This document shows positions 1 to 64,000 of a stretch of DNA of 64,000 nucleotides, piece after piece (the stretch's first letter is position 1; every line of letters starts with the position of its first letter). The DNA lies in contig NZ_CP095392.1 in assembly GCF_023008585.1 (NCBI RefSeq), forward strand, positions 62,001 through 126,000, read 5' to 3'. Source of the stretch: Natribaculum breve. Its GTDB lineage: Archaea > Halobacteriota > Halobacteria > Halobacteriales > Natrialbaceae. The notes beneath the pieces were generated by a model. The model worked only from the letters and a program-made list of their open reading frames with translations. It was not told the DNA's origin and ran no database searches. Position numbers and translations under genes: made by a program.

Positions 1-1125
1 GAAAAGTTAGCGCTTGATCTCCTCTCTGAGATCCCGATCCCCGGAGTCGAAGGCTATGGCTTCGACTCCGGGATCATCCGGCAGACACTCCTGCAAGCCG
101 CTGTCGATCAGAAATCCATCAAGGCTGTCACTGACAGCACTCTCGGAACGTACTCCGACGACTACACACTCGCTCAGCTTCATACCGTTCCTGCTGCTGA
201 ACTCAAAGCCGTCGTTAACGACCTCCTCGCTCAGCAAGCGGCGATGATCCTCGGCCCCGGCCCGAGGATCATCTGCCTCGACTTCGTCGACATCCACTAC
301 CACGGCTGTCCACACCGTGATGCCGGAGAGCTCTGTCATACAATACCCCGCGATGGCACCTCCCAGTGCCATCGCTACCTTGTTGGGTTTGTCCTTTGCC
401 GAGCCAAGCCGCTCGTCGTCGCGGTTACTCCTGTCCGAGGTGATGAACCCAAAAGCGACGCGGTCGAGCGACTGCTCGACCACGTCGCGGCCCTTCCTTT
501 CCCTGTCGCTGGCCTCCTCGTTGACCGCGGATTCTACGACGGAACGTCGATCGAGCGACTGGATGCAGTCGCACCAGTCGCTCTCCCCGTCATCCGTCGT
601 GGAAAACAGATGGCTGAGAAACTAGACACGTCGGTCTCTTACTGGACGGAGTATGTGATGTACGAAGGAAGCGAGCGGGAACTGCGCTTCCCGCTCGCGG
701 TCTGTGTCTCCTACCAACAGGGAAACCGTGGCAAGCACGGTTTGCTTGTCCGGGCGTATGTGGCGTGCGATCTGGCCGATCGCACGCCGAAGGAAGTCGA
801 AGCTCTCTACCAGAAACGCTCAGCGATCGAGACAGCCTTCCGAACGATGAGAGAAGCACGTGCGCGTACGAGTACAACCGATCCAGTTGTTCGGTTGTTG
901 TTTGTGCTTGTGGGCTTCCTGTTGCGGAACTTGTGGCTGATCGTCCGGTGGGGAGTGCTCGCCACGCCGCGGCGCGGCGGGCGAGCACTGCCGGCCTGGT
1001 TCCGCTTCGAAGTGTTTCGGGAGTGGATCGACCATACCCTCGACGAATCACTGCTGCGGAAGTGGGAGGCACCAACCAACGGCGTCGGAATTCCCGAGGT
1101 CTATAGTCAACTGGACGCGGGCTGA
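1..1125 (+). CDS. ISH3-type transposase, 5' end cut by window edge
   Basis: The reading frame is open from base 1 and the true start lies outside the window. It encodes a DDE transposase: aspartates in CLDFVDIHYHG and GLLVDRGFYDG, then YQKRSAIE, which fits the Y-x2-R-x3-E signature of the IS4-like clan to which ISH3 elements belong. A hydrophobic stretch (VLVGFLLRNLWLIV) near the C terminus is common in this group. The gene ends inside a perfect hairpin. Family is a confident call; the exact IS name cannot be given from sequence alone. Confidence 0.85.
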   Translation, partial: EKLALDLLSEIPIPGVEGYGFDSGIIRQTLLQAAVDQKSIKAVTDSTLGTYSDDYTLAQLHTVPAAELKAVVNDLLAQQAAMILGPGPRIICLDFVDIHYHGCPHRDAGELCHTIPRDGTSQCHRYLVGFVLCRAKPLVVAVTPVRGDEPKSDAVERLLDHVAALPFPVAGLLVDRGFYDGTSIERLDAVAPVALPVIRRGKQMAEKLDTSVSYWTEYVMYEGSERELRFPLAVCVSYQQGNRGKHGLLVRAYVACDLADRTPKEVEALYQKRSAIETAFRTMREARARTSTTDPVVRLLFVLVGFLLRNLWLIVRWGVLATPRRGGRALPAWFRFEVFREWIDHTLDESLLRKWEAPTNGVGIPEVYSQLDAG

Positions 1126-1141
1126 TTGAGCCCGCGTCCAG
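1111..1141 (+). terminator. Perfect 13-bp hairpin at the end of the ISH3-like transposase gene
   Basis: Arms 1111-1123 and 1129-1141 are exact reverse complements around a 5-base loop (GATTG). The stop codon of the transposase begins at the last base of the left arm. It could end transcription or protect the transposase mRNA; no T-run follows. Confidence 0.6.
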
Positions 1142-1292
1142 CGGTAGCCCCCGCAGAGAGCGACGGCTTCGAATTGGAGGGTCAGAGCCGGCGCTCTCAC
1201 TGGTGTGAGACCGCCTTCTACGTCGATCTCTTTTCGAGCGAGACGAATTCTGTCGCTCACGTTGCCGAAAATCAAGTCAATACGGAGTAACG

Positions 1293-1888
1293 ATGGGAAC
1301 TACCGACTTTACCCGCGAGGAGTACCAGACTGAAGGCGCGAACGGGCCGTCGAAGCGGGCGTTGAAGACTCGGCGGAAACTCTCCCGGCGCAAAGACCAC
1401 TTCCTCCACACCCTCTCGAAACACATTGTTCAACGGTGTGTCGAAGAGGGCGTGGCGGAGATCGCAGTTGGAGACCTCAGCGACATCCGTGAAGACGGGA
1501 ACGGCGACTCGCGGAATTGGGGTCAGTCGGGGAACAAGAAGTTGCACGGATGGGAGTTCGACCGCTTCGCCCGCCTGCTCGAATACAAGGCCGAGGAATA
1601 CGGCATCCTCGTTGACCGCGTAGACGAGGAGAACACGTCGAAGACGTGTTCGTGTTGCGGGCAGATTCGAGATCGAACCGCGTGGAGCGTGGCTTGTACG
1701 TCTGCGAGTCCTGTGAAACGACGATGAACGCAGACGTGAACGGTGCCGTAAACATCCGACGAAAGATAACTCAGAGTCCCCCGACGGGGGATATGAGTAA
1801 CGGCTGGTTGGCACAGCCCGGAGTCTTCCTGTTCGACCGCGAGAGCGGACGGTTCACCCCGAGAGAACAGGGAGACTGCAAACCCTAA
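1293..1888 (+). pseudogene. tnpB: TnpB (IS605/IS1341-type) C-terminal remnant with frameshift
   Basis: TnpB is the RNA-guided RuvC-like nuclease of IS200/IS605 elements. Only the C-terminal half is present. It begins near TREEYQTEGANG and contains GNKKLHGWEFDRFARLLEYKAEE and the first zinc-finger pair TSKTCSCCG. The frame is then lost near 1660, and the rest (NRVERGLYVCESCETT, then NADVNGAVNI with the last RuvC Asp) continues in another frame to 1888. The N-terminal RuvC part is missing, so it cannot be an active nuclease. A guide-RNA-like right end may still be transcribed. Confidence 0.85.
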
Positions 1889-1939
1889 TATCCCAACGCT
1901 CGGGATTCCTCCGCCTTCAGGCGGAGGAGGATGTCAACT
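1889..1939 (+). repeat. IS605-family right end with hairpin
   Basis: Directly after the TnpB remnant there is a perfect 9-bp hairpin, arms 1907-1915 and 1920-1928 with loop TTCA, followed by GGATGTCAA. This is the usual form of the right end of haloarchaeal IS605/IS1341 elements, where the subterminal hairpin is read as DNA by TnpA and lies at the 3' end of the TnpB guide RNA. A diverged copy lies at 5617-5681. Confidence 0.65.
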
Positions 1940-2061
1940 CCTTGGTATGTGGTGAGAGGGTATCATAGAACGGCTCTCGCACCTACTATGCAGGCACCCT
2001 GATTCGATAAGTACAGAGGACAGATTTATCAGAATAGCATACCTTCTGAGCACAAAATATA

Positions 2062-3503
2062 GGTCCCGTCACAAACTCGTCTAGAGTTCGCCTCTGGTAG
2101 CGTCAACTGACACCTCCAATGTGATGGCTGTTTTGGCTGAACGCTCGAGCAGTTCGTCGGCGAACGCCGCGAACTGCTCGGACTCGGCATATCTCACGAG
2201 ATTGAGCCAGAGGAGCGATTCTAAGCCGGACTCTGTCCATCTCATCCACTGGTTTTTACACCGCTTCGAGATTTCGCCCATGGCTCGTTCGACCACGTTC
2301 GACGTCCACAGAACCTCTTGTCCCTCGAGTGCGAGTTCGGCGAACGTGACGGTTGCTTCTGCCCATTTTCGGAGGTACGCCGCTGCTTTTGGAGAGTCCT
2401 GTTGCTCTAAGCGCCACGCCTCCTTCGTGAGGTTCTCGAGCGTTTGGGCGATCCGCTCGCGGATCGCCAAACGCTCATTCCTCGGTGCATGGAGCGCAAC
2501 CGAGTTTTTCAGATGGAACAAGTCGTTTGTGACGTCTGAGGCGATCGCTTTCCGCGTTTCGAGCGAAAAGGTACCGTCCTTCCACAGCTTGTATCCAAGC
2601 GTTCGACCGACATGAACGAGATCGAGCTGATGAGATCGATAGCTGGTCTCGAAGGCGTCGACGAGGGATTCCTCGGCGTCACTGACGACCGTCGCGTCGT
2701 CAGTGATCGCCTCGTTCTCTTCGAGATCTTCTGCTGTATCGTCCCACGGCTCGTTAACATTGACGTCTAAGAGCGTGGTTTCCGCGTTGTCTTCGGTGAT
2801 CTGTCCGAGAGTGACGTTGACGTCGTGGTACGTGCAGTGATCGTCCTGGCTATGACACTTCGTTCCGTCAGGAACGACAGTGTCTGCATTCGTCCCAGGA
2901 AGCCGATCACGAACGAAGTCACCGAGTTTGCTGCCGTACTCACGGACTCGGCGGTTGATCGTCGTTCTCGAAGGCATCGGAGTGAAGCCGTCGCCGTGGG
3001 CGACGGCATCACGAAAGCTGAGCGACGTAGCGAGTTCGGTACTCTGGAGTGAAATATCCTCTTGATAGATGCGCTGCCCATCGAATTTGATGAGATCTTC
3101 GAGAGGGCGGAAGTAGGTAGGATTGTCACCGGTGGCAGCGGTATCTTTGACGTGATGAAGGGTGAATTCGTGCTCTCCTGCGGTTGTCACAGCTGTTCGT
3201 GTTGAGGTTCCGGCGCGCTGGAAACGGCGATCGCCGTTTCCGCGCGCGTGCTTCTCCCCACAGTACGCCTCGACGAGGCGCTCGTCGAGGCTTTTGACAA
3301 GCTCCTCGAGGATCGTCGCCTCGAGGTGAAGCTCTGTAAAAGATTCAGCGAGAGTGGCAAGCGGTAGCGTTTTGTCTAAGTCGATACTAACCGTGACTTG
3401 CGCGTCGATTGTGGCGTGCATGGGTCACTTCGGGGTGGATACCAGAGGTGACCCTGTTTCCACAGGAGTCAGTTACGACTCTAGACGAGTTTGGGACACG
3501 ACC
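2062..3503 (-). mobile_element. ISH6 copy 1, complete with target duplication
   Basis: A 1442-bp element bounded by imperfect inverted repeats: left begins GGTCCCGTCACAAACTCGTC, right (complement) begins GGTCGTGTCCCAAACTCGTC. It is flanked by a perfect 8-bp direct repeat AAAATATA at 2054-2061 and 3504-3511. Size, 8-bp duplication and the single transposase match the ISH6 family. A second copy with the same translation is at 31500-32941. Each copy has its own target repeat, so they are independent insertions. Confidence 0.92.
2081..3421 (-). CDS. ISH6 family transposase (copy 1)
   Basis: A 446-residue transposase filling the ISH6 element. It starts MHATIDAQVTVSIDLDKT, has a central acidic region with PDGTKCHSQDD, and ends shortly inside the left inverted repeat. 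Length is that of full ISH6 transposases and the frame is intact, so the element is probably still mobile. The protein is identical to that of copy 2, which indicates recent transposition. Confidence 0.9.
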   Translation of the reverse strand: MHATIDAQVTVSIDLDKTLPLATLAESFTELHLEATILEELVKSLDERLVEAYCGEKHARGNGDRRFQRAGTSTRTAVTTAGEHEFTLHHVKDTAATGDNPTYFRPLEDLIKFDGQRIYQEDISLQSTELATSLSFRDAVAHGDGFTPMPSRTTINRRVREYGSKLGDFVRDRLPGTNADTVVPDGTKCHSQDDHCTYHDVNVTLGQITEDNAETTLLDVNVNEPWDDTAEDLEENEAITDDATVVSDAEESLVDAFETSYRSHQLDLVHVGRTLGYKLWKDGTFSLETRKAIASDVTNDLFHLKNSVALHAPRNERLAIRERIAQTLENLTKEAWRLEQQDSPKAAAYLRKWAEATVTFAELALEGQEVLWTSNVVERAMGEISKRCKNQWMRWTESGLESLLWLNLVRYAESEQFAAFADELLERSAKTAITLEVSVDATRGEL

Positions 3504-3665
3504 AAAATATAAGACGACTCGGAGAGAATTGGTAAGCAAGAAGTAAAGTAAACTATTTTGGTAAGTTTTTTCTTGGTAGCGCCTGCTATTCTCAACTCCT
3601 GCTAGGAACTCTGGGTTTCGGTTGACCGGCTTGAAGCGCACTAAAATAATCATGGTTACAAAACA

Positions 3666-4376
3666 ATGGCCAAAGAAACATACACGGACACCATTGATTG
3701 GGACGAGTACTGGGATGAGGCTGGCGAGGACAGACGCGAAGACACGAGTCCGAGTGCAGATCTCGTGCTGGAGCCCTTCGTAGAATTCCTCACTGCGAAA
3801 CTATCCGACGAGCTGGACGCGTACGCCGACGTCGGTTGTGGCCCCGGTGACCTCGTGTTTGAAGTCGCCGAGCGCTACCCTGACGCGACTGTGGTCGGGT
3901 ACGATTCTGCCGAGGCAGTCCTCTTGGAGAACCGTGATCATGCACGCGAAGCTGGGTTGGACGTTGAGTTCAAGCAAGCCGTTCTTCCGGCGTTTGACCC
4001 CGGCCAGCGGTTCGATATCGTCTCCTGTTTCTTTACGCTTTGCTACGTCAGAGACATTGAGCGCGCTCTGGTGAACCTCTACGACGCGGTGGAACCCGGT
4101 GGGTACCTCGTCGTCCATTACCACAATCGGTTCGCGCAGGCTCACTACAGTAGTATCGCAGAATCGCCCTCTGAGTATCTCGACGAAGATTCCGTATGGA
4201 ACCCAGAGACGTTCGCCAAGCGGTTCGAACTCGTCATTCAGGGCAAGAGCCTGTTATCGTACGAGCGCATCCACGAGCTACTGGGTACTTGGCCGCAAAG
4301 CGTGTTCTCGGTAGCCGATGACGCCGATCGGTACCGCGCCCACCGGTACGAACCGCTCGTCTACGTTCCGAAGTGA
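3666..4376 (+). CDS. Class I SAM-dependent methyltransferase
   Basis: A 236-residue protein with a Rossmann-type methyltransferase fold. Motif I is ADVGCGPGDL (about residues 57-66), followed by the acidic end of strand 2 (VVGYDSAEAVL), and a motif IV-like FDIVSCFFTLCYV. The C-terminal region EPGGYLVVHYHN resembles the post-motif strand of Methyltransf_11/25 families. The substrate cannot be told. A TATA-like CTAAAATAA lies about 25 bases before the ATG, which suggests a leaderless transcript. It is the first cargo gene after ISH6 copy 1 and has no operon partner. Confidence 0.8.
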   Translation: MAKETYTDTIDWDEYWDEAGEDRREDTSPSADLVLEPFVEFLTAKLSDELDAYADVGCGPGDLVFEVAERYPDATVVGYDSAEAVLLENRDHAREAGLDVEFKQAVLPAFDPGQRFDIVSCFFTLCYVRDIERALVNLYDAVEPGGYLVVHYHNRFAQAHYSSIAESPSEYLDEDSVWNPETFAKRFELVIQGKSLLSYERIHELLGTWPQSVFSVADDADRYRAHRYEPLVYVPK

Positions 4377-4534
4377 ATAACCAGCCGCTCGTGTCCACCG
4401 AATGAATCGTCACGAACGGGGCTTAGAAAAGGCGAGATACGCACGCCATACGTATCGGTCGGTTCACAAGAGAAGCAGGTGTACTCAACACCGCGGGAAG
4501 GGTTTTATGATATCCTCATGAGGTGTAGCAATCA

Positions 4535-4711
4535 ATGATGGGGTTCCACGATCCAGAGGCACCCCTGTTCGACGAAGACGATTCTTGAGACGACTTCGAG
4601 CGCCAGATGACAGACCGCCACCTCGAGGTCTCCTATCACCGGGAGACAGGCGAGTACTTCACGGTCGAACACTCCACGGCACACGGACCACCGACACCGG
4701 GTCGTTCGTGA
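4535..4711 (+). pseudogene. Small gene with an in-frame TGA
   Basis: A TATA-like GGTTTTATGATA lies about 27 bases before tandem ATG codons at 4535 and 4538. The frame runs MMGFHDPEAPLFDEDDS, meets TGA at 4586-4588, and goes on open as DDFERQMTDRHLEVSYHR to a TGA at 4711. Acidic composition and frame continuity on both sides of the stop suggest a small haloarchaeal gene killed by a point mutation, or two very short genes. Function unknown. Confidence 0.4.
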
Positions 4712-4722
4712 CCCGAGGCGGC

Positions 4723-4749
4723 GTTTCTCCCACCCGACAGGGGTGGAGG
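4723..4749 (+). promoter_or_regulatory. GTTT-hairpin leader, site 1
   Basis: GTTTCT is followed by a hairpin (CTCC/GGAG, with an inner CCACCC/GGGTGG option) that contains GGGGTGG, 10 bases before the ATG at 4760. It belongs to the leader family described in the findings. Confidence 0.5.
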
Positions 4750-4759
4750 TTCGGAGTCG

Positions 4760-5098
4760 ATGTCCGCGCAGACACCCAGTCAAGCAGGCACGCGGATCGA
4801 AGCCCCAGCCATGAACACCACGGTCCGACTCGTCACGACACTCGATAAGTACACTGAACGCACGGCGCCAGGCTGCAACCGGTCACCGATGATGAGTGAC
4901 GATCTCTCTCTCTCTCTCACCCTCGGCCCGCTCTGGGAACGGATTTCCATCGAAGCGATCGGGATTGAAGTCGCCATCTACTCGAGCTCATCGCCGGTCG
5001 CGCATGTCCACCCCGACGACTACCCGGACTCGGTGCACAGCTCGCTCGGTCATGTGGTTACACGGCCGGACAATGCACTTTCACGTGATTGCCTGTGA
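4760..5098 (+). CDS. Hypothetical protein behind a conserved leader
   Basis: A 112-residue frame starting MSAQTPSQAGTRIEAPAM. It has no recognisable domain and contains a low-complexity CT repeat region (positions 4903-4919, read as SLSLSL). Support for translation comes mainly from the GTTT-hairpin leader just upstream. Its 3' end overlaps the next frame by 10 bases. Composition is less acidic than usual, so this may be a decaying gene, possibly once joined to the zinc-ribbon frame downstream. Confidence 0.35.
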   Translation: MSAQTPSQAGTRIEAPAMNTTVRLVTTLDKYTERTAPGCNRSPMMSDDLSLSLTLGPLWERISIEAIGIEVAIYSSSSPVAHVHPDDYPDSVHSSLGHVVTRPDNALSRDCL

Positions 5099-5424
5099 AA
5101 CCTTCTGCTGCTGCTCCCGCTGGTCAGATCCTCGCGTACAGCTGCCCTCGTTGCGAGCACAGGGAGATCTACTACTATACCGATCTCACCCTCTACGACG
5201 ACGAACGCGATCCTGGCGCGAACAGCATCCTCCCCGAGCACGCTCCCGCCGTCCCCGGCAGCGCGATCGACGCCGACGCTGACGTCATCATCTGTCCGAA
5301 CGAGTCGTGCAGACTCGTGCAGTTCCGCCACATCGCGTTCGAACTGCTCCCCCCGACGGCCATGCGCGCTCGTCGCTCGACAGCGGCGGACGAAATGTGC
5401 GCCCTCGCCGAGACCACTCCGTAG
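5089..5424 (+). CDS. Putative zinc-ribbon protein
   Basis: About 110 residues from TTG at 5089, or from GTG at 5095. Two Cys pairs, CPRCEH and CPNESC, about 50 residues apart, could form one zinc ribbon. The tail LVQFRHIAFELLPP looks structured. No name can be given. The start is uncertain because the upstream frame overlaps and neither candidate is an ATG. Confidence 0.45.
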   Translation: MPVKPSAAAPAGQILAYSCPRCEHREIYYYTDLTLYDDERDPGANSILPEHAPAVPGSAIDADADVIICPNESCRLVQFRHIAFELLPPTAMRARRSTAADEMCALAETTP

Positions 5425-5616
5425 TCGATCTCGAGGACAGCTCGTTCCACTCGTCGAGGCACCATCACCCGGGAGAGCCACCACAACTCACCGGCTCCCC
5501 CGCACGCATTTCCCCCTGCACTGAAGGATTGGAGTACCAGGGACCTGGCACTCCCAGCAGTCCCACCCGCCACAGATCACGAACCCCACGGATTCTCCCC
5601 ATGTCGAGGTTCGGTG

Positions 5617-5681
5617 GAACTGCAAACCTGAACCCCCCAGCGCATAGGGTTCCTGTGTCTTCAGACGTAGGGGGATGTCAC
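5617..5681 (+). repeat. Degenerate second IS605-type right end
   Basis: The segment runs GGAACTGCAAACCTGAA, then GGGTTCCTGTGTCTTCAGAC and GGGGGATGTCAC. It follows the same order of blocks as the right end after the TnpB remnant (ACTGCAAACC, GGGATTCCT, TTCAGGCG, GGATGTCAA). The hairpin is weakened. The upstream bases probably hold eroded tnpB sequence, but I cannot follow a frame in them. Confidence 0.45.
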
Positions 5682-5893
5682 GCTTTCTGGGGCCACTCGT
5701 GATCGATTTGTCGGATCATCTCTGCTGCCCGCATTCTGTGTTCGGCCGCGATGATCTCGATGAGTTCCCACGCCCGTTCTTTTCGGGGTGTCTCAACCTG
5801 ATTCGGATTCCCACCAAACGTCGCAAGTGCTTCGACGATGATCGCCCAGTCCTGTTGATGGAAGTCACGTGCCGTGTCTTGCTGATGTCCCAT
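5678..5893 (-). CDS. Small hypothetical protein
   Basis: About 71 residues from the ATG at 5893 (MGHQQDTARDFHQQDWAIIV); an in-frame upstream ATG is at 5932. The core has a helical, protein-like pattern (WAIIVEALATFGGNPNQVET, then ERAWELIEIIAAEHRM). AAGTATGA lies roughly 25 bases before the ATG at 5893 and favours that start. It may be a helical haloarchaeal accessory protein. Function unknown. Confidence 0.45.
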   Translation of the reverse strand: MGHQQDTARDFHQQDWAIIVEALATFGGNPNQVETPRKERAWELIEIIAAEHRMRAAEMIRQIDHEWPQKA

Positions 5894-6083
5894 ACGCTGC
5901 GTGGCTGCGGAATCATACTTGAACCCTCGCATGCGTCACTTCTTCTCGAGTTGCTGTCTCTGAGAGAGTGTTCGGGCGGCTGCACGATACCTCTCCTCTG
6001 GTCCAGGCAGATATGGCAGATCCCTATGATAAATACCAGTACAGAGAGACAAACTGACCGCCAGCACAGAGGTTCCACAGGTG

Positions 6084-6126
6084 GTTTTTCACCCCCCAGA
6101 AGGGTGAGGGGGATCCAAAATCCCCC
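6084..6126 (+). promoter_or_regulatory. GTTT-hairpin leader, site 2, with two exclusive hairpins
   Basis: GTTTTTC at 6084 is followed by 5' arm CCCCC (6092-6096), AGAAGGGTGA, and 3' arm GGGGG (6108-6112). The same GGGGGA can pair with TCCCCC at 6121-6126, so the two hairpins exclude each other. The second ends 10 bases before the ATG at 6137. Confidence 0.6.
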
Positions 6127-6136
6127 GTCGAAGATC

Positions 6137-6556
6137 ATGAGTTCTGACCGACCACAACCACGGCGCACAGACCACGAGTCGACTCGAGACAATACGCTCA
6201 CTCTCTCGCAGCATGGCCGGCGACTCACTGTTCCAAACGAACGGAGCGGTGCCGCGATCGTCTCATTTGTCGACTGGGTGCTCGTCGAGCTCACACACGA
6301 GGAGGTGTTCGCGGAGTACCGATCATCACACGTGTGGGGTATAAAACGAACGCAGTACGTCACCGCTGACGAGTATGGACAGACGTTCTTGAAGCGCTAT
6401 TACGACGAGCGGCTTGGCTGGCACGAAGAGACAATTTCCCGCACTGATCTTCGAATTGAGTTGGTGCATCGGCTCTCGAGAACCCGTCCAGAGACATCTG
6501 ACAGAAGAACCGGCGAGTCTGGTGGCTACGACACGTTTGTCGTGAAACGGATCTAG
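6137..6556 (+). CDS. Conserved small haloarchaeal protein (intact paralogue of 8967-9512)
   Basis: 139 residues from the ATG at 6137 (MSSDRPQPRRTDHEST). The core SFVDWVLVELTHEEVFAEYR, then SSHVWG, TQYVTADEYGQTF and YYDERLGWHEETISR matches the broken gene at 8967-9512 residue for residue over most of its length. That shows a real, selected protein family. The frame is also open upstream, but the leader and the paralogue both point to 6137. Function unknown; the basic tip and acidic core suggest a small soluble protein. Confidence 0.65.
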   Translation: MSSDRPQPRRTDHESTRDNTLTLSQHGRRLTVPNERSGAAIVSFVDWVLVELTHEEVFAEYRSSHVWGIKRTQYVTADEYGQTFLKRYYDERLGWHEETISRTDLRIELVHRLSRTRPETSDRRTGESGGYDTFVVKRI

Positions 6557-6633
6557 AGGACCTAATAACGTATAGGTCAACATACACCTCTACCCGGTCA
6601 GAGAGTTTCCCCTTCGGCCATTCGAGAGTCCGC

Positions 6634-6921
6634 TCACTCCTCGTGATCGGACAATCGCTCCGACAACCGATCTAGTTTCTCCCGAGCGGACTCACGACGG
6701 TCTCGCGTGGCTTCCGGCCGGTACTCCATTGATACCACCTCGTCGTCCTCGAGCGTCACTGACAGCACGCCCCCATCCGTTCGAGCAGGCTCTGGCAGTC
6801 GATTGACGGGGACATCCACTTGCTCGATCACCTGTTCGTCTTCCTCGAGCAAGATCACGGCGATCTCACCGTCCTCGATTCGATCGACAACACCGGTATA
6901 GGTCCCATCCATCGTTCTCAC
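6634..6921 (-). CDS. DUF3006-type small protein
   Basis: About 95 residues: MDGTYTGVVDRIEDGEIAVI, then VPVNRLPEPARTDGGVLSV and a charged tail. The pattern (short beta-rich domain that opens with a 'VDRIEDG.AVl' segment) is DUF3006. In many prokaryotes DUF3006 genes sit next to ComEC/Rec2-like metallo-beta-lactamases, as here. A GTG at 6921 overlaps the stop of the upstream gene by 4 bases (GTGA), and an ATG lies three codons on at 6912. Translational coupling is likely. Confidence 0.75.
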   Translation of the reverse strand: MRTMDGTYTGVVDRIEDGEIAVILLEEDEQVIEQVDVPVNRLPEPARTDGGVLSVTLEDDEVVSMEYRPEATRDRRESAREKLDRLSERLSDHEE

Positions 6922-8375
6922 CCCATCACAGGGGAGACAACTCCATCAATCCCACTGGCGACGCTCCCTGCGACAAGCGGATGTGATATCAGTGCATTCG
7001 TTCCATCATCAGATTCAGGCGTTTCCGCGAGGATATCCTCGGCGTCCGTCGAGAACGACTCCGTCGTCTCTACCTCGATCGACGTCCCATCGGTTCGCAC
7101 CACAATATCGCCGTGGACGCCCGTCCAGTACGTTTCGATATCTCGATTGGCAAACCGCTCAAGTACTTCATCGTGCGGGTGGCCGTACTGTGAGTCGTAG
7201 GCACTCGAGATAATGGCCATCTCTGGATCGATAGCGTCTACGAAGGCGTCACTCGAGGAGGTCGCTGACCCGTGATGGCCGGCTTTGTACACGTCACTCT
7301 CGAGGTCGCTTCCCCACTCGTCGACCAGCCGCTGTTCGACGCCAGTATCGACATCGCCGGGCGCCAAATACTGAACATCGCCGAACTGGAGCGCTAGCAC
7401 CACACTATTGTCGTTGACGTCGGACCCGGAATCTCCGGCAGGCGGGCTCAGTACCTGAGCAGAGACGTTACCCTCGATCGGCAGTTCATCACCGCTTTCG
7501 ACGGTGAAGAAACCGACGTCATACTCATCGACGGCATCGAGGTAATTCCCATAGGTAGCAGACTCCGATGGGACGCCCGAATCGTACGCGGTTCCAACCC
7601 CCTCACCAGTCGTCTCGAAGTGTTCGATCACAGCAGCGTGGCCGCCAATGTGATCGGCATCAGCGTGTGTCGCGACGAGATGGTCGACCCGATCGATCCC
7701 TTGGGTCTCGAGGTAGGCGATGACCTCACTGCCGTCCTGTCGCCAGTCACCACTGTCGATCAAAATCGTCTCATTCGCTGGTGTAATGATGAGGGTCGAA
7801 TCGCCTTGGCCAACGTCGATGTGGTGAATCTCGAGTTCACCCTCGACGGTACTCACGGTGTCTTCATCGCTCTCGTCACCAGTGCCGCCATCTATATCGC
7901 TGTCCGACTCGGACTCATTACGATTGATATCGCCGTAGGCGTGCTCGAGCACGACCTGGCCACTGGTGTCGACGAGCCGAACCACGTCGCCATCGCCTCG
8001 CCAGATATTCACGTTGTACCCCCAGTACAGTTCGGTCTCCGTTGAGTCGCCTTCACCGGTCGTTATCTTCACAGTCTCCCCGGACTCGAGGATAAACTCA
8101 CTTGGAAACGAAAACGGCGAGAGGCCGCCATCGACCTGTCCACCCTCTCGGTCTCGGAGTTCAAACCCGGACAAATCAACGGGCTCATCGGCAGTGTTCT
8201 GGAGGACAATGTACTCCTCATCGGGCGATACATCTGCAACGTTCAGTTCGACCACATCGAGGGCGTCCCCAATCTGAGAATCGTCGATCGCGTCCTCGGC
8301 TCCTTCGGTGCCTCCTGCACATCCTGCAAGAACAACGAGGAGCGTCACGAAGACTACGAGGATCGCTCGGTCCAT
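6918..8375 (-). CDS. Secreted lipoprotein: lamin-tail domain plus metallo-beta-lactamase (ComEC/Rec2-like)
   Basis: 485 residues. A signal peptide ends in the lipobox LAGC (residues 15-18), so it is probably anchored outside the cell. Residues about 35-135 resemble a lamin-tail domain (EYIVLQNTADEPVDLSGFEL). An acidic linker follows, then a metallo-hydrolase fold with ATHADADHIGG (about residue 237) and KAGHHGS. ComEC-like beta-lactamase domains are linked to nuclease or phosphodiesterase action on incoming DNA or nucleotides; the role here is inferred. It is co-transcribed with the DUF3006 gene. A truncated relative of the catalytic domain is at 21857-22828. Confidence 0.85.
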   Translation of the reverse strand: MDRAILVVFVTLLVVLAGCAGGTEGAEDAIDDSQIGDALDVVELNVADVSPDEEYIVLQNTADEPVDLSGFELRDREGGQVDGGLSPFSFPSEFILESGETVKITTGEGDSTETELYWGYNVNIWRGDGDVVRLVDTSGQVVLEHAYGDINRNESESDSDIDGGTGDESDEDTVSTVEGELEIHHIDVGQGDSTLIITPANETILIDSGDWRQDGSEVIAYLETQGIDRVDHLVATHADADHIGGHAAVIEHFETTGEGVGTAYDSGVPSESATYGNYLDAVDEYDVGFFTVESGDELPIEGNVSAQVLSPPAGDSGSDVNDNSVVLALQFGDVQYLAPGDVDTGVEQRLVDEWGSDLESDVYKAGHHGSATSSSDAFVDAIDPEMAIISSAYDSQYGHPHDEVLERFANRDIETYWTGVHGDIVVRTDGTSIEVETTESFSTDAEDILAETPESDDGTNALISHPLVAGSVASGIDGVVSPVMG

Positions 8376-8476
8376 ACCTGTTCATGTCAAAGGAGGTGTT
8401 TGAGTGTTCCGTCTAGTAGGATAGTACCGTCAACGCCAGACTGGAAGCCACATCACCGAACGAAGCACCCGTAATT

Positions 8477-8505
8477 GTGGGAGAACATCCCACTCTTTTT
8501 ATCCA
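8477..8505 (+). promoter_or_regulatory. Hairpin plus TATA-like box before a small gene
   Basis: GTGGGA (8477-8482) pairs with TCCCAC (8488-8493) and is followed by TCTTTTTATCC. The T-rich stretch is about 27 bases before the ATG at 8527, so it can serve as the promoter box of a leaderless gene. The hairpin may end transcription from upstream. Confidence 0.4.
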
Positions 8506-8526
8506 AAGCCGCGGCCAACGACAGTG

Positions 8527-8709
8527 ATGCTCTCCAATCGACAGGAGGACCTCCTGATTGCGGTCGCTTTGGCGGAGTTCAGCTACGAGACCGAAGATGT
8601 CGATCCCGACCTTGCCAACTATGCGTGGCAACTGGCTGCGGACCGACTCGTCACGTGGGATGTCACACCGGCTGAGGCCGTCGGAGCACTCAATATTGGA
8701 AACCACTGA
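8527..8709 (+). CDS. Small acidic hypothetical protein
   Basis: 60 residues: MLSNRQEDLLIAVALAEFSY, then DPDLANYAWQLAADRLVTWD. It is predicted helical and strongly acidic. The ATG at 8527 is preferred over the GTG just before it because a TATA-like TTTTTATCC lies about 27 bases upstream, as in leaderless haloarchaeal genes. Function unknown. Confidence 0.55.
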   Translation: MLSNRQEDLLIAVALAEFSYETEDVDPDLANYAWQLAADRLVTWDVTPAEAVGALNIGNH

Positions 8710-8913
8710 TACCGAACGACAGTAGTGTCGTTTTTTAGACAGGCTGAGTAGGGCAAGTACCTCGGAACTTGTCCCTGAGGTACTTCACTTCCTGCAACTT
8801 GTGGCGGATAGATACTAATCACCCCTTCCCTGTACTTGTCATGAGTTTCGTGAGCCGTTCAGAATAAAGAAACAAAGCAACGAGCTACCGGTGCCGTTGC
8901 GACTGGATGTCGT

Positions 8914-8956
8914 GTTTTTCGCCCCCGGGATGGGTGCGGGGCGGTCGAACTGCCCC
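8914..8956 (+). promoter_or_regulatory. GTTT-hairpin leader, site 3, with two exclusive hairpins
   Basis: GTTTTTC at 8914, 5' arm GCCCC (8921-8925), loop with GGGTG, 3' arm GGGGC (8938-8942), alternative partner GCCCC (8952-8956), then 10 bases to the ATG at 8967. Same layout as site 2 in front of the paralogous gene, but with changed stem bases that keep pairing. Confidence 0.6.
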
Positions 8957-8966
8957 GAGATAGCGA

Positions 8967-9512
8967 ATGACTTCTGAGCGACAGCACCCACGAGACCGTG
9001 GTATTGATCGAACACCAGCTCACCGACAGCCCACAGAACCACCCTGGTCCGGCCTCGAGTTACGGGTTCCGAACGACCGGAGTCGTGAGTCACTCATTTC
9101 GTTCGTCGAGTGTGTTCTCGTCGAACTCACGCATGCAGACGTCGGTGCCGAGTATCGATCGTCGAACGTCTGGGGAAGTAATACTGCCGGACGTAAGTCG
9201 TGAAAGATTCTCGCCGTCCCGGGGTGGCGAGAATCTTCACACAGTTACGTCCGATAGTATAAATTGACGCAGTACATCGCCGCCGAGACGACTGGCCAGC
9301 TATTCAGGAAGCGTCATTATCACGAACGGCTCGGCTGGCACGAGCAGACGATGTCTCGGCAGGACGTCCGTGAGGAACTGCTTAATCGCCTCGCACGACC
9401 CGCATCACTGGCGACGAACCAGAGTCATTCCCATCCTGTTGAAGAACCAGATACGTTCCGGGTGAAGCCGACGTGGCAACTTCGAACGGGTCGACGGCCC
9501 GGCGAAAAGTAA
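8967..9512 (+). pseudogene. Paralogue of 6137-6556 interrupted by an 80-bp palindrome
   Basis: The first part (SLISFVECVLVELTHADVGAEY, to SSNVWG) and the second part (TQYIAAETTGQLFRKRHY, then HERLGWHEQTMSR) match the intact gene at 6137-6556 on either side of one breakpoint. The break falls after VWG, exactly where a palindromic insert (9181-9260) sits. The insert brings a stop codon and changes frame, so no full-length product is made. Confidence 0.8.
9181..9260. repeat. 80-bp palindromic insertion (MITE-like)
   Basis: Two 35-base arms (9181-9215 and 9226-9260) are inverted repeats that match at 27 of 35 positions, around a 10-base centre. The outer ends are ATACTGCCGG and CCGATAGTAT. It has no coding capacity and breaks a gene that is intact in a paralogue, so it behaves like a miniature inverted-repeat element. 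No clear target duplication can be defined because one base near the junction differs from the paralogue. Confidence 0.7.
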
Positions 9513-9610
9513 TCAGCAGTCGCCAGTACTCCAGCCCGCTGCTGAATATCGATCACGGACTCCATACGCATCACGCAATGTCTTCGACTTGACTGTGCTT
9601 CCAGCAGAGA

Positions 9611-9656
9611 GTTTATCGGCGCCGTGAGGCATGAGGCGCGCTCAACGGTGTGCCTC
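9611..9656 (+). promoter_or_regulatory. GTTT-hairpin leader, site 4, with two exclusive hairpins
   Basis: GTTTATC at 9611, 5' arm GCGCC (9619-9623), 3' arm GGCGC (9635-9639). The segment GAGGCGC (9633-9639) can also pair, with one G-U, with GTGCCTC (9650-9656). The loop has GAGGCATGA in place of GGGTG. Start ATG at 9670 lies 13 bases after the second hairpin. Confidence 0.45.
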
Positions 9657-9669
9657 CATGTGGTTTCCA

Positions 9670-9960
9670 ATGACTAATCCAAACCCGATTGACGACACTG
9701 CGGACGATTACAGCCGATTCGAGGCCAAACTCGTTGCCCGTGATCAGGATACAACTCGCGTCGTGACCGCAGATCTCGGCGAGACAACCGCCCGACAGCT
9801 CGTGACTGAACTCATCGATAACGGTGTGGTAACGCCGGTCCCTGGCAAGCGGGTGTTCGTCCACGAGCCAAGTGGGACCGCCTTTGACTCGAGCACTCAG
9901 CTTGCTGTCTTCCATCAAGGCTGGATGGCGGCCCACAACGCCGACAAGGGGGGTGAGTGA
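9670..9960 (+). CDS. Conserved haloarchaeal hypothetical protein
   Basis: 96 residues from the ATG at 9670 (MTNPNPIDDTADDYSRFEAK); another in-frame ATG is at 9658. The spacing from the leader hairpin favours 9670. The segment DLGETTARQLVTELIDNGVV, then VPGKRVFVHEPSGTAFDS looks like a small alpha/beta fold. It shares a TGATG junction with the next gene, so the two are translationally coupled. Function unknown. Confidence 0.6.
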   Translation: MTNPNPIDDTADDYSRFEAKLVARDQDTTRVVTADLGETTARQLVTELIDNGVVTPVPGKRVFVHEPSGTAFDSSTQLAVFHQGWMAAHNADKGGE

Positions 9961-10289
9961 TGCAGCAGACGCTCGCTGGCTGTGCCTTCTGCGACGCCCT
10001 GCCTGGCACTGAGGCCGGTGAGGCGCATACCTGGGGAAAAGACGAGCGAGTCTCTCACCCTATCTGTGTCGACTGCGCTATCCAGGCGGAGCCGGACCCT
10101 AACGAGCGCGATCACTGCACCTGCGATGGTTGTGGGCTCGTCGTCGACGCGCTTGCAGCCCTCACGCGGTTCCGCGTCGAACTCGGCCATCTCGAGGGCT
10201 CGCTACAGCTGTGTTCGAGGTGTAGTCCCGGAGGCCCGGCGACATACTGGACACGTGATCTTGAGGAGCACATCGTGAAGACTGCGTAA
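9960..10289 (+). CDS. Multi-cysteine zinc-binding protein
   Basis: 109 residues from the ATG at 9960. Four Cys pairs, CAFC, CVDC, CDGC and CSRC, point to two zinc sites. The stretch GLVVDALAALTRFRVELGHL is amphipathic and helical. The protein type is common on haloarchaeal plasmids, and I do not know its function. Its ATG overlaps the upstream stop (TGATG), so it belongs to a two-gene operon behind leader site 4. Confidence 0.65.
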   Translation: MQQTLAGCAFCDALPGTEAGEAHTWGKDERVSHPICVDCAIQAEPDPNERDHCTCDGCGLVVDALAALTRFRVELGHLEGSLQLCSRCSPGGPATYWTRDLEEHIVKTA

Positions 10290-10456
10290 GTACTGGATGC
10301 GAATGTGAGAACATGCTGGAGATTCCTGTTGAGCAAGAAAATACGTCGATGGTTCTGAACAGAGAGCGACGTAACTCGCTGAACGAAGCAGAAATAATTC
10401 AGCGTGCGGTAGATATATGGCCGATCATATCGTTAGTTGGATGTAGGTGAACACTG

Positions 10457-11023
10457 ATGGACTTGACTGATACTCCCGACGACATTCGTGATTCAACTGA
10501 GAGTCCACCTGATTTTACCGAATGGGACTCTCCTGAAGAGGTCTTGAAAGGAGGTCCAACACGAGAACGATTGCTCAGTGTTATTTTACAGTTACGGACT
10601 CCAACAAAAGTGTCCAGAATTGCAGAGCAAGCAGACTGCGATACTGAGACTGCAAGGGACTACCTTGAATGGTTCACCTCGATGGGAATGACGCGTGAGA
10701 TCTCGGGACGACCTGTGAGATACGAACGCAACGAATCGTATCTCCAGTGGCGCAGAGTTGAGCAAATCCGAGACGAATATTCTGAGGCAGAGATCGTCAA
10801 AGAGCTCAAAGAGACGATGAAACGAATCGAGGAGCATCGTGCCCAGTTCGATGCTGACAGTCCGGAAGACGTGTCTCTCATGGATCGCACCGAGGAAGCG
10901 TCGGTCGAAGAAGTGTGGGAAGCACTGAGTGAGTGGAAAACGCTCAAACAACGCGCAGAGCTGTTAGATACAGCACGTCAGAACGACCATCCCTCGAGTG
11001 GCGGTGCCAAAGTCGATGCCTGA
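10457..11023 (+). CDS. HTH regulator, probable antitoxin of a TumE-like pair
   Basis: 188 residues. Residues about 30-90 form a winged helix-turn-helix (TRERLLSVILQLRTPTKVSR, then ETARDYLEWFTSMGMTREIS), followed by a long charged helix (EIVKELKETMKRIEEHRAQF). This is the usual form of haloarchaeal DNA-binding proteins that precede TumE-like genes. The stop codon overlaps the start of the next gene, so the two are made together. It should repress its own promoter and neutralise the partner; that role is inferred from context. Confidence 0.7.
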   Translation: MDLTDTPDDIRDSTESPPDFTEWDSPEEVLKGGPTRERLLSVILQLRTPTKVSRIAEQADCDTETARDYLEWFTSMGMTREISGRPVRYERNESYLQWRRVEQIRDEYSEAEIVKELKETMKRIEEHRAQFDADSPEDVSLMDRTEEASVEEVWEALSEWKTLKQRAELLDTARQNDHPSSGGAKVDA

Positions 11024-11462
11024 ACGCCGGCCAGTTGACGACGATACTGTCCCAGAGGTCGGTGGCATCGATACCGACATTCTCGAACAAATTGGGCAGC
11101 ATCTTGAACGAACCAATCGCTTTTCAGAGACCGTCTTTCAGCCGGAGTACGCACCAAGTTCAGTCGTCGCTGAATACGACATGGGGTACTTTCCAACTGC
11201 TATCGAGCGTGCGTATCTTCAGGTTCGCTGGTACGAGACAGACGATTTCAACATCCACTACTCTGAACAATACGACACCGGAGACCGCTGGGAGTGTCGG
11301 TGGGACCGCCATCCAAATGATCACAATACTCGCTCACATTTTCATCCGCCTCCAGATGCAGCGACACCAGGGGATGATGTAGAGTATGAGGAAGACTGGC
11401 GAGATATACTCTCGGACGTACTTGGCGACTTAGACGATCGAATCGAAGCGTTTTGGGAGTAA
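11016..11462 (+). CDS. TumE-like toxin candidate
   Basis: 148 residues from the ATG at 11016, which overlaps the upstream stop by 8 bases. The middle (YLQVRWYETDDFNIHYSE, then WECRWDRHPNDHNTRSHFHP) matches what I know of TumE/DUF6516-type proteins, which carry a conserved RWD-H and HFHPPPD region. The C terminus is acidic and helical. TumE proteins are toxins of type II pairs with an HTH partner, as found here. The call rests on motif recall and gene order. Confidence 0.7.
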   Translation: MPERRPVDDDTVPEVGGIDTDILEQIGQHLERTNRFSETVFQPEYAPSSVVAEYDMGYFPTAIERAYLQVRWYETDDFNIHYSEQYDTGDRWECRWDRHPNDHNTRSHFHPPPDAATPGDDVEYEEDWRDILSDVLGDLDDRIEAFWE

Positions 11463-11660
11463 ATCTGACCGCATCTCACTCATATCAGTACATCTTTGTG
11501 AGACTATCTATATTTTCTATCAGCGGCGTTGGCTTCGAACCACTGTTTGGAAGCACCGGGTGACCCAACGCCGCCTTTTGATCGTGACTGACAGAGTGGA
11601 ATGACTGTTCGTTGAAAGAGTCTGTGGTGCTGCCAAATAGTCGCCGGAAGTCTGAAGTCC

Positions 11661-12383
11661 ATGAACTTCGAACAAGTGACTATGACTGCTGACGATCGAA
11701 TTCGTCCTGACGGCGGGATCGATGCATTAGATCCACCACCAACAGACATTCTGGATGAGGAAACGCTCGAGCCAAAGGCGCTGGCCCAGAATGCGCCGAA
11801 GCTCGAGATAGTAATGCAGCTGCTCAACCAGCCAGCACTCGCCCGTGTGTACGTGTATGTCTGCTACTGGGGGCCGGTTTCACCGCCGGAGATCATGGAC
11901 GCTCTCGAGCTCTCAAAATCGACGGCCTATGAATACGTCGACCGGCTGGTTGACTTTGGGCTCGTTGATCGAGATGAATCGACGCGTCCGCAGCAGCTGA
12001 CTGCTGAGCCCCTCATCATTGTCGAGCAGTACGCGCCGATCGTGATCACACCAACAGTCCTGCATGCGCTTGCACTCCAGGAGGTTGACGACGATATCGA
12101 CTACTTCTTGGACCGTTACGGAACTGGAAAACTCATCGCTGCACTAAGGGGTGCAGGGCTCCATTTCGCGGGGAAGACAACCCAACGGATGGTCGCCACC
12201 GATATCGATGTTCGAGAGACCGAGTCGATGATGGTCATCTATGCGCTCCAGCCTGCACTCGCTGTTGGGAGAGAACACGACCCTTTCTTCGAGTATCTGT
12301 TTCCCGATGTCGCCGACCAGATGGAGCTTCCTGATCTTGACGGCGCAGATGGTGCCCCAGCGAAGTCAGAGCCGCACGAGTGA
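11661..12383 (+). CDS. Winged-helix regulator paired with a PIN protein
   Basis: About 235-240 residues; the ATG at 11661 or 11679 may be used. Residues about 50-110 form a winged helix (LARVYVYVCYWGPVSPPEIM, then SKSTAYEYVDRLVDFGLVDR). The rest is an alpha-helical domain that ends in an acidic tail. It is separated by 9 bases from a PIN-domain gene, so it is the likely antitoxin and autorepressor of that pair. Confidence 0.7.
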   Translation: MNFEQVTMTADDRIRPDGGIDALDPPPTDILDEETLEPKALAQNAPKLEIVMQLLNQPALARVYVYVCYWGPVSPPEIMDALELSKSTAYEYVDRLVDFGLVDRDESTRPQQLTAEPLIIVEQYAPIVITPTVLHALALQEVDDDIDYFLDRYGTGKLIAALRGAGLHFAGKTTQRMVATDIDVRETESMMVIYALQPALAVGREHDPFFEYLFPDVADQMELPDLDGADGAPAKSEPHE

Positions 12384-12392
12384 GTTCGTTCG

Positions 12393-12923
12393 ATGGGCCA
12401 TGCAAATCCACTATCGGCTGAGAAGGATGTCCTTGTCGATGCGAACATCGTCTTCGCGATCGGTCACCCTACCAACCCACAATACGCACGATTTAGGAGT
12501 GCTGTCCGTAACGCGGGCGTTGTGGTGAAACTTCCCCAGCGTGTTATTGGGGAACTCGGCGGCTCAGATACAGAGCGCGTACGGACAGCCATCGACGAGG
12601 GATGGGCCGAAATCATCGATGCACCTGCACCAACAGATGGCGACGCTGTCGCAGCCAGCGATATCGCCATGCGTACTATTGCTGCTGAAACCGACCAGCC
12701 TGAGCATGAGGTCGAAAAGACCGATGCGATCCTTGCAGGGCTAGTCGTCCAATACGTCAGAGACCGCTCAACACGCGGTGTGATCGTCCTCACTGATGAT
12801 CAGCCTGCCAGAGAGGGTATTAAAAATGCCGTCACTGCGCAGGGGTATACCGATGCAATCTCTGTCTACGGATTAGCGGACATCATTGGCGATGACCCAG
12901 GCGACTCGATGCGATTAATCTGA
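12393..12923 (+). CDS. PIN-domain protein, probable toxin
   Basis: 176 residues. The PIN fold opens with VLVDANIVFAIG (first catalytic Asp), has a central acidic EVEKTDAILAGLVVQY, and ends with GVIVLTDDQPAREGIKNAV, giving the usual set of acidic residues for an Mg-dependent RNase. PIN proteins of this kind cleave tRNA, rRNA or mRNA; the target here is unknown. It follows the winged-helix gene by 9 bases, as in VapBC-like operons. Confidence 0.75.
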   Translation: MGHANPLSAEKDVLVDANIVFAIGHPTNPQYARFRSAVRNAGVVVKLPQRVIGELGGSDTERVRTAIDEGWAEIIDAPAPTDGDAVAASDIAMRTIAAETDQPEHEVEKTDAILAGLVVQYVRDRSTRGVIVLTDDQPAREGIKNAVTAQGYTDAISVYGLADIIGDDPGDSMRLI

Positions 12924-13006
12924 GTCGATCCAGTCGTCTCGTGCGTTCTGTACCACCTCCTAATCTCGGAAGCTTCATCACTCAATACATATACATAAAT
13001 TCAAAC

Positions 13007-13300
13007 ATGTACGATCTCACCAAATTCCAGCGTGACATCTTATACGTGATCGCCGGCCAAGACGAGCCACATGGCCTCGCGGTCCAAGATGAACTCGAGG
13101 AGTACTACGAGAACGAGATCAACCATGGACGACTGTACCCGAATCTCGACGAGGTCGTCGACAAAGGGCTCGTCGAGAAAGGCAAGGTCGATCGTCGGAC
13201 GAACTCCTACACGATCACAGCGCGTGGGCGACGCGAACTCGAGGCCCGTCGCGAATGGGAAGAGCAGTACGTCGGTGAGCTACTCTCGAGTTCGGAGTGA
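13007..13300 (+). CDS. PadR-like winged-helix regulator (paralogue 1 of 3)
   Basis: 97 residues from the ATG at 13007: MYDLTKFQRDILYVIAGQDE, then HGLAVQDELEEYY, NHGRLYPNLDEVVDKGLVEK and a wing DRRTNSYTITARGRREL. This is the compact PadR form (DNA-binding domain only) common in haloarchaea. AT-rich ATACATATACATA lies shortly upstream. Close relatives are at 13487 and 45360, so the family has been copied within the island. The effector is unknown. Confidence 0.85.
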   Translation: MYDLTKFQRDILYVIAGQDEPHGLAVQDELEEYYENEINHGRLYPNLDEVVDKGLVEKGKVDRRTNSYTITARGRRELEARREWEEQYVGELLSSSE

Positions 13301-13486
13301 GACGGTTACGACCGCTGATCGTGCGCGCTAGATCTGATCTCCCGAGTACTCTATTACAACCATAGTTTCAGGATGGCGTGAATGGAACGAGAGTCAGCTA
13401 GTGGTATAAAGAACCGATTAGTTGGATTACCTTACATCTACGTACGTGTAGAATAACAAATATCATCTCGCCTGAATGGCTAGGCC

Positions 13487-13759
13487 ATGGACGACCTTAC
13501 AGGATTCCAACGAGACCTGCTGTACGTGATCGCGGGCGCTGACCAGCCATCTGGACAGGATGTCAAAGACGAGATCGAGCAGTACTACAGTTCAGAGATC
13601 AATCACGGTCGGCTATACCCGAATCTCGATACGGTCGTGAATAAGGAACTCGTCGAGAAAGGACAACTCGACAGGCGCACAAACTACTACACAATTACAG
13701 ACGAGGGAGAGCAAGCGATCGAGGATCGTTATGAGTGGGAATCCCAGTACATCGACTAA
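13487..13759 (+). CDS. PadR-like winged-helix regulator (paralogue 2 of 3)
   Basis: 90 residues: MDDLTGFQRDLLYVIAGADQ, then YYSSEINHGRLYPNLDTVVN and DRRTNYYTITDEGEQAIEDR. It has the same layout as its neighbour at 13007 and lacks an extra C-terminal domain. The two genes are 186 bases apart in the same direction and probably arose by duplication. It probably dimerises and represses nearby promoters; targets are unknown. Confidence 0.85.
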   Translation: MDDLTGFQRDLLYVIAGADQPSGQDVKDEIEQYYSSEINHGRLYPNLDTVVNKELVEKGQLDRRTNYYTITDEGEQAIEDRYEWESQYID

Positions 13760-13865
13760 TCGAAATCGGAAGTGATCTGGATTCTTGCTTTGCCCTCCCG
13801 AATCGGTAAGTACAGGCGACCCACAGATCGTTCGGTACAGCGACCGAATCAACCTACACAACTTC

Positions 13866-14198
13866 TTATAAGTCGTCGAAGTCAGCAACGGTAGTCGCCA
13901 TGCCGAGAAACATCAACCCAAACCCAGCGGCACCTGCCGGGATCGAGTTCTGTAGGAGGAATCCGCCGGTGAACGCACTAACACCGCCAACAATAGCTCC
14001 ACGCTTCCTTGCCGGGGCGGCCTCACGAGAGAGAGAAATAAACGTTCGGCGATGTGCTATCATCATTGAACTCACAGCCACATAGAGCGGTAATAGTGAG
14101 ATTGTAAGCAAGTGATCTGTCGCAGCGAATTCTGCGACGGATGCCGTAACTAACAGTCCAACAAGTAGTGACACAGCGTACCGGAGGGCACGACGCAT
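13866..14198 (-). CDS. Small membrane protein
   Basis: 110 residues from the ATG at 14198 (MRRALRYAVSLLVGLLVTAS); an in-frame ATG at 14279 would add 27 residues with no hydrophobic character. Four hydrophobic segments are visible (YAVSLLVGLLV, LTISLLPLYVAVSSMM, GAIVGGVSAFTGGFLL, AAGFGLMFLGMATTV). A T-run read as GGTTTTTTAG lies about 27 bases before 14198 and supports that start. Function unknown. Confidence 0.55.
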   Translation of the reverse strand: MRRALRYAVSLLVGLLVTASVAEFAATDHLLTISLLPLYVAVSSMMIAHRRTFISLSREAAPARKRGAIVGGVSAFTGGFLLQNSIPAGAAGFGLMFLGMATTVADFDDL

Positions 14199-14279
14199 AT
14201 CCCGAACTGTGGTTACTGCGGCTAAAAAACCATCTGTGTTACATACACTGGTCGACTGGTTTTTCCGGTTATTATGCAT

Positions 14280-15059
14280 CTGTAGTATGCGGATGGGTCA
14301 CTGAAACAGCTGTGAAGGAGTAGGTCTCGGTAAGTGGCTTGCAACCATCGCTTTCGATAATAGGGTGAAAGCCCCTGGCGCGCTCGAGTCCCGCGCCTGG
14401 CGAGACGCACGCGTCTCGCCGCCCTTCGCTCGTTTCACTCGCGAAGACCTCGCTGCGCTCCTCACAGGTTGCGGTGCTTGCGTCGGCGGGGTTCCTCGAG
14501 CGCGCCAGCCCCTTTCAGCCCCACCCACGTGGACTGATCGGGATGCTGTTGCGTTGGTTGCCCGCTCTTGGTATTCGGCCCGCCCCGCTCGCCGCGTGCC
14601 GCCCTCCGCATCGCTCGCGACCGACCATTCCGGGCTGCGGTTCGCTCCTGGCGTCGCTCACCGTTCCGGGCTAAAATGAATCTGGTCTCGGCGCCAGCAT
14701 TAAGCGCGTTTTCGGTTGCGCCCCTCGCGGGCTTTCGCGTTCCAGCGCTTGGTGCCGCCTGCGCTGTCGCGCGCCACACCGCGGCGCGCGTTCTCGTCGA
14801 CAGTCGCGCTGGACACGGACCCGCAGTCCGGGCCGGACACGAGAAACGGCTTAAAGCTGGCCGCTCGCTCCGGGCGGGTCGCCGAGGCGCTCACACCGTT
14901 CGCGCCTCGAGCCCTGCCTCGCTTCGCTCGGCAGGACGCCGCGCGGTGCTGGTTGGGACACCGCATTCAGGCGCGCTCTCGCTCGCGCCCAGATGGGCGC
15001 TCGCGAAGGCGCGAGCGCGAGCGCGCAGATGGATCTAGTCGGTCGATGTCGTCGGAAAA
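14280..15059. other. GC-rich gene desert
   Basis: About 780 bases of very G+C-rich DNA, dense in CGCTCGC, GCGCGC and short inverted repeats such as GCGCTCGCG/CGCGAGCGC (around 14998-15025). Frames that run through it encode arginine- and alanine-rich chains with no haloarchaeal acidic bias, so I do not call a gene. It lies directly upstream of the OB-fold protein at 15124. It could be an origin-like or structured control region, or a long leader RNA. Confidence 0.55.
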
Positions 15060-15122
15060 CCGCGATGTCACAGCATCGCGGTGGCAGGCGCGTGAGCGCC
15101 TTCAGCGGTACTGGTGTGTACC
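15060..15122 (+). promoter_or_regulatory. Triple-hairpin leader of the OB-fold gene
   Basis: Three hairpins in a row: CCGCGATG/CATCGCGG (15060-15067, 15074-15081), GGCGC/GCGCC (15087-15091, 15096-15100), and GGTAC/GTACC (15107-15111, 15118-15122). The last ends one base before the ATG at 15124. It lacks the GTTT and GGGTG marks of the main leader family but has the same idea of stacked hairpins against a start codon. Confidence 0.55.
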
Positions 15123-15123
15123 A

Positions 15124-16020
15124 ATGTCTAGTAATAACTCGAGTAGCAAGGTCGTTACGGTCGATGAACAGGCACTCAAACAGGCGGACGAGCAGACAGT
15201 CGATGAAGACGGCTTCCCGGTCGTCGACGAGACGCCGGAATTCGAGGCAACGGTCGAGCAAGAAGTCCAAGCAAAGGTGGATGCAAACCACCCAGACGGG
15301 ATCGTCGATACAAGCGATGAGCGAATTTACGGTGCCACCCTCGAGCAGGAAGAGCGGATTCGAGCACGAGAGGATGAACTTGAACTGATCAGTGCCCAGG
15401 CCGAGATGGGGCTGCAGGAAGGTCGTGCAAAGCGGACACGAGCGATCGCTGCGGACCAGAGCAAAGCGCGGCGTTTGGAATTCCAAAAACGGGCGGCGAG
15501 CGTGGACCCAATGGTGGACCCGGAGCGGGCGGATCCTCGTACAGAACTTACTCAGGAGCAGTTGGCGGCCGTGAACAAGCAGTCGATGCGACTCGCGAAG
15601 CAGTTGGATGGCTGGTCCCGAGCGGCGATCAGCCGGCGGTTGAGTGAGGCCGTCGTCAGTGGCCAAGACCTGACGAGTGCGGTCGTCAACGTGTTCGAGG
15701 AACTGCAGACGGCGCCCGGACACGTCATCCCCATTGGGAAACTCGAGGAGGTTGCTCGAAAAGAGGTGAGCATCGAAGGGCGTGTCGAAACCCTGTGGGA
15801 TCCCTCGCATCCAAGCATCGCACAGGTCGGGCTCATCGCAGATGATAGTGGCCAGACGCGTGTGACGATCTGGAAGTCCTCAGACGCGCCGTGGATTGAG
15901 GAAGGCGAGCAGGTGCGCATTTACAAGGCTGCCCGGAACTGGCACGAGGGCCGTGTCTCACTGGCCGTGACTGGCTGGACGACGATCCACTTCCCCGAGC
16001 GCGGCTGCTGGTGGGAATAG
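15124..16020 (+). CDS. OB-fold DNA-binding protein (RPA-like)
   Basis: 298 residues from the ATG at 15124; the open frame extends far upstream through the GC-rich desert but that part is not protein-like. The N-terminal half is acidic and helical (ALKQADEQTVDEDGFPVVDE, then IRAREDELELISAQAEMGLQ). The C-terminal third looks like an OB fold (EVSIEGRVETLWDPSHPSIA, then VGLIADDSGQTRVTIW and VRIYKAARNWHEGRVSLAVT), as in archaeal RPA-type single-strand binding proteins. This gene type recurs on haloarchaeal plasmids and may take part in replication or maintenance. Confidence 0.75.
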   Translation: MSSNNSSSKVVTVDEQALKQADEQTVDEDGFPVVDETPEFEATVEQEVQAKVDANHPDGIVDTSDERIYGATLEQEERIRAREDELELISAQAEMGLQEGRAKRTRAIAADQSKARRLEFQKRAASVDPMVDPERADPRTELTQEQLAAVNKQSMRLAKQLDGWSRAAISRRLSEAVVSGQDLTSAVVNVFEELQTAPGHVIPIGKLEEVARKEVSIEGRVETLWDPSHPSIAQVGLIADDSGQTRVTIWKSSDAPWIEEGEQVRIYKAARNWHEGRVSLAVTGWTTIHFPERGCWWE

Positions 16021-16172
16021 CCGAAGCAGACCCCTTTTTTGCTGGTGTGAACGCAGTCACCGCCACCTCCCACCACCTCCACGGTCCGGGCTGCTCACGG
16101 CCGGTGGCCGTTGTGCTGCCGGGCTTTCGCCACAGCATGAATCTGTTTCATGACGCTGCTATCTACTGGTGA

Positions 16173-16226
16173 GTTTCTGTGCCCTACAAGTGGGTGAAGG
16201 GTAGTCAGAACTGTTCATTGCCCTTC
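16173..16226 (+). promoter_or_regulatory. GTTT-hairpin leader, site 5, with two exclusive hairpins
   Basis: GTTTCT at 16173, 5' arm CCCT (16182-16185), loop ending in GGGTG (16192-16196), 3' arm AGGG (16198-16201). GAAGGG (16196-16201) can also pair with CCCTTC (16221-16226). The ATG is at 16236, 9 bases after the second partner. Confidence 0.55.
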
Positions 16227-16235
16227 GTGAACATC

Positions 16236-16421
16236 ATGGCTTTCAGAGAGATTTACGAGACAACATTCGACGAAGACGTCCAGCCCGCCTCGAGCGCCAG
16301 TCCGTGTCCCAACTGCAACGGACGGGTGACCACCAACGCAGTCGAAACTCGTTGTGAAGACTGTGGTCTCCTTATCGAACCGCAACAATACCAGGCCCAG
16401 AAAAGAGTCAATTCCACTTAG
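16236..16421 (+). CDS. Stand-alone TFB-like zinc ribbon protein
   Basis: 61 residues: MAFREIYETTFDEDVQ, then CPNCNGRVTTNAVETRCEDC. The CPxCxGRVTTN..ET.CEDCGL pattern is that of the N-terminal zinc ribbon of archaeal transcription factor B, which contacts RNA polymerase. The B-finger and the cyclin folds that bind TATA/TBP are absent, so it is not a full TFB. It could act as a competitor or modulator of initiation, or be an evolved remnant. It sits behind leader site 5. Confidence 0.75.
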   Translation: MAFREIYETTFDEDVQPASSASPCPNCNGRVTTNAVETRCEDCGLLIEPQQYQAQKRVNST

Positions 16422-16463
16422 ATAGAATGCCATTGAGAAAAACTACACAAGTATTGGAACAAG

Positions 16464-16469
16464 ATATTT
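16464..16469 (+). promoter_or_regulatory. TATA-like box of the small zinc-finger gene
   Basis: TATTTA lies about 28-33 bases before the ATG at 16497, where a leaderless archaeal promoter is expected. Confidence 0.45.
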
Positions 16470-16496
16470 ACTGGAGTAACAACATAGATTTGGATA

Positions 16497-16634
16497 ATGC
16501 CAGAATGTGATGGCTGTGGCTCTCATGTCACGGAAAACTACTACCGGGTTTTCGCTGTTAATGGTGATCTGCCAGCGTGTATCCATTGTGCCAGCAACCG
16601 TGAAGCTCGAGAAGCAGGACTTCGCCAGCAATAG
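16497..16634 (+). CDS. 45-residue zinc-finger protein
   Basis: The frame MPECDGCGSHVTENYYRVFA, then CIHCASNREAREAGL carries two Cys pairs (CDGC, CIHC) about 24 residues apart. Very small proteins of this pattern are widespread in haloarchaea, where several are needed for stress response or biofilm behaviour, but this one has no assigned role. The upstream TATTTA box supports the start. Confidence 0.7.
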   Translation: MPECDGCGSHVTENYYRVFAVNGDLPACIHCASNREAREAGLRQQ

Positions 16635-16922
16635 CGTCTAAGTGAACTTATTCCCAAGATCTTCTCTACCGGACTGGAACCTGCATCGAGACGTGAGATC
16701 ATACAACTCACTATGCTCTGTTGAACGCAAGACGGCGGCAGTATTGGAATTTTGACATCCAGATTAATGGCGTTAGATCTCCTGTACTGCTGGTTTTGAG
16801 ATCTGGATGATGTGGGAGGAGTACAGTTCGTTGATTCTGCAACCATCAGAATTAGGTCACTTTGTGAGAATCCGTACGTGGATGACGGCGATGTCTCTGG
16901 CGGATACGTCCAGAGAAAGAGA
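16635..16922. other. Non-coding stretch before the IS5-like element
   Basis: I see no convincing gene here. The right part (from about 16856) probably includes the outer end of the IS5-like element: CTTTGTGAGAATCCG resembles, imperfectly, the complement of the sequence upstream of the transposase start. Confidence 0.35.
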
Positions 16923-16952
16923 GCAGGCGGCGAGCCCTAACTCGCCGCCTGC
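16923..16952 (-). terminator. Perfect 12-bp hairpin over the transposase stop
   Basis: Arms 16923-16934 and 16941-16952 are exact reverse complements with loop CCCTAA, which contains the complement of the transposase stop codon. It probably ends or stabilises the IS transcript, like the hairpin at 1111-1141. Confidence 0.6.
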
Positions 16953-17752
16953 GATAGGTTATGCACGATACACTTGCGCGTGAGCTCTCGGAACTGGCCG
17001 TGCCAGCTCCGAGAGCGTAACTTCTCACCGTCATCCTTCAGCAGTGAGAACGCAGTCTCACTCAGTGTCCGCTGATGGTACAGATCTTCGTCCATCCGAG
17101 CGTTATGCGCTTTCTTCAGCGCATTGTGCTCCTTGTGTTTGATTAGCGGTCGTGTCGCGCCAGCGCGACACTCCTCTCTGAGATCTGACCACGAATAGTT
17201 CGCATCTGCAAGGAACTCTTGCAGGTCTTCGGCGTTGCGCCGATAGACCTGCAAGCCGATGTGTCCGTCCCACTTGCGCTTCGTCGTGAAATGAACGTCT
17301 TTGATCGCCAGTGACTCTGTATCGACCAAAACCGTCGTCTTCAGCTTATGAAACGAGAAGCCAGCACGATTCCGGTAATGATAGCTGGTCTGATCTCGCT
17401 GGAAGCCACTGGCGTCGATTGCTGCTGTTCCCGACCAGCCAGCCTGCTCCGCACTGCGGCGGAGCAGGCTGCGGAGCTCACGCATGTCGACCTGTTGCTC
17501 CCATCGACAGAGCGTGGTGTGATCCGGCGATTTGTCGATGTTGAGCTCTTCACGGATGGCTCTGGAGTCATTGAACCATGCTTCAGTCTCTCGGAAATCT
17601 TTGTCGAGTTCCGCATGCAAGAGGATAAACGCGATCTGAGCCCACTCGGCGAACCCGCTGGCGCCGTCCGGCGCAGCGGGTTCGTCAGGGTTATCGACGT
17701 GCTGTTTGGCAAGATTCTTACACTGCCGTATGATCGGTCTTTTCGACCTCAT
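16937..17752 (-). CDS. IS5-family transposase
   Basis: About 271 residues from MRSKRPIIRQCKNLAKQH at 17752; the frame opens 12 codons earlier. It has the IS5 layout: LCRWEQQVDMRELRSLLR, first Asp in GTAAIDASGFQRDQTSYHY, second Asp in ADANYSWSDLREEC, and RTLSETAFSLLKDDGEKLRS with the catalytic Glu. Length is normal and the frame intact. The terminal repeats are weak by eye, so element borders are not given. It lies between small zinc-finger genes. Confidence 0.85.
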   Translation of the reverse strand: MRSKRPIIRQCKNLAKQHVDNPDEPAAPDGASGFAEWAQIAFILLHAELDKDFRETEAWFNDSRAIREELNIDKSPDHTTLCRWEQQVDMRELRSLLRRSAEQAGWSGTAAIDASGFQRDQTSYHYRNRAGFSFHKLKTTVLVDTESLAIKDVHFTTKRKWDGHIGLQVYRRNAEDLQEFLADANYSWSDLREECRAGATRPLIKHKEHNALKKAHNARMDEDLYHQRTLSETAFSLLKDDGEKLRSRSWHGQFRELTRKCIVHNLSQAAS

Positions 17753-17860
17753 ATCGACAGACGGCGTCCAATTCCCCACAAGCCTCACGGAAATCAGCCG
17801 AGAACAAGGCTGAAACTGGTGCTATTCGACGCTGCAACAGAGCAACTCACTACCCAATCA

Positions 17861-18745
17861 ATGACTGATCGAGATTCTGACTTTGAGGAGCTTCGTCCGA
17901 CCGGTGAAGCGTCACATATCCCAGATGAGAGACTCAGAGAGTGTACTGACAGTGAGCCTGATCGACAGCGGATCGCGACGGTGACGACTGGATATCCGGA
18001 CACTCCAACGGAAACGGATACCGAGTGTCGCTCCTGTGGCGCACCGATTCCAGCCGACCGAACCAAATGCCTGTTCTGTCTCGCGAATCATCTCGAAGAC
18101 TGCTCTTCTGAGACAGACGCACCAGCAACAGAGTGGACACTGCTTGGCGTCGTCCACATGCTTGTCGAGTCGTCGACGTTCTACGGCGCCGTCGCGAAAG
18201 GCGCGGCCGCTGCGACGCTCCTTGCCTCGAGTGCAACGGAATCAACCGTCGACGACTGCACGATCATCTACGATCTCGAAGACGAGCCCGCAGCCCAATT
18301 GACCGACCGATGGCCCGTGCTTCCTGCTGCAGTACGGATCTCGTCCACTAACGGTGAGCAGCTTTTCGCAGCGGCCCATGATCGAACAGCGTGGACTGAC
18401 CAATCAGCGGTGGATAGCGACTGCGAACCAACAACCTATCTCTACGACGAGGGTGGATCCGGCATTCGCGATGAGCAGCGACTTGCGACGGTGCTCGACA
18501 ATGTCGGTGATGATGCGTGGCTAGTTCCTGCAATTGCCCTCCAGCAGGCACCTCAAGAACGTGAACCTGAGCATCAAGATAGTGGCATTCCCACCAAAGA
18601 ATGCCTCGAGTGTCACCAGTGCGGACGCACAACTGATCATCGATTCAGCGGTCATGAATCGGTTCCCGACGAAACCTGGACCGGCCACGCAATCTGGGAG
18701 TGCCAGGTCTGCGGGACGCCGCGCTATGGGCCGAGCCCAGAATGA
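17861..18745 (+). CDS. Protein with two zinc ribbons, function unknown
   Basis: 294 residues from the ATG at 17861 (MTDRDSDFEELRPTGEASHI). The open frame reaches upstream into the IS element but that part is antisense to the transposase. An N-terminal zinc ribbon (CRSCGAPIPADRTKCLFC) and a C-terminal one (CHQCGRTTDHR, then CQVCG) flank a mixed alpha/beta core (WTLLGVVHMLVESSTFYGAV). This protein type is common in haloarchaeal accessory DNA. It may bind nucleic acid or another zinc protein; nothing shows catalysis. Confidence 0.65.
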   Translation: MTDRDSDFEELRPTGEASHIPDERLRECTDSEPDRQRIATVTTGYPDTPTETDTECRSCGAPIPADRTKCLFCLANHLEDCSSETDAPATEWTLLGVVHMLVESSTFYGAVAKGAAAATLLASSATESTVDDCTIIYDLEDEPAAQLTDRWPVLPAAVRISSTNGEQLFAAAHDRTAWTDQSAVDSDCEPTTYLYDEGGSGIRDEQRLATVLDNVGDDAWLVPAIALQQAPQEREPEHQDSGIPTKECLECHQCGRTTDHRFSGHESVPDETWTGHAIWECQVCGTPRYGPSPE

Positions 18746-18763
18746 CTTGCTCCGCGTCAGGGC

Positions 18764-18805
18764 TTAACCAACAGACGGCGATGGTGCAGCGTGGCTGTTG
18801 GTTAA
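18764..18805. repeat. Inverted repeat TTAACCAACA / TGTTGGTTAA, copy 1
   Basis: TTAACCAACAG (18764-18774) and CTGTTGGTTAA (18795-18805) are perfect inverted repeats in the gap before the gene at 18870. The same arms at nearly the same spacing recur at 41935-41975. Confidence 0.6.
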
Positions 18806-18834
18806 CAGAACGGTCGCCCGTGCTATCGTGTCAT

Positions 18835-18865
18835 GTTTGTCTGCGCCGCGATCGGCTGCGGCGCA
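18835..18865 (+). promoter_or_regulatory. GTTT-hairpin leader, site 6
   Basis: GTTTGT at 18835, a perfect 8-bp stem TGCGCCGC/GCGGCGCA (18842-18849, 18858-18865) with GATCGGCT between, so GGCTG stands where other sites have GGGTG. The ATG follows at 18870. No second partner is visible. Confidence 0.5.
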
Positions 18866-18869
18866 TTCA

Positions 18870-19049
18870 ATGGACCCACGAAACACACCAGGATACAGAC
18901 TGCATCGTGCACTCAGTCAACTCAACCATCTCGAGGGCGATCAACTGACTGACGCAGACAGGGAACGAATCGAGACAGCAACGGCGCTCTTGGAGGAAGT
19001 GAGTCTTCTCACTCGCTCCCCACATCCCAGGCTCTCCATAGACGTTTAA
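18870..19049 (+). CDS. Small helical hypothetical protein
   Basis: 59 residues: MDPRNTPGYRLHRALSQLNH, then DADRERIETATALLEEVSLL. It is acidic and amphipathic, with one or two helices. It lies behind leader site 6 and the inverted repeat at 18764, and just ahead of a PIN toxin pair. Function unknown. Confidence 0.5.
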   Translation: MDPRNTPGYRLHRALSQLNHLEGDQLTDADRERIETATALLEEVSLLTRSPHPRLSIDV

Positions 19050-19074
19050 GTCATCCCGAGCCGATTGTGTAGAC

Positions 19075-19326
19075 ATGGCCACCGATCTCACCGAACGTGT
19101 CCAAGAGATCGCAGAAGCACGAGATGTCGCCGAGTCGGAGATCCTTGAACAGGCTCTGGAACGCGGTGTCGAAGATCTCTGGATCGATCTGGTTCTCTCG
19201 CGGTATGTCAACGACGAAATCGATCGGGAAACGGCAATTGACCTCGTTGGGCGAGATCGCGTCAAGCGTGCAGAGCGCGAACTCCAGGTAGTTGAAGACG
19301 ATGTTCAGTGGGGTCTGAGTGCGTGA
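19075..19326 (+). CDS. UPF0175-like antitoxin
   Basis: 83 residues: MATDLTERVQEIAEARDVAE, then SEILEQALERGVEDLWIDLV and NDEIDRETAIDLVGRDRVKR. The repeated short helices and the 'EIDRETA..LVG' segment fit the UPF0175/VapB-like group that pairs with DUF3368 PIN toxins. TTTAAGTC lies about 28 bases before the ATG, which suggests a leaderless operon promoter. The stop overlaps the toxin start (GTGA), giving coupled translation. Confidence 0.75.
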   Translation: MATDLTERVQEIAEARDVAESEILEQALERGVEDLWIDLVLSRYVNDEIDRETAIDLVGRDRVKRAERELQVVEDDVQWGLSA

Positions 19327-19796
19327 TCGTCGCGGTCGCTGATACAGGCCCACTCATTCATCTCGACGAAATCGGTGCGGTTGACGTGCTGTCAGCAGTC
19401 GATGGATTGCTCATCCCTCAGACCGTGTACGAGGAACTCAAGGCAGGTACAGTTCCACCTGCACTCAGCAATCTCGAGTACGAACTCGTCGAGGCTGATC
19501 CGACTGAACTCACAGTGAATCTGAACCTCGATCCCGGTGAAACTGCCGCTCTTGCGGTTGCGTCCGACCGCTCAGCTGTTCTGTTGACTGATGATCTTGA
19601 AGCGCGAGATGCTGCTAACGATCTCAGTATCGAAGTGCACGGTTCAATCGGTGTTATTGTTCTTGCGTATCATCGTGACCAACTTACGAAATCAAAAGCA
19701 GCCGAGCTAATGCGGGCACTACAAACAGAAACAAGCCTATTTATTACGGATTCAGTGGTTGAACAAGGGGTTTCGATGCTTGAAAACTCATCTTGA
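19323..19796 (+). CDS. PIN-domain toxin (DUF3368-like)
   Basis: 157 residues from GTG at 19323, inside the overlap with the antitoxin. VADTGPLIHLDEIGAVDVL supplies the first catalytic Asp; LDPGETAALAVASDRSAVLL and TDDLEARDAANDLSI supply the others. A conserved HGSIGVIVLAYHRDQLTKSK follows, typical of the DUF3368 PIN group. It should be a ribonuclease kept silent by the upstream protein. Confidence 0.8.
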   Translation: MIVAVADTGPLIHLDEIGAVDVLSAVDGLLIPQTVYEELKAGTVPPALSNLEYELVEADPTELTVNLNLDPGETAALAVASDRSAVLLTDDLEARDAANDLSIEVHGSIGVIVLAYHRDQLTKSKAAELMRALQTETSLFITDSVVEQGVSMLENSS

Positions 19797-19881
19797 TTTT
19801 ATGCGCCGGTAATGGGTGCCAGCGCACTGGGTAAGACCAAGCGAACACTGACCAGAGCGTCGGCACAGTGAGGTATCCCAG

Positions 19882-20538
19882 ATGCATATGATCATTTATT
19901 CGTTGGTAGAGGCATCGACAGCAGACGAGGCACTGTCAACCGGAAAGACCGTGTTCGACCGACTGGTTGGCGCGGAGCCGCATTCCTGCGCAGCGTTCGA
20001 CTACTACGTCACCTTCGACAAAGAGGAGACAACAGTGGCTGGAAAAGCACGGTGGGGCGATCTACCGACAGCTGCACCCGTTACGTCCGACAAAGGTGAA
20101 GAACTCCTCGAGCGGGCCTGGGAGACCACCAAGAAAGAGTTCCAACGAAATCTGGACCGGGTGAAGCAAGCACTCGAGGAACGCAGCGACGATGAGATCA
20201 TGCGCGACGAAGGCCTCGCTCGGCACGCCTTCCAGCGCGTCGGTGCCTCCCGTGGTCCGTCGATCTGCCTGTATGAGGCCCCGTTCCACGAGATCGTAGT
20301 TGAAGTTCGAACCGTCGACCTGTACGTACGCAAGCAGACGGCCGTAGTCACCGCGTCGGTCCGCCTGGCTGTCGAACTGCAGCGTGACCGTTTGGTCAGC
20401 GAGTTGGTCAGTCGCATACGCACTCGCGTTCTCACCCGCGGCTTGCAGGCACTCACGGCCCGCCTGCGTGTCCGGCACACCCTCGAATTCGCCGGGCGAG
20501 ACCGACCCGTACGTTTCTGGTGTGTCAACACCCAGTAG
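19882..20538 (+). pseudogene. N-terminal part of a conserved haloarchaeal gene, fused to antisense sequence
   Basis: Residues 1 to about 130 (MHMIIYSLVEASTADEALST, then FDYYVTFDKEETTVAGKARW and DDEIMRDEGLARHAFQRVGA) look like a real haloarchaeal protein. From about base 20275 the frame only reads the complement of the nuclease gene on the other strand and becomes Arg/Val-rich and unlikely. The natural C terminus is lost at that junction. A shortened product could still be made. Confidence 0.6.
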
Positions 20539-20769
20539 TCGAACGGTATCGCTCGATCCGTTCTGGTATTCGATGTCGATTGTGTCGCCGTCGACGACGT
20601 TCGTCACCGTTACCGTCGTCGACTCGCTGATCGAGGTCGTCGTCTCGACCGACGGCCCCGTGACCGCCCCCGCTGAGGCCGTCATCCCAGTTGCAACGAG
20701 CGCTACGACTATGACTGCTGTCAGGAGTTTTCGTCGAACCACACTCACTGATCCGACTGCAATCGCCAT
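20062..20769 (-). pseudogene. Secreted thermonuclease-like (SNase) gene with replaced C terminus
   Basis: 235 codons. A signal peptide (KLLTAVIVVALVATGMTASA) leads into a staphylococcal-nuclease fold: VTNVVDGDTIDIEYQ, VRLLGVDTPETYG, then SQADRRGDYGRLLAYVQVDG and NYDLVERGL. After about base 20275 the frame reads antisense through the convergent gene at 19882 (EGVPSEAFVAHDLIVAAFLE), so the native end is missing. Most of the fold, including the DGDT and DTPE segments, is kept, so some activity is possible. An AT-rich promoter region lies at about 20775-20812. Confidence 0.65.
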
Positions 20770-21000
20770 CAGCTTATGTAATATCTATATGTATTTTTAT
20801 ATATGGATATTTTACCTGGCGTTGTGTCCAAGTCGCGGAAGCTCATCGCTACTTCATCGAATTGTTCTTTGTGGTCGAAGTCGCCGTCCATAAGGCTGCG
20901 AAGACAGCGCATGAAGCAGTAGTCATACTCTGAGGGGTAAATTTCAACCAGTGAATATTGTGTTGTGCCTGGTGGTCAGCGGCGCTTCGATCGCTGTTTT
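20770..21000. other. AT-rich divergent intergenic region
   Basis: The stretch includes ATATCTATATG and TTTATATATGG (about 20782-20805), which can serve the minus-strand nuclease gene. GCTGTTTTATG just before 21001 may serve the small plus-strand frame. I see no gene here. Confidence 0.4.
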
Positions 21001-21189
21001 ATGCGGAGAACGAACGATACAGGGATCCACTGTCTCTATGAGAACGGCGAGTGGCAGGTCCCCGACTGGATTGCTGACTCGACTGCAAGTCGAATTCAAA
21101 GCCGACAGTGGGAAGCGATCCAAGAGCAATCATTCGAGATCAATATCTCGCTGTCTCACTCGAAACCTGTACGATCTCTCGCTGATTAG
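21001..21189 (+). CDS. Small hypothetical protein
   Basis: 62 residues: MRRTNDTGIHCLYENGEWQV, then PDWIADSTASRIQSRQWEAI. The first half reads like a real protein and the end (NISLSHSKPVRSLAD) less so. It may be a 5' fragment of a longer gene that lost its end. No function. Confidence 0.35.
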   Translation: MRRTNDTGIHCLYENGEWQVPDWIADSTASRIQSRQWEAIQEQSFEINISLSHSKPVRSLAD

Positions 21190-21244
21190 AAATCAAAGCC
21201 CGCCACGGACCGGGCCGGAGGGGAGGTTGACGATCGGGGATCCG

Positions 21245-21775
21245 TCACGGACGCGGCGTCGCGTCCGGGCCGTACTCCAGGTCCCAGTCATCGAAGAGTG
21301 CCCGGAACTCCTCGCGCCTGCGTTCGATCTCTTCGTCAGTGAACTCCTCTTCCGCTTTCGTAAGTTCCTCGTCGTAGGTGAGTTCGACGGTCGCATAGAC
21401 ACCATCGCTCTCGATGATCCAACTTGGCAGACAATCGCTCATTATGGTAAAATAGTACTCGTACCCCTGGGCACCCATACACGCTGCGTTGTATCCCTTG
21501 TCGGTTATTTTTTCGAACGTCGTCTCAAATTCGGCCACAGACCGAGTCGGACCGACGTCGACGCTCGTCCCGGTTGGGGAACGGGAGAATGAAACGTCAA
21601 ACGTCACGTACGACCATCGATACCGAGCGTCGAACGGGAGACACGGGTGCCCACAGTGCATCAGTACGATGTTGGGATACGGCTCGTCACTAGGGTCGTA
21701 CATTCGACACTCGATCCACGACTGGAGGATCTCGAATTCGTCGACGATAAACGGTCTCGCCTCGATGTTGCCCAT
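21245..21775 (-). CDS. Hypothetical protein
   Basis: 176 residues: MGNIEARPFIVDEFEILQSW, central YRWSYVTFDVSFSRSPTGTS, then GYNAACMGAQGYEYYFTIMS and a highly charged C-terminal helix (EELTKAEEEFTDEEIERRRE). Composition is haloarchaeal and the fold appears mixed. I do not recognise the family. The downstream minus-strand position after the metallo-hydrolase remnant at 21857 suggests they may once have been in one operon (gap 81 bases). Confidence 0.5.
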   Translation of the reverse strand: MGNIEARPFIVDEFEILQSWIECRMYDPSDEPYPNIVLMHCGHPCLPFDARYRWSYVTFDVSFSRSPTGTSVDVGPTRSVAEFETTFEKITDKGYNAACMGAQGYEYYFTIMSDCLPSWIIESDGVYATVELTYDEELTKAEEEFTDEEIERRREEFRALFDDWDLEYGPDATPRP

Positions 21776-21856
21776 ATAGAGCGATCAATCCGACCGCTTT
21801 TAGAGGTTCTGTTCATGCGGAAAAGAACGCGTCGGACAAAAGAGCAAGCGGCGTCC

Positions 21857-22828
21857 TTAGCCCGCGAGGGGCGGGCCAGCCGCGGCAGCAGAGACCGACT
21901 GCGCGGGCGTCCGGAGCCGCGGGACGCCATTCGCGCTCTCCACCCAATCGCCCGGATCCGTCGACTTGGCCTCGTCGTACTCCACCGACAGTTCCTCGTC
22001 CTGGACCACGAACGTGATTGCCCCGCCGGACTGGTGCTCGCTTGTGATATAGAAGTTGGGCGTGTCGCTGACTTCGTCGACGTTGGCCACTGCCTCTGTG
22101 GTCGGATGCTGCTTCGAGTAGTCTGCTGGCACGACAACGTGCTCCGGCGGACCCATACCGCTGATCCAGCCGGGACTGTTCATATTCGGCCACTCAGTAG
22201 TCGGTGCGGCGCCGTGGTGTTGGAGCGTGAGAACGTCTACGTCGCCATCCGCCTTCACGTTGGACGGGTCACGAGCGTCGCTCGCGATGTGGAAGCGTTT
22301 CTCCTGAGCCTCAACGGTCAGGGCAACCGATTCGGCGTCCACATCACTCCCGACGGGCGCGTCAGGGTGGACGACCTGGACATCGACGCTCGACCCAGGC
22401 TCGAGTGAATCGCCATCACCTGATGTGACGCTTGAGTGGAACTCCAGCTCGCCGGCCGTGTCGGCCTCCTCCAACGCGCTCTCGAGGTTACGCGCGGTCT
22501 TAGAGTCGGCCTTCGCGTTCCAGTAGACTTCCTCTACGTCGAAGTCCTCGAGCAGATACTCCCCGTACGAGACGTGGTCCTCGTGACCGTGCGTCAGGAC
22601 GAGTTTGTCAATGGTGTTAACGCCGTTCTCCTCGAGTTGCTTCTTCAGTGAGCCGTCGTAGCTTATCTTGGAGGTCGACGCCGACCCGGCGTCGACGAGC
22701 AGGTTACCGTCCGGCGACTGGACCAAGACGCTCTGGCCTTTCCCGACGTCCAGGTAGGACACCTCGACGCGGCCGGCGTCCGGATCGTCGTCTTCATTGC
22801 TAAGTTGTTCAGCAGTCCAATCACCGAC
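21857..22828 (-). pseudogene. Metallo-beta-lactamase (ComEC/Rec2-like) gene cut by an IS630 element
   Basis: From GTG at 22762 the frame reads YLDVGKGQSVLVQSPDG, LTHGHEDHVSYGEYLL and LTLQHHGAAPTTEWPN, a metallo-hydrolase core with HxHxDH. The open frame continues upstream without a start (VGDWTAEQLSNEDDDPDAGR) and ends exactly at the IS630 border near 22827, so the N terminus, perhaps a lipoprotein signal as in the relative at 6918-8375, has been lost. The missing part is not found on the other side of the IS. Confidence 0.7.
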
Positions 22829-23958
22829 TGATAGTGTCTAGGGAAATGTTTTACCTATAGAGACACTGGTATTGGTAATGGATCGGCTCGACGACATCAC
22901 GCTCGAAGAACTCTATGATCTAAAGGACCAGATCGACAAAGGGAAGCCGCGAGAACGTGTTCTCGCGGCGATTGGGCGTAAGCAGGGCGATCAACTGGAG
23001 ACACTAGCTGATCGCCACGGTGTTGTCGAGAAAACGATTCGCAACTGGCTCGATCGGTTCAAGGAAGAACCGATCGAGCAGGCACCGTACGACGCTCCTC
23101 GACCAGGAGGTCCAGCAAAAATCGAGGGCGAAGACCGTGAGCAACTGTTCGAACAACTGCAACAGCCGCCGACCGAACTCGGCTACGACCAGCAAGCGTG
23201 GTCAGCGAAACTGTTGCTTCATCACGCCAAAGAGGAATACGGCGTCGAATACCACGAAACCTACGCGTACGACTTGCTGAAAGAGGCCGGGCTGTCCTTG
23301 CGGACAGCACGGCCTCAACATCATGAAGCCGACCCTGAAGAGAAAGCCGAGTTCCAAGAAACAGTCGAAAAAAACGACCCGAACTAACCGACAAAACCGT
23401 CGTTGTTGTCGATCAGTTCACCAAACACGTCGGAACTGTCCAACGACGTGGCTTCTACCCGATTGGCTCAAATCCGACAATAGAGGTTGCAACGTCGTGG
23501 GATTCAGTGACCGTGCTGGGCGCTGTCACCGACGACGGTGACAGCTTCTTCTGCTGGACAGAAGAGAATCTCACACGGAACCATGGGATTCGGCTGTTAG
23601 AGGCGTTAACCGAGCGGTTCGGTGAGGAGTTAGTGGTGTTTCTGGATCGAGCGGGCTACTTCTATGCGAGGGATCTCTGGGAGCACGTGAGTGGTGAGCG
23701 CGAGACCGAAACTGTCGGAGACAGTTCGGTCTCGTGCGTGCGCGGAGACGATCTCGAAGTCTGGTACTTCCCGTCAAAACTCCCCGAATTGAACGCCGTC
23801 GAAGGGTGTTGGGACCAGCTGCAAGAGTGGTTCAAGTATCGACTCGTCCCTGATCTCTCGTCGCTGAAAGACTACATCTCACGAGGTGTAAAAACAATCA
23901 GCGAACCCAGCATTTGGCCGTATCTTACCGGTAAAGATTCGAACTAATCACTATCAGT
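22827..23958 (+). mobile_element. IS630-family element
   Basis: Perfect 10-bp terminal inverted repeats ACTGATAGTG (22827-22836) and CACTATCAGT (23949-23958), with TAG matching three bases further in. It contains a two-frame IS630 transposase. The flanks show no TA duplication and join fragments of two unrelated genes, so the element has probably been the site of a deletion or recombination. Confidence 0.75.
22872..23947 (+). CDS. IS630 transposase in two frames joined at an A7 run
   Basis: The first frame (22872-23387) is the HTH part (LDDITLEELYDLKDQIDKGK, then LADRHGVVEKTIRNWLDRFK). The second frame, open from about 23380 to 23947, carries the DDE catalytic part: TVVVVDQFTKHV, VVFLDRAGYF and LNAVEGCWDQLQEWF. 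The two are related by a -1 shift and overlap at AAAAAAAC (A run 23368-23374), a classic slippery site. Programmed -1 frameshifting is likely; a plain mutation is the alternative. Confidence 0.75.
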
Positions 23959-24244
23959 GGATACGGTAGTTGCTGGTGCACTCATCCACGACGTGAGCAA
24001 ACTCGCCGAATTCGACGGGATGGCCGAGACGCCGGTCTACAACCTGCTCGGACATCCCTACTACGGCATCTACGTCGTTGCAGCAGTGGACCTGCCAGTC
24101 GAACTGGCACACATCGTGCTCTCCCATACGAGCCGAACACCGGTCGAGCCGGCGACGATCGAAGCGGAACTCATCAGGAGAGCCGACGAAGTCGCAGCAG
24201 CCGCCATCCGGTCACAGGCGACAGATGACCTTCGAACCGTATAA
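23957..24244 (+). pseudogene. HD-domain phosphohydrolase, N-terminally truncated by IS630
   Basis: The frame begins at GTG inside the IS630 right end and reads GALIHDVSKLAEFDGMAETP, then YNLLGHPYYGIYVVAAVDLP and LAHIVLSHTSRTPVEPATIE. The IHD motif, the GHPYYG segment and LSHTSRT are those of small HD-domain hydrolases. The family normally has sequence in front of the IHD motif, which is absent here. It was cut by the IS or by a rearrangement at it. Confidence 0.7.
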
Positions 24245-24331
24245 CCGCTGCACCGAACGGTCGGTGCTTCCCCTGTACTTACCGTAGCAAGTGGTCATCT
24301 CTCACTTGCGGAAAAACCAGAGAGCAATGCA

Positions 24332-24354
24332 GTTTTTCGTGCCCCAACAGGGGT
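24332..24354 (+). promoter_or_regulatory. GTTT-hairpin leader, site 7
   Basis: GTTTTTC at 24332, then GCCCC (24341-24345), AACA, and GGGGTAGAGGC. The stem GCCCC/GGGGT or GCC/GGC is possible. The loop motif reads GGGGTAG. ATG at 24369; no second partner seen. Confidence 0.5.
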
Positions 24355-24368
24355 AGAGGCAACATCCA

Positions 24369-24596
24369 ATGAGCGATACACCAGAGCAACCTCGAAACTC
24401 GAGCGAACTCTCTCCAGCACAGCGGCTCGAGGCACCAAACACACGGCTGATTGACGCCAGCATTGCGACGATCAATGATATGGAGACGCTTCGAGCCTGC
24501 ATCGCCTACGAAAACCAGCACCAACAACGTGTTCCGATCCTCCGCCTGCTCGAGAAGCGGGCTATCGAACTCCGCTCACAGGACGACGATGACTAA
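24369..24596 (+). CDS. Conserved small haloarchaeal protein
   Basis: 75 residues: MSDTPEQPRNSSELSPAQRL, then NTRLIDASIATINDMETLRA and YENQHQQRVPILRLLEKRAI. It is helical and acidic at the end (SQDDDD). I recognise the pattern as a recurrent small protein of haloarchaeal plasmids, without a known role. It follows leader site 7. Confidence 0.65.
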   Translation: MSDTPEQPRNSSELSPAQRLEAPNTRLIDASIATINDMETLRACIAYENQHQQRVPILRLLEKRAIELRSQDDDD

Positions 24597-24840
24597 CTCG
24601 ATACTGCCAGTGTCAGATTGCAGGACGACCGGGAGGCACCCTGCCAATTCCTTGGCTGTGCCCCAAACTCGTTTCGAGTCTCCGTGGCCGTGAACTCGCT
24701 CAACTCACCAAACTTGACTTGTGTCCTCCGAAAAGCGTGCGCTGACGGTCATACGTACGAATTAACACAAGGCGGTAAGGACTTCTCTTGTGTGCCATGC
24801 ACCCCTGTCCCACTTTCACTTTCGCTCCGCTGTCTGTGGG

Positions 24841-24848
24841 TTTATATA
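24841..24848 (+). promoter_or_regulatory. TATA box of the mre11-rad50 cassette
   Basis: TTTATATA at 24841-24848 is centred about 27 bases before the GTG start of mre11 at 24872. This fits a leaderless promoter that should drive the whole cassette. Confidence 0.65.
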
Positions 24849-24871
24849 TTATGAATAATATCTTCTGAGAC

Positions 24872-26062
24872 GTGTCACGAACCCGCTTACTCCATATCAG
24901 CGACACTCATCTCGGGAAGCGACAGTACGGCTCGGACATTCGTCGCGAAGACTTTGCTGATGCCTTTGAACGTACGATTGATATTGCCGTCGAACGCGAT
25001 GTCGACGCCGTGATTCACACCGGCGATCTCTTCGATGATCCCGTCCCATCGCTCGAGACAATCGTCCGTGCTGCCGATGTTATCAAATCGCTTGAAGAGA
25101 ACGATATCCCCTTCTATGGGATTGTCGGCAATCACGAACGGAAAAATGACGAGCAGTGGCTTGATCTCCTACGGCGGACGAGCACCGCTAGTCGGCTGGG
25201 GAAGCAACCGACGCTCGTCGGTGACGTTGCACTCTACGGGATAGACGCGGTGCGCCCGAGCATCTGGAATAGCGTCGACTTCGAACTTGAGGAGCCGCCG
25301 GAGGAAGCAGCATGGAAAATCCTCTGTATGCACGAACTCCTCTCACCAATGGTCTCCGGTAAGGGCCGAGTTTACCCGGCTTCGGAAGTGCTCGATCGTG
25401 TCGACATCGACATTGATGGACTAGCACTCGGCGATCTTCATCAGCCAGAGAGTACGACGGTCAACGGAACGGACGTCTGGTACGCGAGTGCTACTGAACG
25501 TGGTGGGAAGGATCAAGAAGAGACTGGCGTCGTCCAGCTTATCGACGTCGATAACAGCGGTATCACCCGTCGCCAGCTCGAAGTCGACACGCGGCCGTTC
25601 GCTGTATTTACCATCAACTTCGGGGAGCACGACGGCGCCCAGCATGCCCGCGATGTGGTCAACCGCCATGACCTCGACGGCGCCGTCGCAAAGATCGAAC
25701 TCACGGGAGATCGGAGCTCTGTGACCGCGATGGAGGTGGCACAGATGGCTCGCGACGCCGGTGCTGAGGTCGTGAGTGTCGACGACAATCGCGGCCGCGT
25801 TGACCTCGATGTCGAATCGATCGAGGCGATGTCGCTGCAAGGGCTAGACGCTGCTATCGATGAGAAGCTCGCAGAAGAAGACCTGACAGAGGTGGCCCTT
25901 GAAATCGACAGGCGTGTCCGAGAAGGTGACGCGCAGGACACGAACGTGAATCGGGTCGCTGACGAGCTGGACAGCCCGCTACGCGAAGCACAGCAGCGGA
26001 CGTTCGAAGACGTTGACGTCCCAGATGCAGAGAAGAACGCAACAGCGGAGGCACACGAATGA
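24872..26062 (+). CDS. mre11: Mre11-like nuclease
   Basis: 396 residues from GTG. It is a calcineurin-like phosphoesterase: ISDTHLGKRQYGS (near residue 9), HTGDLFDD (near 48), GNHERKND (near 86), CMHELL (152), and ALGDLHQPE (near 185). Mre11 is the Mn-dependent exo/endonuclease that, with Rad50, opens and trims DNA double-strand ends. A C-terminal acidic region follows (about residues 300-396), where Rad50 is bound. The stop overlaps the rad50 start by 4 bases (ATGA), so the two are translated together. It is the first gene of the 24.8-38.0 kb cassette. Confidence 0.93.
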   Translation: MSRTRLLHISDTHLGKRQYGSDIRREDFADAFERTIDIAVERDVDAVIHTGDLFDDPVPSLETIVRAADVIKSLEENDIPFYGIVGNHERKNDEQWLDLLRRTSTASRLGKQPTLVGDVALYGIDAVRPSIWNSVDFELEEPPEEAAWKILCMHELLSPMVSGKGRVYPASEVLDRVDIDIDGLALGDLHQPESTTVNGTDVWYASATERGGKDQEETGVVQLIDVDNSGITRRQLEVDTRPFAVFTINFGEHDGAQHARDVVNRHDLDGAVAKIELTGDRSSVTAMEVAQMARDAGAEVVSVDDNRGRVDLDVESIEAMSLQGLDAAIDEKLAEEDLTEVALEIDRRVREGDAQDTNVNRVADELDSPLREAQQRTFEDVDVPDAEKNATAEAHE

Positions 26063-29000
26063 AGATCACGAACCTACAACTCCAGAACATCCGGAGTTAC
26101 AGCGAAGAAAGCGTCGAGTTCGCAGAAGGAACGTTGCTGGTTCATGGTGACAACGGGGCTGGGAAGACGACGCTTCTGATGTCCATCTTCGGTGGGTTGT
26201 TCCTCTCGAAGATTCGTAACGTTGGATCGAACGACTTCAACCTTGACGACATCGTGAGACGTGGAGAGCGTGAGGGGAAGATTGAACTCACATTCGAGGT
26301 TGAGGGAACGCCATATACCTCAACGTGGAATATCGACACTGAGGGATCGAACTCGGCTACACTCGAGTCTCCCGCGCTTGAGGGTCCGGTCTCTGGTATT
26401 CGTGACGTGCGCTCAGAGATCATCGATGTCGTCGGAATGGACGAGGACAGTTTCTCGAGTTCTGTGTACGTGCAACAAGGAGAGGTCGACCGTCTCTTCG
26501 ATGACGGCGCTCGGGCAGAACTCATCGACGACCTCCTCGGTCTTGACCGGATCGACCGGTACCGCGTTCGAATGAAGGGGGCGCGCCGCGCGGCGAATCG
26601 CCTTGTTACCGAGAATGAGCAGGCAGCACAGAATCACCGCGAGACGATTGACGAGGAATTCGACCACGACGTCAGAGGGTACGAGTCGAAGATCGCCGAC
26701 GTTGAGGACGACATCAGCAACAAGGAGGCCGAACTGGCAGAAGTCGAAGGCTATCTCGAGCAACTGGAGGATGCGAAAGACGATCTCGAATCGACGATTG
26801 AGCAACACGACGAACTAGTTGAAAAGCTAGAGGAGGCTGAATCGAAGCGCGATTGCCTCTTTGACGACCGGGCCGACGAACAGCTCGCCATCGAGGAAGC
26901 CGAAAAAGCGATCGAAGAGGCTGAATCGGAGATCGCCGCCCTCGAAGCGGAAATCAACGAAACGGCCGCAGCGATTGGTGAACTCGGAACTCCCGATACG
27001 GCAGATCCAATCGATGTCGACCTATCCGGAAAGGATGAGGCGAAACAGACGCTCAGCGACGCACAGGACGTAGTCGAAACAAGGAAGGTAGCGAAGACTG
27101 ACGCTGGGAGCACTCTAGAGCAAGCTGAGGATGAACGTGACCGGCTGGTCGACGAGCGTGACGAACTGGTTGACGAGAGAGAAAAGTTGAGCGAGACGCT
27201 GGATGGCCTCGAAGGAAAAATCGAAGAGGCGCAGTCCAAAGTGGACGCCGCTGAAGATGACCTCACTGACGCGAAGGAGGTGCGTGACGAGACGACGGAA
27301 CTGTTCCTCTCCCCGGATCTGTGCCCAGACACTATCGAAGATTCGACTAGAAACGTCGTTGAGTCGCAGGTGGACGACCTCACGACTGAGAAAAACGATC
27401 TCGAGCAGGAACTGGCTCGAAAAGAGGCGTCCCTGGATGCTGCTGAGCAGCGTGTCGACGAAATTGTTGACGACGTTGATACTGCTGAAAGCGAGATCGA
27501 CGACCTCGAAGACCGGATCGAGAACGTCGAGGCAAACCTCGAAACCGCACGTAACGAACTGGAGGACGCTCAGACTGAACTTGAGGACGATGTTGATGTT
27601 CTCCAGGGGGATCTCGAGAAATTCGATCTGTCGGCCTCGGTCGACGAACTCCAGAATCTAATAGATGATCTGATCCCTGAGAAGAAAGCTGAGATACAGA
27701 CAGCCATCGAGGAAGCCAACAATCGGGTCACTGAACTGGAGACACGGAAATCCACGCTCGAGGACGACCGGAAAGAGATGGAGGCGCTTGATGGCGTCGC
27801 AACGTGCCCGAAATGTGGTCAGGACGTCGAGCCTCAGCACGTCGAAAACGAGCTTGAGGACATCGACACAGAACTGGACGAACTCGAGGTAAAACTCGAG
27901 GAAGCGGAGGCGGAACGTGACGACCTTACTGATCGTCGCGATGAGTTGGATGCTCTTCGAGAGCGGGCGATCGAACTTCGATCCTTCCGTGAGGAAACTG
28001 TCGACGTCGAAACCGAACGTGTCGATGACCTCTCAGATGAACTGGAGGATCTTGAGATAGAGATTGAGGAGAAAAAAGAGAATCTCGATGGGGCAAAACA
28101 GGACCTCGAGGACGCTGAATCCACCACTGACGAACTCCGAACCGAAATCGATGTCCTCGAATCGGAAATCGCGGATCTCGACTCAGAGATCGAAGAAGGC
28201 GAGGAAGTACTGGAAGCGTTTGACCGTGTTGCGGAACTTCAGAACGAGCTGGAGGATCACGAATCCGAACTCGAGGAGTTGGAGCGCGAGCATGGCGACA
28301 CCGAGGCAGAGATTGCAGAAGCCAAAGCGGACATCGCAGAACTCAAAGAGCAGATTGAGACACAGTGTGAAGCCGTCGACGAGGCTGAATCCGAACTCGA
28401 AGTTGCCAAAGATTCGGTAGCGACTGCAGAGGAGCAGCGGGAACTCGTTTCTGACGCGGTTGACGCGTACGACAAAATCGACGACCTCGAGACAGATATC
28501 GAAAGCCGCAGACAGGATATCGATCACGCGCAGGACACTATCGAGAACCTCAACACACAGATCACCGACGCCGAGGACGAGATCGAGGAATTAGAGTCAG
28601 AGATCGGTGAGATGGATATCGAGGAGTCGCGCGAAAAACTGGAGGACGTCGAGGAGCGGATCGGTGAGCGCGAAGAAACCGTTGCGGACCTCGAAGACGA
28701 GGTACAGTCTCTCAGGGAGGATCGGCGCGTCTTCGAAAATGAACTCGAGCGACTCCAGCGCTTCCACGAACGACTCGACATCGCCGAGGAGAAACGTGAG
28801 TGGGCACAGGCCCGCCACGACGAGTTCGACCGGATGATCGGCATCTACCAGAGCGCCAAATCCGACCTCCGCGAGCAGTACCTCGCATACGTCAACGAGT
28901 ACACGAACGATATCTTCAGCGACATCTACAAGAACAGCAGCTACCAGCAGGTTCGCATTCTCGAAGAGGGGCCGGACGGCACGCCGTACGCGATCCAGCT

Positions 29001-29367
29001 CTTGCGTGATGACGGGACGCTCGAACACCCGAGCAACGCCAGTGGCGGTGAGCGGGCAATCGTCAACCTCGCGCTTCGTGCTGGGATCTACAAACTCATC
29101 GCAGAGATGCGCGAAGGGAATGCCGGCCGCCTCCCGCCGTTCATCCTCGACGAGCCGACGACATTCCTCGACGATGGACACGTCGGGCGACTCGAGGACA
29201 TGCTCGACAGCATCTCCGAATGGGACGTTCCCCAGGTACTCGTCGTTTCGCACGACGAACGCCTCATTCAGGGGGCGGAACACGAGATAGAGGTCTCGAT
29301 CGATGAGGAGACGAACGCCAGTCGGGTTGACTTCCGACGCGGCGGCCACACTACGGGTGACGACTAG
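26059..29367 (+). CDS. rad50: Rad50 ATPase
   Basis: 1102 residues with full SMC-like layout: Walker A GDNGAGKTT (residues 30-38), a Q-loop in VYVQQGEVD, a very long acidic coiled coil, the zinc hook CPKC (near 582) that joins two molecules, the second coil, signature SGGERAIVN (near 994) and Walker B FILDEPTTFLDD (near 1028). Together with Mre11 it tethers DNA ends and controls the nuclease by ATP. Every key motif is intact. The next gene (NurA) starts at the base after its stop. Confidence 0.95.
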   Translation: MKITNLQLQNIRSYSEESVEFAEGTLLVHGDNGAGKTTLLMSIFGGLFLSKIRNVGSNDFNLDDIVRRGEREGKIELTFEVEGTPYTSTWNIDTEGSNSATLESPALEGPVSGIRDVRSEIIDVVGMDEDSFSSSVYVQQGEVDRLFDDGARAELIDDLLGLDRIDRYRVRMKGARRAANRLVTENEQAAQNHRETIDEEFDHDVRGYESKIADVEDDISNKEAELAEVEGYLEQLEDAKDDLESTIEQHDELVEKLEEAESKRDCLFDDRADEQLAIEEAEKAIEEAESEIAALEAEINETAAAIGELGTPDTADPIDVDLSGKDEAKQTLSDAQDVVETRKVAKTDAGSTLEQAEDERDRLVDERDELVDEREKLSETLDGLEGKIEEAQSKVDAAEDDLTDAKEVRDETTELFLSPDLCPDTIEDSTRNVVESQVDDLTTEKNDLEQELARKEASLDAAEQRVDEIVDDVDTAESEIDDLEDRIENVEANLETARNELEDAQTELEDDVDVLQGDLEKFDLSASVDELQNLIDDLIPEKKAEIQTAIEEANNRVTELETRKSTLEDDRKEMEALDGVATCPKCGQDVEPQHVENELEDIDTELDELEVKLEEAEAERDDLTDRRDELDALRERAIELRSFREETVDVETERVDDLSDELEDLEIEIEEKKENLDGAKQDLEDAESTTDELRTEIDVLESEIADLDSEIEEGEEVLEAFDRVAELQNELEDHESELEELEREHGDTEAEIAEAKADIAELKEQIETQCEAVDEAESELEVAKDSVATAEEQRELVSDAVDAYDKIDDLETDIESRRQDIDHAQDTIENLNTQITDAEDEIEELESEIGEMDIEESREKLEDVEERIGEREETVADLEDEVQSLREDRRVFENELERLQRFHERLDIAEEKREWAQARHDEFDRMIGIYQSAKSDLREQYLAYVNEYTNDIFSDIYKNSSYQQVRILEEGPDGTPYAIQLLRDDGTLEHPSNASGGERAIVNLALRAGIYKLIAEMREGNAGRLPPFILDEPTTFLDDGHVGRLEDMLDSISEWDVPQVLVVSHDERLIQGAEHEIEVSIDEETNASRVDFRRGGHTTGDD

Positions 29368-30648
29368 ATGGACGAGCGCGCGTTCGACGTCATCCGCCAA
29401 CTCGCCGAGCGCGTCGATGCCGGTGTTCCCCGAGAAGTAGATGATCAGGCAACGCATGCTCGCGACCTATTCGATCTTCTCACCCATGATGGGGGGACGG
29501 TTGATCCACTCGGCGACCCGGAGTACTTCAAAACTCGAAAGACCGAACTCGGGACATGGACTGACGACCCGTGGGGCGATCCCACGTATGGCGTCGACGC
29601 CAGCACGACCCGCCCCCTCGAGTACAACAACGGACTCGTCGTCGACACGGCCCATGCGAAAATCGGTGTGAGCGGTGCCGACGCCGACCGGACACCTGAA
29701 CAGCGTGGGACTATCGTGACTGGGGTCTACCTCGAAGACGACGACGTCAGGCTCCAGCAGGAGCGGATCGAACTCAGTGATGTCGAGGGGGAAATCGTCC
29801 GCATTCCGGTGATGCGACAGCGGACAAACGTCACCTCGATCCTCACGTCCACGGTACAGCGACTCGCAGAGGGGCGTCACGCCCGTCGTTGTCTGGAAGA
29901 TATCGACGGCCCGTTGTTCCTCGACGGTTCGGTGTACCCGCTCAGCGTCATCTACTGGACGCTTCTGGAACGTGCAGGGCAGGGTGCACCTGTTGGTAAC
30001 TGGGATCTACCTAAGGAAGTGATCCGAAACTACGTCGCAGTCGTCGACGCCTGCTATGAGCAAGACGTCCCCGTACTCGGCGTCGTCAAAACGTCCTCGA
30101 TGGGCGAACTCACGGAGTCACTTCGCGAGAAAATCAGCCAGAACAATCTGCGTGGCCCACGCCGAACGCTTCGAGATGTTCCGTGGCTCCGCGACCACCA
30201 GTTCGTTGGCGAGGTGCTTCGCGACTCGAGTCTGAACCACCTCACGTACACCTCCTGGTTCGTCCAACAGCGCGTAGAGTTACGTGGTAACTCATTCGCC
30301 CTGCTCGAGGCGGTCGAGGACGATCTCGAGCACGGTCGGCCGGCCGACTATCGACGCGCATTCGCGTATGTGCGGACACCGAAGACGGGTAACGTCTTCC
30401 GCATCGAGACGCCAGTGCTATTCCTCGCCGACGACGAGCGCCGTGAACAGGTACTGCTGAAGGCGCTCAAGGAAGTCGCGCGTCAAGGCGACGTTCCGCG
30501 CGCTGTCGCACGCGCCGACCGCATCGCCCGCATCAGCCCCGATAACCGCGAAGCAATCCGCGGTGCGCTCCAGACGGTCGAACCGGCGTTCGACTACAAC
30601 CGCGACGGCCGCTGGAGCCACCTCGAAGACTCCCGTACCTATGAGTGA
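29368..30648 (+). CDS. nurA: NurA-family 5'-3' nuclease
   Basis: 426 residues. A NurA domain begins with YGVDASTTRP (near residue 74, first catalytic Asp) and has a second acidic site in FLDGSVYP (near 186). The C-terminal part contains conserved NurA features (YRRAFAYVRTPKTGNVFRIE). NurA is an RNase H-like nuclease that works in a ring complex with HerA to resect DNA ends for recombination. Its stop overlaps the herA start by 8 bases, typical of nurA-herA pairs. Confidence 0.88.
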   Translation: MDERAFDVIRQLAERVDAGVPREVDDQATHARDLFDLLTHDGGTVDPLGDPEYFKTRKTELGTWTDDPWGDPTYGVDASTTRPLEYNNGLVVDTAHAKIGVSGADADRTPEQRGTIVTGVYLEDDDVRLQQERIELSDVEGEIVRIPVMRQRTNVTSILTSTVQRLAEGRHARRCLEDIDGPLFLDGSVYPLSVIYWTLLERAGQGAPVGNWDLPKEVIRNYVAVVDACYEQDVPVLGVVKTSSMGELTESLREKISQNNLRGPRRTLRDVPWLRDHQFVGEVLRDSSLNHLTYTSWFVQQRVELRGNSFALLEAVEDDLEHGRPADYRRAFAYVRTPKTGNVFRIETPVLFLADDERREQVLLKALKEVARQGDVPRAVARADRIARISPDNREAIRGALQTVEPAFDYNRDGRWSHLEDSRTYE

Positions 30649-31499
30649 CAATATCGACGACATCCTGAACAGTGATCCGGTTGCAAACAACGAGAACGAA
30701 CAGAACCCCGACCAAGACGAAGGAGTAACTGACAACGAGACCGGCGACACCCAGGTTCCAGAACGGTCCGTCCCCAATGGTGTATCCGCTCCTGCTGACG
30801 ACGAGCTCGGTCATGTCCTCGCGAGCGAAGAGATCCACGTTAGCCGACGTGACTATCAGATTAATGCGTTCATCAGGACTGCGGCTCGCGACGATATCCG
30901 GCTTGGCGACTACGTGCAGATCCCGTATCCTGACGCCGGTACGGAGCTGTTCGCGGTGACGGACGCGCTCCGCTACGAACCATATACGGATCTTGACGAC
31001 AAGTCCGACGCACACAACCAGATCAGCGCGTACGTCGACCTTGACGAGTCTGAGTACGTCCAAGTTGCGGAGTTGAAACCGCTCGCGATCCTGAAAAACG
31101 TGGGCACGGACGACATCGAAAGTGGAATCGTTAACCGAATCCCAAAGCCGAACTCCCCGACTCGCCTCGCTCGTGACGAGGATTGCTTGCGGACGGGGCT
31201 CAATATTCCGGGTGACGGTATCTTCGCTGGGTGGCTCTCGATCGGCGGTGAAGCGATGACCGTCGACGGCGATGACTTCCCCTACTACCTCCACAATCCG
31301 GGTATTGACCCCAAAACGGGAGAGGTAGAGGACGGTGAGCCCGCCGTGTTCCGTCACGCCCTCATCGCCGGTTCGACAGGGAAAGGAAAGACGCACTTCA
31401 CGAAGAACGTACTTCGCCAGTTCGTCTCCGGGAAGCGCTATCCAATTCGTCACCATGACACCGGAGAAGAGCAGCAGCGTCGACTCAACCTGATTATTT

Positions 31500-32941
31500 G
31501 GTCCCGTCACAAACTCGTCTAGAGTTCGCCTCTGGTAGCGTCAACTGACACCTCCAATGTGATGGCTGTTTTGGCTGAACGCTCGAGCAGTTCGTCGGCG
31601 AACGCCGCGAACTGCTCGGACTCGGCATATCTCACGAGATTGAGCCAGAGGAGCGATTCTAAGCCGGACTCTGTCCATCTCATCCACTGGTTTTTACACC
31701 GCTTCGAGATTTCGCCCATGGCTCGTTCGACCACGTTCGACGTCCACAGAACCTCTTGTCCCTCGAGTGCGAGTTCGGCGAACGTGACGGTTGCTTCTGC
31801 CCATTTTCGGAGGTACGCCGCTGCTTTTGGAGAGTCCTGTTGCTCTAAGCGCCACGCCTCCTTCGTGAGGTTCTCGAGCGTTTGGGCGATCCGCTCGCGG
31901 ATCGCCAAACGCTCATTCCTCGGTGCATGGAGCGCAACCGAGTTTTTCAGATGGAACAAGTCGTTTGTGACGTCTGAGGCGATCGCTTTCCGCGTTTCGA
32001 GCGAAAAGGTACCGTCCTTCCACAGCTTGTATCCAAGCGTTCGACCGACATGAACGAGATCGAGCTGATGAGATCGATAGCTGGTCTCGAAGGCGTCGAC
32101 GAGGGATTCCTCGGCGTCACTGACGACCGTCGCGTCGTCAGTGATCGCCTCGTTCTCTTCGAGATCTTCTGCTGTATCGTCCCACGGCTCGTTAACATTG
32201 ACGTCTAAGAGCGTGGTTTCCGCGTTGTCTTCGGTGATCTGTCCGAGAGTGACGTTGACGTCGTGGTACGTGCAGTGATCGTCCTGGCTATGACACTTCG
32301 TTCCGTCAGGAACGACAGTGTCTGCATTCGTCCCAGGAAGCCGATCACGAACGAAGTCACCGAGTTTGCTGCCGTACTCACGGACTCGGCGGTTGATCGT
32401 CGTTCTCGAAGGCATCGGAGTGAAGCCGTCGCCGTGGGCGACGGCATCACGAAAGCTGAGCGACGTAGCGAGTTCGGTACTCTGGAGTGAAATATCCTCT
32501 TGATAGATGCGCTGCCCATCGAATTTGATGAGATCTTCGAGAGGGCGGAAGTAGGTAGGATTGTCACCGGTGGCAGCGGTATCTTTGACGTGATGAAGGG
32601 TGAATTCGTGCTCTCCTGCGGTTGTCACAGCTGTTCGTGTTGAGGTTCCGGCGCGCTGGAAACGGCGATCGCCGTTTCCGCGCGCGTGCTTCTCCCCACA
32701 GTACGCCTCGACGAGGCGCTCGTCGAGGCTTTTGACAAGCTCCTCGAGGATCGTCGCCTCGAGGTGAAGCTCTGTAAAAGATTCAGCGAGAGTGGCAAGC
32801 GGTAGCGTTTTGTCTAAGTCGATACTAACCGTGACTTGCGCGTCGATTGTGGCGTGCATGGGTCACTTCGGGGTGGATACCAGAGGTGACCCTGTTTCCA
32901 CAGGAGTCAGTTACGACTCTAGACGAGTTTGGGACACGACC
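31500..32941 (-). mobile_element. ISH6 copy 2, inserted in herA
   Basis: A 1442-bp element with the same ends as copy 1, flanked by a perfect 8-bp repeat GATTATTT at 31492-31499 and 32942-32949. Its internal sequence matches copy 1 wherever I compared them, and the transposases are identical. It points in the same direction as copy 1. The exact target duplication proves a clean, probably recent insertion. Confidence 0.95.
31519..32859 (-). CDS. ISH6 family transposase (copy 2)
   Basis: 446 residues, identical to the protein of copy 1 (2081-3421), with intact start and stop. It is read against the direction of herA, so no read-through fusion with HerA is made. Full-length frame and perfect target repeat suggest the element is active or was until recently. 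Confidence 0.92.
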   Translation of the reverse strand: MHATIDAQVTVSIDLDKTLPLATLAESFTELHLEATILEELVKSLDERLVEAYCGEKHARGNGDRRFQRAGTSTRTAVTTAGEHEFTLHHVKDTAATGDNPTYFRPLEDLIKFDGQRIYQEDISLQSTELATSLSFRDAVAHGDGFTPMPSRTTINRRVREYGSKLGDFVRDRLPGTNADTVVPDGTKCHSQDDHCTYHDVNVTLGQITEDNAETTLLDVNVNEPWDDTAEDLEENEAITDDATVVSDAEESLVDAFETSYRSHQLDLVHVGRTLGYKLWKDGTFSLETRKAIASDVTNDLFHLKNSVALHAPRNERLAIRERIAQTLENLTKEAWRLEQQDSPKAAAYLRKWAEATVTFAELALEGQEVLWTSNVVERAMGEISKRCKNQWMRWTESGLESLLWLNLVRYAESEQFAAFADELLERSAKTAITLEVSVDATRGEL

Positions 32942-33965
32942 GATTATTTTCGATCCAGAGAACGAGTATTGGGAGATGCGCGAGGACAACGAGGCCGTCG
33001 TAAACGACGAGGCAGTCCAGCGCAAACTCCGGAAACACGAGATCAAACATGGTGGTGTCGATGATCTCGAAGTGTTCGTCCCGCAGGTTCAGGGAACGAA
33101 CGCGCCATCGACAGTGGAGAGCCGCGAATTGACGATTCCATTTGAGGTTGTTCGTGGTCAGCCGGAGATGCTGATGCCGTACAAGCCAACAGAGGTCACT
33201 CGAGGGGCAATCGAGGACTGCCTCAGTGCGTACTTCTCCTGCTTCGAGCAGGGTGGCTATCCCGCCCGTGGCGTCGACCGACCGACGTACGTGGACTTTC
33301 TCGAATTCCTTGACGAACAGGATAACGAAGAAAGCCGGCTTCGCGCCGAGAACGATATCGGCGGCGGGACATGGAGTGCAGTTAACCGCCGTGTCGACCG
33401 GGACACGTTCCGCGCGGTATTTGATCAGGGGACTGATTTCTTGCCAGACATCTCCGATGAAGTATTCCGAGAGGGACAGGTCACCGTTATCCCGACGAGT
33501 CACCTCAACGGCGGGAAGGACAGTCTAACCGTTCTATCACTCCTCTCGTACATAATCGAGAACAAGATTGACGACTATCAGGTTGACGGGGCGGTCCGGA
33601 ACACACCGATGCTCGTCGCCGTTGACGAGGCACATAACTACTTTGCGAGTGCCGACAGTCTCCGCGAGGAGTACATCCTCCGCCGTGCACGAGTTGCGGT
33701 CAAGCAAGGTCGGAAGTACAAGCTTGGCCTCTGCCTCATTACACAGAATCCAGATGACATTGACGATGACGTCATCAAGCAGATCAACACCAACATCTTC
33801 CTCGGTCTTAAGGCAGAGGTCGTTGACGATGTTCCCTCGATTCCAAACGAGTTCAAGAAAGACCTTCCGAACTTCGGCAAAGGGCAAGCGGTGGTAAAGG
33901 CGCCCGATGTTGAAGCTGTGGAGGTTGTTGGTCTCCCGTATTGCTTAACTAAGCATGGAAACTGA

Positions 33966-34153
33966 GATGAAAAATAACCACGCCTATGATATAGGACCAT
34001 GTGTTCTAGTTTAGCGAAGAATTCAGTCGCTGTCTGTTGATTAGATATCGTCGCAACTACAATTCCTTCTGATCTTCCCATGGCATTATTTATACGACGA
34101 GTAACCAACAATAATACCAAACATTAAGAAGCAACACAAATACGTAAGAGTAA
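33966..34153. other. AT-rich gap before the Mrf genes
   Basis: This 188-base stretch has lower G+C than its flanks and contains ATTATTTATACGACG (near 34085), a possible promoter box. It therefore may start a separate transcript for the two Mrf-like genes. A minus-strand frame crosses it but runs antisense into herA, and I do not call it. Confidence 0.4.
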
Positions 34154-35605
34154 TTGATGAGTGGTCCTCTGAGAGTAGCAGTCTACCCCGAAGTCGCATG
34201 CGAGCGGATGCGACCAAACCAACTCAGCGAATCAATCGATTTCCTCTCCCCCGACATCGTCATAGCGACAGCACCGTACCATCACTCGCTGCTCCGCCGG
34301 AGCACCGAGTACGATGTTCCGGTGGTCACGCCCTCAAACCAGACAGGGACATGGGTACACAACGTTGCCGACCCGCTCCTCGTAGCAATCGGATCTACGC
34401 AGGATCTCAGTTCCCTTGCCGACTTGGAAGCCACAGGTGAGTTGAATCCAGACACAGAAACGTTCCTCTTGAGCGACCTTTTGACCGTTGACATCGACCT
34501 GACGGACCTAACGACCACCCTTGATGGGCAAGTCGACTACGAAGCCGCACTCAACAGCAACGACATTGCAGGGTCATACACGCACCTCACAACGAACGCT
34601 CCACCCGACTACCGGAACAACTGGGGAGACCTCACCGTGCAAGGCGTTGTCCCCGGCGCAGACGGGACTGGCGTCGAGAAAACCACGACCATCGCCCTCC
34701 TCACGCTGCACCGGAACGGACTTGTCTCATCACGCGATATCGACGCCGGGAAGTTTGGGTTGGAAGCACTGGATGGAATCGGACCGAACCGTGCTGACAC
34801 GCTTCGTGACGCCGGGTTCACCTCCAAAGAAGACGTGGCGAACACGCCCCCACACGAGCTGCAATCCATGGACGGGTTCGGGCGAAAAACTGCACAGAAA
34901 GTCCATGCCAGTGCAACCGCGCTCGAAGATGGCGACGTCCACCGTACCTCCGACGCGACCGTGCCTCGCGCTGACCCGGTGTTCATCGACATTGAGACTG
35001 ACGGCCTTAGCCCGACGATCGTGTGGCTCATCGGCGTGCTTGACAGCGCTTCAGATCGCTACCTGACGTTCACCACACGAGATCCGGATGCGAAAGGTAA
35101 AGCTGTGGAGAACTTCATGATGTGGTACACCGCAAACGCCTCGAACCGCCCAATCGTTGCGTACCACGGGCAAGGATTCGACTTCCCTGTCCTGAAAGAC
35201 CACATCCAGCGACACTGCTCGAAATACGTGGACGCATGGGAAGATGCGTGGAAATTTGACCCGTACTGGTGGGCTGTTAAGAACAACAACGCCATCCTCC
35301 CGGGTCGGACGAACAAATTAGAAGATGTCGCCGAAGGGCTTGGATGGGAAACCGATGATACCGGGCTGACCGGCGGTGCAGTCGCACACGTCATGCAACG
35401 CTGGTTAGCCAACCCGTGTGAGGAAACCGAGCCTGATTGGAAGAAACACGAGGCATACTGCGAAGACGATGTCCGGTCAATGGCGTACGTCTTCGATGCA
35501 ATCAAAGACGCCGACCGGCTGGACGGCATCGCTACCACCGGCGATGCTGCCGAAAGCGACGACGAAAATGTACAAACTGCGCAAGGAACGCTCAGCGACT
35601 TCTAA
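34154..35605 (+). CDS. MrfB/YprB-like exonuclease
   Basis: 483 residues. N-terminal domain of unknown type (residues 1-190); helix-hairpin-helix pair (about 205-255: LEALDGIGPNRADTLRDAGF and LQSMDGFGRKTAQKV); then a DEDD exonuclease fold with FIDIETDGL (near 277), AYHGQGFDFPVL (near 336) and YCEDDVRSM (near 434). This is the YprB/MrfB type, a 3'-5' exonuclease that in Bacillus works with MrfA in mitomycin repair. Directly followed by the MrfA-like helicase (15-base gap). The N-terminal domain and HhH make it longer than a bare exonuclease. Confidence 0.8.
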   Translation: MMSGPLRVAVYPEVACERMRPNQLSESIDFLSPDIVIATAPYHHSLLRRSTEYDVPVVTPSNQTGTWVHNVADPLLVAIGSTQDLSSLADLEATGELNPDTETFLLSDLLTVDIDLTDLTTTLDGQVDYEAALNSNDIAGSYTHLTTNAPPDYRNNWGDLTVQGVVPGADGTGVEKTTTIALLTLHRNGLVSSRDIDAGKFGLEALDGIGPNRADTLRDAGFTSKEDVANTPPHELQSMDGFGRKTAQKVHASATALEDGDVHRTSDATVPRADPVFIDIETDGLSPTIVWLIGVLDSASDRYLTFTTRDPDAKGKAVENFMMWYTANASNRPIVAYHGQGFDFPVLKDHIQRHCSKYVDAWEDAWKFDPYWWAVKNNNAILPGRTNKLEDVAEGLGWETDDTGLTGGAVAHVMQRWLANPCEETEPDWKKHEAYCEDDVRSMAYVFDAIKDADRLDGIATTGDAAESDDENVQTAQGTLSDF

Positions 35606-35620
35606 CCACACACGTCACTC

Positions 35621-38050
35621 ATGTCATCCCAAACACCGCGCTATGCGCTGGCCGACTCGCTCGATCCAGAAACCCTCGCTCAAACTTTCCCCGACTACGA
35701 CGACCAGTTAGTCGCCCGCACCGTCCAAGAAGCTTCAGACGGGTTGTTCGAAGACCCAGAAAGCGTTCTCCCGGCTAATCTCGCGGACAACCTCGACAAC
35801 GACCTGTACTCCCATCAAGCGGACGCCCTGGCCGCGTTGCAAGATGGCGATAACGTCACTGTCGCCACCAGCACCTCTAGCGGGAAGACGTGGATTTACA
35901 CGCTGTACTTCGCGTTGCTCAAACAGCAGAATCCTGACGCTAGGGCACTGTTCCTCTACCCAACGAAAGCACTCAGCACCGACCAAGAGAAGGCCGTCAA
36001 CGACCTGTTCAATGACCTCGACGTAGATGCGACCGCCGAAACATACGACGGCGATACGAAATCCGGACGGAAGCCCATCATCCGCGACAAGAAAGACGTC
36101 GTCATCTCGAACTTCGCCGGCATCAATGAGTACCTTTCCAACCACGTCAAGTGGAACAATGTCTACGAAAACTGCGAGCTCATTGTCATCGACGAGTCAC
36201 ACACGTACACCGGCGTTCACGGCATGCACGTTGCGTGGGTCATCCGGCGACTCCGCCGCATGCTCAACCACTACGACGCCGACCCGCAAATCGTATGTTC
36301 CACCGCGACGATCGGGAACCCGAAAGAACACTCCGAGTCCCTCACAGGCGCAGAGTTCACCGTCATCGACAACGATGGGTCTCCGCACGGACGGCGCGAA
36401 ATCGCGTTCTGGCAACCACCCGTGGATAAGGAAAACGACGGACATGGGTACATCTCTGAAGATGAGGTCGTGCCAGACATGCGGAAACGCGCTGGATCGG
36501 AAGCCGCTCGCGTCACCGCCCACCTCGGATTGAACGACGTGCAGACGCTCACGTTCACCCGATCACGCCAAGGCACGGAAATCGGGGCGAAACAAGCTGG
36601 TACCGCCGCTGGCGACCACCCATCAGATGAGTACCTCGGGGTGAAACCGTACCACGCCGGGCTCAACAAGAAGAAGCGGCGAGGGGTTGAACATCAATTG
36701 AAATCCGGTGAGATGGACGCGGTCATCACCACGAACGCATTAGAACTCGGGATCGATATCGGGGGCGTTGATGCGACCGTACTCGCGGGGTACCCGGGGA
36801 CTCGGCAGTCATTCTGGCAGCAAGTCGGGCGAGCCGGTCGCGGCGGGTCAGACTCGCTGTCCGTGTTCATCCCGCGGAACGACGCCATTGACCAGTACAT
36901 CCTTGATGACCCGGACTACCTGCTTAGCGATGACGTCGAAGACGCGGTGGTTGACCTAGAGAACAACGCCGTGTACGCCCGGCACGTGCTGTGCGCGGCG
37001 AACGAATCCCCGCTCACCGAGGACGACGTGGAGTGGTTCGGTCCGCGTGACCGGTTAGAACGCGCTGTGAGCGTCTGGCAGGATGCCGGCCGCATGGTTG
37101 GTAATCTGGACCGTGGCGCACAGTACAACGGCGCACCACGCCCCCAGAGCGATATCTCGATGTATGCCACCACCGATGAGCTGTACGATGTTAGGTGCAC
37201 GAACGGTGACATTGACATGGAGCCCATCGAGAAGAAACGGGCATACCGTGACTACCACCCTGGCGCACTCATCATGTATGATGGGCAGCAGTACGAAGTC
37301 ACTGACATTCACGAAGACCGGTACCAACCGTACGTTGAGGTGCAGCAGGTCAACACCCGCGAATACACCATCACGCTCAGCGATAAACGCGTTCACGACT
37401 TGGAAGTGAAGAAGTCTCGCGATCTTGGTGGTGGGTTCTCCATCCATAAAGGCATGGGGACGGTGGATGTGGCGTACACGCAGTACAAACGCATGGATAT
37501 TGACGGTGGGCACGCCTCCAGCGGCATGATGCCGATCGACCTGCCGCCAGTATCGCTCCAAACGCAACTCATGTGGATCGAACTCCCCAACCGGATGCTC
37601 CCGGAAGTCGAAGCTGCTGTGAACGACGAAGAGTACATCGAACCGTCCGAGGACAGTGAATTCGCTGGGATGTCTCCAGCACGATTCACTGTCGCCGGTG
37701 GGCTACACGGGGCAGAACACGGGATGATCAAGATGGCTCCTTTGGAACTCCGACTGGATAACTCGGACATGGGTGGGTTAAGTATGCCAATGCACCCAGA
37801 GACCGAATCTCCGGTCTGGTTCATCCACGACGCTGTGGAAGGGGGTGTCGGGTTCTCGTACAGTATTTACGAGAACTTCGAGGAAATCGCGTTAAAGACG
37901 CTTGCTCGCGTGGAACACTGCTCGTGCGGGCGAGTAGAAGGCTGCCCATCCTGCCTAATGTCGTCGCAGTGCGGGAATAACAACGAACCACTTCACCGTG
38001 AGGCGACGCAATTCATCTTGGACGAAGTATTGTACCACGCGACGGACTAA
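35621..38050 (+). CDS. MrfA/YprA-like superfamily 2 helicase
   Basis: 809 residues. Walker A TSTSSGKTW (near 84), DESH box in VIDESHTYTG (near 190), CSTATIGNP (motif III), HAGLNKKKRRGVE, and motif VI QQVGRAGRGG (near 400). The C terminus carries a four-Cys zinc site (CSCGRVEGCPSCLMSSQC), the mark of DUF1998/MrfA proteins. MrfA is a 3'-5' helicase for removal of crosslinked or bulky lesions independent of UvrABC. It is the last gene of the cassette. Base use is plainer than in the flanks, with few CTCGAG sites. Confidence 0.85.
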   Translation: MSSQTPRYALADSLDPETLAQTFPDYDDQLVARTVQEASDGLFEDPESVLPANLADNLDNDLYSHQADALAALQDGDNVTVATSTSSGKTWIYTLYFALLKQQNPDARALFLYPTKALSTDQEKAVNDLFNDLDVDATAETYDGDTKSGRKPIIRDKKDVVISNFAGINEYLSNHVKWNNVYENCELIVIDESHTYTGVHGMHVAWVIRRLRRMLNHYDADPQIVCSTATIGNPKEHSESLTGAEFTVIDNDGSPHGRREIAFWQPPVDKENDGHGYISEDEVVPDMRKRAGSEAARVTAHLGLNDVQTLTFTRSRQGTEIGAKQAGTAAGDHPSDEYLGVKPYHAGLNKKKRRGVEHQLKSGEMDAVITTNALELGIDIGGVDATVLAGYPGTRQSFWQQVGRAGRGGSDSLSVFIPRNDAIDQYILDDPDYLLSDDVEDAVVDLENNAVYARHVLCAANESPLTEDDVEWFGPRDRLERAVSVWQDAGRMVGNLDRGAQYNGAPRPQSDISMYATTDELYDVRCTNGDIDMEPIEKKRAYRDYHPGALIMYDGQQYEVTDIHEDRYQPYVEVQQVNTREYTITLSDKRVHDLEVKKSRDLGGGFSIHKGMGTVDVAYTQYKRMDIDGGHASSGMMPIDLPPVSLQTQLMWIELPNRMLPEVEAAVNDEEYIEPSEDSEFAGMSPARFTVAGGLHGAEHGMIKMAPLELRLDNSDMGGLSMPMHPETESPVWFIHDAVEGGVGFSYSIYENFEEIALKTLARVEHCSCGRVEGCPSCLMSSQCGNNNEPLHREATQFILDEVLYHATD

Positions 38051-38248
38051 ACAGTCAAACTGAATTACTTATCGGACTTTGATCTTCCCGGTAGATCGTA
38101 ACATAGCGTGACAGCAAGAAGCAACAGCCCAGAACCAACGTCTCAGCGAGATGTATGAGCGATCAGTGGGTCAAGGGAGCGGGCATGACGTTACGATCTA
38201 TCGAAATGAGCGCCACTCCTAACAGCACCCCAGCTGCTCGAGTTCGGC
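38051..38248. other. Intergenic stretch after the cassette
   Basis: Apart from a possible AT-rich end to the helicase transcript, I see nothing coding here. Confidence 0.4.
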
Positions 38249-38317
38249 GTATTTTGTGAGACCCCTGAGGGGCGGAGGTCTTCTCGAGTTCGATTCGATT
38301 CGATCCGACTCGAGAAG
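38249..38317 (+). promoter_or_regulatory. GTTT-hairpin leader, site 8 (diverged), with a second strong hairpin
   Basis: GTATTTTG at 38249, stem AGACC/GGTCT (38259-38263, 38277-38281) with GGGGCGG in the loop, then a perfect 10-bp hairpin CTTCTCGAGT/ACTCGAGAAG (38280-38289, 38308-38317). The second uses the last bases of the first, so they compete. ATG at 38330, 12 bases on. Confidence 0.55.
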
Positions 38318-38329
38318 CAGTGATCGAAC

Positions 38330-39265
38330 ATGGCTACGAGCAGCAGCTCCCGGGAAACGTTCGATGATTCGGACACCCGGCACGACGAGATGCACAGTAC
38401 GATCGAAGCATGGATTCAGGACCTCGTCAATGAGGTTGATGACGCCGTCTCGAGCGAGCAGTTCAAAGAGTGGTTGGGCGTCCAGAGTCGCTTCCATGAC
38501 TACTCGCACCGAAACACGCTGTTGATCAAACTTCAGTGTCCAGAGGCAACGCGCGTTGCCGGCTATCGAACGTGGCAAAACGAGTTTGACCGGCACGTGA
38601 AAGAAGGGGAGACAGCGATCTGGATCTGGGCACCAATCATTGCAAAGCAGTGCCCTGACTGTGGGAACTCCCCGTCGTACCACGAGCGCAGTGACTGTGA
38701 ATTCGATGAGACACCGCCGGATAGCTGGGAGAAAGGACTCGTGGGCTTTCGGCCAGCACCCGTCTTTGATATTTCGCAGACTGACGGCGAGCCACTGCCC
38801 GACCTCGAGACAGAAGCCAGAGGACAGGCTGAAGAGTTGGTTCCCGCACTCCTCGAGGCAGCAAACTCACTCGAAGTAGACGTAGAGGTCGTGTCACCCC
38901 AGGACTGGTCGCATGGGAGTGCCAAGGGAATCTGTGAGTACCGCCCTCAAAAGCAGCCACGCGTCGCCGTCCGTGATCGTGAGAACGAGGCTGACCTCGC
39001 CGTCACGCTCGTTCACGAGTACGCGCATGCGCTGTTACACAGTGGCGTCGACGACGAGGCTGAGCGATCAAAACGTGAGCTCGAGGCCGAAGCAGTCGGT
39101 TACATCGTTGGACGGCACTTCGAGTTGGATACCAGTGGGTCAGCGTTCTACCTCGCCGCGTGGCACGGTGACGAGCCCGAAACGATCCTCGACCGGCTTG
39201 AGCGGATCAGTTCGACCGCCCAGGAGGTCATCGACGTCATCAACGAGGTGACCGATGGTGAGTGA
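38330..39265 (+). CDS. ArdC-like domain plus zinc metallopeptidase
   Basis: 311 residues. The N-terminal part (VQSRFHDYSHRNTLLIKLQC, then VAGYRTWQNEFDRHVKEGET) resembles the ArdC N-terminal, ssDNA-binding antirestriction domain. Cys pairs near 107-125 (CPDCG, then C) may bind zinc. A gluzincin motif LVHEYAHALLH lies near 228, followed by LEAEAVGYIVG with the third zinc ligand. ArdC and ImmA/IrrE-type proteases protect incoming plasmids or cut regulators. It overlaps the next gene by 11 bases. Confidence 0.8.
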   Translation: MATSSSSRETFDDSDTRHDEMHSTIEAWIQDLVNEVDDAVSSEQFKEWLGVQSRFHDYSHRNTLLIKLQCPEATRVAGYRTWQNEFDRHVKEGETAIWIWAPIIAKQCPDCGNSPSYHERSDCEFDETPPDSWEKGLVGFRPAPVFDISQTDGEPLPDLETEARGQAEELVPALLEAANSLEVDVEVVSPQDWSHGSAKGICEYRPQKQPRVAVRDRENEADLAVTLVHEYAHALLHSGVDDEAERSKRELEAEAVGYIVGRHFELDTSGSAFYLAAWHGDEPETILDRLERISSTAQEVIDVINEVTDGE

Positions 39266-39476
39266 TCGACCGCTTCTACTCGAGATCATCACTGCACTCG
39301 AGGAACAGGGCCTCGATCGAGACGAGTACCAACTACAGTGGATGATCGACGCCGAAGCCCTTGAGCGACTTGTAGACTCGACGGGCCCACAGACTGATCT
39401 CGAGGTTCGATTCTCGATTGGTGAGCGCCGTGTGATAGTGACACCATCCGATGTTGCCGTGATCAAGGTGTCATAG
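39255..39476 (+). CDS. HalOD1-like small protein
   Basis: 73 residues: MVSDRPLLLEIITALEEQGL, then YQLQWMIDAEALERLVDSTG and FSIGERRVIVTPSDVAVIKV. The helix-helix-strand layout and the 'ID.EAL..L' segment match the haloarchaeal HalOD1 output domain. Overlap with the upstream peptidase gene implies coupled translation. The domain is found in signalling proteins; its role as a stand-alone unit is not known. Confidence 0.6.
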   Translation: MVSDRPLLLEIITALEEQGLDRDEYQLQWMIDAEALERLVDSTGPQTDLEVRFSIGERRVIVTPSDVAVIKVS

Positions 39477-39537
39477 TAGGGGCGTTCGCCGAGTCAGACT
39501 AACAGTCGGTCCAATTTCCCAGTAGCCGCTCGGTGCA

Positions 39538-39567
39538 GTTTGTATGGTGCCAAATGGGTGGACACCA
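39538..39567 (+). promoter_or_regulatory. GTTT-hairpin leader, site 9
   Basis: GTTTGT at 39538, stem TGGTG/CACCA (39545-39549, 39563-39567) enclosing CCAAATGGGTGGA. The stem's last A is the first base of the start codon at 39567, so pairing would cover the start directly. No second partner is needed. Confidence 0.55.
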
Positions 39568-41300
39568 TGACAGATCATCCGACGTTATCGGAGTTCGCGA
39601 CGAATGAAGCGACTGCCTCAAGGCCGGCCAGTCAGCCATCGACTGACGAGACCGTGACGATGACGGCTGACGAGCGGGTCGCAACGTATCTCATCGAAGA
39701 TCAGATGGCGGATCTCACAGACGCAATCCGTGAAGCCGTCCAAAACGGCATCGACAGTCCGGGGTCATCCCGTGTGCTGGTCAGCATCTCACCCGAGCGG
39801 TCGATTATCCTCGATGACGGTGCTGGTGTCGATCTCGAGTCGACCGAGGGACGACGCAACCTGTCGGTGCTTGGTGCGGGAAGCAAACAGCGAGCTGATG
39901 ACGAGACGATCGGTGAGTGGGGCATCGGCAAGGGTGCGATCATCGCGAAGGGAGTCGTTCGTATCTGGAGTCACAACACCGCACTGTGCTTTGACTATCG
40001 CAATCGACGCGATTCGAGGCCGTGGGCAGACGTCAGCGGTCGTGACGGCCAGCTCGTGGATGCTGAGCATCATCTCGAGGGGATGCTCGTCGAGATCGAC
40101 CACTACGAAGACGAGGTTCCAAATCCGGACAGCTACCGCTGGCGGCGCTACGTTCGCGATCTTCGCAAACGCTTCGCGTACGTGCAGTCCCGGACAGGCG
40201 TCACGGTCGTGATCAATGACGAGCCGGTCGACAAGGGCGATCCACTCGAGGCGGTGGTGGACTCGCCACACCCATCGCTCACACGCGAAACTGAAGATGT
40301 GATTCTCGCACTCGAGTACACACCCCACGAGGGGCTCGACATCTACAGCAACGGTCTGTATGTGACGACGAAACGGGAGTACGGAGTCGGCGGGGTCGTC
40401 GTCTCGAAGGGGAACTTGACGCTGAACTTTGCCCGCAACGATATCCAGTCGGGCTGTGATCGGTGGCAACGGATCGACGACGCACTCGAGCAGGCACGTG
40501 ATAAGCTGTATACGGATGTCTCGGACGATCGGCTGACTGCCGAGAGTCGAGAGGTAATGATCGAAGCGATGGCGTCCGAGTCATCGGACGAGCAGTGGGC
40601 CGATCGCAAGCTGTTCCAGCTAGCAACGGAGTCCCGCATCAGCCTCAAGGAGATCCAGGCGGCCCCGAAAATCGGGTGGGTCGGCGGTGCCGAAAAAGGC
40701 GCGGACAAACTCGTCGAGCGTGGTTACGTCGTCCTCGATACAAGTGATTCGGCGACCCAGCGACTTCGCGATCTCGCCACTGACGAGGACACATCGATAA
40801 CGGTGCCGGAGACGTTCGATGTTGGCGAACAAGCAGAGTCAGAGGGCGTCTGGACTGGCTATCATCGGGTTGAGGACGAATCGCAGTTGAACGCTGATCA
40901 GCAGCGGTATCTTCGCTTCGCTCGAGTACTCGCACGAGAGCTTGGGATTGAGCGAGACGTGTACTACGGTGAGGCAAGTGCCGATGCCTGGACTGACGGC
41001 AGGACGTACATCGTGATCACCGACTCCGCCGTGACGAGCAGGCAGCGTGCAGTCTGGATGCACGACCTGTATCTCGTGGTGTTACACGAAGCCGCTCACG
41101 AAACCTCGAGTCGTGATCGACCCTCGCACGGACATCACTTCGAGAGTACGTTTCGGTCGCTTGTTGAGGATCCAGAAAATCGAAGTTCGTTCGCGGAGCT
41201 TGTCCAGCAGGTCGTCGACGAGGGATTCGAGTCCGTGTTCGACAAGTATGAGGTAGATCTCCAGCTGAGCGAAGGCGTCTCCTCTGGCCAATTTCGATAA
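39567..41300 (+). CDS. GHKL ATPase fused to a HEAAH-type domain
   Basis: 577 residues from the ATG at 39567, chosen because the leader ends there. The N-terminal GHKL ATPase fold shows the N box REAVQNGID (near 55), G1 ILDDGAGVD (near 81) and G2 GEWGIGKGA (near 115), as in MORC, MutL and Hsp90-like ATPases. The middle is a transducer-like beta region. The C terminus has LVVLHEAAHETSS (near 508) and a following HGHHFESTF, which suggest a zinc hydrolase. This combination is unusual. It could be a plasmid maintenance or defence protein. Confidence 0.75.
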   Translation: MTDHPTLSEFATNEATASRPASQPSTDETVTMTADERVATYLIEDQMADLTDAIREAVQNGIDSPGSSRVLVSISPERSIILDDGAGVDLESTEGRRNLSVLGAGSKQRADDETIGEWGIGKGAIIAKGVVRIWSHNTALCFDYRNRRDSRPWADVSGRDGQLVDAEHHLEGMLVEIDHYEDEVPNPDSYRWRRYVRDLRKRFAYVQSRTGVTVVINDEPVDKGDPLEAVVDSPHPSLTRETEDVILALEYTPHEGLDIYSNGLYVTTKREYGVGGVVVSKGNLTLNFARNDIQSGCDRWQRIDDALEQARDKLYTDVSDDRLTAESREVMIEAMASESSDEQWADRKLFQLATESRISLKEIQAAPKIGWVGGAEKGADKLVERGYVVLDTSDSATQRLRDLATDEDTSITVPETFDVGEQAESEGVWTGYHRVEDESQLNADQQRYLRFARVLARELGIERDVYYGEASADAWTDGRTYIVITDSAVTSRQRAVWMHDLYLVVLHEAAHETSSRDRPSHGHHFESTFRSLVEDPENRSSFAELVQQVVDEGFESVFDKYEVDLQLSEGVSSGQFR

Positions 41301-41397
41301 TGGGGCGGCGAGGTGGAAGACCGACTCGAGTCGAGTGCAGTGGCTCGAGCTCGGCATAGTGCGTTGATCTATCAATAGATAGCTTTTCGAAGAGCCG

Positions 41398-41670
41398 TTA
41401 ACACTGCTCCTCTGGCGACGTAACCCGAAGTTCGTCCTCGACTTCGTAGAAGTAGCCACATTCGAGGAGGCGAGTAAGTGCGTGCTCGACGTCCCGTTGC
41501 TCGAGTGCTAACTCTGCATCGGCGATCAGGATGTCGGTGGCATCGTCGTAGTCGATCAGTGGAACACTGTCTTCTCTCTGGTCTGGCTGACATGCCTGCG
41601 TACACAGCCGGTCGTAGCACTCGAGAATCCACTCCGGAAGTGGTGGTCGTGGATCTGCGACGCGAGCCAT
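41398..41670 (-). CDS. Small acidic hypothetical protein
   Basis: 90 residues: MARVADPRPPLPEWILECYD, then YDDATDILIADAELALEQRD and TRLLECGYFYEVEDELRVTS. Acidic and helical with a short winged-helix-like end, so it may bind DNA. It is convergent with the GHKL ATPase gene. I do not recognise a named family. Confidence 0.55.
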   Translation of the reverse strand: MARVADPRPPLPEWILECYDRLCTQACQPDQREDSVPLIDYDDATDILIADAELALEQRDVEHALTRLLECGYFYEVEDELRVTSPEEQC

Positions 41671-41934
41671 TGCAGTTCTGTCTCCTTATTTCGACAGTCA
41701 TCCGCTTAATAGTATCCGTCAAATGCAGGTTTTGTTCATAATTGAGTGAGGTTTTATCAAGAACTATTCAAGCTCGAGTGCGTCGATGGCTTCGCGTGGT
41801 TTGATGTCATACTCGAGAAGGGGATTAAGTATATGACCTCACTTCATTCGGATGATGAATATCCGATCATACCTCTGTCGAATCGTTCGCCATTCACACT
41901 CCTCAGGAAGATTGTAGCGAGAGTGGACAGTGGA
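41671..41934. other. Intergenic stretch
   Basis: Lower G+C with TTTTATCAAG (near 41752) and TTAAGTATATGACC (near 41825). A possible promoter may lie here, but no gene stands out. Confidence 0.3.
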
Positions 41935-41975
41935 TTAACCAACAAAGCCATGGGTTCGGCTACCGTGTTGGTTAA
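41935..41975. repeat. Inverted repeat TTAACCAACA / TGTTGGTTAA, copy 2
   Basis: TTAACCAACA (41935-41944) and TGTTGGTTAA (41966-41975) are perfect inverted repeats 17 bases before the ATG at 41993. The arms are the same as in the repeat at 18764-18805 (span 41 here, 42 there). A further single TGTTGGTTAA is at 42370-42379. Confidence 0.6.
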
Positions 41976-41992
41976 CACGAGGGCGACAGCCG

Positions 41993-42316
41993 ATGTCCTA
42001 CAAGCCACCGACCCCACCAGCAGACCTTCCGACAGATCTGACCAATACCCTCAATGAGTGCGCTCCAGAACAGCTCCGACATGTTGCTCGCTACGCCGAA
42101 GAGCTGGCTGAACATAAAGAACGAGAGGCCCGTCTCGCCGAAGAATCGGACGAGGACAAGATCGAAGAACGAACCGACGACCTCCCTGAGGATGTCCCGT
42201 CGAAGGCCACAATCACGACTAAGGAGATCAACGATAATCGCTACTACTACTGGCAGTGGCGGGAGGGCGACAAGGTCAAGTCAAAGTACAAAGGTCCGGT
42301 CAATTCGGAGAACTAG
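41993..42316 (+). CDS. Conserved haloarchaeal protein (DUF6788-like)
   Basis: 107 residues: MSYKPPTPPADLPTDLTNTL, then QLRHVARYAEELAEHKERE and INDNRYYYWQWREGDKVKSK. The 'NRYYYWQWREGDK.KSKY' end is the same as I recall in small haloarchaeal proteins placed in DUF6788. It has an acidic helix in front and an aromatic beta hairpin at the end, suited to nucleic-acid contact. It is bracketed by TGTTGGTTAA motifs. Confidence 0.65.
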   Translation: MSYKPPTPPADLPTDLTNTLNECAPEQLRHVARYAEELAEHKEREARLAEESDEDKIEERTDDLPEDVPSKATITTKEINDNRYYYWQWREGDKVKSKYKGPVNSEN

Positions 42317-42368
42317 TCCCCGTTTGGGTCGCTAAGAACGAAGAAGGGGCAATGCTTTACTGGGTCTT

Positions 42369-42501
42369 GTGTTGGTTAAGCTCAACCGTGATATCGCGAA
42401 TGTCGTCAACGCGCTACAGACGATTATCAGCGAATTCGGTGCCTATCGGAGTATCATCGAGTCTCTTCCCGGCTCCGGCGAAGAGTTCGCTGCGCTTTAG
42501 T
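42369..42501 (+). CDS. Very short helical protein or fragment
   Basis: From GTG at 42369: VLVKLNRDIANVVNALQT, then IISEFGAYRSIIESLPGSGE to the stop at 42501 (about 43 residues). The chain is amphipathic and protein-like. It may be a small gene or the end of a lost one. The start codon lies in the TGTTGGTTAA motif. Confidence 0.35.
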
Positions 42502-42546
42502 GCAGAGTCATTGCACTGATACCGCTGTGAACATCATCTCAAGCCA

Positions 42547-42807
42547 GTGAGCGACATCCCACAACCGGCCACAAGACCATATTCGCAAGGAGAGAGGGTT
42601 CGAATATATCTTGGGCCTGACGACCCAGATGAGCGGTATCATAACACCAGATGTGAAGTTACAGAGATTCATACTGACGATCTCGATTCAAATACTGGAC
42701 GAGAGCTTGATGCGTATTCATACTCTCTCAGAGCCTTAGAGACAGATAAGGCACTCACACTCACATTCCGTCATCGAGACCTTGTCCCAGTTGAGGTCGA
42801 CAAATAG
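42547..42807 (+). CDS. Small SH3-like hypothetical protein
   Basis: 86 residues from GTG at 42547: SDIPQPATRPYSQGERVRIY, then LGPDDPDERYHNTRCEVTEI and LRALETDKALTLTFRHRDLV. Short beta strands and 'GERVRIYLGPDDPD' resemble a small haloarchaeal SH3-like barrel. Function unknown. It ends just before a non-coding gap. Confidence 0.6.
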   Translation: MSDIPQPATRPYSQGERVRIYLGPDDPDERYHNTRCEVTEIHTDDLDSNTGRELDAYSYSLRALETDKALTLTFRHRDLVPVEVDK

Positions 42808-43032
42808 TGTGAGAGCGAGATATTATCAAGATATCCAAGACTATGGCCCACCAAGGCTATGAACGACCGAGCAGGAAGGACGCTGTAAACCCGTTGAATA
42901 GAAAACCAAGGAACTGCAGGATGTCGTATTATAGGGCCTTGATCATCGCCTGCTGAAAGACGGTTTGTCATGAGATCTGCTCTCGGTATTTGCCAGCAAA
43001 CGTTTATTTCGGAGGTGTCCATTTGACTAGAT
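42808..43032. other. Intergenic stretch
   Basis: I see no gene. CAAACGTTTATTTCGG (about 42998-43013) may be the promoter of the gene at 43033. Confidence 0.3.
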
Positions 43033-43458
43033 ATGAACGATATCAAGGGTCAGGTAATCCTGAACGTACAAGATCTGGCCGGTGGCGTACCTGAAGCACT
43101 GGACTGGATGGTTGACGTATCCGGTGAATCCGTTGTTCTCGAACTCGGTGATGGATCACTGCTGATCCCAGTCAATGACGTTGAGGGCAACCAGCCTGGT
43201 GTCTTCCAAACCAAGGGAGTTGAGAAATGGGATGACATTCCAGGTTCCAAGATCATTGACTTGACTCCGATGTCAGAGGAAGCGATGGAGTACCGAGACT
43301 GGGGTCCATTCGGTTACCGGCCGCCCGTACTCACCTTGGACTCTGGAGGGCACCTGTACCCGGCAGCTGATCCGGAAGGCAACCAGTTCGGTGTCCTATT
43401 CCGGGTTCAGAACGGGGAGACCTTTATTGTCGACTTTGAGCCAGCCGCAGAGAACTAA
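43033..43458 (+). CDS. Beta-rich hypothetical protein
   Basis: 141 residues: MNDIKGQVILNVQDLAGGVP, then ESVVLELGDGSLLIPVNDVE and GPFGYRPPVLTLDSGGHLYP. The segment 'LELGDGSLLIPVNDVEGNQPGVF' is echoed by 'LDSGGHLYPAADPEGNQFGVL', so the protein is built of two related repeats. That suggests an internal duplication giving a two-lobed fold. Family not recognised. Confidence 0.55.
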   Translation: MNDIKGQVILNVQDLAGGVPEALDWMVDVSGESVVLELGDGSLLIPVNDVEGNQPGVFQTKGVEKWDDIPGSKIIDLTPMSEEAMEYRDWGPFGYRPPVLTLDSGGHLYPAADPEGNQFGVLFRVQNGETFIVDFEPAAEN

Positions 43459-43892
43459 TCCATAGAATTTTACATACTGAGACTTCCATTTCCGCTGAGC
43501 CGTTTCGCAGGCCTTGTCTGAGTATGGTCAGATCACGTTTTTCAAGATAACGTCGATAACCTGTCCCCGCAGAGAACCCGGCCTTCGATACCAGGAAGAA
43601 CCAGCTGTAGAACCGGGATCGTGTTTTCCAAGGTGGATCCCGGGGTTGACCATGGGGAACCGAGCACAAACGCCGTTACCCTGTCCCCCACTGAGTCACT
43701 CGAATCACGCAGGACCAGAAGTCAGATTAACTCGAACCCGGTTTTCGCACCCACCCCTGTTTTGGGCGATCTCTGAGAAAGACCGGGCCTTAGAAAAAAT
43801 CTCGCTGTAGCAACTCGGCCTATCCGAAGATCGTATCGGCCAACTGTACTCTCATGAAAACTTATGCCGAACTGCCTGTTACCTATAGATAT
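43459..43892. other. Non-coding stretch
   Basis: About 430 bases with several short inverted CCCGG/CCGGG-type pieces but no convincing gene. The frame across 43514-43810 lacks haloarchaeal composition. ATG at 43854 could extend the next gene, but a Tat signal points to 43893. Confidence 0.4.
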
Positions 43893-45359
43893 ATGAATCG
43901 ACGTGATCTTCTCAAGGCTGGTTCATCTCTTGGCCTTACAGTCTTGGCCGGGTGCTCAGAGAAAGATGCTGATGTAGATCTGTCGGATCTTGATCCTCGT
44001 GGGTCGGATATTGACTTGCCAGGACTCAATAATGATGATTCATCGGAGAATGAGGAGCTATCGAAGCCGGAGCGAGTTGAGGAAACAACTCTACCCGCGG
44101 AACACACGATTGCAGAATGGCGTGGAACATCTGAATTAGGAGAGGGCCAGTATCATCTGAAACAGAAGATTCCTCCTTCCGACAGTGAAAAGGACTCTGG
44201 CAAGTGTTTCGTTCTCGAATGCGAAATTAGTCCTCCAGAAGGTATGTTGGAAGATGAGGAGGTAGATCTATTTCTAATCACTGAGAGTGCCAAAGACGAT
44301 TTCGAAGATGCTGCAAATCCTAAAAACTGTGTTCTGGACACCGACTACGAGAACTGTCCGGATAATAGCGAGGCCTTTGATCCGGATCGTGTGCTCGGAG
44401 ACGCTGTTCCACTTGGGCCAGAGGAGAACGAATACATCCGATATCTGTTGACTGATGATTCATACTACTTCATCATCGACGGGTCAGACGCACTCGGCGG
44501 AAGGTTCCTGAATGTAAACGCCAATCGGAATATCTCAGAGGGGAAGCTGGATACTCAGATCCGTGTTTTAGAATATACCTCAATGGAAGCACGTGAAGAG
44601 GCCCGAGATACGGTTGAGGGTTGGACAAACCAATTTTCTCCAGATTCTTCTGAGGACACAGTTGATGATATCGAATCGTTTGCTGAGGAGGTTTGTAGAA
44701 TAGACCATCAGGCCCCCTCCGGTGAATCTATTGAGGAGTTGGCCCAAGTCGCTGACCAAATCGAGGATTATTCGCCTTTCATCGGTGGTTTGCTTGACGC
44801 CGTTAACAAGCATTACAACTTGGGCCTGTCGGCGGGGTTCGTGAACCGGTTGGAGAAGATGGCAAGATGGGGATCAACAGCACTACCGGTTGTTGGATCG
44901 ATAGTCACGGTAGCAGAGAAGGCCTGTGCCTTAGCAGATGACCCGTTATCTGAAGATGAGCGAAAGGAGTTAGCTGGAGACCTACTGCTCAGCCTTGCTG
45001 GGTTGCTGGTTGAGATTATCTTCATCCAGTGGGGTGCTGTCAGCCGTGTTGCAAAGGCAGCAGTCGAGACGACTGAACAGTTCGTGTTCGGCTATATTCG
45101 GAAGATTGGCGGCCTTCGACTATTCGCCTACCTCTTTAGGAGTTTGACTCTCCATTTGGAAGACGGACTTTTCGCAACCATCACTGAATTCGCTGAGAGG
45201 GTAGCTAATGAGTTAATTGATGAAGATGATGTTACGGCATTAGCGAAGGTAGCCACCGGTGCCGATAGCTGGGGTGATCTGGACTCTCTAGATGAAAGGG
45301 ATTGCAGTTGTGAAAACCTTGATTCCGGAGACGTCTGCCAATTTGTGCCTTCTATGTGA
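43893..45359 (+). CDS. Tat-exported lipoprotein of unknown function
   Basis: 488 residues from the ATG at 43893. The start MNRRDLLKAGSSLGLTVLAG ends in a lipobox LAGC and has the RR of the Tat signal, usual for haloarchaeal lipoproteins. An acidic linker is followed by a beta-rich outer domain (about residues 70-220), then a helical part with hydrophobic stretches (LLLSLAGLLVEIIFIQWGAV). The last residues carry a Cys pair (CSCENLDSGDVC). It is convergent with a PadR gene and has lower G+C than the left half of the window. Function unknown. Confidence 0.65.
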   Translation: MNRRDLLKAGSSLGLTVLAGCSEKDADVDLSDLDPRGSDIDLPGLNNDDSSENEELSKPERVEETTLPAEHTIAEWRGTSELGEGQYHLKQKIPPSDSEKDSGKCFVLECEISPPEGMLEDEEVDLFLITESAKDDFEDAANPKNCVLDTDYENCPDNSEAFDPDRVLGDAVPLGPEENEYIRYLLTDDSYYFIIDGSDALGGRFLNVNANRNISEGKLDTQIRVLEYTSMEAREEARDTVEGWTNQFSPDSSEDTVDDIESFAEEVCRIDHQAPSGESIEELAQVADQIEDYSPFIGGLLDAVNKHYNLGLSAGFVNRLEKMARWGSTALPVVGSIVTVAEKACALADDPLSEDERKELAGDLLLSLAGLLVEIIFIQWGAVSRVAKAAVETTEQFVFGYIRKIGGLRLFAYLFRSLTLHLEDGLFATITEFAERVANELIDEDDVTALAKVATGADSWGDLDSLDERDCSCENLDSGDVCQFVPSM

Positions 45360-45635
45360 TCAGAGATCGACGTACTGCTCTTCCCAATCTCGTCGGGCCT
45401 CGAGTTCGCGACGGCCTCGACTGGTGACGTTATAGATGTTGGTTCTCTGGTCTTTCTCTCCTTTGTCAATCAGGCCTTTGTCGACAAGTTCATCCAGATT
45501 CGGGTACAGCCGACCGTGGTGAATCTCCTTCTCGTAGTACTCTTCGAGCTCGTCTTTGATTGCGAGACCGTGTGGTTCGTCAAGTCCGGCGATGACGTAT
45601 AGCAGATCTCGCTGGAATCCAGTGAGGTCGTGCAT
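45360..45635 (-). CDS. PadR-like winged-helix regulator (paralogue 3 of 3)
   Basis: 91 residues: MHDLTGFQRDLLYVIAGLDE, then KEIHHGRLYPNLDELVDKGL and RGRRELEARRDWEEQYVDL. It is closest to the paralogue at 13007 (shared EARR.WEEQYV ending). It sits between an unknown lipoprotein and unknown genes at the edge of the Dnd region, so it could control one of these. Effector unknown. Confidence 0.85.
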   Translation of the reverse strand: MHDLTGFQRDLLYVIAGLDEPHGLAIKDELEEYYEKEIHHGRLYPNLDELVDKGLIDKGEKDQRTNIYNVTSRGRRELEARRDWEEQYVDL

Positions 45636-45689
45636 GATATCTGTACTGTTTCCAACCTACTCCAATAATACTCCTGTTATCGTCGCATA

Positions 45690-45956
45690 TTATCCTATGC
45701 GGGAGAAACGTGAGCTGTGATTGTAGTCTCGTCTGAAGTTAGGATACGCCGTCACCACAACCGCCTTGCTTCCCTTCAGAACGAACACTATCGAAGTTGA
45801 GCCATCCAACAGGTGATAGCCCTGCTTCTGCTTATCCTTGTAGACAGGGCCGCCAACATCCTCAACAACGCTCTTCACTCTCTGGTTGTTGACCGGCTTA
45901 TCGTGCTTCACATGGCGTGTGAGAACTACTTCTTCGAAGTCGTCCGGCCCCACCAT
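45690..45956 (-). CDS. Small hypothetical protein, possibly DUF4258/RelE-like
   Basis: 88 residues: MVGPDDFEEVVLTRHVKHDK, then NNQRVKSVVEDVGGPVYKDK and GSTSIVFVLKGSKAVVVTAY. The order 'TRHV...R...V.......K.GYHL...I.FVLKG...VVVTAYPN' resembles small RNase-like toxins such as DUF4258. No clear antitoxin partner adjoins, so this is only a suggestion. Confidence 0.4.
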   Translation of the reverse strand: MVGPDDFEEVVLTRHVKHDKPVNNQRVKSVVEDVGGPVYKDKQKQGYHLLDGSTSIVFVLKGSKAVVVTAYPNFRRDYNHSSRFSRIG

Positions 45957-46083
45957 CGCACTTCTATTAATATATTTACATGAACTGGTTTTTGAAGATA
46001 CACGGCCGGTTCATCCACTCAACCGTCACAGTCTATAAACAACACAACAGGCCATACCAGATTTAGAGAGGTCACCTCCTGCA

Positions 46084-46530
46084 ATGGTAGACGCTGCACA
46101 GACCGACAATACTCGAATTTCTCAAACCCTGCCATCGATCGAAGTCACCGGTCCTGATGATCTCAAAGAAACGCTGCACACCTTGATCTGGAACGACCTC
46201 CCAACCTACCTGGAGCAAGCCGGGAAACAACACGGAGACAACTTCACGGAGTGTCGGATCGAATACTACCGAGACTACCGAGTTCTCATGATCACACCAG
46301 AAGGGCTTGGAGTCGATATGGACCACCGGCAGAACGATGTCAACTACTTCCAAGCTGACGCCATGGACATCGCATACTCGGAATCAGAGGTAGAGTACAT
46401 CGAGCAGCGGAAGGCCAAGCAGTACGACAGCTACGCAAAGATCAGTCTATTCCAAGCGATCTGGACCGATATCGTTGAACAGCTAAGCGGCCTCAAAACC
46501 AGGACAGGGATCTGCCCTACTAACACCTAA
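46084..46530 (+). CDS. Hypothetical protein at the end of the Dnd operon
   Basis: 148 residues: MVDAAQTDNTRISQTLPSIE, then LIWNDLPTYLEQAGKQHGDN and YYRDYRVLMITPEGLGVDMD. Acidic and mixed alpha/beta, with no known domain. It is convergent with the last Dnd-linked gene, with only 16 bases between their stops, so it is probably not part of the operon. TATA-like AT-rich DNA precedes the start. Confidence 0.5.
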   Translation: MVDAAQTDNTRISQTLPSIEVTGPDDLKETLHTLIWNDLPTYLEQAGKQHGDNFTECRIEYYRDYRVLMITPEGLGVDMDHRQNDVNYFQADAMDIAYSESEVEYIEQRKAKQYDSYAKISLFQAIWTDIVEQLSGLKTRTGICPTNT

Positions 46531-46546
46531 AGCAGAGAATTTCTAT

Positions 46547-47038
46547 TCAACCGAGATGCGGAATCTGTTCATCCTCAGGTGGCTCCCCAAGAGCATCCTC
46601 AATCCGGCCAGGCCATTTCTCCTCATGCTCTTTCACGAACCGGATAAGGTCGAAGTCGCCCTGGATATCGACCTGTTTATCGACATAGTCGACACCGGCA
46701 TCAGCGTACTCGAGCATCCGTTTCCAGGCCTTATTCTCCAACTTCTTCTCACTGATATCCTCATCTACATCGCCAGAGTTGGCTAATTCTGATTCGACAA
46801 GCGAGTAGATGAACTCGATCGCCTTCCGATGCTCGTCATTTCTGATATCTCGGACCGCGATAAATTCCTGACTGTAGTTGTCCTCAGTTTGTTCGTACGT
46901 TTTTTCTTGAAGAAAGCCGATCGCAGCACCGAGTGTGAAGAGTTCGTAACGATGCTGGAAGGGATAGTCATCGCTGTTATCGACGATAGACTTGTACAGG
47001 TCAAGTCGGGCACTTTTGATGGGTTTTGCGAGAGACAT
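46547..47038 (-). CDS. Last gene of the Dnd-linked restriction module
   Basis: 163 residues: MSLAKPIKSARLDLYKSIVD, then FTLGAAIGFLQEKTYEQTED and YSLVESELANSGDVDEDISE. The start 'LD..KSI.D.SD..PF..RYELFTLGAAIGFL' has the same order as small DndE-like or DndG/PbeD-like partners, but I cannot fix a family. It overlaps the upstream ATPase gene by one base (TAATG), so the two are coupled. In archaeal dnd-pbe operons the last gene is a small protein like this. Confidence 0.6.
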   Translation of the reverse strand: MSLAKPIKSARLDLYKSIVDNSDDYPFQHRYELFTLGAAIGFLQEKTYEQTEDNYSQEFIAVRDIRNDEHRKAIEFIYSLVESELANSGDVDEDISEKKLENKAWKRMLEYADAGVDYVDKQVDIQGDFDLIRFVKEHEEKWPGRIEDALGEPPEDEQIPHLG

Positions 47039-48993
47039 TATGCGAGAGTGGTCTGTTTTTCGCCGGGAGTGATTACGGACGATTCTGGGTCCTCATCCTT
47101 CTGATCGATTTTCAGACGCTTGGATGCATAGTTCGACAAGTACTCTATGTCATCTTCTTCCAGTTCACGTGGCTGATAGAGGATGATAACCTGGTCGCTG
47201 AATTCTGGATAGTACTGGATCAGATTATTTTTGTGTTCCTTGTCAAGCCGGCTGAGCGGGGTGTCAATTACGACCGGTGCTTTGCGAGCAGTGTAGTTGT
47301 TCAGGCCGGCGATGAAAGAATAGGCGATGATCTGTGTGGCACCTGCACTCGGTGCCTGCTCCTGGACATCCCGTGTAGCAGAGTCGGTCTTCACCTGGAG
47401 CTTGTAGTCTGGAGTGATTTTGATTCCTTCGTAGACATCGCCCTTATTCGTTAGTTCCTTGAACGTTTCTGAGGTGCGGTTTTCCACTGCCTTTTGACGG
47501 CTTTCCACGAACTCTTCCTTGAGATCTTGCATCGCATTCCGTGAGCGAGTAGTTAGGTCACGGAGTTTCCGGAAGTACTTCTCGTCTTCCGAGGCCTTAC
47601 CAAGACTATCGATACGACGTTCCTTCCGATCTTCTTTACCCTCTAACTTGCCGATCCTTCGGTCAACATCCTCGATTTCGTCTTTGAGATCCTGAATCTT
47701 ATCTTCTGTCTGGTCTCTCTGCTCTTTCAGCTGTTCATGGTCATCTTCAGTAATCTCCTCGATCTCTTGTTCAAGAGTATCTCGGGTTTCACGGAGTGAG
47801 CGAAGATCACGTCTGAGCTCATAGATCCGGGTCTGAACCATGGTAAACTCCTCTTCTTTCTGGCTGACACTCAGGTTGATTTCTGAAGCTTTGTCCTTAG
47901 CTTCGAGCACACGTTGTCTGCCGCCAGACTCGAACTCCTGAAGCTGATCTTTCAGATCCTCTATCTCGTCCTCATCGAGTTTCTTTCCACAGATGCAGTC
48001 CCCAGTGTCTATGATATGTTCGATCACTTGTTCGCCGCCATCGATCGAATTGAACTCGTAGCACTGCTGAACGTGAGATGCACCACCAGACACAATCAGT
48101 GGCCCTGCTAGGCATAGAAGATCCTTTCGACGGGAAAGCTTTGTCTCAAGTTCTCCCTCACTACGAGAGATTTGCTGTTTTGCCTCGTCCAGCCGGGATT
48201 GCTTATCCGCTATCTCTTCAATGTCCTCTAAATCCTCTTTGATGTTCTCTAACCGCTCTTCTTCCAACTCGAGTTCTTCTTCAAGATCCTCCTTTTTACT
48301 CTCTAACTCTTCCTTTTGGAATATAATCTGTTCAAGCTCCTGCTTCAGATCTGAATGCTCATCGACGTTCGATTGTGCATCAAGGAACTTTCCATTGTAT
48401 TTTCCCCGGCGATCATCCAGGTCCTCGATAGCATTTTGGATTTCCTCAATACCAAGGACGGTCTCGATCGCTTCTTTGACCTCCTCAGTGTGCTCCATAT
48501 ACTTCTGCAGGTCTTCCTCTGCATCAAAAAAGAAGAACTTCGAGGCCTGCTCTGGGAGAATGGGGTTGATTACCTCGTTGTATTCGTGTGGCTGAGCGTT
48601 CTTACCCAGCTCCAGCTCACCGTTCTTTTTGACAGTGACATAGCTGTCTTCTGGGCTTCGCTCATCTGGATCATCTACTTGATCAAACGTGATCACTCGC
48701 TCAATCTCATAGAGATCATCATCATGGAGGAATTCAACAGTGACACTTGTCTCACCCATCCCTTCCTTTGCTGCTCGCCGATTAATCGCTAACCGTTGCT
48801 GCTCATGTACCTCTGCTCGAGTTCCCTCAAAACCGTAGAGGCAGAATTTCAGGCCAGAGTAGAACGCACTTTTACCTCTGTCATTTTGGCCTTCGATGAG
48901 GACTAAAGGGTTGTCGTCCTCTGTCTCGAGGTCGACAGACACCTCGCTATAGTATGGTTTATAATTTTTAAACGTAACCGAGGTAATCTTCAT
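47038..48993 (-). CDS. Second SMC-like ATPase, DndD relative, of the restriction module
   Basis: 651 residues. Walker A IEGQNDRGKSAF (near 33-44), FFFDAEEDLQ (equivalent to DndD FFFDGEKIQ), a coiled coil with a small zinc-hook-like CICGKK (near 334), a modified signature SAGATQIIAY (near 548) in place of SAGERQ, and Walker B VVIDTPLSRLD (near 575). It is similar to DndD in plan but with a changed signature. In archaeal phosphorothioate systems such an ATPase belongs to the anti-virus module. Confidence 0.75.
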   Translation of the reverse strand: MKITSVTFKNYKPYYSEVSVDLETEDDNPLVLIEGQNDRGKSAFYSGLKFCLYGFEGTRAEVHEQQRLAINRRAAKEGMGETSVTVEFLHDDDLYEIERVITFDQVDDPDERSPEDSYVTVKKNGELELGKNAQPHEYNEVINPILPEQASKFFFFDAEEDLQKYMEHTEEVKEAIETVLGIEEIQNAIEDLDDRRGKYNGKFLDAQSNVDEHSDLKQELEQIIFQKEELESKKEDLEEELELEEERLENIKEDLEDIEEIADKQSRLDEAKQQISRSEGELETKLSRRKDLLCLAGPLIVSGGASHVQQCYEFNSIDGGEQVIEHIIDTGDCICGKKLDEDEIEDLKDQLQEFESGGRQRVLEAKDKASEINLSVSQKEEEFTMVQTRIYELRRDLRSLRETRDTLEQEIEEITEDDHEQLKEQRDQTEDKIQDLKDEIEDVDRRIGKLEGKEDRKERRIDSLGKASEDEKYFRKLRDLTTRSRNAMQDLKEEFVESRQKAVENRTSETFKELTNKGDVYEGIKITPDYKLQVKTDSATRDVQEQAPSAGATQIIAYSFIAGLNNYTARKAPVVIDTPLSRLDKEHKNNLIQYYPEFSDQVIILYQPRELEEDDIEYLSNYASKRLKIDQKDEDPESSVITPGEKQTTLA

Positions 48994-49076
48994 TTGCTAC
49001 CACCTGACTGATCAAGTACAATAAACATTTGTCTTTTCATTTTCCGGTTGAAGTGATCTGAATTCAACCAACCAGA

Positions 49077-49277
49077 TTACTCTTCCCAGTCTTCCGCATA
49101 TTTCTCAATAATTTCTTTCACCTCTTCATGGATTCCACGACGGTTCTCCATATTCACCACTTTCTTCTCCTCTATAAACACTTCTCGCAGCAGCTCTTCC
49201 GGAATTCCGTATTCCTCCGCTTGTTTCTGAATCAATTCCTCGATATCGTCGTGGATCTCAGCGTTTTCAGTACTCAT
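49077..49277 (-). CDS. Small helical partner protein in the Dnd operon
   Basis: 66 residues from the ATG at 49277: MSTENAEIHDDIEELIQKQA, then YGIPEELLREVFIEEKKVVN and EEVKEIIEKYAEDWEE. The segment 'A.E.GIPEELLREV' also appears in shape in the C terminus of DndC (AESHDVPPELIQRLLDTE), so it may be a shared interaction helix. The start overlaps the helicase stop by 11 bases. It is too small for an enzyme and is probably an adaptor. Confidence 0.55.
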   Translation of the reverse strand: MSTENAEIHDDIEELIQKQAEEYGIPEELLREVFIEEKKVVNMENRRGIHEEVKEIIEKYAEDWEE

Positions 49278-51414
49278 TGATGTAAGCAAGATGTCCAAAG
49301 CCGTATGGCTCTAAGTGAGAGTGAAGTTCTTGTTCGACTTGACGACGGTTCTCAGCAGAGCGAATTAATACTTTTGCTCTTCTCAACTCCTGTTCAATAA
49401 CCTTCCGAGCAGTTGCATCACCCTGTTCAGCTGTCAGGCCTGGAAGCGTGATCATGTCATAGATCACCGCCTTCTCTTTCCCCTCAGCCTTCCGCAGCAC
49501 ACGGCCTCGACGCTGAACGAATTGGCGTTTGTTTGTTGAACTGGCAATCAGCACACCGGTCGGGCAGTTAGGAACATCCACCCCTTCGTCCAGACAGTTA
49601 ATTGCCAGCAGATAGTCGATCACACCTTTTTCGAACTTGTAGAAGGCCTTATTCTGCTCTTCGTCAGACATATCCGAGACGTAGACTGCGAACGATTTCT
49701 GCTCGTTCTTGAGTTCGCATTTTACCACATCCACTTGCTCGTTGTCCTCACAGAAGATGATCGCAGGCGTAGGATGATCACTTTGAAGGAAGTCTCTGAA
49801 CCGGTCCGGTTTCGAATTCGCCTTCTTCTTGATTTTGGCCCGCTTCCTTAGCAAGGTTTCCTGCTGCTCTTCAAGATCCGGTGCTGGAGAATCTTTACCG
49901 CTTAGCTGCCCGCTGACCTGTCCGATCCGTTTCGTATAGTCAGCGAAGTCTTCGTACTCCTCAGCATCAAGTTCACAGATGATCGGATGGTACTCGTATT
50001 CGGTAAGATACCCGTTATCGATCGCGTCCTGGGTTTTGAACTCGAACTCGTTGTTCCCGAAGTAGTTCCGGATCACCTTCGTACCTTCCTCATCCCACTG
50101 CCGATCAGGAGTTGCTGAAAGACCGATCCGGCGGCCAGCATCAATATCAAATAGACGCTGATACGTTGGGGCTCCATAGTTGTGGGTTTCGTCAGCGATA
50201 AGCTGCAATCGTTCTGGCGGGATGAAGTCCATGTACCGCTGGAAGGCCTCACCTGACGCTGTATGGATCGTGGTGAGGATTACCTGCTTCGGTGTGTTGT
50301 GGATCAGTTCCTCGTTGTTGATCCGGTACGGGTTGACGATTCGGGCGATTTCATCCCGCCAGTTGGTCTCACCACGGCACTGCAGGATACTGACATCGTC
50401 TCCGAACACGTCCTGTGTTTCATCCGCCCATTGATCAAGTAGCGGGGATTGCGGAACAACGATTAGGGTGAGACGTCCATCGGCCTGTAACCGGACTGCA
50501 CGAAGTGCTGTATACGTCTTCCCGGTCCCTGTCGCCATCGCAAAAATCCCATTGTGCTCATTGTCGATCCACCAGTCAATCGCTTCGGCCTGGTGTGGCC
50601 AGAGATCACGGCCTGCGTCAGAGCTATCGACTGTCTCAGAGCCTTCCTTGTGGAATACATCTAAGGCTGGCTTCCCGTCAATCGTCTCTGGGCTGTGTTC
50701 TTTCAGTCCGTCTTCGATGGCTTCAGGGAGCTCTTTGACAACGATTTTCGGATCATTGTTCTTCCAAAGGTCGTTGAAGTCCTGCTGTTTGTCGTGTACC
50801 CGGAACTCGTCGACATCCCTCCAGTTGCAGAAGACGTCGAACGACTCGTAGTTATCCGTCCACGCCAGCTCGGTTTCATTGATCGATCCGGAGAAAGCGA
50901 CCTTATTCTCGTTTCCGTCGGTGAAGATCCCTTTCTTCTCATGATAGTGACTGAAAGGATTGATATCCTTACCCTGCCGCATGAACGCCACACGGATCTC
51001 GAGCAGCCCCTCCTTCACCATCCATGCCAGACATTTGAACCGGTTGCGTTTCAGATGATCTGAGAACTGGTCCGCAGTTAGACCGCGGTGAAGCGAATCC
51101 TCCAAAATCTGGTTCTCCGCATTCACTCCTTCCTCGAGAGCTTCAATGTCCTCCTCTGAAAGTCGCGGGCTCACCACCATCCGCATCGTCCCGCCATTCA
51201 CGATCAACTGGGAGATACCTCGAGCAGCGTTCGCTAACGACTTGCTGTCGAAGTACCCTGCAGCACGGTCATATCGCTTCGTACGCTGTAAACACGGGAT
51301 GTAAAATTCTTCCAGAAGATCGTTTTTCCCCGTCCGGTAACTCCGGTCAAGTGGAAGACTTTGCAGGCCGTCACGACTACTTGTTTCTTCGTCGGCCTCA
51401 CCGGTATCTACCAT
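49267..51414 (-). CDS. Helicase with N-terminal phospholipase-D-like nuclease domain
   Basis: 715 residues. Residues about 40-200 form a PLD-like fold with one HxK motif HEKKGIF (near 157) and GSINETELAW (near 178). The rest is a superfamily 2 helicase: ATGTGKTYTAL (near 295), LIADETHNYG (near 408), GLSATPDR (near 431) and QRRGRVLR (near 636). The PLD half can act as a nuclease when paired in a dimer. It follows dndA by 31 bases and is the first gene of the four-gene module linked to modification. Confidence 0.85.
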   Translation of the reverse strand: MVDTGEADEETSSRDGLQSLPLDRSYRTGKNDLLEEFYIPCLQRTKRYDRAAGYFDSKSLANAARGISQLIVNGGTMRMVVSPRLSEEDIEALEEGVNAENQILEDSLHRGLTADQFSDHLKRNRFKCLAWMVKEGLLEIRVAFMRQGKDINPFSHYHEKKGIFTDGNENKVAFSGSINETELAWTDNYESFDVFCNWRDVDEFRVHDKQQDFNDLWKNNDPKIVVKELPEAIEDGLKEHSPETIDGKPALDVFHKEGSETVDSSDAGRDLWPHQAEAIDWWIDNEHNGIFAMATGTGKTYTALRAVRLQADGRLTLIVVPQSPLLDQWADETQDVFGDDVSILQCRGETNWRDEIARIVNPYRINNEELIHNTPKQVILTTIHTASGEAFQRYMDFIPPERLQLIADETHNYGAPTYQRLFDIDAGRRIGLSATPDRQWDEEGTKVIRNYFGNNEFEFKTQDAIDNGYLTEYEYHPIICELDAEEYEDFADYTKRIGQVSGQLSGKDSPAPDLEEQQETLLRKRAKIKKKANSKPDRFRDFLQSDHPTPAIIFCEDNEQVDVVKCELKNEQKSFAVYVSDMSDEEQNKAFYKFEKGVIDYLLAINCLDEGVDVPNCPTGVLIASSTNKRQFVQRRGRVLRKAEGKEKAVIYDMITLPGLTAEQGDATARKVIEQELRRAKVLIRSAENRRQVEQELHSHLEPYGFGHLAYINEY

Positions 51415-51445
51415 CGATTATTGTATACCGGTTTGAAATATGAGG

Positions 51446-52633
51446 TCAGTTTATTTGTAGTTTTCTCAGACGATTCACCGCATTGATCACTTGATCGGCT
51501 ACCACATCGATCTCCTCCTCTGTATTATCTTTCCCAAGGCCGAACCGTATCGTAGAGTGCCAACGTGATTCATCGCCGCCAAGAGCTTGCAATACATGGG
51601 AGGCTTCAACCTTGCCTGTTGTACAGGCTGATCCTGCTGAGACAGCGATTTCAGGCTGCAGATTCTGCACCAGTCCTTTATTCTCAACACCGAGGAAGCT
51701 GACGTTCAAATTGTTTGGCAGCCGGTTATCCAGATCACCGTTCAAAACGATATCATCGAGTTCGTCGCTGAGGCGTTCCCAGAGCTGTGTTTGGAGCGAT
51801 TCGACATGTTCGATCCGTTGCTCACGGTTCTTCTCTGCCAGCTGCACCGCCTTCCCGAATCCGACGATCCCTGGCACGTTCAACGTACCCGACCTCCAGC
51901 CACGCTCATGACCGCCACCCTGAATTAGCGGTTGGAGTTTGACCTTCGGATTACGTCGACGAACATAGAGAGCTCCGATGCCTTTCGGCCCGTAGATTTT
52001 GTGGCTGGACAGCGACATCAGGTCGATACCCAGCTCTTCTACATCGAGCGGGACGTATCCCAGTGCCTGAACTGCGTCCGTATGGAAGTAGACATCGTTG
52101 TCCTTCGCGATTTGGCCGATTTCTTCGAGTGGTGTGATCGTCCCGATCTCGTTGTTCGCCGCCATCACGGACACGAGAATCGTGTCGTCACAGATCGCGT
52201 CCTCGATATCAGCAGGGTCGATTTGGCCGTGCTCATCTACAGGAAGGTATGTGACTTCGAAGCCCTCCTCTTCCAAACTCTCACAGACCTCGAGAACAGC
52301 CTCATGCTCGGTGACAGAGGTGATTATGTGGTTGCCTTGATCGTTTTCAGCGGCGTACTCGGCAACTCCTCTTACCGCTAAGTTGTCCGACTCAGTTGCC
52401 CCGCTTGTGAAGATGATCTCCTCTTTTCGGGCATTGATTGTCTCAGCAATCTGTTCGCGGGCTTGGCTTACTGCTTTCTTTGCCTGTGAGCCGTAGAGAT
52501 GGTCGTCGCTGGCAGGGTTACCGAATTTCTCGGTGAAGTACGGCACCATCTCGTCGACCACTTCTTCATCAACAGGTGTTGTTGCGTGGTGATCAAGATA
52601 GATCGGAGTTTCAACGTCACTCAAGGCTATCAC
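51446..52633 (-). CDS. dndA: DndA-type cysteine desulfurase
   Basis: 395 residues of aminotransferase class V fold. YLDHHATTPVDEEVV opens the fold, SLSSHKIYGPKG carries the PLP lysine (near 210), and SAGSACTTGKVEAS carries the catalytic Cys (near 335). It takes sulfur from cysteine to supply DndC. Its position directly after dndE, with a 17-base overlap, marks it as the Dnd enzyme and not a housekeeping IscS. Confidence 0.9.
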   Translation of the reverse strand: MIALSDVETPIYLDHHATTPVDEEVVDEMVPYFTEKFGNPASDDHLYGSQAKKAVSQAREQIAETINARKEEIIFTSGATESDNLAVRGVAEYAAENDQGNHIITSVTEHEAVLEVCESLEEEGFEVTYLPVDEHGQIDPADIEDAICDDTILVSVMAANNEIGTITPLEEIGQIAKDNDVYFHTDAVQALGYVPLDVEELGIDLMSLSSHKIYGPKGIGALYVRRRNPKVKLQPLIQGGGHERGWRSGTLNVPGIVGFGKAVQLAEKNREQRIEHVESLQTQLWERLSDELDDIVLNGDLDNRLPNNLNVSFLGVENKGLVQNLQPEIAVSAGSACTTGKVEASHVLQALGGDESRWHSTIRFGLGKDNTEEEIDVVADQVINAVNRLRKLQIN

Positions 52634-53030
52634 TCCGGATTACTCCAGTATCGTCTTTAATCTCCTCTGGCAGCAGGTCATAAAGGTCACTGGGATCATC
52701 CAACCGTCCATACAGGTGGAACACACCACGGTTCAGATGGGCCACGAACTCGTCGTAGAGGTCTTCTTCTGGATCTTTGTCCTCCTGTAGAAGCCGCTCT
52801 TTCACCATCGCCATGTACAGAGCGTCGTGCTCACCGAGCAGGGTGTACCGGTTGAACACTTTCCCATCGGAATCGTACTCTTTCGGGTTTGGCGGTCGTG
52901 GCTCGTTCAGTGAGTAGCAGAGGCCGATCCTACACAGGTAGTTTGGCGTAATATCGAAGTCACCTTTCAACTGGTTCAGCCGGAACGTGGCATCGCTACC
53001 GATCTGTATACGGTTGAATTCCTGACTCAT
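52617..53030 (-). CDS. dndE: DndE
   Basis: 137 residues. The conserved DndE core FRLNQLKGDFDITPNYLCRI, then GLCYSLNEP lies at residues 16-45. DndE is a small protein that binds nicked DNA and is needed for phosphorothioation. Start overlaps the dndD stop by 4 bases (ATGA), and its end overlaps dndA. It is a little longer than the bacterial form, with an acidic C-terminal extension (EFVAHLNRGVFHLYGRLDDP). Confidence 0.88.
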   Translation of the reverse strand: MSQEFNRIQIGSDATFRLNQLKGDFDITPNYLCRIGLCYSLNEPRPPNPKEYDSDGKVFNRYTLLGEHDALYMAMVKERLLQEDKDPEEDLYDEFVAHLNRGVFHLYGRLDDPSDLYDLLPEEIKDDTGVIRSDSLE

Positions 53031-55051
53031 TGTATTACCTCCTCTAATTCAGCAGGCTGAGCTGGTTCTGTCCAGAAGTATCCTTTCGATACCTCGGAAT
53101 ACCCATCCGACTCTTGATAGTCCAAATGATACGCTCTGGAAACAGAGTCAGACAGTTCCTCATAGTGCTCATTATCGATCTCCGTGTCCGTCGAGAACAA
53201 GAGCACCTGATGCGAGGCCTGTGGGAAGAAGTTCTCCACCAAGCTATCGCGGTGTTTCTGGTCAAGACGGCCAAGTGGAGTGTCAATGATGAAGGGAAGC
53301 GGTCGATCGGAGATTTCCGCTAATGCCCAGAGCAGTGAGGTGGCGAAGATCTGGCGTTCACCTGCAGAAAGCTGGGACTGATCCTTGTAGTCACCGTGAT
53401 CTGTCTCAATCGAGATCGTCAAGGTCTCCTCATCGATATTGATCCCGCTGTAGAACTCGCTTTTGTTGGAGAGAGTAAGATAGCGTTCGCTCAGCACAGA
53501 TTCTAAATGCTGCAGTTTCTCCTTGGCAAGCTCCATCCGGTAGTCCTCTAAGACGTTTTGGACATCGGATGCTAACTCTGCACGGTTAGATACGTCTTCT
53601 ATCCGTGACTTCTCCTCCAGCTTTTTATCGATCTGGCGTTTCACCTGCTCGAGCTTGTTCTCGGTGACGCTAAGCTCCTCTTCCAATTCCTCGATTTCAC
53701 CGCTTAGCTCCACGCGTTGCTCGGTGAGTTCGTTCAGGTCCTCGATCAACGGCGAGATCACATCCTCATCAGGAGCATGGCCCAACTGTTGCTCGATATC
53801 CCGCTGTCGCCGCATTTCAGCCTCCAGTTCAACCGTGAGTTCACCCAGCTTTGGCGGCACCTCGTTCAAGGCTTTCTCCACCACGGAGTACATCTGCTGG
53901 CGTTCAACCTCTGAGAACTGGTTGACCAGCTGGACTTCTGCATCCTCGTCGACAAGCCGGTCCTCTACCTGCTCTTGGATCTGATCGGTGAGGTTTTCAG
54001 CTTCATCAGGATCAATATCTGCTTCCTCCCAGATCCGGTCATCAGATAGAACAGCATCCAGTTCATCCTTCAGCCTATCCTGAGCTGCTGCCTCCCTCTG
54101 AGCCTTCGCCTCGTTCTGCAGCCGTTCTTGTACGCTTTTACAGAGGTCAGGTGCTAAGGCGAATGGGTAAGCACCGCTGGCTACTCCCTGAATCCGTTCT
54201 TCTAAGTTCTCAACATTGGCCGAGATCTCAGCTCGTTTCTCTTTGAGGTCTTCCCGTTTCTTCGCGAAAGATCCGCCTTCTTGGGAGAGTTTGTCTTCCT
54301 TCCGGCTGATCTTCTCTTCGAGTTCCTCAAGTTCGGTTTCTTTCTCCGCTTTCTCCTTTTTCAGGGTTTTCTTCCGGTCACGAAGTTCCTCTTGTTCCTC
54401 TTGAAGGTTATTGAGGTCGTCGCTAAGGCCTCCTACGTCGCTTTCGTTCAGCTTTTGCTGAATATAAATCGAGAGGTCAGCATCCAATCGATCGATCATC
54501 TCGAGGCCGAGTAGCGAGAACAGTGACTCCTCGAAGTTATCATCGTCTTCGATAGCACTCGCCAATTCCTGTATTTTCTCGCCGTCGAAGAAGAACAGTT
54601 CGGAGACACCTGGCGGGATCAGTTCCTTCAGGAAGTCTTGCCACTGATCTTCGTCAAGATCTCTTGGTGCCTCCCCGTTCCGTTTGACCTCCAGGTTCTC
54701 AACGATGCTTTTGCCACGGTCACGCCACGACCGTTCAACAGTATAGTGATCGACCTCGCCAAAGTGAGCGTAGTCGAATTCTAATCGGATCTTTGCAGAT
54801 TCCGCGGACCCGTCCGCATAGTCATGCAGATTCTGCTCGATCTCTTTTTTGTACTCTTTCTCGCTGGTTCGTTGGCCAAGGGCACTGCGGCCGTGGAGAC
54901 AGACTTGGATCGCGGTGAAGAGCGTGGTTTTTCCGGCACCATTCAGCCCTCCGAACAGGATGACCGGGGATTCCGGTGTTGTAGTTAGGTCAAACTCGTT
55001 GCGGCCGCGGTACGGACCAAAATCCTCTATAACGATTTTATTGAGTTTCAT
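53027..55051 (-). CDS. dndD: DndD ATPase
   Basis: 674 residues of SMC/Rad50 plan. Walker A GGLNGAGKTT (near 34-43), FFFDGEKIQELA, acidic coiled coil with a single Cys at the hook (APDLCKSVQ), signature LSAGERQIFA (near 557) and Walker B FIIDTPLGRLD (near 590). DndD hydrolyses ATP and is thought to open or nick the target DNA during sulfur insertion. Starts 24 bases after dndC. Confidence 0.92.
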   Translation of the reverse strand: MKLNKIVIEDFGPYRGRNEFDLTTTPESPVILFGGLNGAGKTTLFTAIQVCLHGRSALGQRTSEKEYKKEIEQNLHDYADGSAESAKIRLEFDYAHFGEVDHYTVERSWRDRGKSIVENLEVKRNGEAPRDLDEDQWQDFLKELIPPGVSELFFFDGEKIQELASAIEDDDNFEESLFSLLGLEMIDRLDADLSIYIQQKLNESDVGGLSDDLNNLQEEQEELRDRKKTLKKEKAEKETELEELEEKISRKEDKLSQEGGSFAKKREDLKEKRAEISANVENLEERIQGVASGAYPFALAPDLCKSVQERLQNEAKAQREAAAQDRLKDELDAVLSDDRIWEEADIDPDEAENLTDQIQEQVEDRLVDEDAEVQLVNQFSEVERQQMYSVVEKALNEVPPKLGELTVELEAEMRRQRDIEQQLGHAPDEDVISPLIEDLNELTEQRVELSGEIEELEEELSVTENKLEQVKRQIDKKLEEKSRIEDVSNRAELASDVQNVLEDYRMELAKEKLQHLESVLSERYLTLSNKSEFYSGINIDEETLTISIETDHGDYKDQSQLSAGERQIFATSLLWALAEISDRPLPFIIDTPLGRLDQKHRDSLVENFFPQASHQVLLFSTDTEIDNEHYEELSDSVSRAYHLDYQESDGYSEVSKGYFWTEPAQPAELEEVIQ

Positions 55052-55074
55052 GGATTCGCTGTAGATATTTTCTC

Positions 55075-56559
55075 CTATATTGCAGGGCCTTCGTACTGCC
55101 AGTCTTCGACGCTGTCTTCGCCTTCTGTTTCGGCGATGATTTCTTCTGGGTCACGCCAGTCTTCTTTCAGCACTTTATCAATCTCGTTGTAGATCGAGGC
55201 CCGGCGTTTCATGCCGTGGTGCTGAAGCTCGGTGTCGAGAAGACGCTGAATGAGCTCCGGCGGAACATCGTGTGATTCCGCGACCTTTTTCAGAACTTTT
55301 TCCTCGGTTTCGCTGAAGGAGCCGAGATCGTCTTTCACCCAGTCCAGTTCTTCGCCCATGACCTCTTCGTAGATCTTGGGCACTGAGTCACGCCAGTCCG
55401 AGCGTTCTTTCCGCCACAGTCGGCGGATCTCCCGAAGTTCTTCTTCCTTGATCAGCACCATCTCCTCCTCATCATCAGGAAGCCGTGAGTTGACTTCCTT
55501 CTGGGTTTCAAGCAGCTTCCGCAGCAGGTCTTTGCAGAACTCGAATTTGTGGGCTCGAGGGATGATCCCGCCGTCACCGTTCGTCTTTTCGCGGACTCTG
55601 CCATGCCGCCGGCCTTTCATCTGTCGGAACTGGGGTTTGACCTCCGGGTCCTGGGTTGACTTAAGGAAGTCACGGAACTCGAGCAAGGGTTCCATCCACT
55701 CGTCGCCCTCGTCGATCATGTTCTGCATCGCTTTGTCTTCGCTGACAACGGTGCAGGTCCAGCATCCGAACCGGCTATTCCCACACGAAGGTGTTTTGGT
55801 GTCGATCACCATCGGGCACTCGTCATCAGCTTCCTGGTAGAGAGCGGCAAGGTCACGGTTGCTCTTTCCCCATGGGTTGTCGACCTGCATCAGGTAGCTC
55901 CAGACGTCGTCGACAGTGAAGTCCTCAATCGGGGTGTAGACGAAGGCGTTCGCGAACTTGGAGTGGCGAGAGAGGATGCTGCCTTCGATCTCGTGAAGCT
56001 CCATAACCTGCTTCCGAGTTGCACTCTCGGACTTCCGGGCACCTAATATGACGATGACCTCACCGTGCTCGGAGACCTTTTCCTCAATGAATCGGTCAGC
56101 TGGATCGATCTTGAGACGTTCCGTGCACCATCGGAAGGTCTGGTTGGGTGCGGGGTAGCCACGGCCGATCAGGTTCACCCAGAACGAGTCATCAACCTTC
56201 GGAGTGACCTTGTGGGCCTTGAACGGCAGATCTTTCTTCTCGGCAAATTCGTTGATGTTCTCGAGAGTGCTCGTGATATGGTTGACGATTTTCGGGGTTT
56301 CAACCAGTGTGTCGCTCGAGATTACGTAGACGGTTTTGTTCTGCTGATCTTTAGGGAGGTCTGCGATGGCATGCCAGATCAGTTGGAGGGCGGTTGTTGA
56401 GTCTTTGCCACCGCTGTAACCGATCACCCATTGCCGGTCGTCAGCAAGGTATGCTTCTTGGATTTCATTTTGTATGTCTTCCAAGGACCGTTCTTCGAAG
56501 ACAGAGGTTCCTTCTTCTTGTTGCGTGTCAGGAACATTAGAGATATCAAAGGAACTCAT
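55075..56559 (-). CDS. dndC: DndC sulfurtransferase
   Basis: 494 residues. The PP-loop SGGKDS (residues 49-54) and FRWCTERLKI mark a PAPS-reductase-like ATP pyrophosphatase. PSCGNSRFGCWTCTVV (near 255-268) holds the Cys residues for an iron-sulfur cluster; this exact segment is typical of DndC. The C terminus is an extra helical domain. DndC accepts sulfur from DndA and gives it to DNA. It is first in the operon, behind a TATA-like box. Confidence 0.93.
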   Translation of the reverse strand: MSSFDISNVPDTQQEEGTSVFEERSLEDIQNEIQEAYLADDRQWVIGYSGGKDSTTALQLIWHAIADLPKDQQNKTVYVISSDTLVETPKIVNHITSTLENINEFAEKKDLPFKAHKVTPKVDDSFWVNLIGRGYPAPNQTFRWCTERLKIDPADRFIEEKVSEHGEVIVILGARKSESATRKQVMELHEIEGSILSRHSKFANAFVYTPIEDFTVDDVWSYLMQVDNPWGKSNRDLAALYQEADDECPMVIDTKTPSCGNSRFGCWTCTVVSEDKAMQNMIDEGDEWMEPLLEFRDFLKSTQDPEVKPQFRQMKGRRHGRVREKTNGDGGIIPRAHKFEFCKDLLRKLLETQKEVNSRLPDDEEEMVLIKEEELREIRRLWRKERSDWRDSVPKIYEEVMGEELDWVKDDLGSFSETEEKVLKKVAESHDVPPELIQRLLDTELQHHGMKRRASIYNEIDKVLKEDWRDPEEIIAETEGEDSVEDWQYEGPAI

Positions 56560-56595
56560 ATTTTATTTCCTTAACTGAAAAACGCTTTTCTAGGG

Positions 56596-56604
56596 CCTTA
56601 TATG
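56596..56604 (-). promoter_or_regulatory. TATA-like box of the dnd operon
   Basis: CATATAAGG read on the minus strand lies about 41 bases before the dndC ATG. A transcript would carry a short leader of about 14 bases. No clear BRE or repressor site is visible nearby. Confidence 0.45.
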
Positions 56605-56817
56605 TGCCGATGAACTGGGATAACAGAACTGCTAATAGGTAGCCGACCTCTCGATCTCAGATTCTATTAGTAGCAGTTTAGTTATGTATGCGATAAGGCG
56701 GTTAGGGAAGGGATTTTGGACAGTATTATTCTATATTCTTATCTTTTTGATCGGTGGTTTTACCCTGTCTTTCCCCATAGCTATTTGTCTAAGATCACTG
56801 TGCAATCAAGATGCAGA

Positions 56818-57087
56818 TTACCCAACTATTTCTCCATCCTTCATCAGGTAATTCGAGTTGCTTTCATCCGAATTTTCGTTAAAGTTCTCTGATGGGAGAG
56901 AAGTCTGCTCTCTTCCATTCTCTTCTGATTCATCTCTGATACCGTATTCTTGTACGTCTTGATTTCGTCCACTTCTTTCTTTGAGACCTGTATCTGTGTT
57001 CTTTCGAGGATCGAATATGAATTCGGTTCTCGGATCAGCATACTGGCCGTCTTCGTCAATCCAGGTTCCACGATCAGTCTGTTTCAC
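56818..57087 (-). CDS. Hypothetical protein
   Basis: 89 residues: MKQTDRGTWIDEDGQYADPR, then TEFIFDPRKNTDTGLKERSG and an Asn/Glu/Ser-rich end. Its first 30 residues read like a small beta domain and the rest is disordered. It is possibly the front of a longer gene lost to the IS remnant next to it. No function. Confidence 0.4.
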   Translation of the reverse strand: MKQTDRGTWIDEDGQYADPRTEFIFDPRKNTDTGLKERSGRNQDVQEYGIRDESEENGREQTSLPSENFNENSDESNSNYLMKDGEIVG

Positions 57088-57132
57088 TGCGGAACACCGT
57101 CCGGATGATCGCGGACATCCAGTCTCAGTACC

Positions 57133-57581
57133 TCACAAAGCATCGCCAGTCAGCCTGACCTGAGTCACCTGTTCTGTCGTGATGAGTCGTCGATAGCGGT
57201 TGAACAACGCTAATCGAAGACGGAGCTGTCGCTGTCGGCGGCGGTCAGCCGCCGACGCGACGGCGTAGCCACTCACAAGGCGACGTCCCCAGTCAGTGAC
57301 TACCGGTGTAGTGATTAGCAAATCTTATTGAGAAATCCACTGAGATGATTGTCAATCCACGATGCAGCGAAACTCAGTTTCTCGGTCAGTTGATCGAACA
57401 GTTCATCAAGGAGTCTCCGATACTCGTTTTCGCCGTTGACAATCAACGGCGAAGACTCCCACTTGAGACTTTTCCAGACAGGTTCGATTGGGTTGAGATC
57501 CGGGGAACCAACCGGAAGGAACACCAGATCAATCCTGAGTTCGTGAGCACGCTTGCGCGTGTACTTGCAGAAGCCGATTGA
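57133..57581 (-). pseudogene. Remnant of a second IS630-type transposase
   Basis: On the minus strand, 57315-57581 reads YTRKRAHELRIDLVFLPVG, then SPDLNPIEPVWKSLKWESSP, the C-terminal DDE segment of IS630 transposases (D..E in SPDLNPIE). The DNA-binding part and first Asp region are missing. 57133-57310 continues with IS-like sequence but no domain is visible. It is unrelated in detail to the element at 22827. Confidence 0.65.
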
Positions 57582-57582
57582 T

Positions 57583-58179
57583 AGATTTACAGAGGACCAC
57601 TTCGAAGACTGCCCGCTATCAGCCCAACCAGAGTTCCTTCTGAATTCTACAGAAGATGGTGATCAGCCGCCAGAAATTGATTTCTCTGGGCAGATGATTG
57701 AAGAGGATCTAGTCTATCAGATGGCAGCAAATGAAGAGAAAGAGCGTCCATACTGTGTGAATTGGAGCTCAACTAGGGAACTATCTGAGGCTATTGAGGG
57801 AACACTCGGACCAAAAGGTAATCGCGAACCGACTAATCTACGGAAAGTACTCCCCGACCTGACGCATGTCGGTGCCGGGCGATCAGTACCAGTACATGAG
57901 GAACAACCCGGTCCAGTCAAAGCTGCCTTCTGCCGACATCCAGGGTCAGGATACTCGATCGGGCTGTGGTATCCAGAGGGCCCAATAAATGTTGAGAATA
58001 TCTGGAAGGTCGCTGAAACGCTAAACGCCCACTTCGTGAGTGCTATCGAAGTGTTTCCAACGGGGTTCAATTGGGCTGTTTCACCAGAGCTCTGGAATCA
58101 GATGGCAGTTCGGTCAAATGTCCAGCCGCTGGTTCAAATAACGTGGGGGACACCTCAGGACCTACCGTTCACACTGTAG
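57583..58179 (+). CDS. Hypothetical protein with start lost to the IS remnant
   Basis: About 200 residues: FTEDHFEDCPLSAQPEFLLN, then PPEIDFSGQMIEEDLVYQMA and GPVKAAFCRHPGSGYSIGLW, ending in ITWGTPQDLPFTL. The frame is open into the IS630 remnant, so the natural start is missing. ATG at 57721 (MAANEEKERPYCVNWSSTRE) may be used now. The core looks structured. Family not recognised. Confidence 0.45.
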   Translation, partial: RFTEDHFEDCPLSAQPEFLLNSTEDGDQPPEIDFSGQMIEEDLVYQMAANEEKERPYCVNWSSTRELSEAIEGTLGPKGNREPTNLRKVLPDLTHVGAGRSVPVHEEQPGPVKAAFCRHPGSGYSIGLWYPEGPINVENIWKVAETLNAHFVSAIEVFPTGFNWAVSPELWNQMAVRSNVQPLVQITWGTPQDLPFTL

Positions 58180-58237
58180 AGAGTCTATTCCACAGCGCTA
58201 TTTTAATATATCTGAAACCTCATTTCTGGGGTATCCA

Positions 58238-59425
58238 ATGCCCTTCCGGGCGATCCGAAACGGCGAGATCGTCGCACCGACCGCAGTTGCAGGCAACGAG
58301 TCCGTAACGTGTCCCGACTGCGGCGACTCGATGCATACTCGGAAACGAACAGGGGAGGCTCGCCACTTCGTTCACTCCCATTCCGGCGGGGGAAGTAACT
58401 GTCCGACCGCCGGGGCAGGTGAGTCGGACACCCACGCTCGTTGCGTTGCGCTGGCGGCTGAAGCCCTCTCCGATCGGTTTGATTCACAACCAACCCAATG
58501 TGACATCGAAAAGCAGATCGATCTCGAAAAGAGCTACCTAGGCCACGACCATCGACGGGCGGACGTACTCCTCGGGTTCGAATCCGAGAACGCGTACTTT
58601 GGGCACGGGATCGTGATCGAGGTCCAGCACAAGAATAACGAGAAGAATATTGAAGCGGCAACGTACGACTATCTCAAAGAAGGCTACTCGATCGCGTGGC
58701 TATCGACGAGTGACTTCGGAACAGAGTCCTTAGAGTACGCTATCGTCGAAGAGGCGTTCCAGTCCGATGACGGGAGGGGATATACCCCGCGTGAGAACAA
58801 TCCACGCTATCAAATCGACTGTCAGCACTATCTGTATGAGGGTGAGCACATTTGGAGATCAGTTCCATCGTCCGTCTTAGACGACGTCGATGAGTACGAG
58901 CTGTGTATTGGGCAAGAGTGTGATATCCGACGACGGTATGATGAAGAGACAGACAGCTACGAGTATGGCATAGAGTCTGGTTTACCGTCGTATTTCTGGT
59001 TGAAGATGCTTCGAAAAGCCATCGTCAGAAAAAGCAATTTTGGTGGTTTCAACGAAATGAAGCAGACGCTCAGGCAGAGACATCGGGTCGCAACGGCAGA
59101 GAAGGCACTTGCTGCCCGTCCCGAGATCGAGTACTGCCGAGGCCCGAAAGGGTTCCACGAATGGAAGTCACCAGAGACTATCTGGTCAGACTTTAGCGAT
59201 CAACCACAGATCGAACTTCGGGAGTGTCGATACTGTCCAGTGCACCTCCTTACGAATTTTCGGGGACGTCGGCGCGATCGAACGAATATCTTCTTTGGTG
59301 GACCCCCAGACACGGACCTGAACCTGGTTACGCTCGAGAAACACCCCGGGAGATGCAAACACCGGAGCCACAATCCGGAGAAGTGGTTCGAGTACTGTCC
59401 TGAATGCGGCGATACGGACCCATGA
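58238..59425 (+). CDS. CoiA-like nuclease-domain protein
   Basis: 395 residues. An N-terminal zinc ribbon (CPDCGDSMHTRKRTGEARHF) is followed by the CoiA-like nuclease core: HDHRRADVLLGFE, then HGIVIEVQHKNNEKNIEA, which fits the PD-(D/E)XK pattern D...ExQ. Further Cys pairs sit near the C terminus (CRYC, CPECG). CoiA in Gram-positive bacteria is needed in competence; in archaea such proteins are rare and their role is unknown. Promoter-like TATTTTAATATATC lies about 30-40 bases upstream. Confidence 0.75.
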   Translation: MPFRAIRNGEIVAPTAVAGNESVTCPDCGDSMHTRKRTGEARHFVHSHSGGGSNCPTAGAGESDTHARCVALAAEALSDRFDSQPTQCDIEKQIDLEKSYLGHDHRRADVLLGFESENAYFGHGIVIEVQHKNNEKNIEAATYDYLKEGYSIAWLSTSDFGTESLEYAIVEEAFQSDDGRGYTPRENNPRYQIDCQHYLYEGEHIWRSVPSSVLDDVDEYELCIGQECDIRRRYDEETDSYEYGIESGLPSYFWLKMLRKAIVRKSNFGGFNEMKQTLRQRHRVATAEKALAARPEIEYCRGPKGFHEWKSPETIWSDFSDQPQIELRECRYCPVHLLTNFRGRRRDRTNIFFGGPPDTDLNLVTLEKHPGRCKHRSHNPEKWFEYCPECGDTDP

Positions 59426-59607
59426 TCGGTGGGTCAGCTACGGCTCGTCTACAGCCAGCCACTCGAGCGCTGCACTGAGCGCTTGACTGTTCGTCGCGAC
59501 GCGATCGACCTGAGCGGTGTCGTACTCTCCTGTCGTCTCCGGCACTTTGAATATGTTTCTTGATCCTTCAGCGACAATTACTTTAGGAAAAACGATAATA
59601 TCGGCCC

Positions 59608-60408
59608 ATGATAATTTCAGGCGGGTCTCTTCGTTTCGCCCGCAAGCACATTGAACAACTCTTCATACATTCAAAAACAGCCGCAATCTCCAGTTTTTCC
59701 GTATTCGCCTATTCAGTCGCAATCATCGTTACGATTATTCTTGGAGCGGCCTCCCTTTCTCTTCCTACCACAGACCTTCTGACCATTGCGATTAACACCT
59801 TCTTCGAGTCACCAGTCAAAATCCTCTTTTTCAGTATGTTAACCATTATTGTCCACAAAATTGAATTGCTAAAGTGGATATCGTTTTTTGATCCACATGA
59901 CCATCACCCAGTTGTGGATTTTATTATCGGCTTCCCAATATTCGTAGTCGGACTGGCCCTCGTATTGAGCGTACTTGAACAGCTACAGAACCTTTCAACG
60001 TCTGCTAGCGACGGCCTTTACGTGCTGGCGGAAATTTTCCTCCTTGTTGGTGCCTTTAGTGCTGCCATGTTTTGTGCCGCAGTCACTGTGAATGGCGGGT
60101 GTCGCATACTTTCGAACGGATTCACTGGGTTACTGCTTCTCGGGGAGATTAGAGAGCTGCCTACACTGGCTTCCGAGTGGGTTCTCCGACACTGTGATCG
60201 AATTCTGTATCTTGTAGAAGCTGCCAAAACTATCTCTAAGTATGCTGACGAGCAAGATATACCGAAGTATTCAGCAGCAATTGAAATTTTCGATAACGGG
60301 TTGAATCAAGTTGGTTTAGATGATTGGCATTCTGATGAAGAGCAAAAAGGTCAGCGGGACGGTGACGATGATGGTGATGATGTTGTTGTGTCGCATCGAG
60401 AGCAATAG
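59608..60408 (+). CDS. Four-helix membrane protein
   Basis: 266 residues with four clear hydrophobic segments: SVAIIVTIILGAASL, VKILFFSMLTIIVHKIEL, FIIGFPIFVVGLALVLSV and LAEIFLLVGAFSAAMFCAAV. A cytoplasmic C-terminal acidic tail (KGQRDGDDDGDDVVV) follows. Lower G+C than neighbours to the right. It stands alone, and its job is unknown. Confidence 0.7.
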   Translation: MIISGGSLRFARKHIEQLFIHSKTAAISSFSVFAYSVAIIVTIILGAASLSLPTTDLLTIAINTFFESPVKILFFSMLTIIVHKIELLKWISFFDPHDHHPVVDFIIGFPIFVVGLALVLSVLEQLQNLSTSASDGLYVLAEIFLLVGAFSAAMFCAAVTVNGGCRILSNGFTGLLLLGEIRELPTLASEWVLRHCDRILYLVEAAKTISKYADEQDIPKYSAAIEIFDNGLNQVGLDDWHSDEEQKGQRDGDDDGDDVVVSHREQ

Positions 60409-60563
60409 TGGTTGTCCGAGAATTGGGGCAGGGTCGGACGGACGATCTCGCCTATCGGTAACTACAGCTACGTACTGAACAGCCCGTTCACTCTACGATA
60501 AGGCGGAAATGTTCTCACGCTAATTGATTTCTGCAGAGTCGAGACTGATGATTAGGTGTAAAA

Positions 60564-60830
60564 ATGGATCTAATTTATTACAGACAGAATGGTCGAAATA
60601 TCGAACATCCACACTGGCAGCCTTGTCTTCTTCCAATAGGAATGATACGACCATCTGAGGTGGTCGTAGCGGCATATACTGCACCACAGTCTACACATAC
60701 CCCGATTGATCTACACTCATCTGCGGAACTCATCGCACCATATATTAGGATGTCTACTTTGATAAAGAAATTTGGAGAGAAGAGAAGACAGTCTGGTATT
60801 TCGGTCACTACAGTCGAATACTGGAGATAG
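60564..60830 (+). CDS. Doubtful small ORF
   Basis: 88 residues: MDLIYYRQNGRNIEHPHWQP, then GMIRPSEVVVAAYTAPQSTH. It is less acidic than usual and lacks a family. Kept because the gap around it is long and the codon pattern is not absurd. Confidence 0.25.
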   Translation: MDLIYYRQNGRNIEHPHWQPCLLPIGMIRPSEVVVAAYTAPQSTHTPIDLHSSAELIAPYIRMSTLIKKFGEKRRQSGISVTTVEYWR

Positions 60831-61146
60831 ACTTCAGTTAAATTTGAGGTGAATGAAATATGGTCGCCACGATACTTCCTTCACCTATATTGAACAGGGC
60901 TTTCGAGCAAATCCGGTCAAAATAGTGTCCGAGAACTCGGGTGGCCTCGGACAGACTAGGCCCGACCTCTCTCGAGCACCACTACAAACTCGATTGCTGT
61001 CGGCTTTTGTCCGACAGGCAGGCATCACAGACACCATCAATCTCAAACAGCATGAGAACCGTGACGACATGAGGTCTGACTCAGCCAAGAAGAAGTAAAG
61101 CGGGTACTCGAGGCTGCCGACGGAACCCCATAGCGGATCGCATTCG
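60831..61146. other. Non-coding stretch
   Basis: I see no gene here. One hairpin TGTCGG/CCGACA (about 60999-61018) is present. The region leads into leader site 10. Confidence 0.35.
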
Positions 61147-61189
61147 GTTTTTCTGCGCCTGAGAGGGTGAGGCGCAACGTAGTGTGCCT
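61147..61189 (+). promoter_or_regulatory. GTTT-hairpin leader, site 10, with two exclusive hairpins
   Basis: GTTTTTC at 61147, perfect stem TGCGCCT/AGGCGCA (61154-61160, 61170-61176) with GAGAGGGTG between. AGGCGCA can also pair with TGTGCCT (61183-61189) using one G-U. ATG at 61201, 11 bases on. This is the clearest case of the shared layout. Confidence 0.65.
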
Positions 61190-61200
61190 CGAGGCCACGA

Positions 61201-61761
61201 ATGAGTATAGACCAACCACTCCAGAGCGACTCGCATCGAAATCGACCAACAAACGAGTACACGAGCGACCGTGATCGCAGCTACTCAGGCGATGTTGCCC
61301 GACTGAACGGACATGAGCTCGTCGCGATCGACGAGTGGCTGCCAGGCGCGGAGCCAACACCATACGAAATCGACCTCAGCGATGGCTACGAATATCGGAC
61401 ACGCTACTGGCGCTGCAGAAAGTGCGGCCAAGAACGCACCCATCGCGACGAGTTCTCCGTCCCCTGCGACAACCCCCAGCCGGCGACTGCCCTCGAGGCA
61501 GGTGGCTACTCGATCGAGGACCCACGAACGCGCCGTGCACTGAACGAGAAGTTGGACGTCTGCTTTGCGACAGTGGGCCCGATCTACGAAGTCGGTAGTG
61601 AGAGCGGGAACACCTACGAGGTCGATATTGAGGCAACGACGTGTACGTGCCCCGATTTCGAACAGCGTCAGCCAGACAACGGCTGCAAGCATCTGAGGCG
61701 TGTCGATCTCGAGATCCGGACGGGACTTGTCCCTGCGCCAGATGGGACGTTCAGCCACTGA
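61201..61761 (+). CDS. SWIM zinc-finger protein
   Basis: 186 residues. A Cys pair CRKCGQERTHRDEFSVPC lies in the middle, and the C-terminal part has CTCPDFEQRQPDNGCKH (near 147-163), the CxCx(n)CxH SWIM motif that binds DNA or protein. N-terminal residues 1-50 are charged and disordered. SWIM proteins in haloarchaea are common on plasmids and may help repair or recombination. It belongs to the leader regulon (site 10). Confidence 0.8.
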   Translation: MSIDQPLQSDSHRNRPTNEYTSDRDRSYSGDVARLNGHELVAIDEWLPGAEPTPYEIDLSDGYEYRTRYWRCRKCGQERTHRDEFSVPCDNPQPATALEAGGYSIEDPRTRRALNEKLDVCFATVGPIYEVGSESGNTYEVDIEATTCTCPDFEQRQPDNGCKHLRRVDLEIRTGLVPAPDGTFSH

Positions 61762-61789
61762 CTGTCGAGTGACGAGATCACTCGAGACG

Positions 61790-61832
61790 GTTTGTATCCC
61801 CCGAAAGGGGTGCGGGGGCTCGAAAGGAGCCC
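61790..61832 (+). promoter_or_regulatory. GTTT-hairpin leader, site 11, with two exclusive hairpins
   Basis: GTTTGT at 61790, stem CCCCC/GGGGG (61798-61802, 61814-61818) with GAAAGGGGTGC between. GGGCTC (61816-61821) pairs also with GAGCCC (61827-61832). ATG at 61846, 13 bases on. Confidence 0.6.
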
Positions 61833-61845
61833 ACCGTAGCAACCC

Positions 61846-61923
61846 ATGAGACAAAGAGAGACAGCAATCGCGTCGATAGCCACTGAAACAACTCAGCTCC
61901 TGAAGCGAGGGATCGACAGATGA
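61846..61923 (+). CDS. 25-residue leader peptide or small protein
   Basis: MRQRETAIASIATETTQLLK, then RGIDR, stop at 61921-61923. The stop overlaps the next ATG (61920). Its place, right after leader site 11 and overlapping the next gene, suggests a leader peptide that couples translation. Confidence 0.4.
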   Translation: MRQRETAIASIATETTQLLKRGIDR

Positions 61924-62084
61924 CTGACCGCGATGAGTGCCGGATGCCGACGTGTTCGGAACCTGCTCGCGATCGAGCAGGATACGCTGGTCGGTTCTGT
62001 TCGGACAGCTGCGAGGTCCGCTACGAGCACCTCCAAGCGGACGCTCGAGATGCTGCAGTGGACGAAGTCGAGGATCGGTACTGA
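61920..62084 (+). CDS. 54-residue zinc-binding protein
   Basis: MTDRDECRMPTCSEPARDRA, then FCSDSCEVRYEHLQADARDA. Four Cys in a C-x4-C...C-x3-C order point to one zinc site, and a charged helix follows. This is a familiar plan of very small haloarchaeal zinc proteins (the 'FCSD.C...YEHLQADARDA' piece recurs). Its stop shares bases with the next ATG (TGATG). Confidence 0.65.
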   Translation: MTDRDECRMPTCSEPARDRAGYAGRFCSDSCEVRYEHLQADARDAAVDEVEDRY

Positions 62085-62296
62085 TGCTCGAGCAGATCGA
62101 TCACCGTGGCAAGCGTTTCACGGTTGGTGATGAGGACGGTGTCGACGGTGTCGCTGATGAACGGTGTCGGCGAGCCGAACTGCTCGAACGCCAGGCTCAG
62201 CGAGAGCTCCGTGAGCTCGAGCGTGCGAAGGCAGCCGCTGGACCAGACAGTACAGATTCTGATATTGGGGTGCTCGACCAGCGGCACGGAACGTAG
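62084..62296 (+). CDS. Small charged helical protein
   Basis: 70 residues: MLEQIDHRGKRFTVGDEDGV, then ERCRRAELLERQAQRELREL and TDSDIGVLDQRHGT. The middle is a strongly charged helix. It is the third gene of the 61846-62296 operon, joined to its neighbour by TGATG. Function unknown. Confidence 0.5.
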   Translation: MLEQIDHRGKRFTVGDEDGVDGVADERCRRAELLERQAQRELRELERAKAAAGPDSTDSDIGVLDQRHGT

Positions 62297-62660
62297 GGGG
62301 ACGAAAGACACACCGTATTTCCTGAGAAAACAGCTCAAACAGAAATCAGCTGTAAGCAGTGAGGAAATTCCCCCTTCATAGATAGTTGATGCCCCACGCA
62401 CACAGAATTCACTCTGCACACGGTGTGTCTCGAGTGTCGAAAAGCGATTCGTCCGGTGGATCGAGGACGAAGATCAGCACCGGACGGGGCTTGAGGGTGG
62501 GCGATGATTGGATTCGGGCAGTGTCGCGCGCAGCGGATCACGCGACAGGTGATCTATCCAATGACCTCATTATCAATCTCTTCCCGATTCCCAGTTACGC
62601 GGACGCGACCGCGTGTGACACAATCCTGCCAGTCAAGAGAACACACTGAGAGTTCCGTTC
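62297..62660. other. Non-coding stretch
   Basis: I see no gene here. Frames in it are Arg/Ser-rich and not haloarchaeal in style. It separates the small zinc operon from the convergent Bax1 gene. Confidence 0.4.
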
Positions 62661-63992
62661 TCAAATCGAATACTCTTCTGCCAGTTCAACCAGGTCGTAG
62701 ACGTGGATCCCAGTTTTGAACCAGAGCACCCGCTCGCTCGTATCACCGAAGTCATTATTCGAGCAGTCTAACTGTTCGGAGACCGCGACAAGGAGATTCT
62801 CAGCATCTGCCTGGCGTATTTTCTTCAGCTTCGACTCGAGATATTCGGGAGTCCAGAATCCGATGATCTCGAGAATCGCTCGCCGACCGTCCGGATGCTC
62901 GATCGCGAAATCGGGGATCATCACCTCATCACCGAGGTCAAACACATCGTTTTCGCGTAGTAACTCCCAGTCCGTGGTCGCTCGCTCCCATTTCTGGGCG
63001 AGTGTCTGCTCAAGATCGCTATCGAACCGCCTGCCAGTACTGTAGTGTGAATCGAGTCCGTCAGTGTCGTCTAATCTGAGTTGCCGTGTCTCACCTGCTG
63101 TCTCATCAATAAGCACTGTGGCAGTCATCTCCCAGCGGTCACAAAGAGGCAATGCTGGTAGAAAGTTCGCCAGCCGGATGCCGTATTTTTGCGATTGGGA
63201 GAACAACGACGCTGGCCCGTCAAGTATGGCCTCGTAGCCATCGGCACGGTCAGTTCGTTCGACATGCTTGCCATCAGAATCGATCGGATAGATCCGGTGC
63301 ATCAGTCCGAAGAGTTTGACGTAGCTGAATACCGTCCCCAAATGATCCCAGACACGGATCCGCATTTCAGTTGCGTCGTAGAGGACCGCCTGGGCGAGTG
63401 CAAGATTGTAGCGAGTGACCAGCCAGTCGACCGTCAGATCAGTGTGTTCGTACTCGCCGTCACTACTGCCAGTCAGTGTCGTCGTTGTGGTCGATTGCTC
63501 GCCAGCACCGGCATACTGGTCAGCGGTCCGCGTGCCGATCTGGACAAGTCGTTTGTTCTCCTCGAGGTCAGCATACATCCCGCGGTAGCACGCTTCGAGT
63601 GAGATACCCAACTCATCAGCAACTGCACTATACACCTCTATCTTCTGTGTGTCGTCACCGAGTGTGGGTTGGCGAACAACTGGATACCGCTCGTTCGCTT
63701 TCTCGAACAAGTGCTGGCGGATCTCATGAGGCTCGACTGGAGACATGACTTCGAACTCACACTCGTCAAGAAGCAGTTTCGCCAGTCCCTGGACGATCTT
63801 GTAGTCAGTATCCGCCACAGTGAGTTCGTCGATCGCGTCTTCGAGATCGCCTTTCGGCTCACCGAGATGGGCATCGAACAGCGCAATGAGTTCGCGTGCC
63901 GTCTCTCGATAGTTCTCGTCCGTTGGATCGATTAACAGCGGCTTGATCGCATCGCCGGTGGTACGAGAGCGAGCCAGATCAGCCGTCAACAT
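62661..63992 (-). CDS. Bax1-like nuclease (DUF790)
   Basis: 443 residues from the ATG at 63992, 8 bases inside the window edge. The DUF790 core is clear: YNLALAQAVLYDATEMRIRV, then FSYVKLFGLMHRIY and the C-terminal PD-(D/E)XK part VMIPDFAIEHPDGRRAILEI with EIIGFWTPEYL. In archaea Bax1 pairs with the XPB helicase and cuts DNA at bubbles in an excision-repair-like way. An XPB gene is therefore expected just outside the window. Confidence 0.88.
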   Translation of the reverse strand: MLTADLARSRTTGDAIKPLLIDPTDENYRETARELIALFDAHLGEPKGDLEDAIDELTVADTDYKIVQGLAKLLLDECEFEVMSPVEPHEIRQHLFEKANERYPVVRQPTLGDDTQKIEVYSAVADELGISLEACYRGMYADLEENKRLVQIGTRTADQYAGAGEQSTTTTTLTGSSDGEYEHTDLTVDWLVTRYNLALAQAVLYDATEMRIRVWDHLGTVFSYVKLFGLMHRIYPIDSDGKHVERTDRADGYEAILDGPASLFSQSQKYGIRLANFLPALPLCDRWEMTATVLIDETAGETRQLRLDDTDGLDSHYSTGRRFDSDLEQTLAQKWERATTDWELLRENDVFDLGDEVMIPDFAIEHPDGRRAILEIIGFWTPEYLESKLKKIRQADAENLLVAVSEQLDCSNNDFGDTSERVLWFKTGIHVYDLVELAEEYSI

Positions 63993-64000
63993 TCGTTGTC

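Follow-up and report, generated by a model that had tools for sequence, protein, structure and literature searches.

A hairpin element locked to the strand of the conjugation machinery on haloarchaeal plasmids is a candidate single-stranded expression signal

The 64,000-nt stretch of DNA analyzed here (the window) belongs to a contig of 274 kb that encodes a VirB4-type T4SS, and carries multiple copies of one cis element, a hairpin of variable sequence but conserved pairing that precedes start codons and is locked to the strand encoding VirB4. We estimate a probability of roughly one in two that this element acts as an ssDNA-type signal driving expression of an establishment (anti-defence) regulon in conjugative plasmids of haloarchaea.

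All of the sites are copies of a single element, comprising GTTTNT, stem A, a 9-nt loop (NRAKGGGYG) and stem B, beyond which there is usually a segment C able to pair with stem B; the element is ~31 nt long and is conserved mainly in structure. The eleven sites that an earlier note had described as one family are all present in the window (Table 1). A crude descriptor requiring GTTTNT and a perfect stem of 5 bp or more occurs at 11 places on the plus strand, 8 of which are earlier-listed sites, and at 5 on the minus strand, compared with 2.4 per strand (maximum 7) in Markov-resampled sequence; with GGG also required in the loop, 4 places remain on the plus strand and 0 on the minus strand (0.28 expected). 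This descriptor fails at 16173, 24332 and 38249 in the window scan. The covariance model R1, built from 30 sites (10 earlier-listed window sites, the window site at 19795 and 19 sites in related plasmids), matches all eleven earlier-listed sites at 16.7–34.4 bits, confirming their grouping as one family; 16173 and 18835 are the weakest, and 38249, the sole earlier-listed site outside the training set, is still matched. The twelfth element, at 19795, was added by eye and is part of the training set; similar sites in the R1 search lie at L001:49782 and L006:32121. RNA folding of 8 window sites gave z scores from −3.07 to −0.65. Rfam 15 at gathering scores gave no match to the element (the sole match, sot0042, lies elsewhere in the window), in agreement with the earlier note's suggestion that it is undescribed.

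Table 1. Hairpin elements in the window, with R1 scores and the genes or ORFs that follow them.
Site	Feature	Coordinates	Strand	R1 (bits)	Following gene or ORF	Remarks
4723	hairpin element	4723..4753	+	25.6	ORF 4760-5098 (112 aa, singleton family)	RNA fold z −0.65; weakest case
6084	hairpin element	6084..6112	+	30.5	gene 6137-6556 (139 aa, without Pfam family)	second segment pairs with 3' arm
8914	hairpin element + second segment	8914..8944	+	33.5	ORF 8967-9203 (78 aa)	ORF apparently truncated relative to a 154-aa homologue
9611	hairpin element + second segment	9611..9641	+	23.3	gene 9670-9960 (96 aa)	
16173	hairpin element	16174..16204	+	16.7 (E 0.14)	gene 16236-16421 (61 aa, TFIIB-type zinc ribbon)	Pfam Zn_Ribbon_TF 5.2e-7
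18835	hairpin element	18835..18865	+	16.9 (E 0.13)	gene 18870-19049 (59 aa)	RNA fold z −2.92; gene starts 4 nt past stem
19795	hairpin element, GATTTTA variant	19796..19826	+	26.2	ORF 19882-20538	
24332	hairpin element	24333..24363	+	23.0	gene 24369-24596 (75 aa)	
38249	hairpin element of ArdC-like gene	38252..38282	+	26.6 (E 2.5e-4)	gene 38330-39265	Pfam ArdcN 1.5e-5, Peptidase_M78 7.2e-5
39538	hairpin element	39538..39568	+	28.4	gene 39567-41300 (577 aa, without Pfam family)	RNA fold z −3.07; ATG of gene inside 3' arm
61147	hairpin element + second segment	61147..61177	+	29.1	gene 61201-61761 (186 aa, SWIM-like)	second helix p 0.02; segment ends 9 nt before gene; Pfam SWIM 0.0022
61790	hairpin element + second segment	61790..61820	+	34.4 (window best)		RNA fold z −2.99; no ORF >50 aa starting 20–100 nt from GTTT

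Pairing of stems A and B is under selection. The stems consist mostly of C-G/G-C pairs and vary in sequence; their covariation score is 0.334, compared with 0.142 in shuffles, and was reached by 0/500 of these. When sites were chosen only on sequence, stem positions 1–4 (with 0 as the loop-closing position) showed more Watson-Crick pairing than any of 1000 arm swaps. The earlier proposal that pairing is kept through changing sequence is thus upheld, although two counting measures of compensatory change were less clear (reached by 86/500 and 18/500 shuffles) and pairing at the loop-closing position was not above that of the arm swaps (298/1000). Mismatches in A:B comprise 5 G.U and 7 A.C, and 6 of each in a second count, and do not tell the strands apart. 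The GC-rich stems rebuild no TATA-like core.

The competing helix B:C, also proposed earlier, is real. Across 68 non-redundant sites its mean best helix score is 17.4, and swapping the spacers lowers this to 12.9 (sd 0.35); in 24 of the 53 helices, segment C stops 8–10 nt short of the start codon. Among the sites for which second segments had been claimed, the second helix at 61147 has p 0.02 (Table 1). B:C is present in the RNA minimum-energy fold of four of the five window leaders with a segment C; by reading, 18835 and 39538 have no such segment. The 57 B:C helices contain 42 G.U and 9 A.C mismatches, and the retention of G.U while A.C is about halved points to sense-strand RNA. This supports the RNA regulatory reading of the earlier note as far as the second helix is concerned; for the first hairpin, in which the mismatches are strand-neutral, that reading stays tentative. 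The B:C result is RNA evidence, and it fits a pure RNA switch too.

The element is locked to the T4SS (VirB4) strand, a property that goes beyond the earlier note. A covariance-model search of haloarchaeal genomes, as that note had suggested, found the element on 19/19 other haloarchaeal T4SS plasmids examined (14 of which contributed no sequence to R1), with 5–17 R1 matches per plasmid among the matches listed; on all 19, every R1 match among those listed lies on the VirB4 strand. These results bear out the proposal of a plasmid regulon. Across 20 replicons, 196 sites scoring at least 20 lie on the VirB4 strand and 9 on the opposite strand, and at a score of at least 25 the counts are 135 and 1; all 9 opposite-strand sites fall within genes, and in no case is the next gene co-oriented. 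The VirB4 strand was confirmed in 20/20 rotated replicons, with a distant match (37% identity) in W01. Gene families in the zone that are hairpin-led lie on the VirB4 strand in 34/34 cases, compared with 294:232 for the others, and homologues of the led genes favor this strand by 322:6. The zone starts ~8–15 kb after the VirB4 start, and in 13/20 replicons there is no clean site (score at least 18) beyond ArdC; on the window's own replicon, sites extend up to ~210 kb from VirB4.

Among 116 drawn genomes, 88 matches were listed within 150 kb of VirB4, of which 84 agree with its strand, and 35/37 contigs are wholly consistent; the exceptions are G011:C7 (1 of 2 matches) and G018:C2 (3 of 5 matches, with two opposed VirB4 genes). 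Of the 5 matches more than 150 kb from VirB4, 3 are strand exceptions, and in 2/10 families most of the led-family members beyond 70 kb are on the opposite strand. VirB4 and the element co-occur (55 genomes with both, 7 with the element only, 21 with VirB4 only and 33 with neither; Fisher p = 1.6e-8). The carriers are plasmids of 90–284 kb from 16 haloarchaeal genera; plasmid PHS3 of Halobacterium salinarum, for example, has two sites on its minus strand, near 261075 and 261961. Outside the order 0/52 genomes of the phylum gave a match at E ≤ 0.002. Location of the hairpins nearly always on the strand of the mating machinery suggests that genes are switched on as the plasmid enters a new cell.

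Start codons fall within −30 to 100 nt in 153 of the 196 VirB4-strand sites (9.4% for random positions), at a median of 29 nt past the hairpin; at 12 sites the next gene is not co-oriented, and 9 sites are inside predicted genes. Upstream of GTTT there is at most 0.2 bit per position, with no clear TATA signal. TATA-like words are found at 6/87 hairpin sites versus 120/736 control genes, and an AT peak at −35 to −26, present in the opposite-strand genes of the zone, is absent from the hairpin genes. At sites with a divergent upstream gene, the region from −60 to −21 of GTTT is richer in AT (0.51–0.59, n = 39), which probably reflects the promoter of that upstream gene but possibly one for the hairpin gene.

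The unit shared between plasmids usually begins, on its 5' side, at GTTT. For modules with 90% identity or more, similarity is lost between −10 and +19 of this motif in 35 of the 52 broken pairs (the pairs are not independent), and left ends of similarity in the 90–100% identity class number 47 at −5 to +10 and 15 at −60 to −5. Right ends at the next GTTT number 0 at −10 to +25 in the 90–100% class, and 15 and 18 at −5 to +25 in the 80–90% and 70–80% classes, respectively. In opposite-strand control genes similarity is mostly lost 41–120 nt above the starts (65/86 broken pairs); as loss just above a cis unit is usual in these controls, the GTTT boundary can be functional.

More than 30 gene families, mostly uncharacterized, are led by the element, and they include ArdC, present on 20/20 replicons, and a TFB. 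For the accessory gene types named in the earlier note, Pfam supports the TFIIB-type zinc ribbon and ArdcN, the SWIM match falls under the family's cut-off, and the 'GHKL' assignment has no support at E 0.01. An SSB/RPA-like gene is without a hairpin in 20/20 replicons, and PADLOC returned nothing telling for ten proteins. No relaxase was detected by Pfam among ten larger plasmid proteins, and PF25227, which comprises nicking proteins of archaeal elements, has no match in 18/19 plasmids and a broken one in the other; the source genome has one long match on contig C1 and one partial match on C4. According to two reports (PMC9905601, PMC12857230), no relaxase has been recognized on archaeal conjugative plasmids, and whether transfer is single- or double-stranded is open.

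The strand lock, the lack of a clear upstream promoter, the unit starting at GTTT and the link to conjugation, all missed by the earlier note, together favor the hairpin as itself the expression signal, on a transferred strand, over a plain RNA leader transcribed from an ordinary promoter. To these computed features, and to the family, the pairing and the position before start codons, the proposed explanation adds steps that we infer. The plasmid would reach the recipient as one single strand, on which A:B would fold and serve as a hairpin promoter, and early genes, ArdC and a TFB-family factor among them, would be transcribed ahead of second-strand synthesis. The transcript would start at or before B and form the B:C helix immediately before the start codon, a fold that may protect it or set its translation, and the signal would be off once the DNA is double-stranded. 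A fuller version, advanced tentatively and at slightly less than even odds, is that haloarchaeal conjugative plasmids are delivered single-stranded, with an archaeal class of hairpin promoter unlike Frpo in build driving a scattered establishment regulon (ArdC, plasmid TFB and ~30 mostly unknown families) before second-strand synthesis, and that many leaders additionally contain a second RNA hairpin. If so, the strand and direction of transfer could be read from sequence alone, and oriT would be expected immediately past ardC, close to the distal end of the zone. A strand-locked hairpin regulon makes single- versus double-stranded transfer directly testable, and marks more than 30 mostly uncharacterized families as likely establishment or anti-defence genes. 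In literature searches by title and abstract start, covering journal papers but few subscription titles, no archaeal element of this kind was found described.

The main rival is a pure RNA switch, in which transcripts from an upstream promoter or from read-through carry A, B and C, and competition between A:B and B:C controls translation or termination of the plasmid regulon, perhaps via a plasmid-encoded binding protein. The A:B covariation, the B:C complementarity far above swapped controls, the retention of G.U over A.C and the predicted folds of the window leaders all speak for it. However, it does not predict the strand lock, the upstream promoter signal it needs is not clear, and modules retain the element while all upstream sequence changes; moreover, 40 of 181 clean sites are preceded by an opposite-strand gene, and 18835, 39538 and similar sites lack segment C by reading. 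We consider it unlikely, while giving it appreciable weight. The single-strand reading has its own difficulties, among them stems without a TATA-like core, strand-neutral A:B mismatches, an SSB/RPA-like gene that is not hairpin-led and the near-complete absence of PF25227.

A double-stranded, non-canonical promoter or operator, with GTTTNT in place of TATA for a plasmid TFB or TBP and the inverted repeat as a protein site, would suit the TFB-family proteins encoded by the plasmids (one has an annotated TBP) and the tight spacing of GTTTNT, which begins 13–16 nt ahead of the loop in 78/87 sites. Such an operator is improbable because the stem sequence changes while pairing stays; it also gives no reason for the strand lock and leaves the B:C helix unexplained. 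Integron cassettes typically have a fixed orientation, as the element does, and the clustering of left similarity ends at GTTT holds up in the 90–100% identity class too, as it might if attC-like or relaxase-like hairpins shuffled genes as cassettes with expression incidental. Integron-like cassettes were rejected, however, as the right ends are not clustered at the next GTTT, and recombination sites in general appear very unlikely: opposite-strand controls also lose similarity above their starts, and the hairpin lies past the boundary, linked to the start codon that comes next. The weakness of individual sites, for instance 4723, would suit chance GC-rich hairpins near start codons in GC-rich DNA, but for the family as a whole chance is refuted by Markov resampling, shuffles, arm swaps and strand counts. 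Also rejected, by reading, were an intrinsic terminator (on the sense strand the run of T precedes the stem, and on the other strand it would read as an A-run behind the stem) and leader peptides starting in the loop (the reading frames are inconsistent).

Among known systems, integron attC sites are single-strand hairpins whose structure is conserved and which have a GTT-like edge and a fixed orientation. The element resembles them in these respects; it differs in being without cassette-like right ends and bound to the following start codon. Riboswitch and attenuator leaders form mutually exclusive helices ahead of a start codon, as A:B and B:C do here, with compensatory changes and with B:C tolerating G.U over A.C; unlike them, a single element confined to one type of replicon precedes members of more than 30 families, is strand-locked and has no Rfam match at gathering scores. 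EGeRS1 of the pLS20 family of Bacillus plasmids (PMC8708921) shares with the element repeated inverted-repeat regions before establishment operons including ardC, with no strong ordinary promoter found and no mechanism established; its authors argue against an ssDNA promoter on account of which strand is nicked. It is a conserved region of 400–600 bp, in contrast to the ~31 nt of the element conserved mainly in structure, and upstream of GTTT no conserved stretch of that length was seen (at most 0.2 bit per position).

The proposed mechanism resembles that of Frpo and ssi, the single-stranded DNA promoters of the F and ColIb-P9 leading regions, which are compared here from their published descriptions (PMC9849209, PMC11541004). 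Frpo rebuilds −10 and −35 boxes; for the element, in which a folded strand would be expected to rebuild TATA/BRE, no TATA signal was present at the expected place. It is archaeal and ~31 nt long, has freely varying stems and a second competing helix reaching towards the start codon, and recurs in 5–17 R1 matches per plasmid among the matches listed; in addition, ssb is Frpo-led in F, and the SSB-like gene is not led here. Common to Frpo/ssi and the element are conjugative plasmids as carriers, several copies on each, a single strand for the genes and hairpins just 5' of establishment or anti-defence genes (predicted here). With Frpo in particular, the element shares a non-coding hairpin before genes of predicted establishment type and, apart from the exceptions given above, a fixed strand relative to the transfer apparatus.

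Direct reading of the window sequence bore out the eleven sites with a shared plan described in the earlier note: GTTT[N]T at 10 and GTATTT at one, then a GC-rich stem whose loop ends in GGGTG or a looser variant, and a start codon shortly downstream. A crude descriptor recovers 8/11 of them, every one on the + strand, with GGG-bearing loops in the window numbering 4 on + and 0 on − (expectation 0.28), and also detects the element on related plasmids, with different downstream genes and different stems. Rfam at gathering scores contains no family for the hairpin in the window. The alignment of 30 sites (11 from the window, 19 from elsewhere) needs end gaps only. Its 8-bp stem and 9-nt loop give a covariation score of 0.334, compared with 0.142 for shuffles (0/500 as high) and 0.09-0.19 with the partners slid, confirming that pairing is kept through stem changes; on two counting measures, 86 and 18 of the 500 shuffles did as well. 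A covariance model from these sites, R1, has 74 matches (69 on +) across the window and six related loci at E ≤ 10, and scores window site 38249, outside its training set, at 26.6 bits.

Selection on the stem (arms A and B) is also seen in sites chosen by GTTTNT and loop alone, using word scores derived from stem-selected sites. At the strictest cut-off, 281 lie on the strand of VirB4 (a T4SS gene) and 48 on the other, with means of 3.15 and 1.10 Watson-Crick pairs of five possible. In a non-redundant set of 163, none of 1000 arm swaps equalled the observed pairing at stem positions 1-4, while 14 and 15 did so at positions 5 and 6 and 298 at the loop-closing position. Non-redundant sites have C-G and G-C interchanged at positions 4-6. 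A wobble test for the strand forming A:B showed no clear preference; the template strand as DNA folds A:B in 6/8 window sites. Arm B and the loop end can instead pair with a spacer segment, C, and the competing helix proposed in the earlier note is upheld by a mean of 17.4 for the best B:C score over 68 sites, compared with 12.9 (sd 0.35) once the spacers are swapped; single-site p is ≤ 0.05 in 38%. Helices with at least five Watson-Crick pairs occur at 57/64 sites, versus 30 with swapped spacers, and C ends 8-10 nt upstream of the start in 24/53. These helices contain 42 G.U and 9 A.C mismatches (swapped controls, 22 and 11); per helix, A.C is about halved relative to the controls and G.U is not reduced, the pattern expected if B:C forms in sense-strand RNA. 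The RNA minimum-energy fold contains B:C in 4/5 window leaders with a C segment.

DNA related to the window is found on many haloarchaeal plasmids (168 records), as is VirB4 of its kind, and annotated Natrinema, Halorubrum, Salarchaeum, Natronomonas and Natribaculum plasmid records carry T4SS and accessory genes. Run on haloarchaeal genomes, the covariance model that had been proposed reveals an element widespread on T4SS plasmids: R1 matches all 19 complete VirB4 plasmid records (W01-W19; at least 204 matches at E ≤ 0.5), 14 of which (W06-W19) contributed no sequence to the model. The window's own genome gives 35 matches at E ≤ 10, 30 on contigs C3 (273.8 kb, containing the window at 62001-126000) and C4 (104.6 kb), all +, one on C2, and four on C1 with E ≥ 0.68. 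C3 and C4 each bear one VirB4 gene, both +; searched alone, they give 43 matches at E ≤ 3, of which the best 30 (E ≤ 0.16) are all + and the other 13 include 4 on −. Among 116 genomes of the order, some containing plasmids also present among W01-W19, the element occurs in 62 (E 0.01) and VirB4 in 76 (E 1e-50): both in 55, element only in 7 (G025, G028, G034, G039, G045, G065, G099), VirB4 only in 21 and neither in 33 (Fisher p 1.6e-8). It was found in 0/52 genomes of the phylum outside the order. Same-strand runs of listed hits in three genomes with no VirB4 detected there (see the table) are perhaps decayed or differently equipped elements.

Among the matches listed, every R1 match in W01-W19 lies on the strand of that record's VirB4. 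Twenty replicons (C3, C4, W01-W15, W17-W19) were reassembled from fetched segments, then rotated to VirB4, which was confirmed on + in 20/20 (identity 37% in W01 and 72-100% elsewhere). A second scanner, combining a PWM with the stem, puts 196 sites of score 20 on the VirB4 strand and 9 on the opposite one; at score 25 the counts are 135 and 1. All 9 are intragenic, and the gene that follows them is never co-oriented. At 8-60 kb in the zone, the stretch downstream of VirB4 holding hairpin-led genes, predicted genes number 773 on the VirB4 strand and 320 on the other. All 34 families with a hairpin-led member at 8-70 kb lie on the VirB4 strand, whereas families without one are mixed (294 vs 232 by strand, 24 ties; 210 vs 176 for transcription-unit heads), so the strand lock is more than a by-product of gene orientation. 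Beyond 70 kb, led families divide 8 vs 2 by family majority. Homologues of led families number 322 on the VirB4 strand and 6 opposite, five of the latter distant (25-37% identity); the sixth is an inverted, shortened gene copy on W01 that retains a hairpin-like sequence (14.9 bits). Leaving the own genome aside, the 116-genome draw lists 144 hits; 88 of them have a VirB4 no more than 150 kb away on their contig, and 84 of these share its strand. Agreement is full in 35/37 contigs, even where the VirB4 relative has only 36-41% identity (exceptions: G011:C7, 1 of 2 hits; G018:C2, 3 of 5, where two VirB4 are opposed); beyond 150 kb, 2/5 agree.

Of the 196 VirB4-strand sites, the next gene is co-oriented at 184 and opposite at 12, a start codon falls within −30 to 100 nt at 153 (random positions, 9.4%), and 9 lie inside predicted genes. 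In most replicons the first strong sites appear ~8-15 kb past the VirB4 start, and the dense zone commonly stops at 36-66 kb. ArdC-like genes are present in 20/20 replicons, always on the VirB4 strand, and no clean site (score ≥ 18) lies beyond the last ArdC in 13 (W02-W04, W07-W11, W13-W15, W18, W19). Three annotated records (W01, W02, W12) have an Orc1/Cdc6 gene no more than 5 kb past ArdC; the W14 stretch stops inside ArdC. The element leads 22/24 ArdC homologues in a wider set, 16/25 TFB homologues and 18/22 homologues of a ~150-aa protein, usually the first led gene past the T4SS; DUF6735, DUF6166 and many unknowns are further led families. No hairpin was found at the RPA/SSB-like protein gene present on 20/20 replicons. 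Other features are collected in the table. The two 446-aa ORFs are perhaps copies of one insertion sequence, and the NrS-1 polymerase HBD protein is possibly a primase-polymerase for second-strand synthesis. Exonuclease VII subunits xseA-xseB lie upstream of the T4SS genes on L003, L004 and L005.

Further features of the window, related plasmid loci (L) and genomes of the draw (G)
Location	Strand	Feature	Remark
window 1764-1928		Rfam sot0042 (sense overlapping transcript RNA)	sole window family at gathering scores
window 2081-3421	−	446-aa ORF	region covered by ISH6 transposase match
window 31519-32859	−	446-aa ORF	separates NurA from weakly HerA-like ORF
window 24872-33965		metallophosphatase (Mre11-like), AAA_23 (Rad50-like), NurA, weakly HerA-like ORF	T4SS plasmid
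window 47038-56559	−	phosphorothioation-like (Dnd) cluster	aminotransferase class V, PAPS reductase with DndD-associated small domain, two AAA_23 ATPases, helicase
L002:21373-21403	−	hairpin-like sequence kept by inverted gene copy	14.9 bits
L003:15252-16505		NrS-1 polymerase HBD domain protein	E about 1e-31; past T4SS genes
L006:10680-11942		NrS-1 polymerase HBD domain protein	E about 1e-31; past T4SS genes
L004:775-1335		annotated TATA-box-binding protein gene	upstream of T4SS genes
L141:15291-16709		472-aa zone protein	weak Piwi-domain match, E 0.0025, under cut-off
G099:C1:207-255 kb		same-strand run of listed hits	no VirB4 detected
G034:C1:164-171 kb		same-strand run of listed hits	no VirB4 detected
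G028:C8:111-125 kb		same-strand run of listed hits	no VirB4 detected

A non-redundant set of 87 sites carries at most 0.2 bit at any position between −70 and −1, and TATA-like words occur at 6/87 versus 120/736 control genes. Opposite-strand zone genes show an AT peak of 0.55-0.58 at −35 to −26, where hairpin genes have 0.31-0.37, the hairpin itself often occupying that stretch; TATA-type scores above 5 at −42 to −20 of GTTT occur in 6% of hairpin genes vs 3% farther up. At the 39 sites whose upstream neighbor is divergent, AT is raised to 0.51-0.59 at −60 to −21, perhaps reflecting the promoter of that neighbor. Modules of up to 6 kb with 88-96% identity start at GTTT, the DNA upstream being unrelated. 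In pairs of at least 90% identity, upstream similarity is lost in 52/106, with the break within −10 to +19 of GTTT in 35/52; for genes on the opposite strand, with the start codon taken as zero, it falls at −120 to −41 in 65/86 broken pairs and at −10 to +9 in 13. Because the breaks cluster near GTTT, the shared unit usually begins there.

Taken together, the strand lock, the placement ahead of start codons, the absence of any clear promoter, the GTTT boundary and the gene content are best explained jointly by a hairpin that would act as an expression signal on the transferred strand. We place moderate confidence in its use as a single strand and high confidence in the descriptive claims on the element. 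No relaxase is recognized on archaeal conjugative plasmids, and pilus structures suggest ssDNA (PMC9905601, PMC12857230); HerA-NurA is proposed as a source of ssDNA for archaeal DNA transfer (PMC9905601). PF25227, a family of nicking proteins from archaeal viruses and plasmids (PMC13107129), does not fill that gap on these T4SS plasmids, being absent from 18/19 and broken in the other. The led gene set resembles bacterial anti-defence islands, and ArdC works in the recipient cell (PMC7213743). The bacterial counterparts of such signals are the ssDNA promoters Frpo/ssi, with leading-region anti-defence genes on the T-strand (PMC11541004, PMC9849209); the element is not classed as Frpo because its stem rebuilds no Frpo-like promoter. 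A caution comes from EGeRS1, the repeats before establishment operons of pLS20-family plasmids: it is strand polarity that is decisive (PMC8708921).
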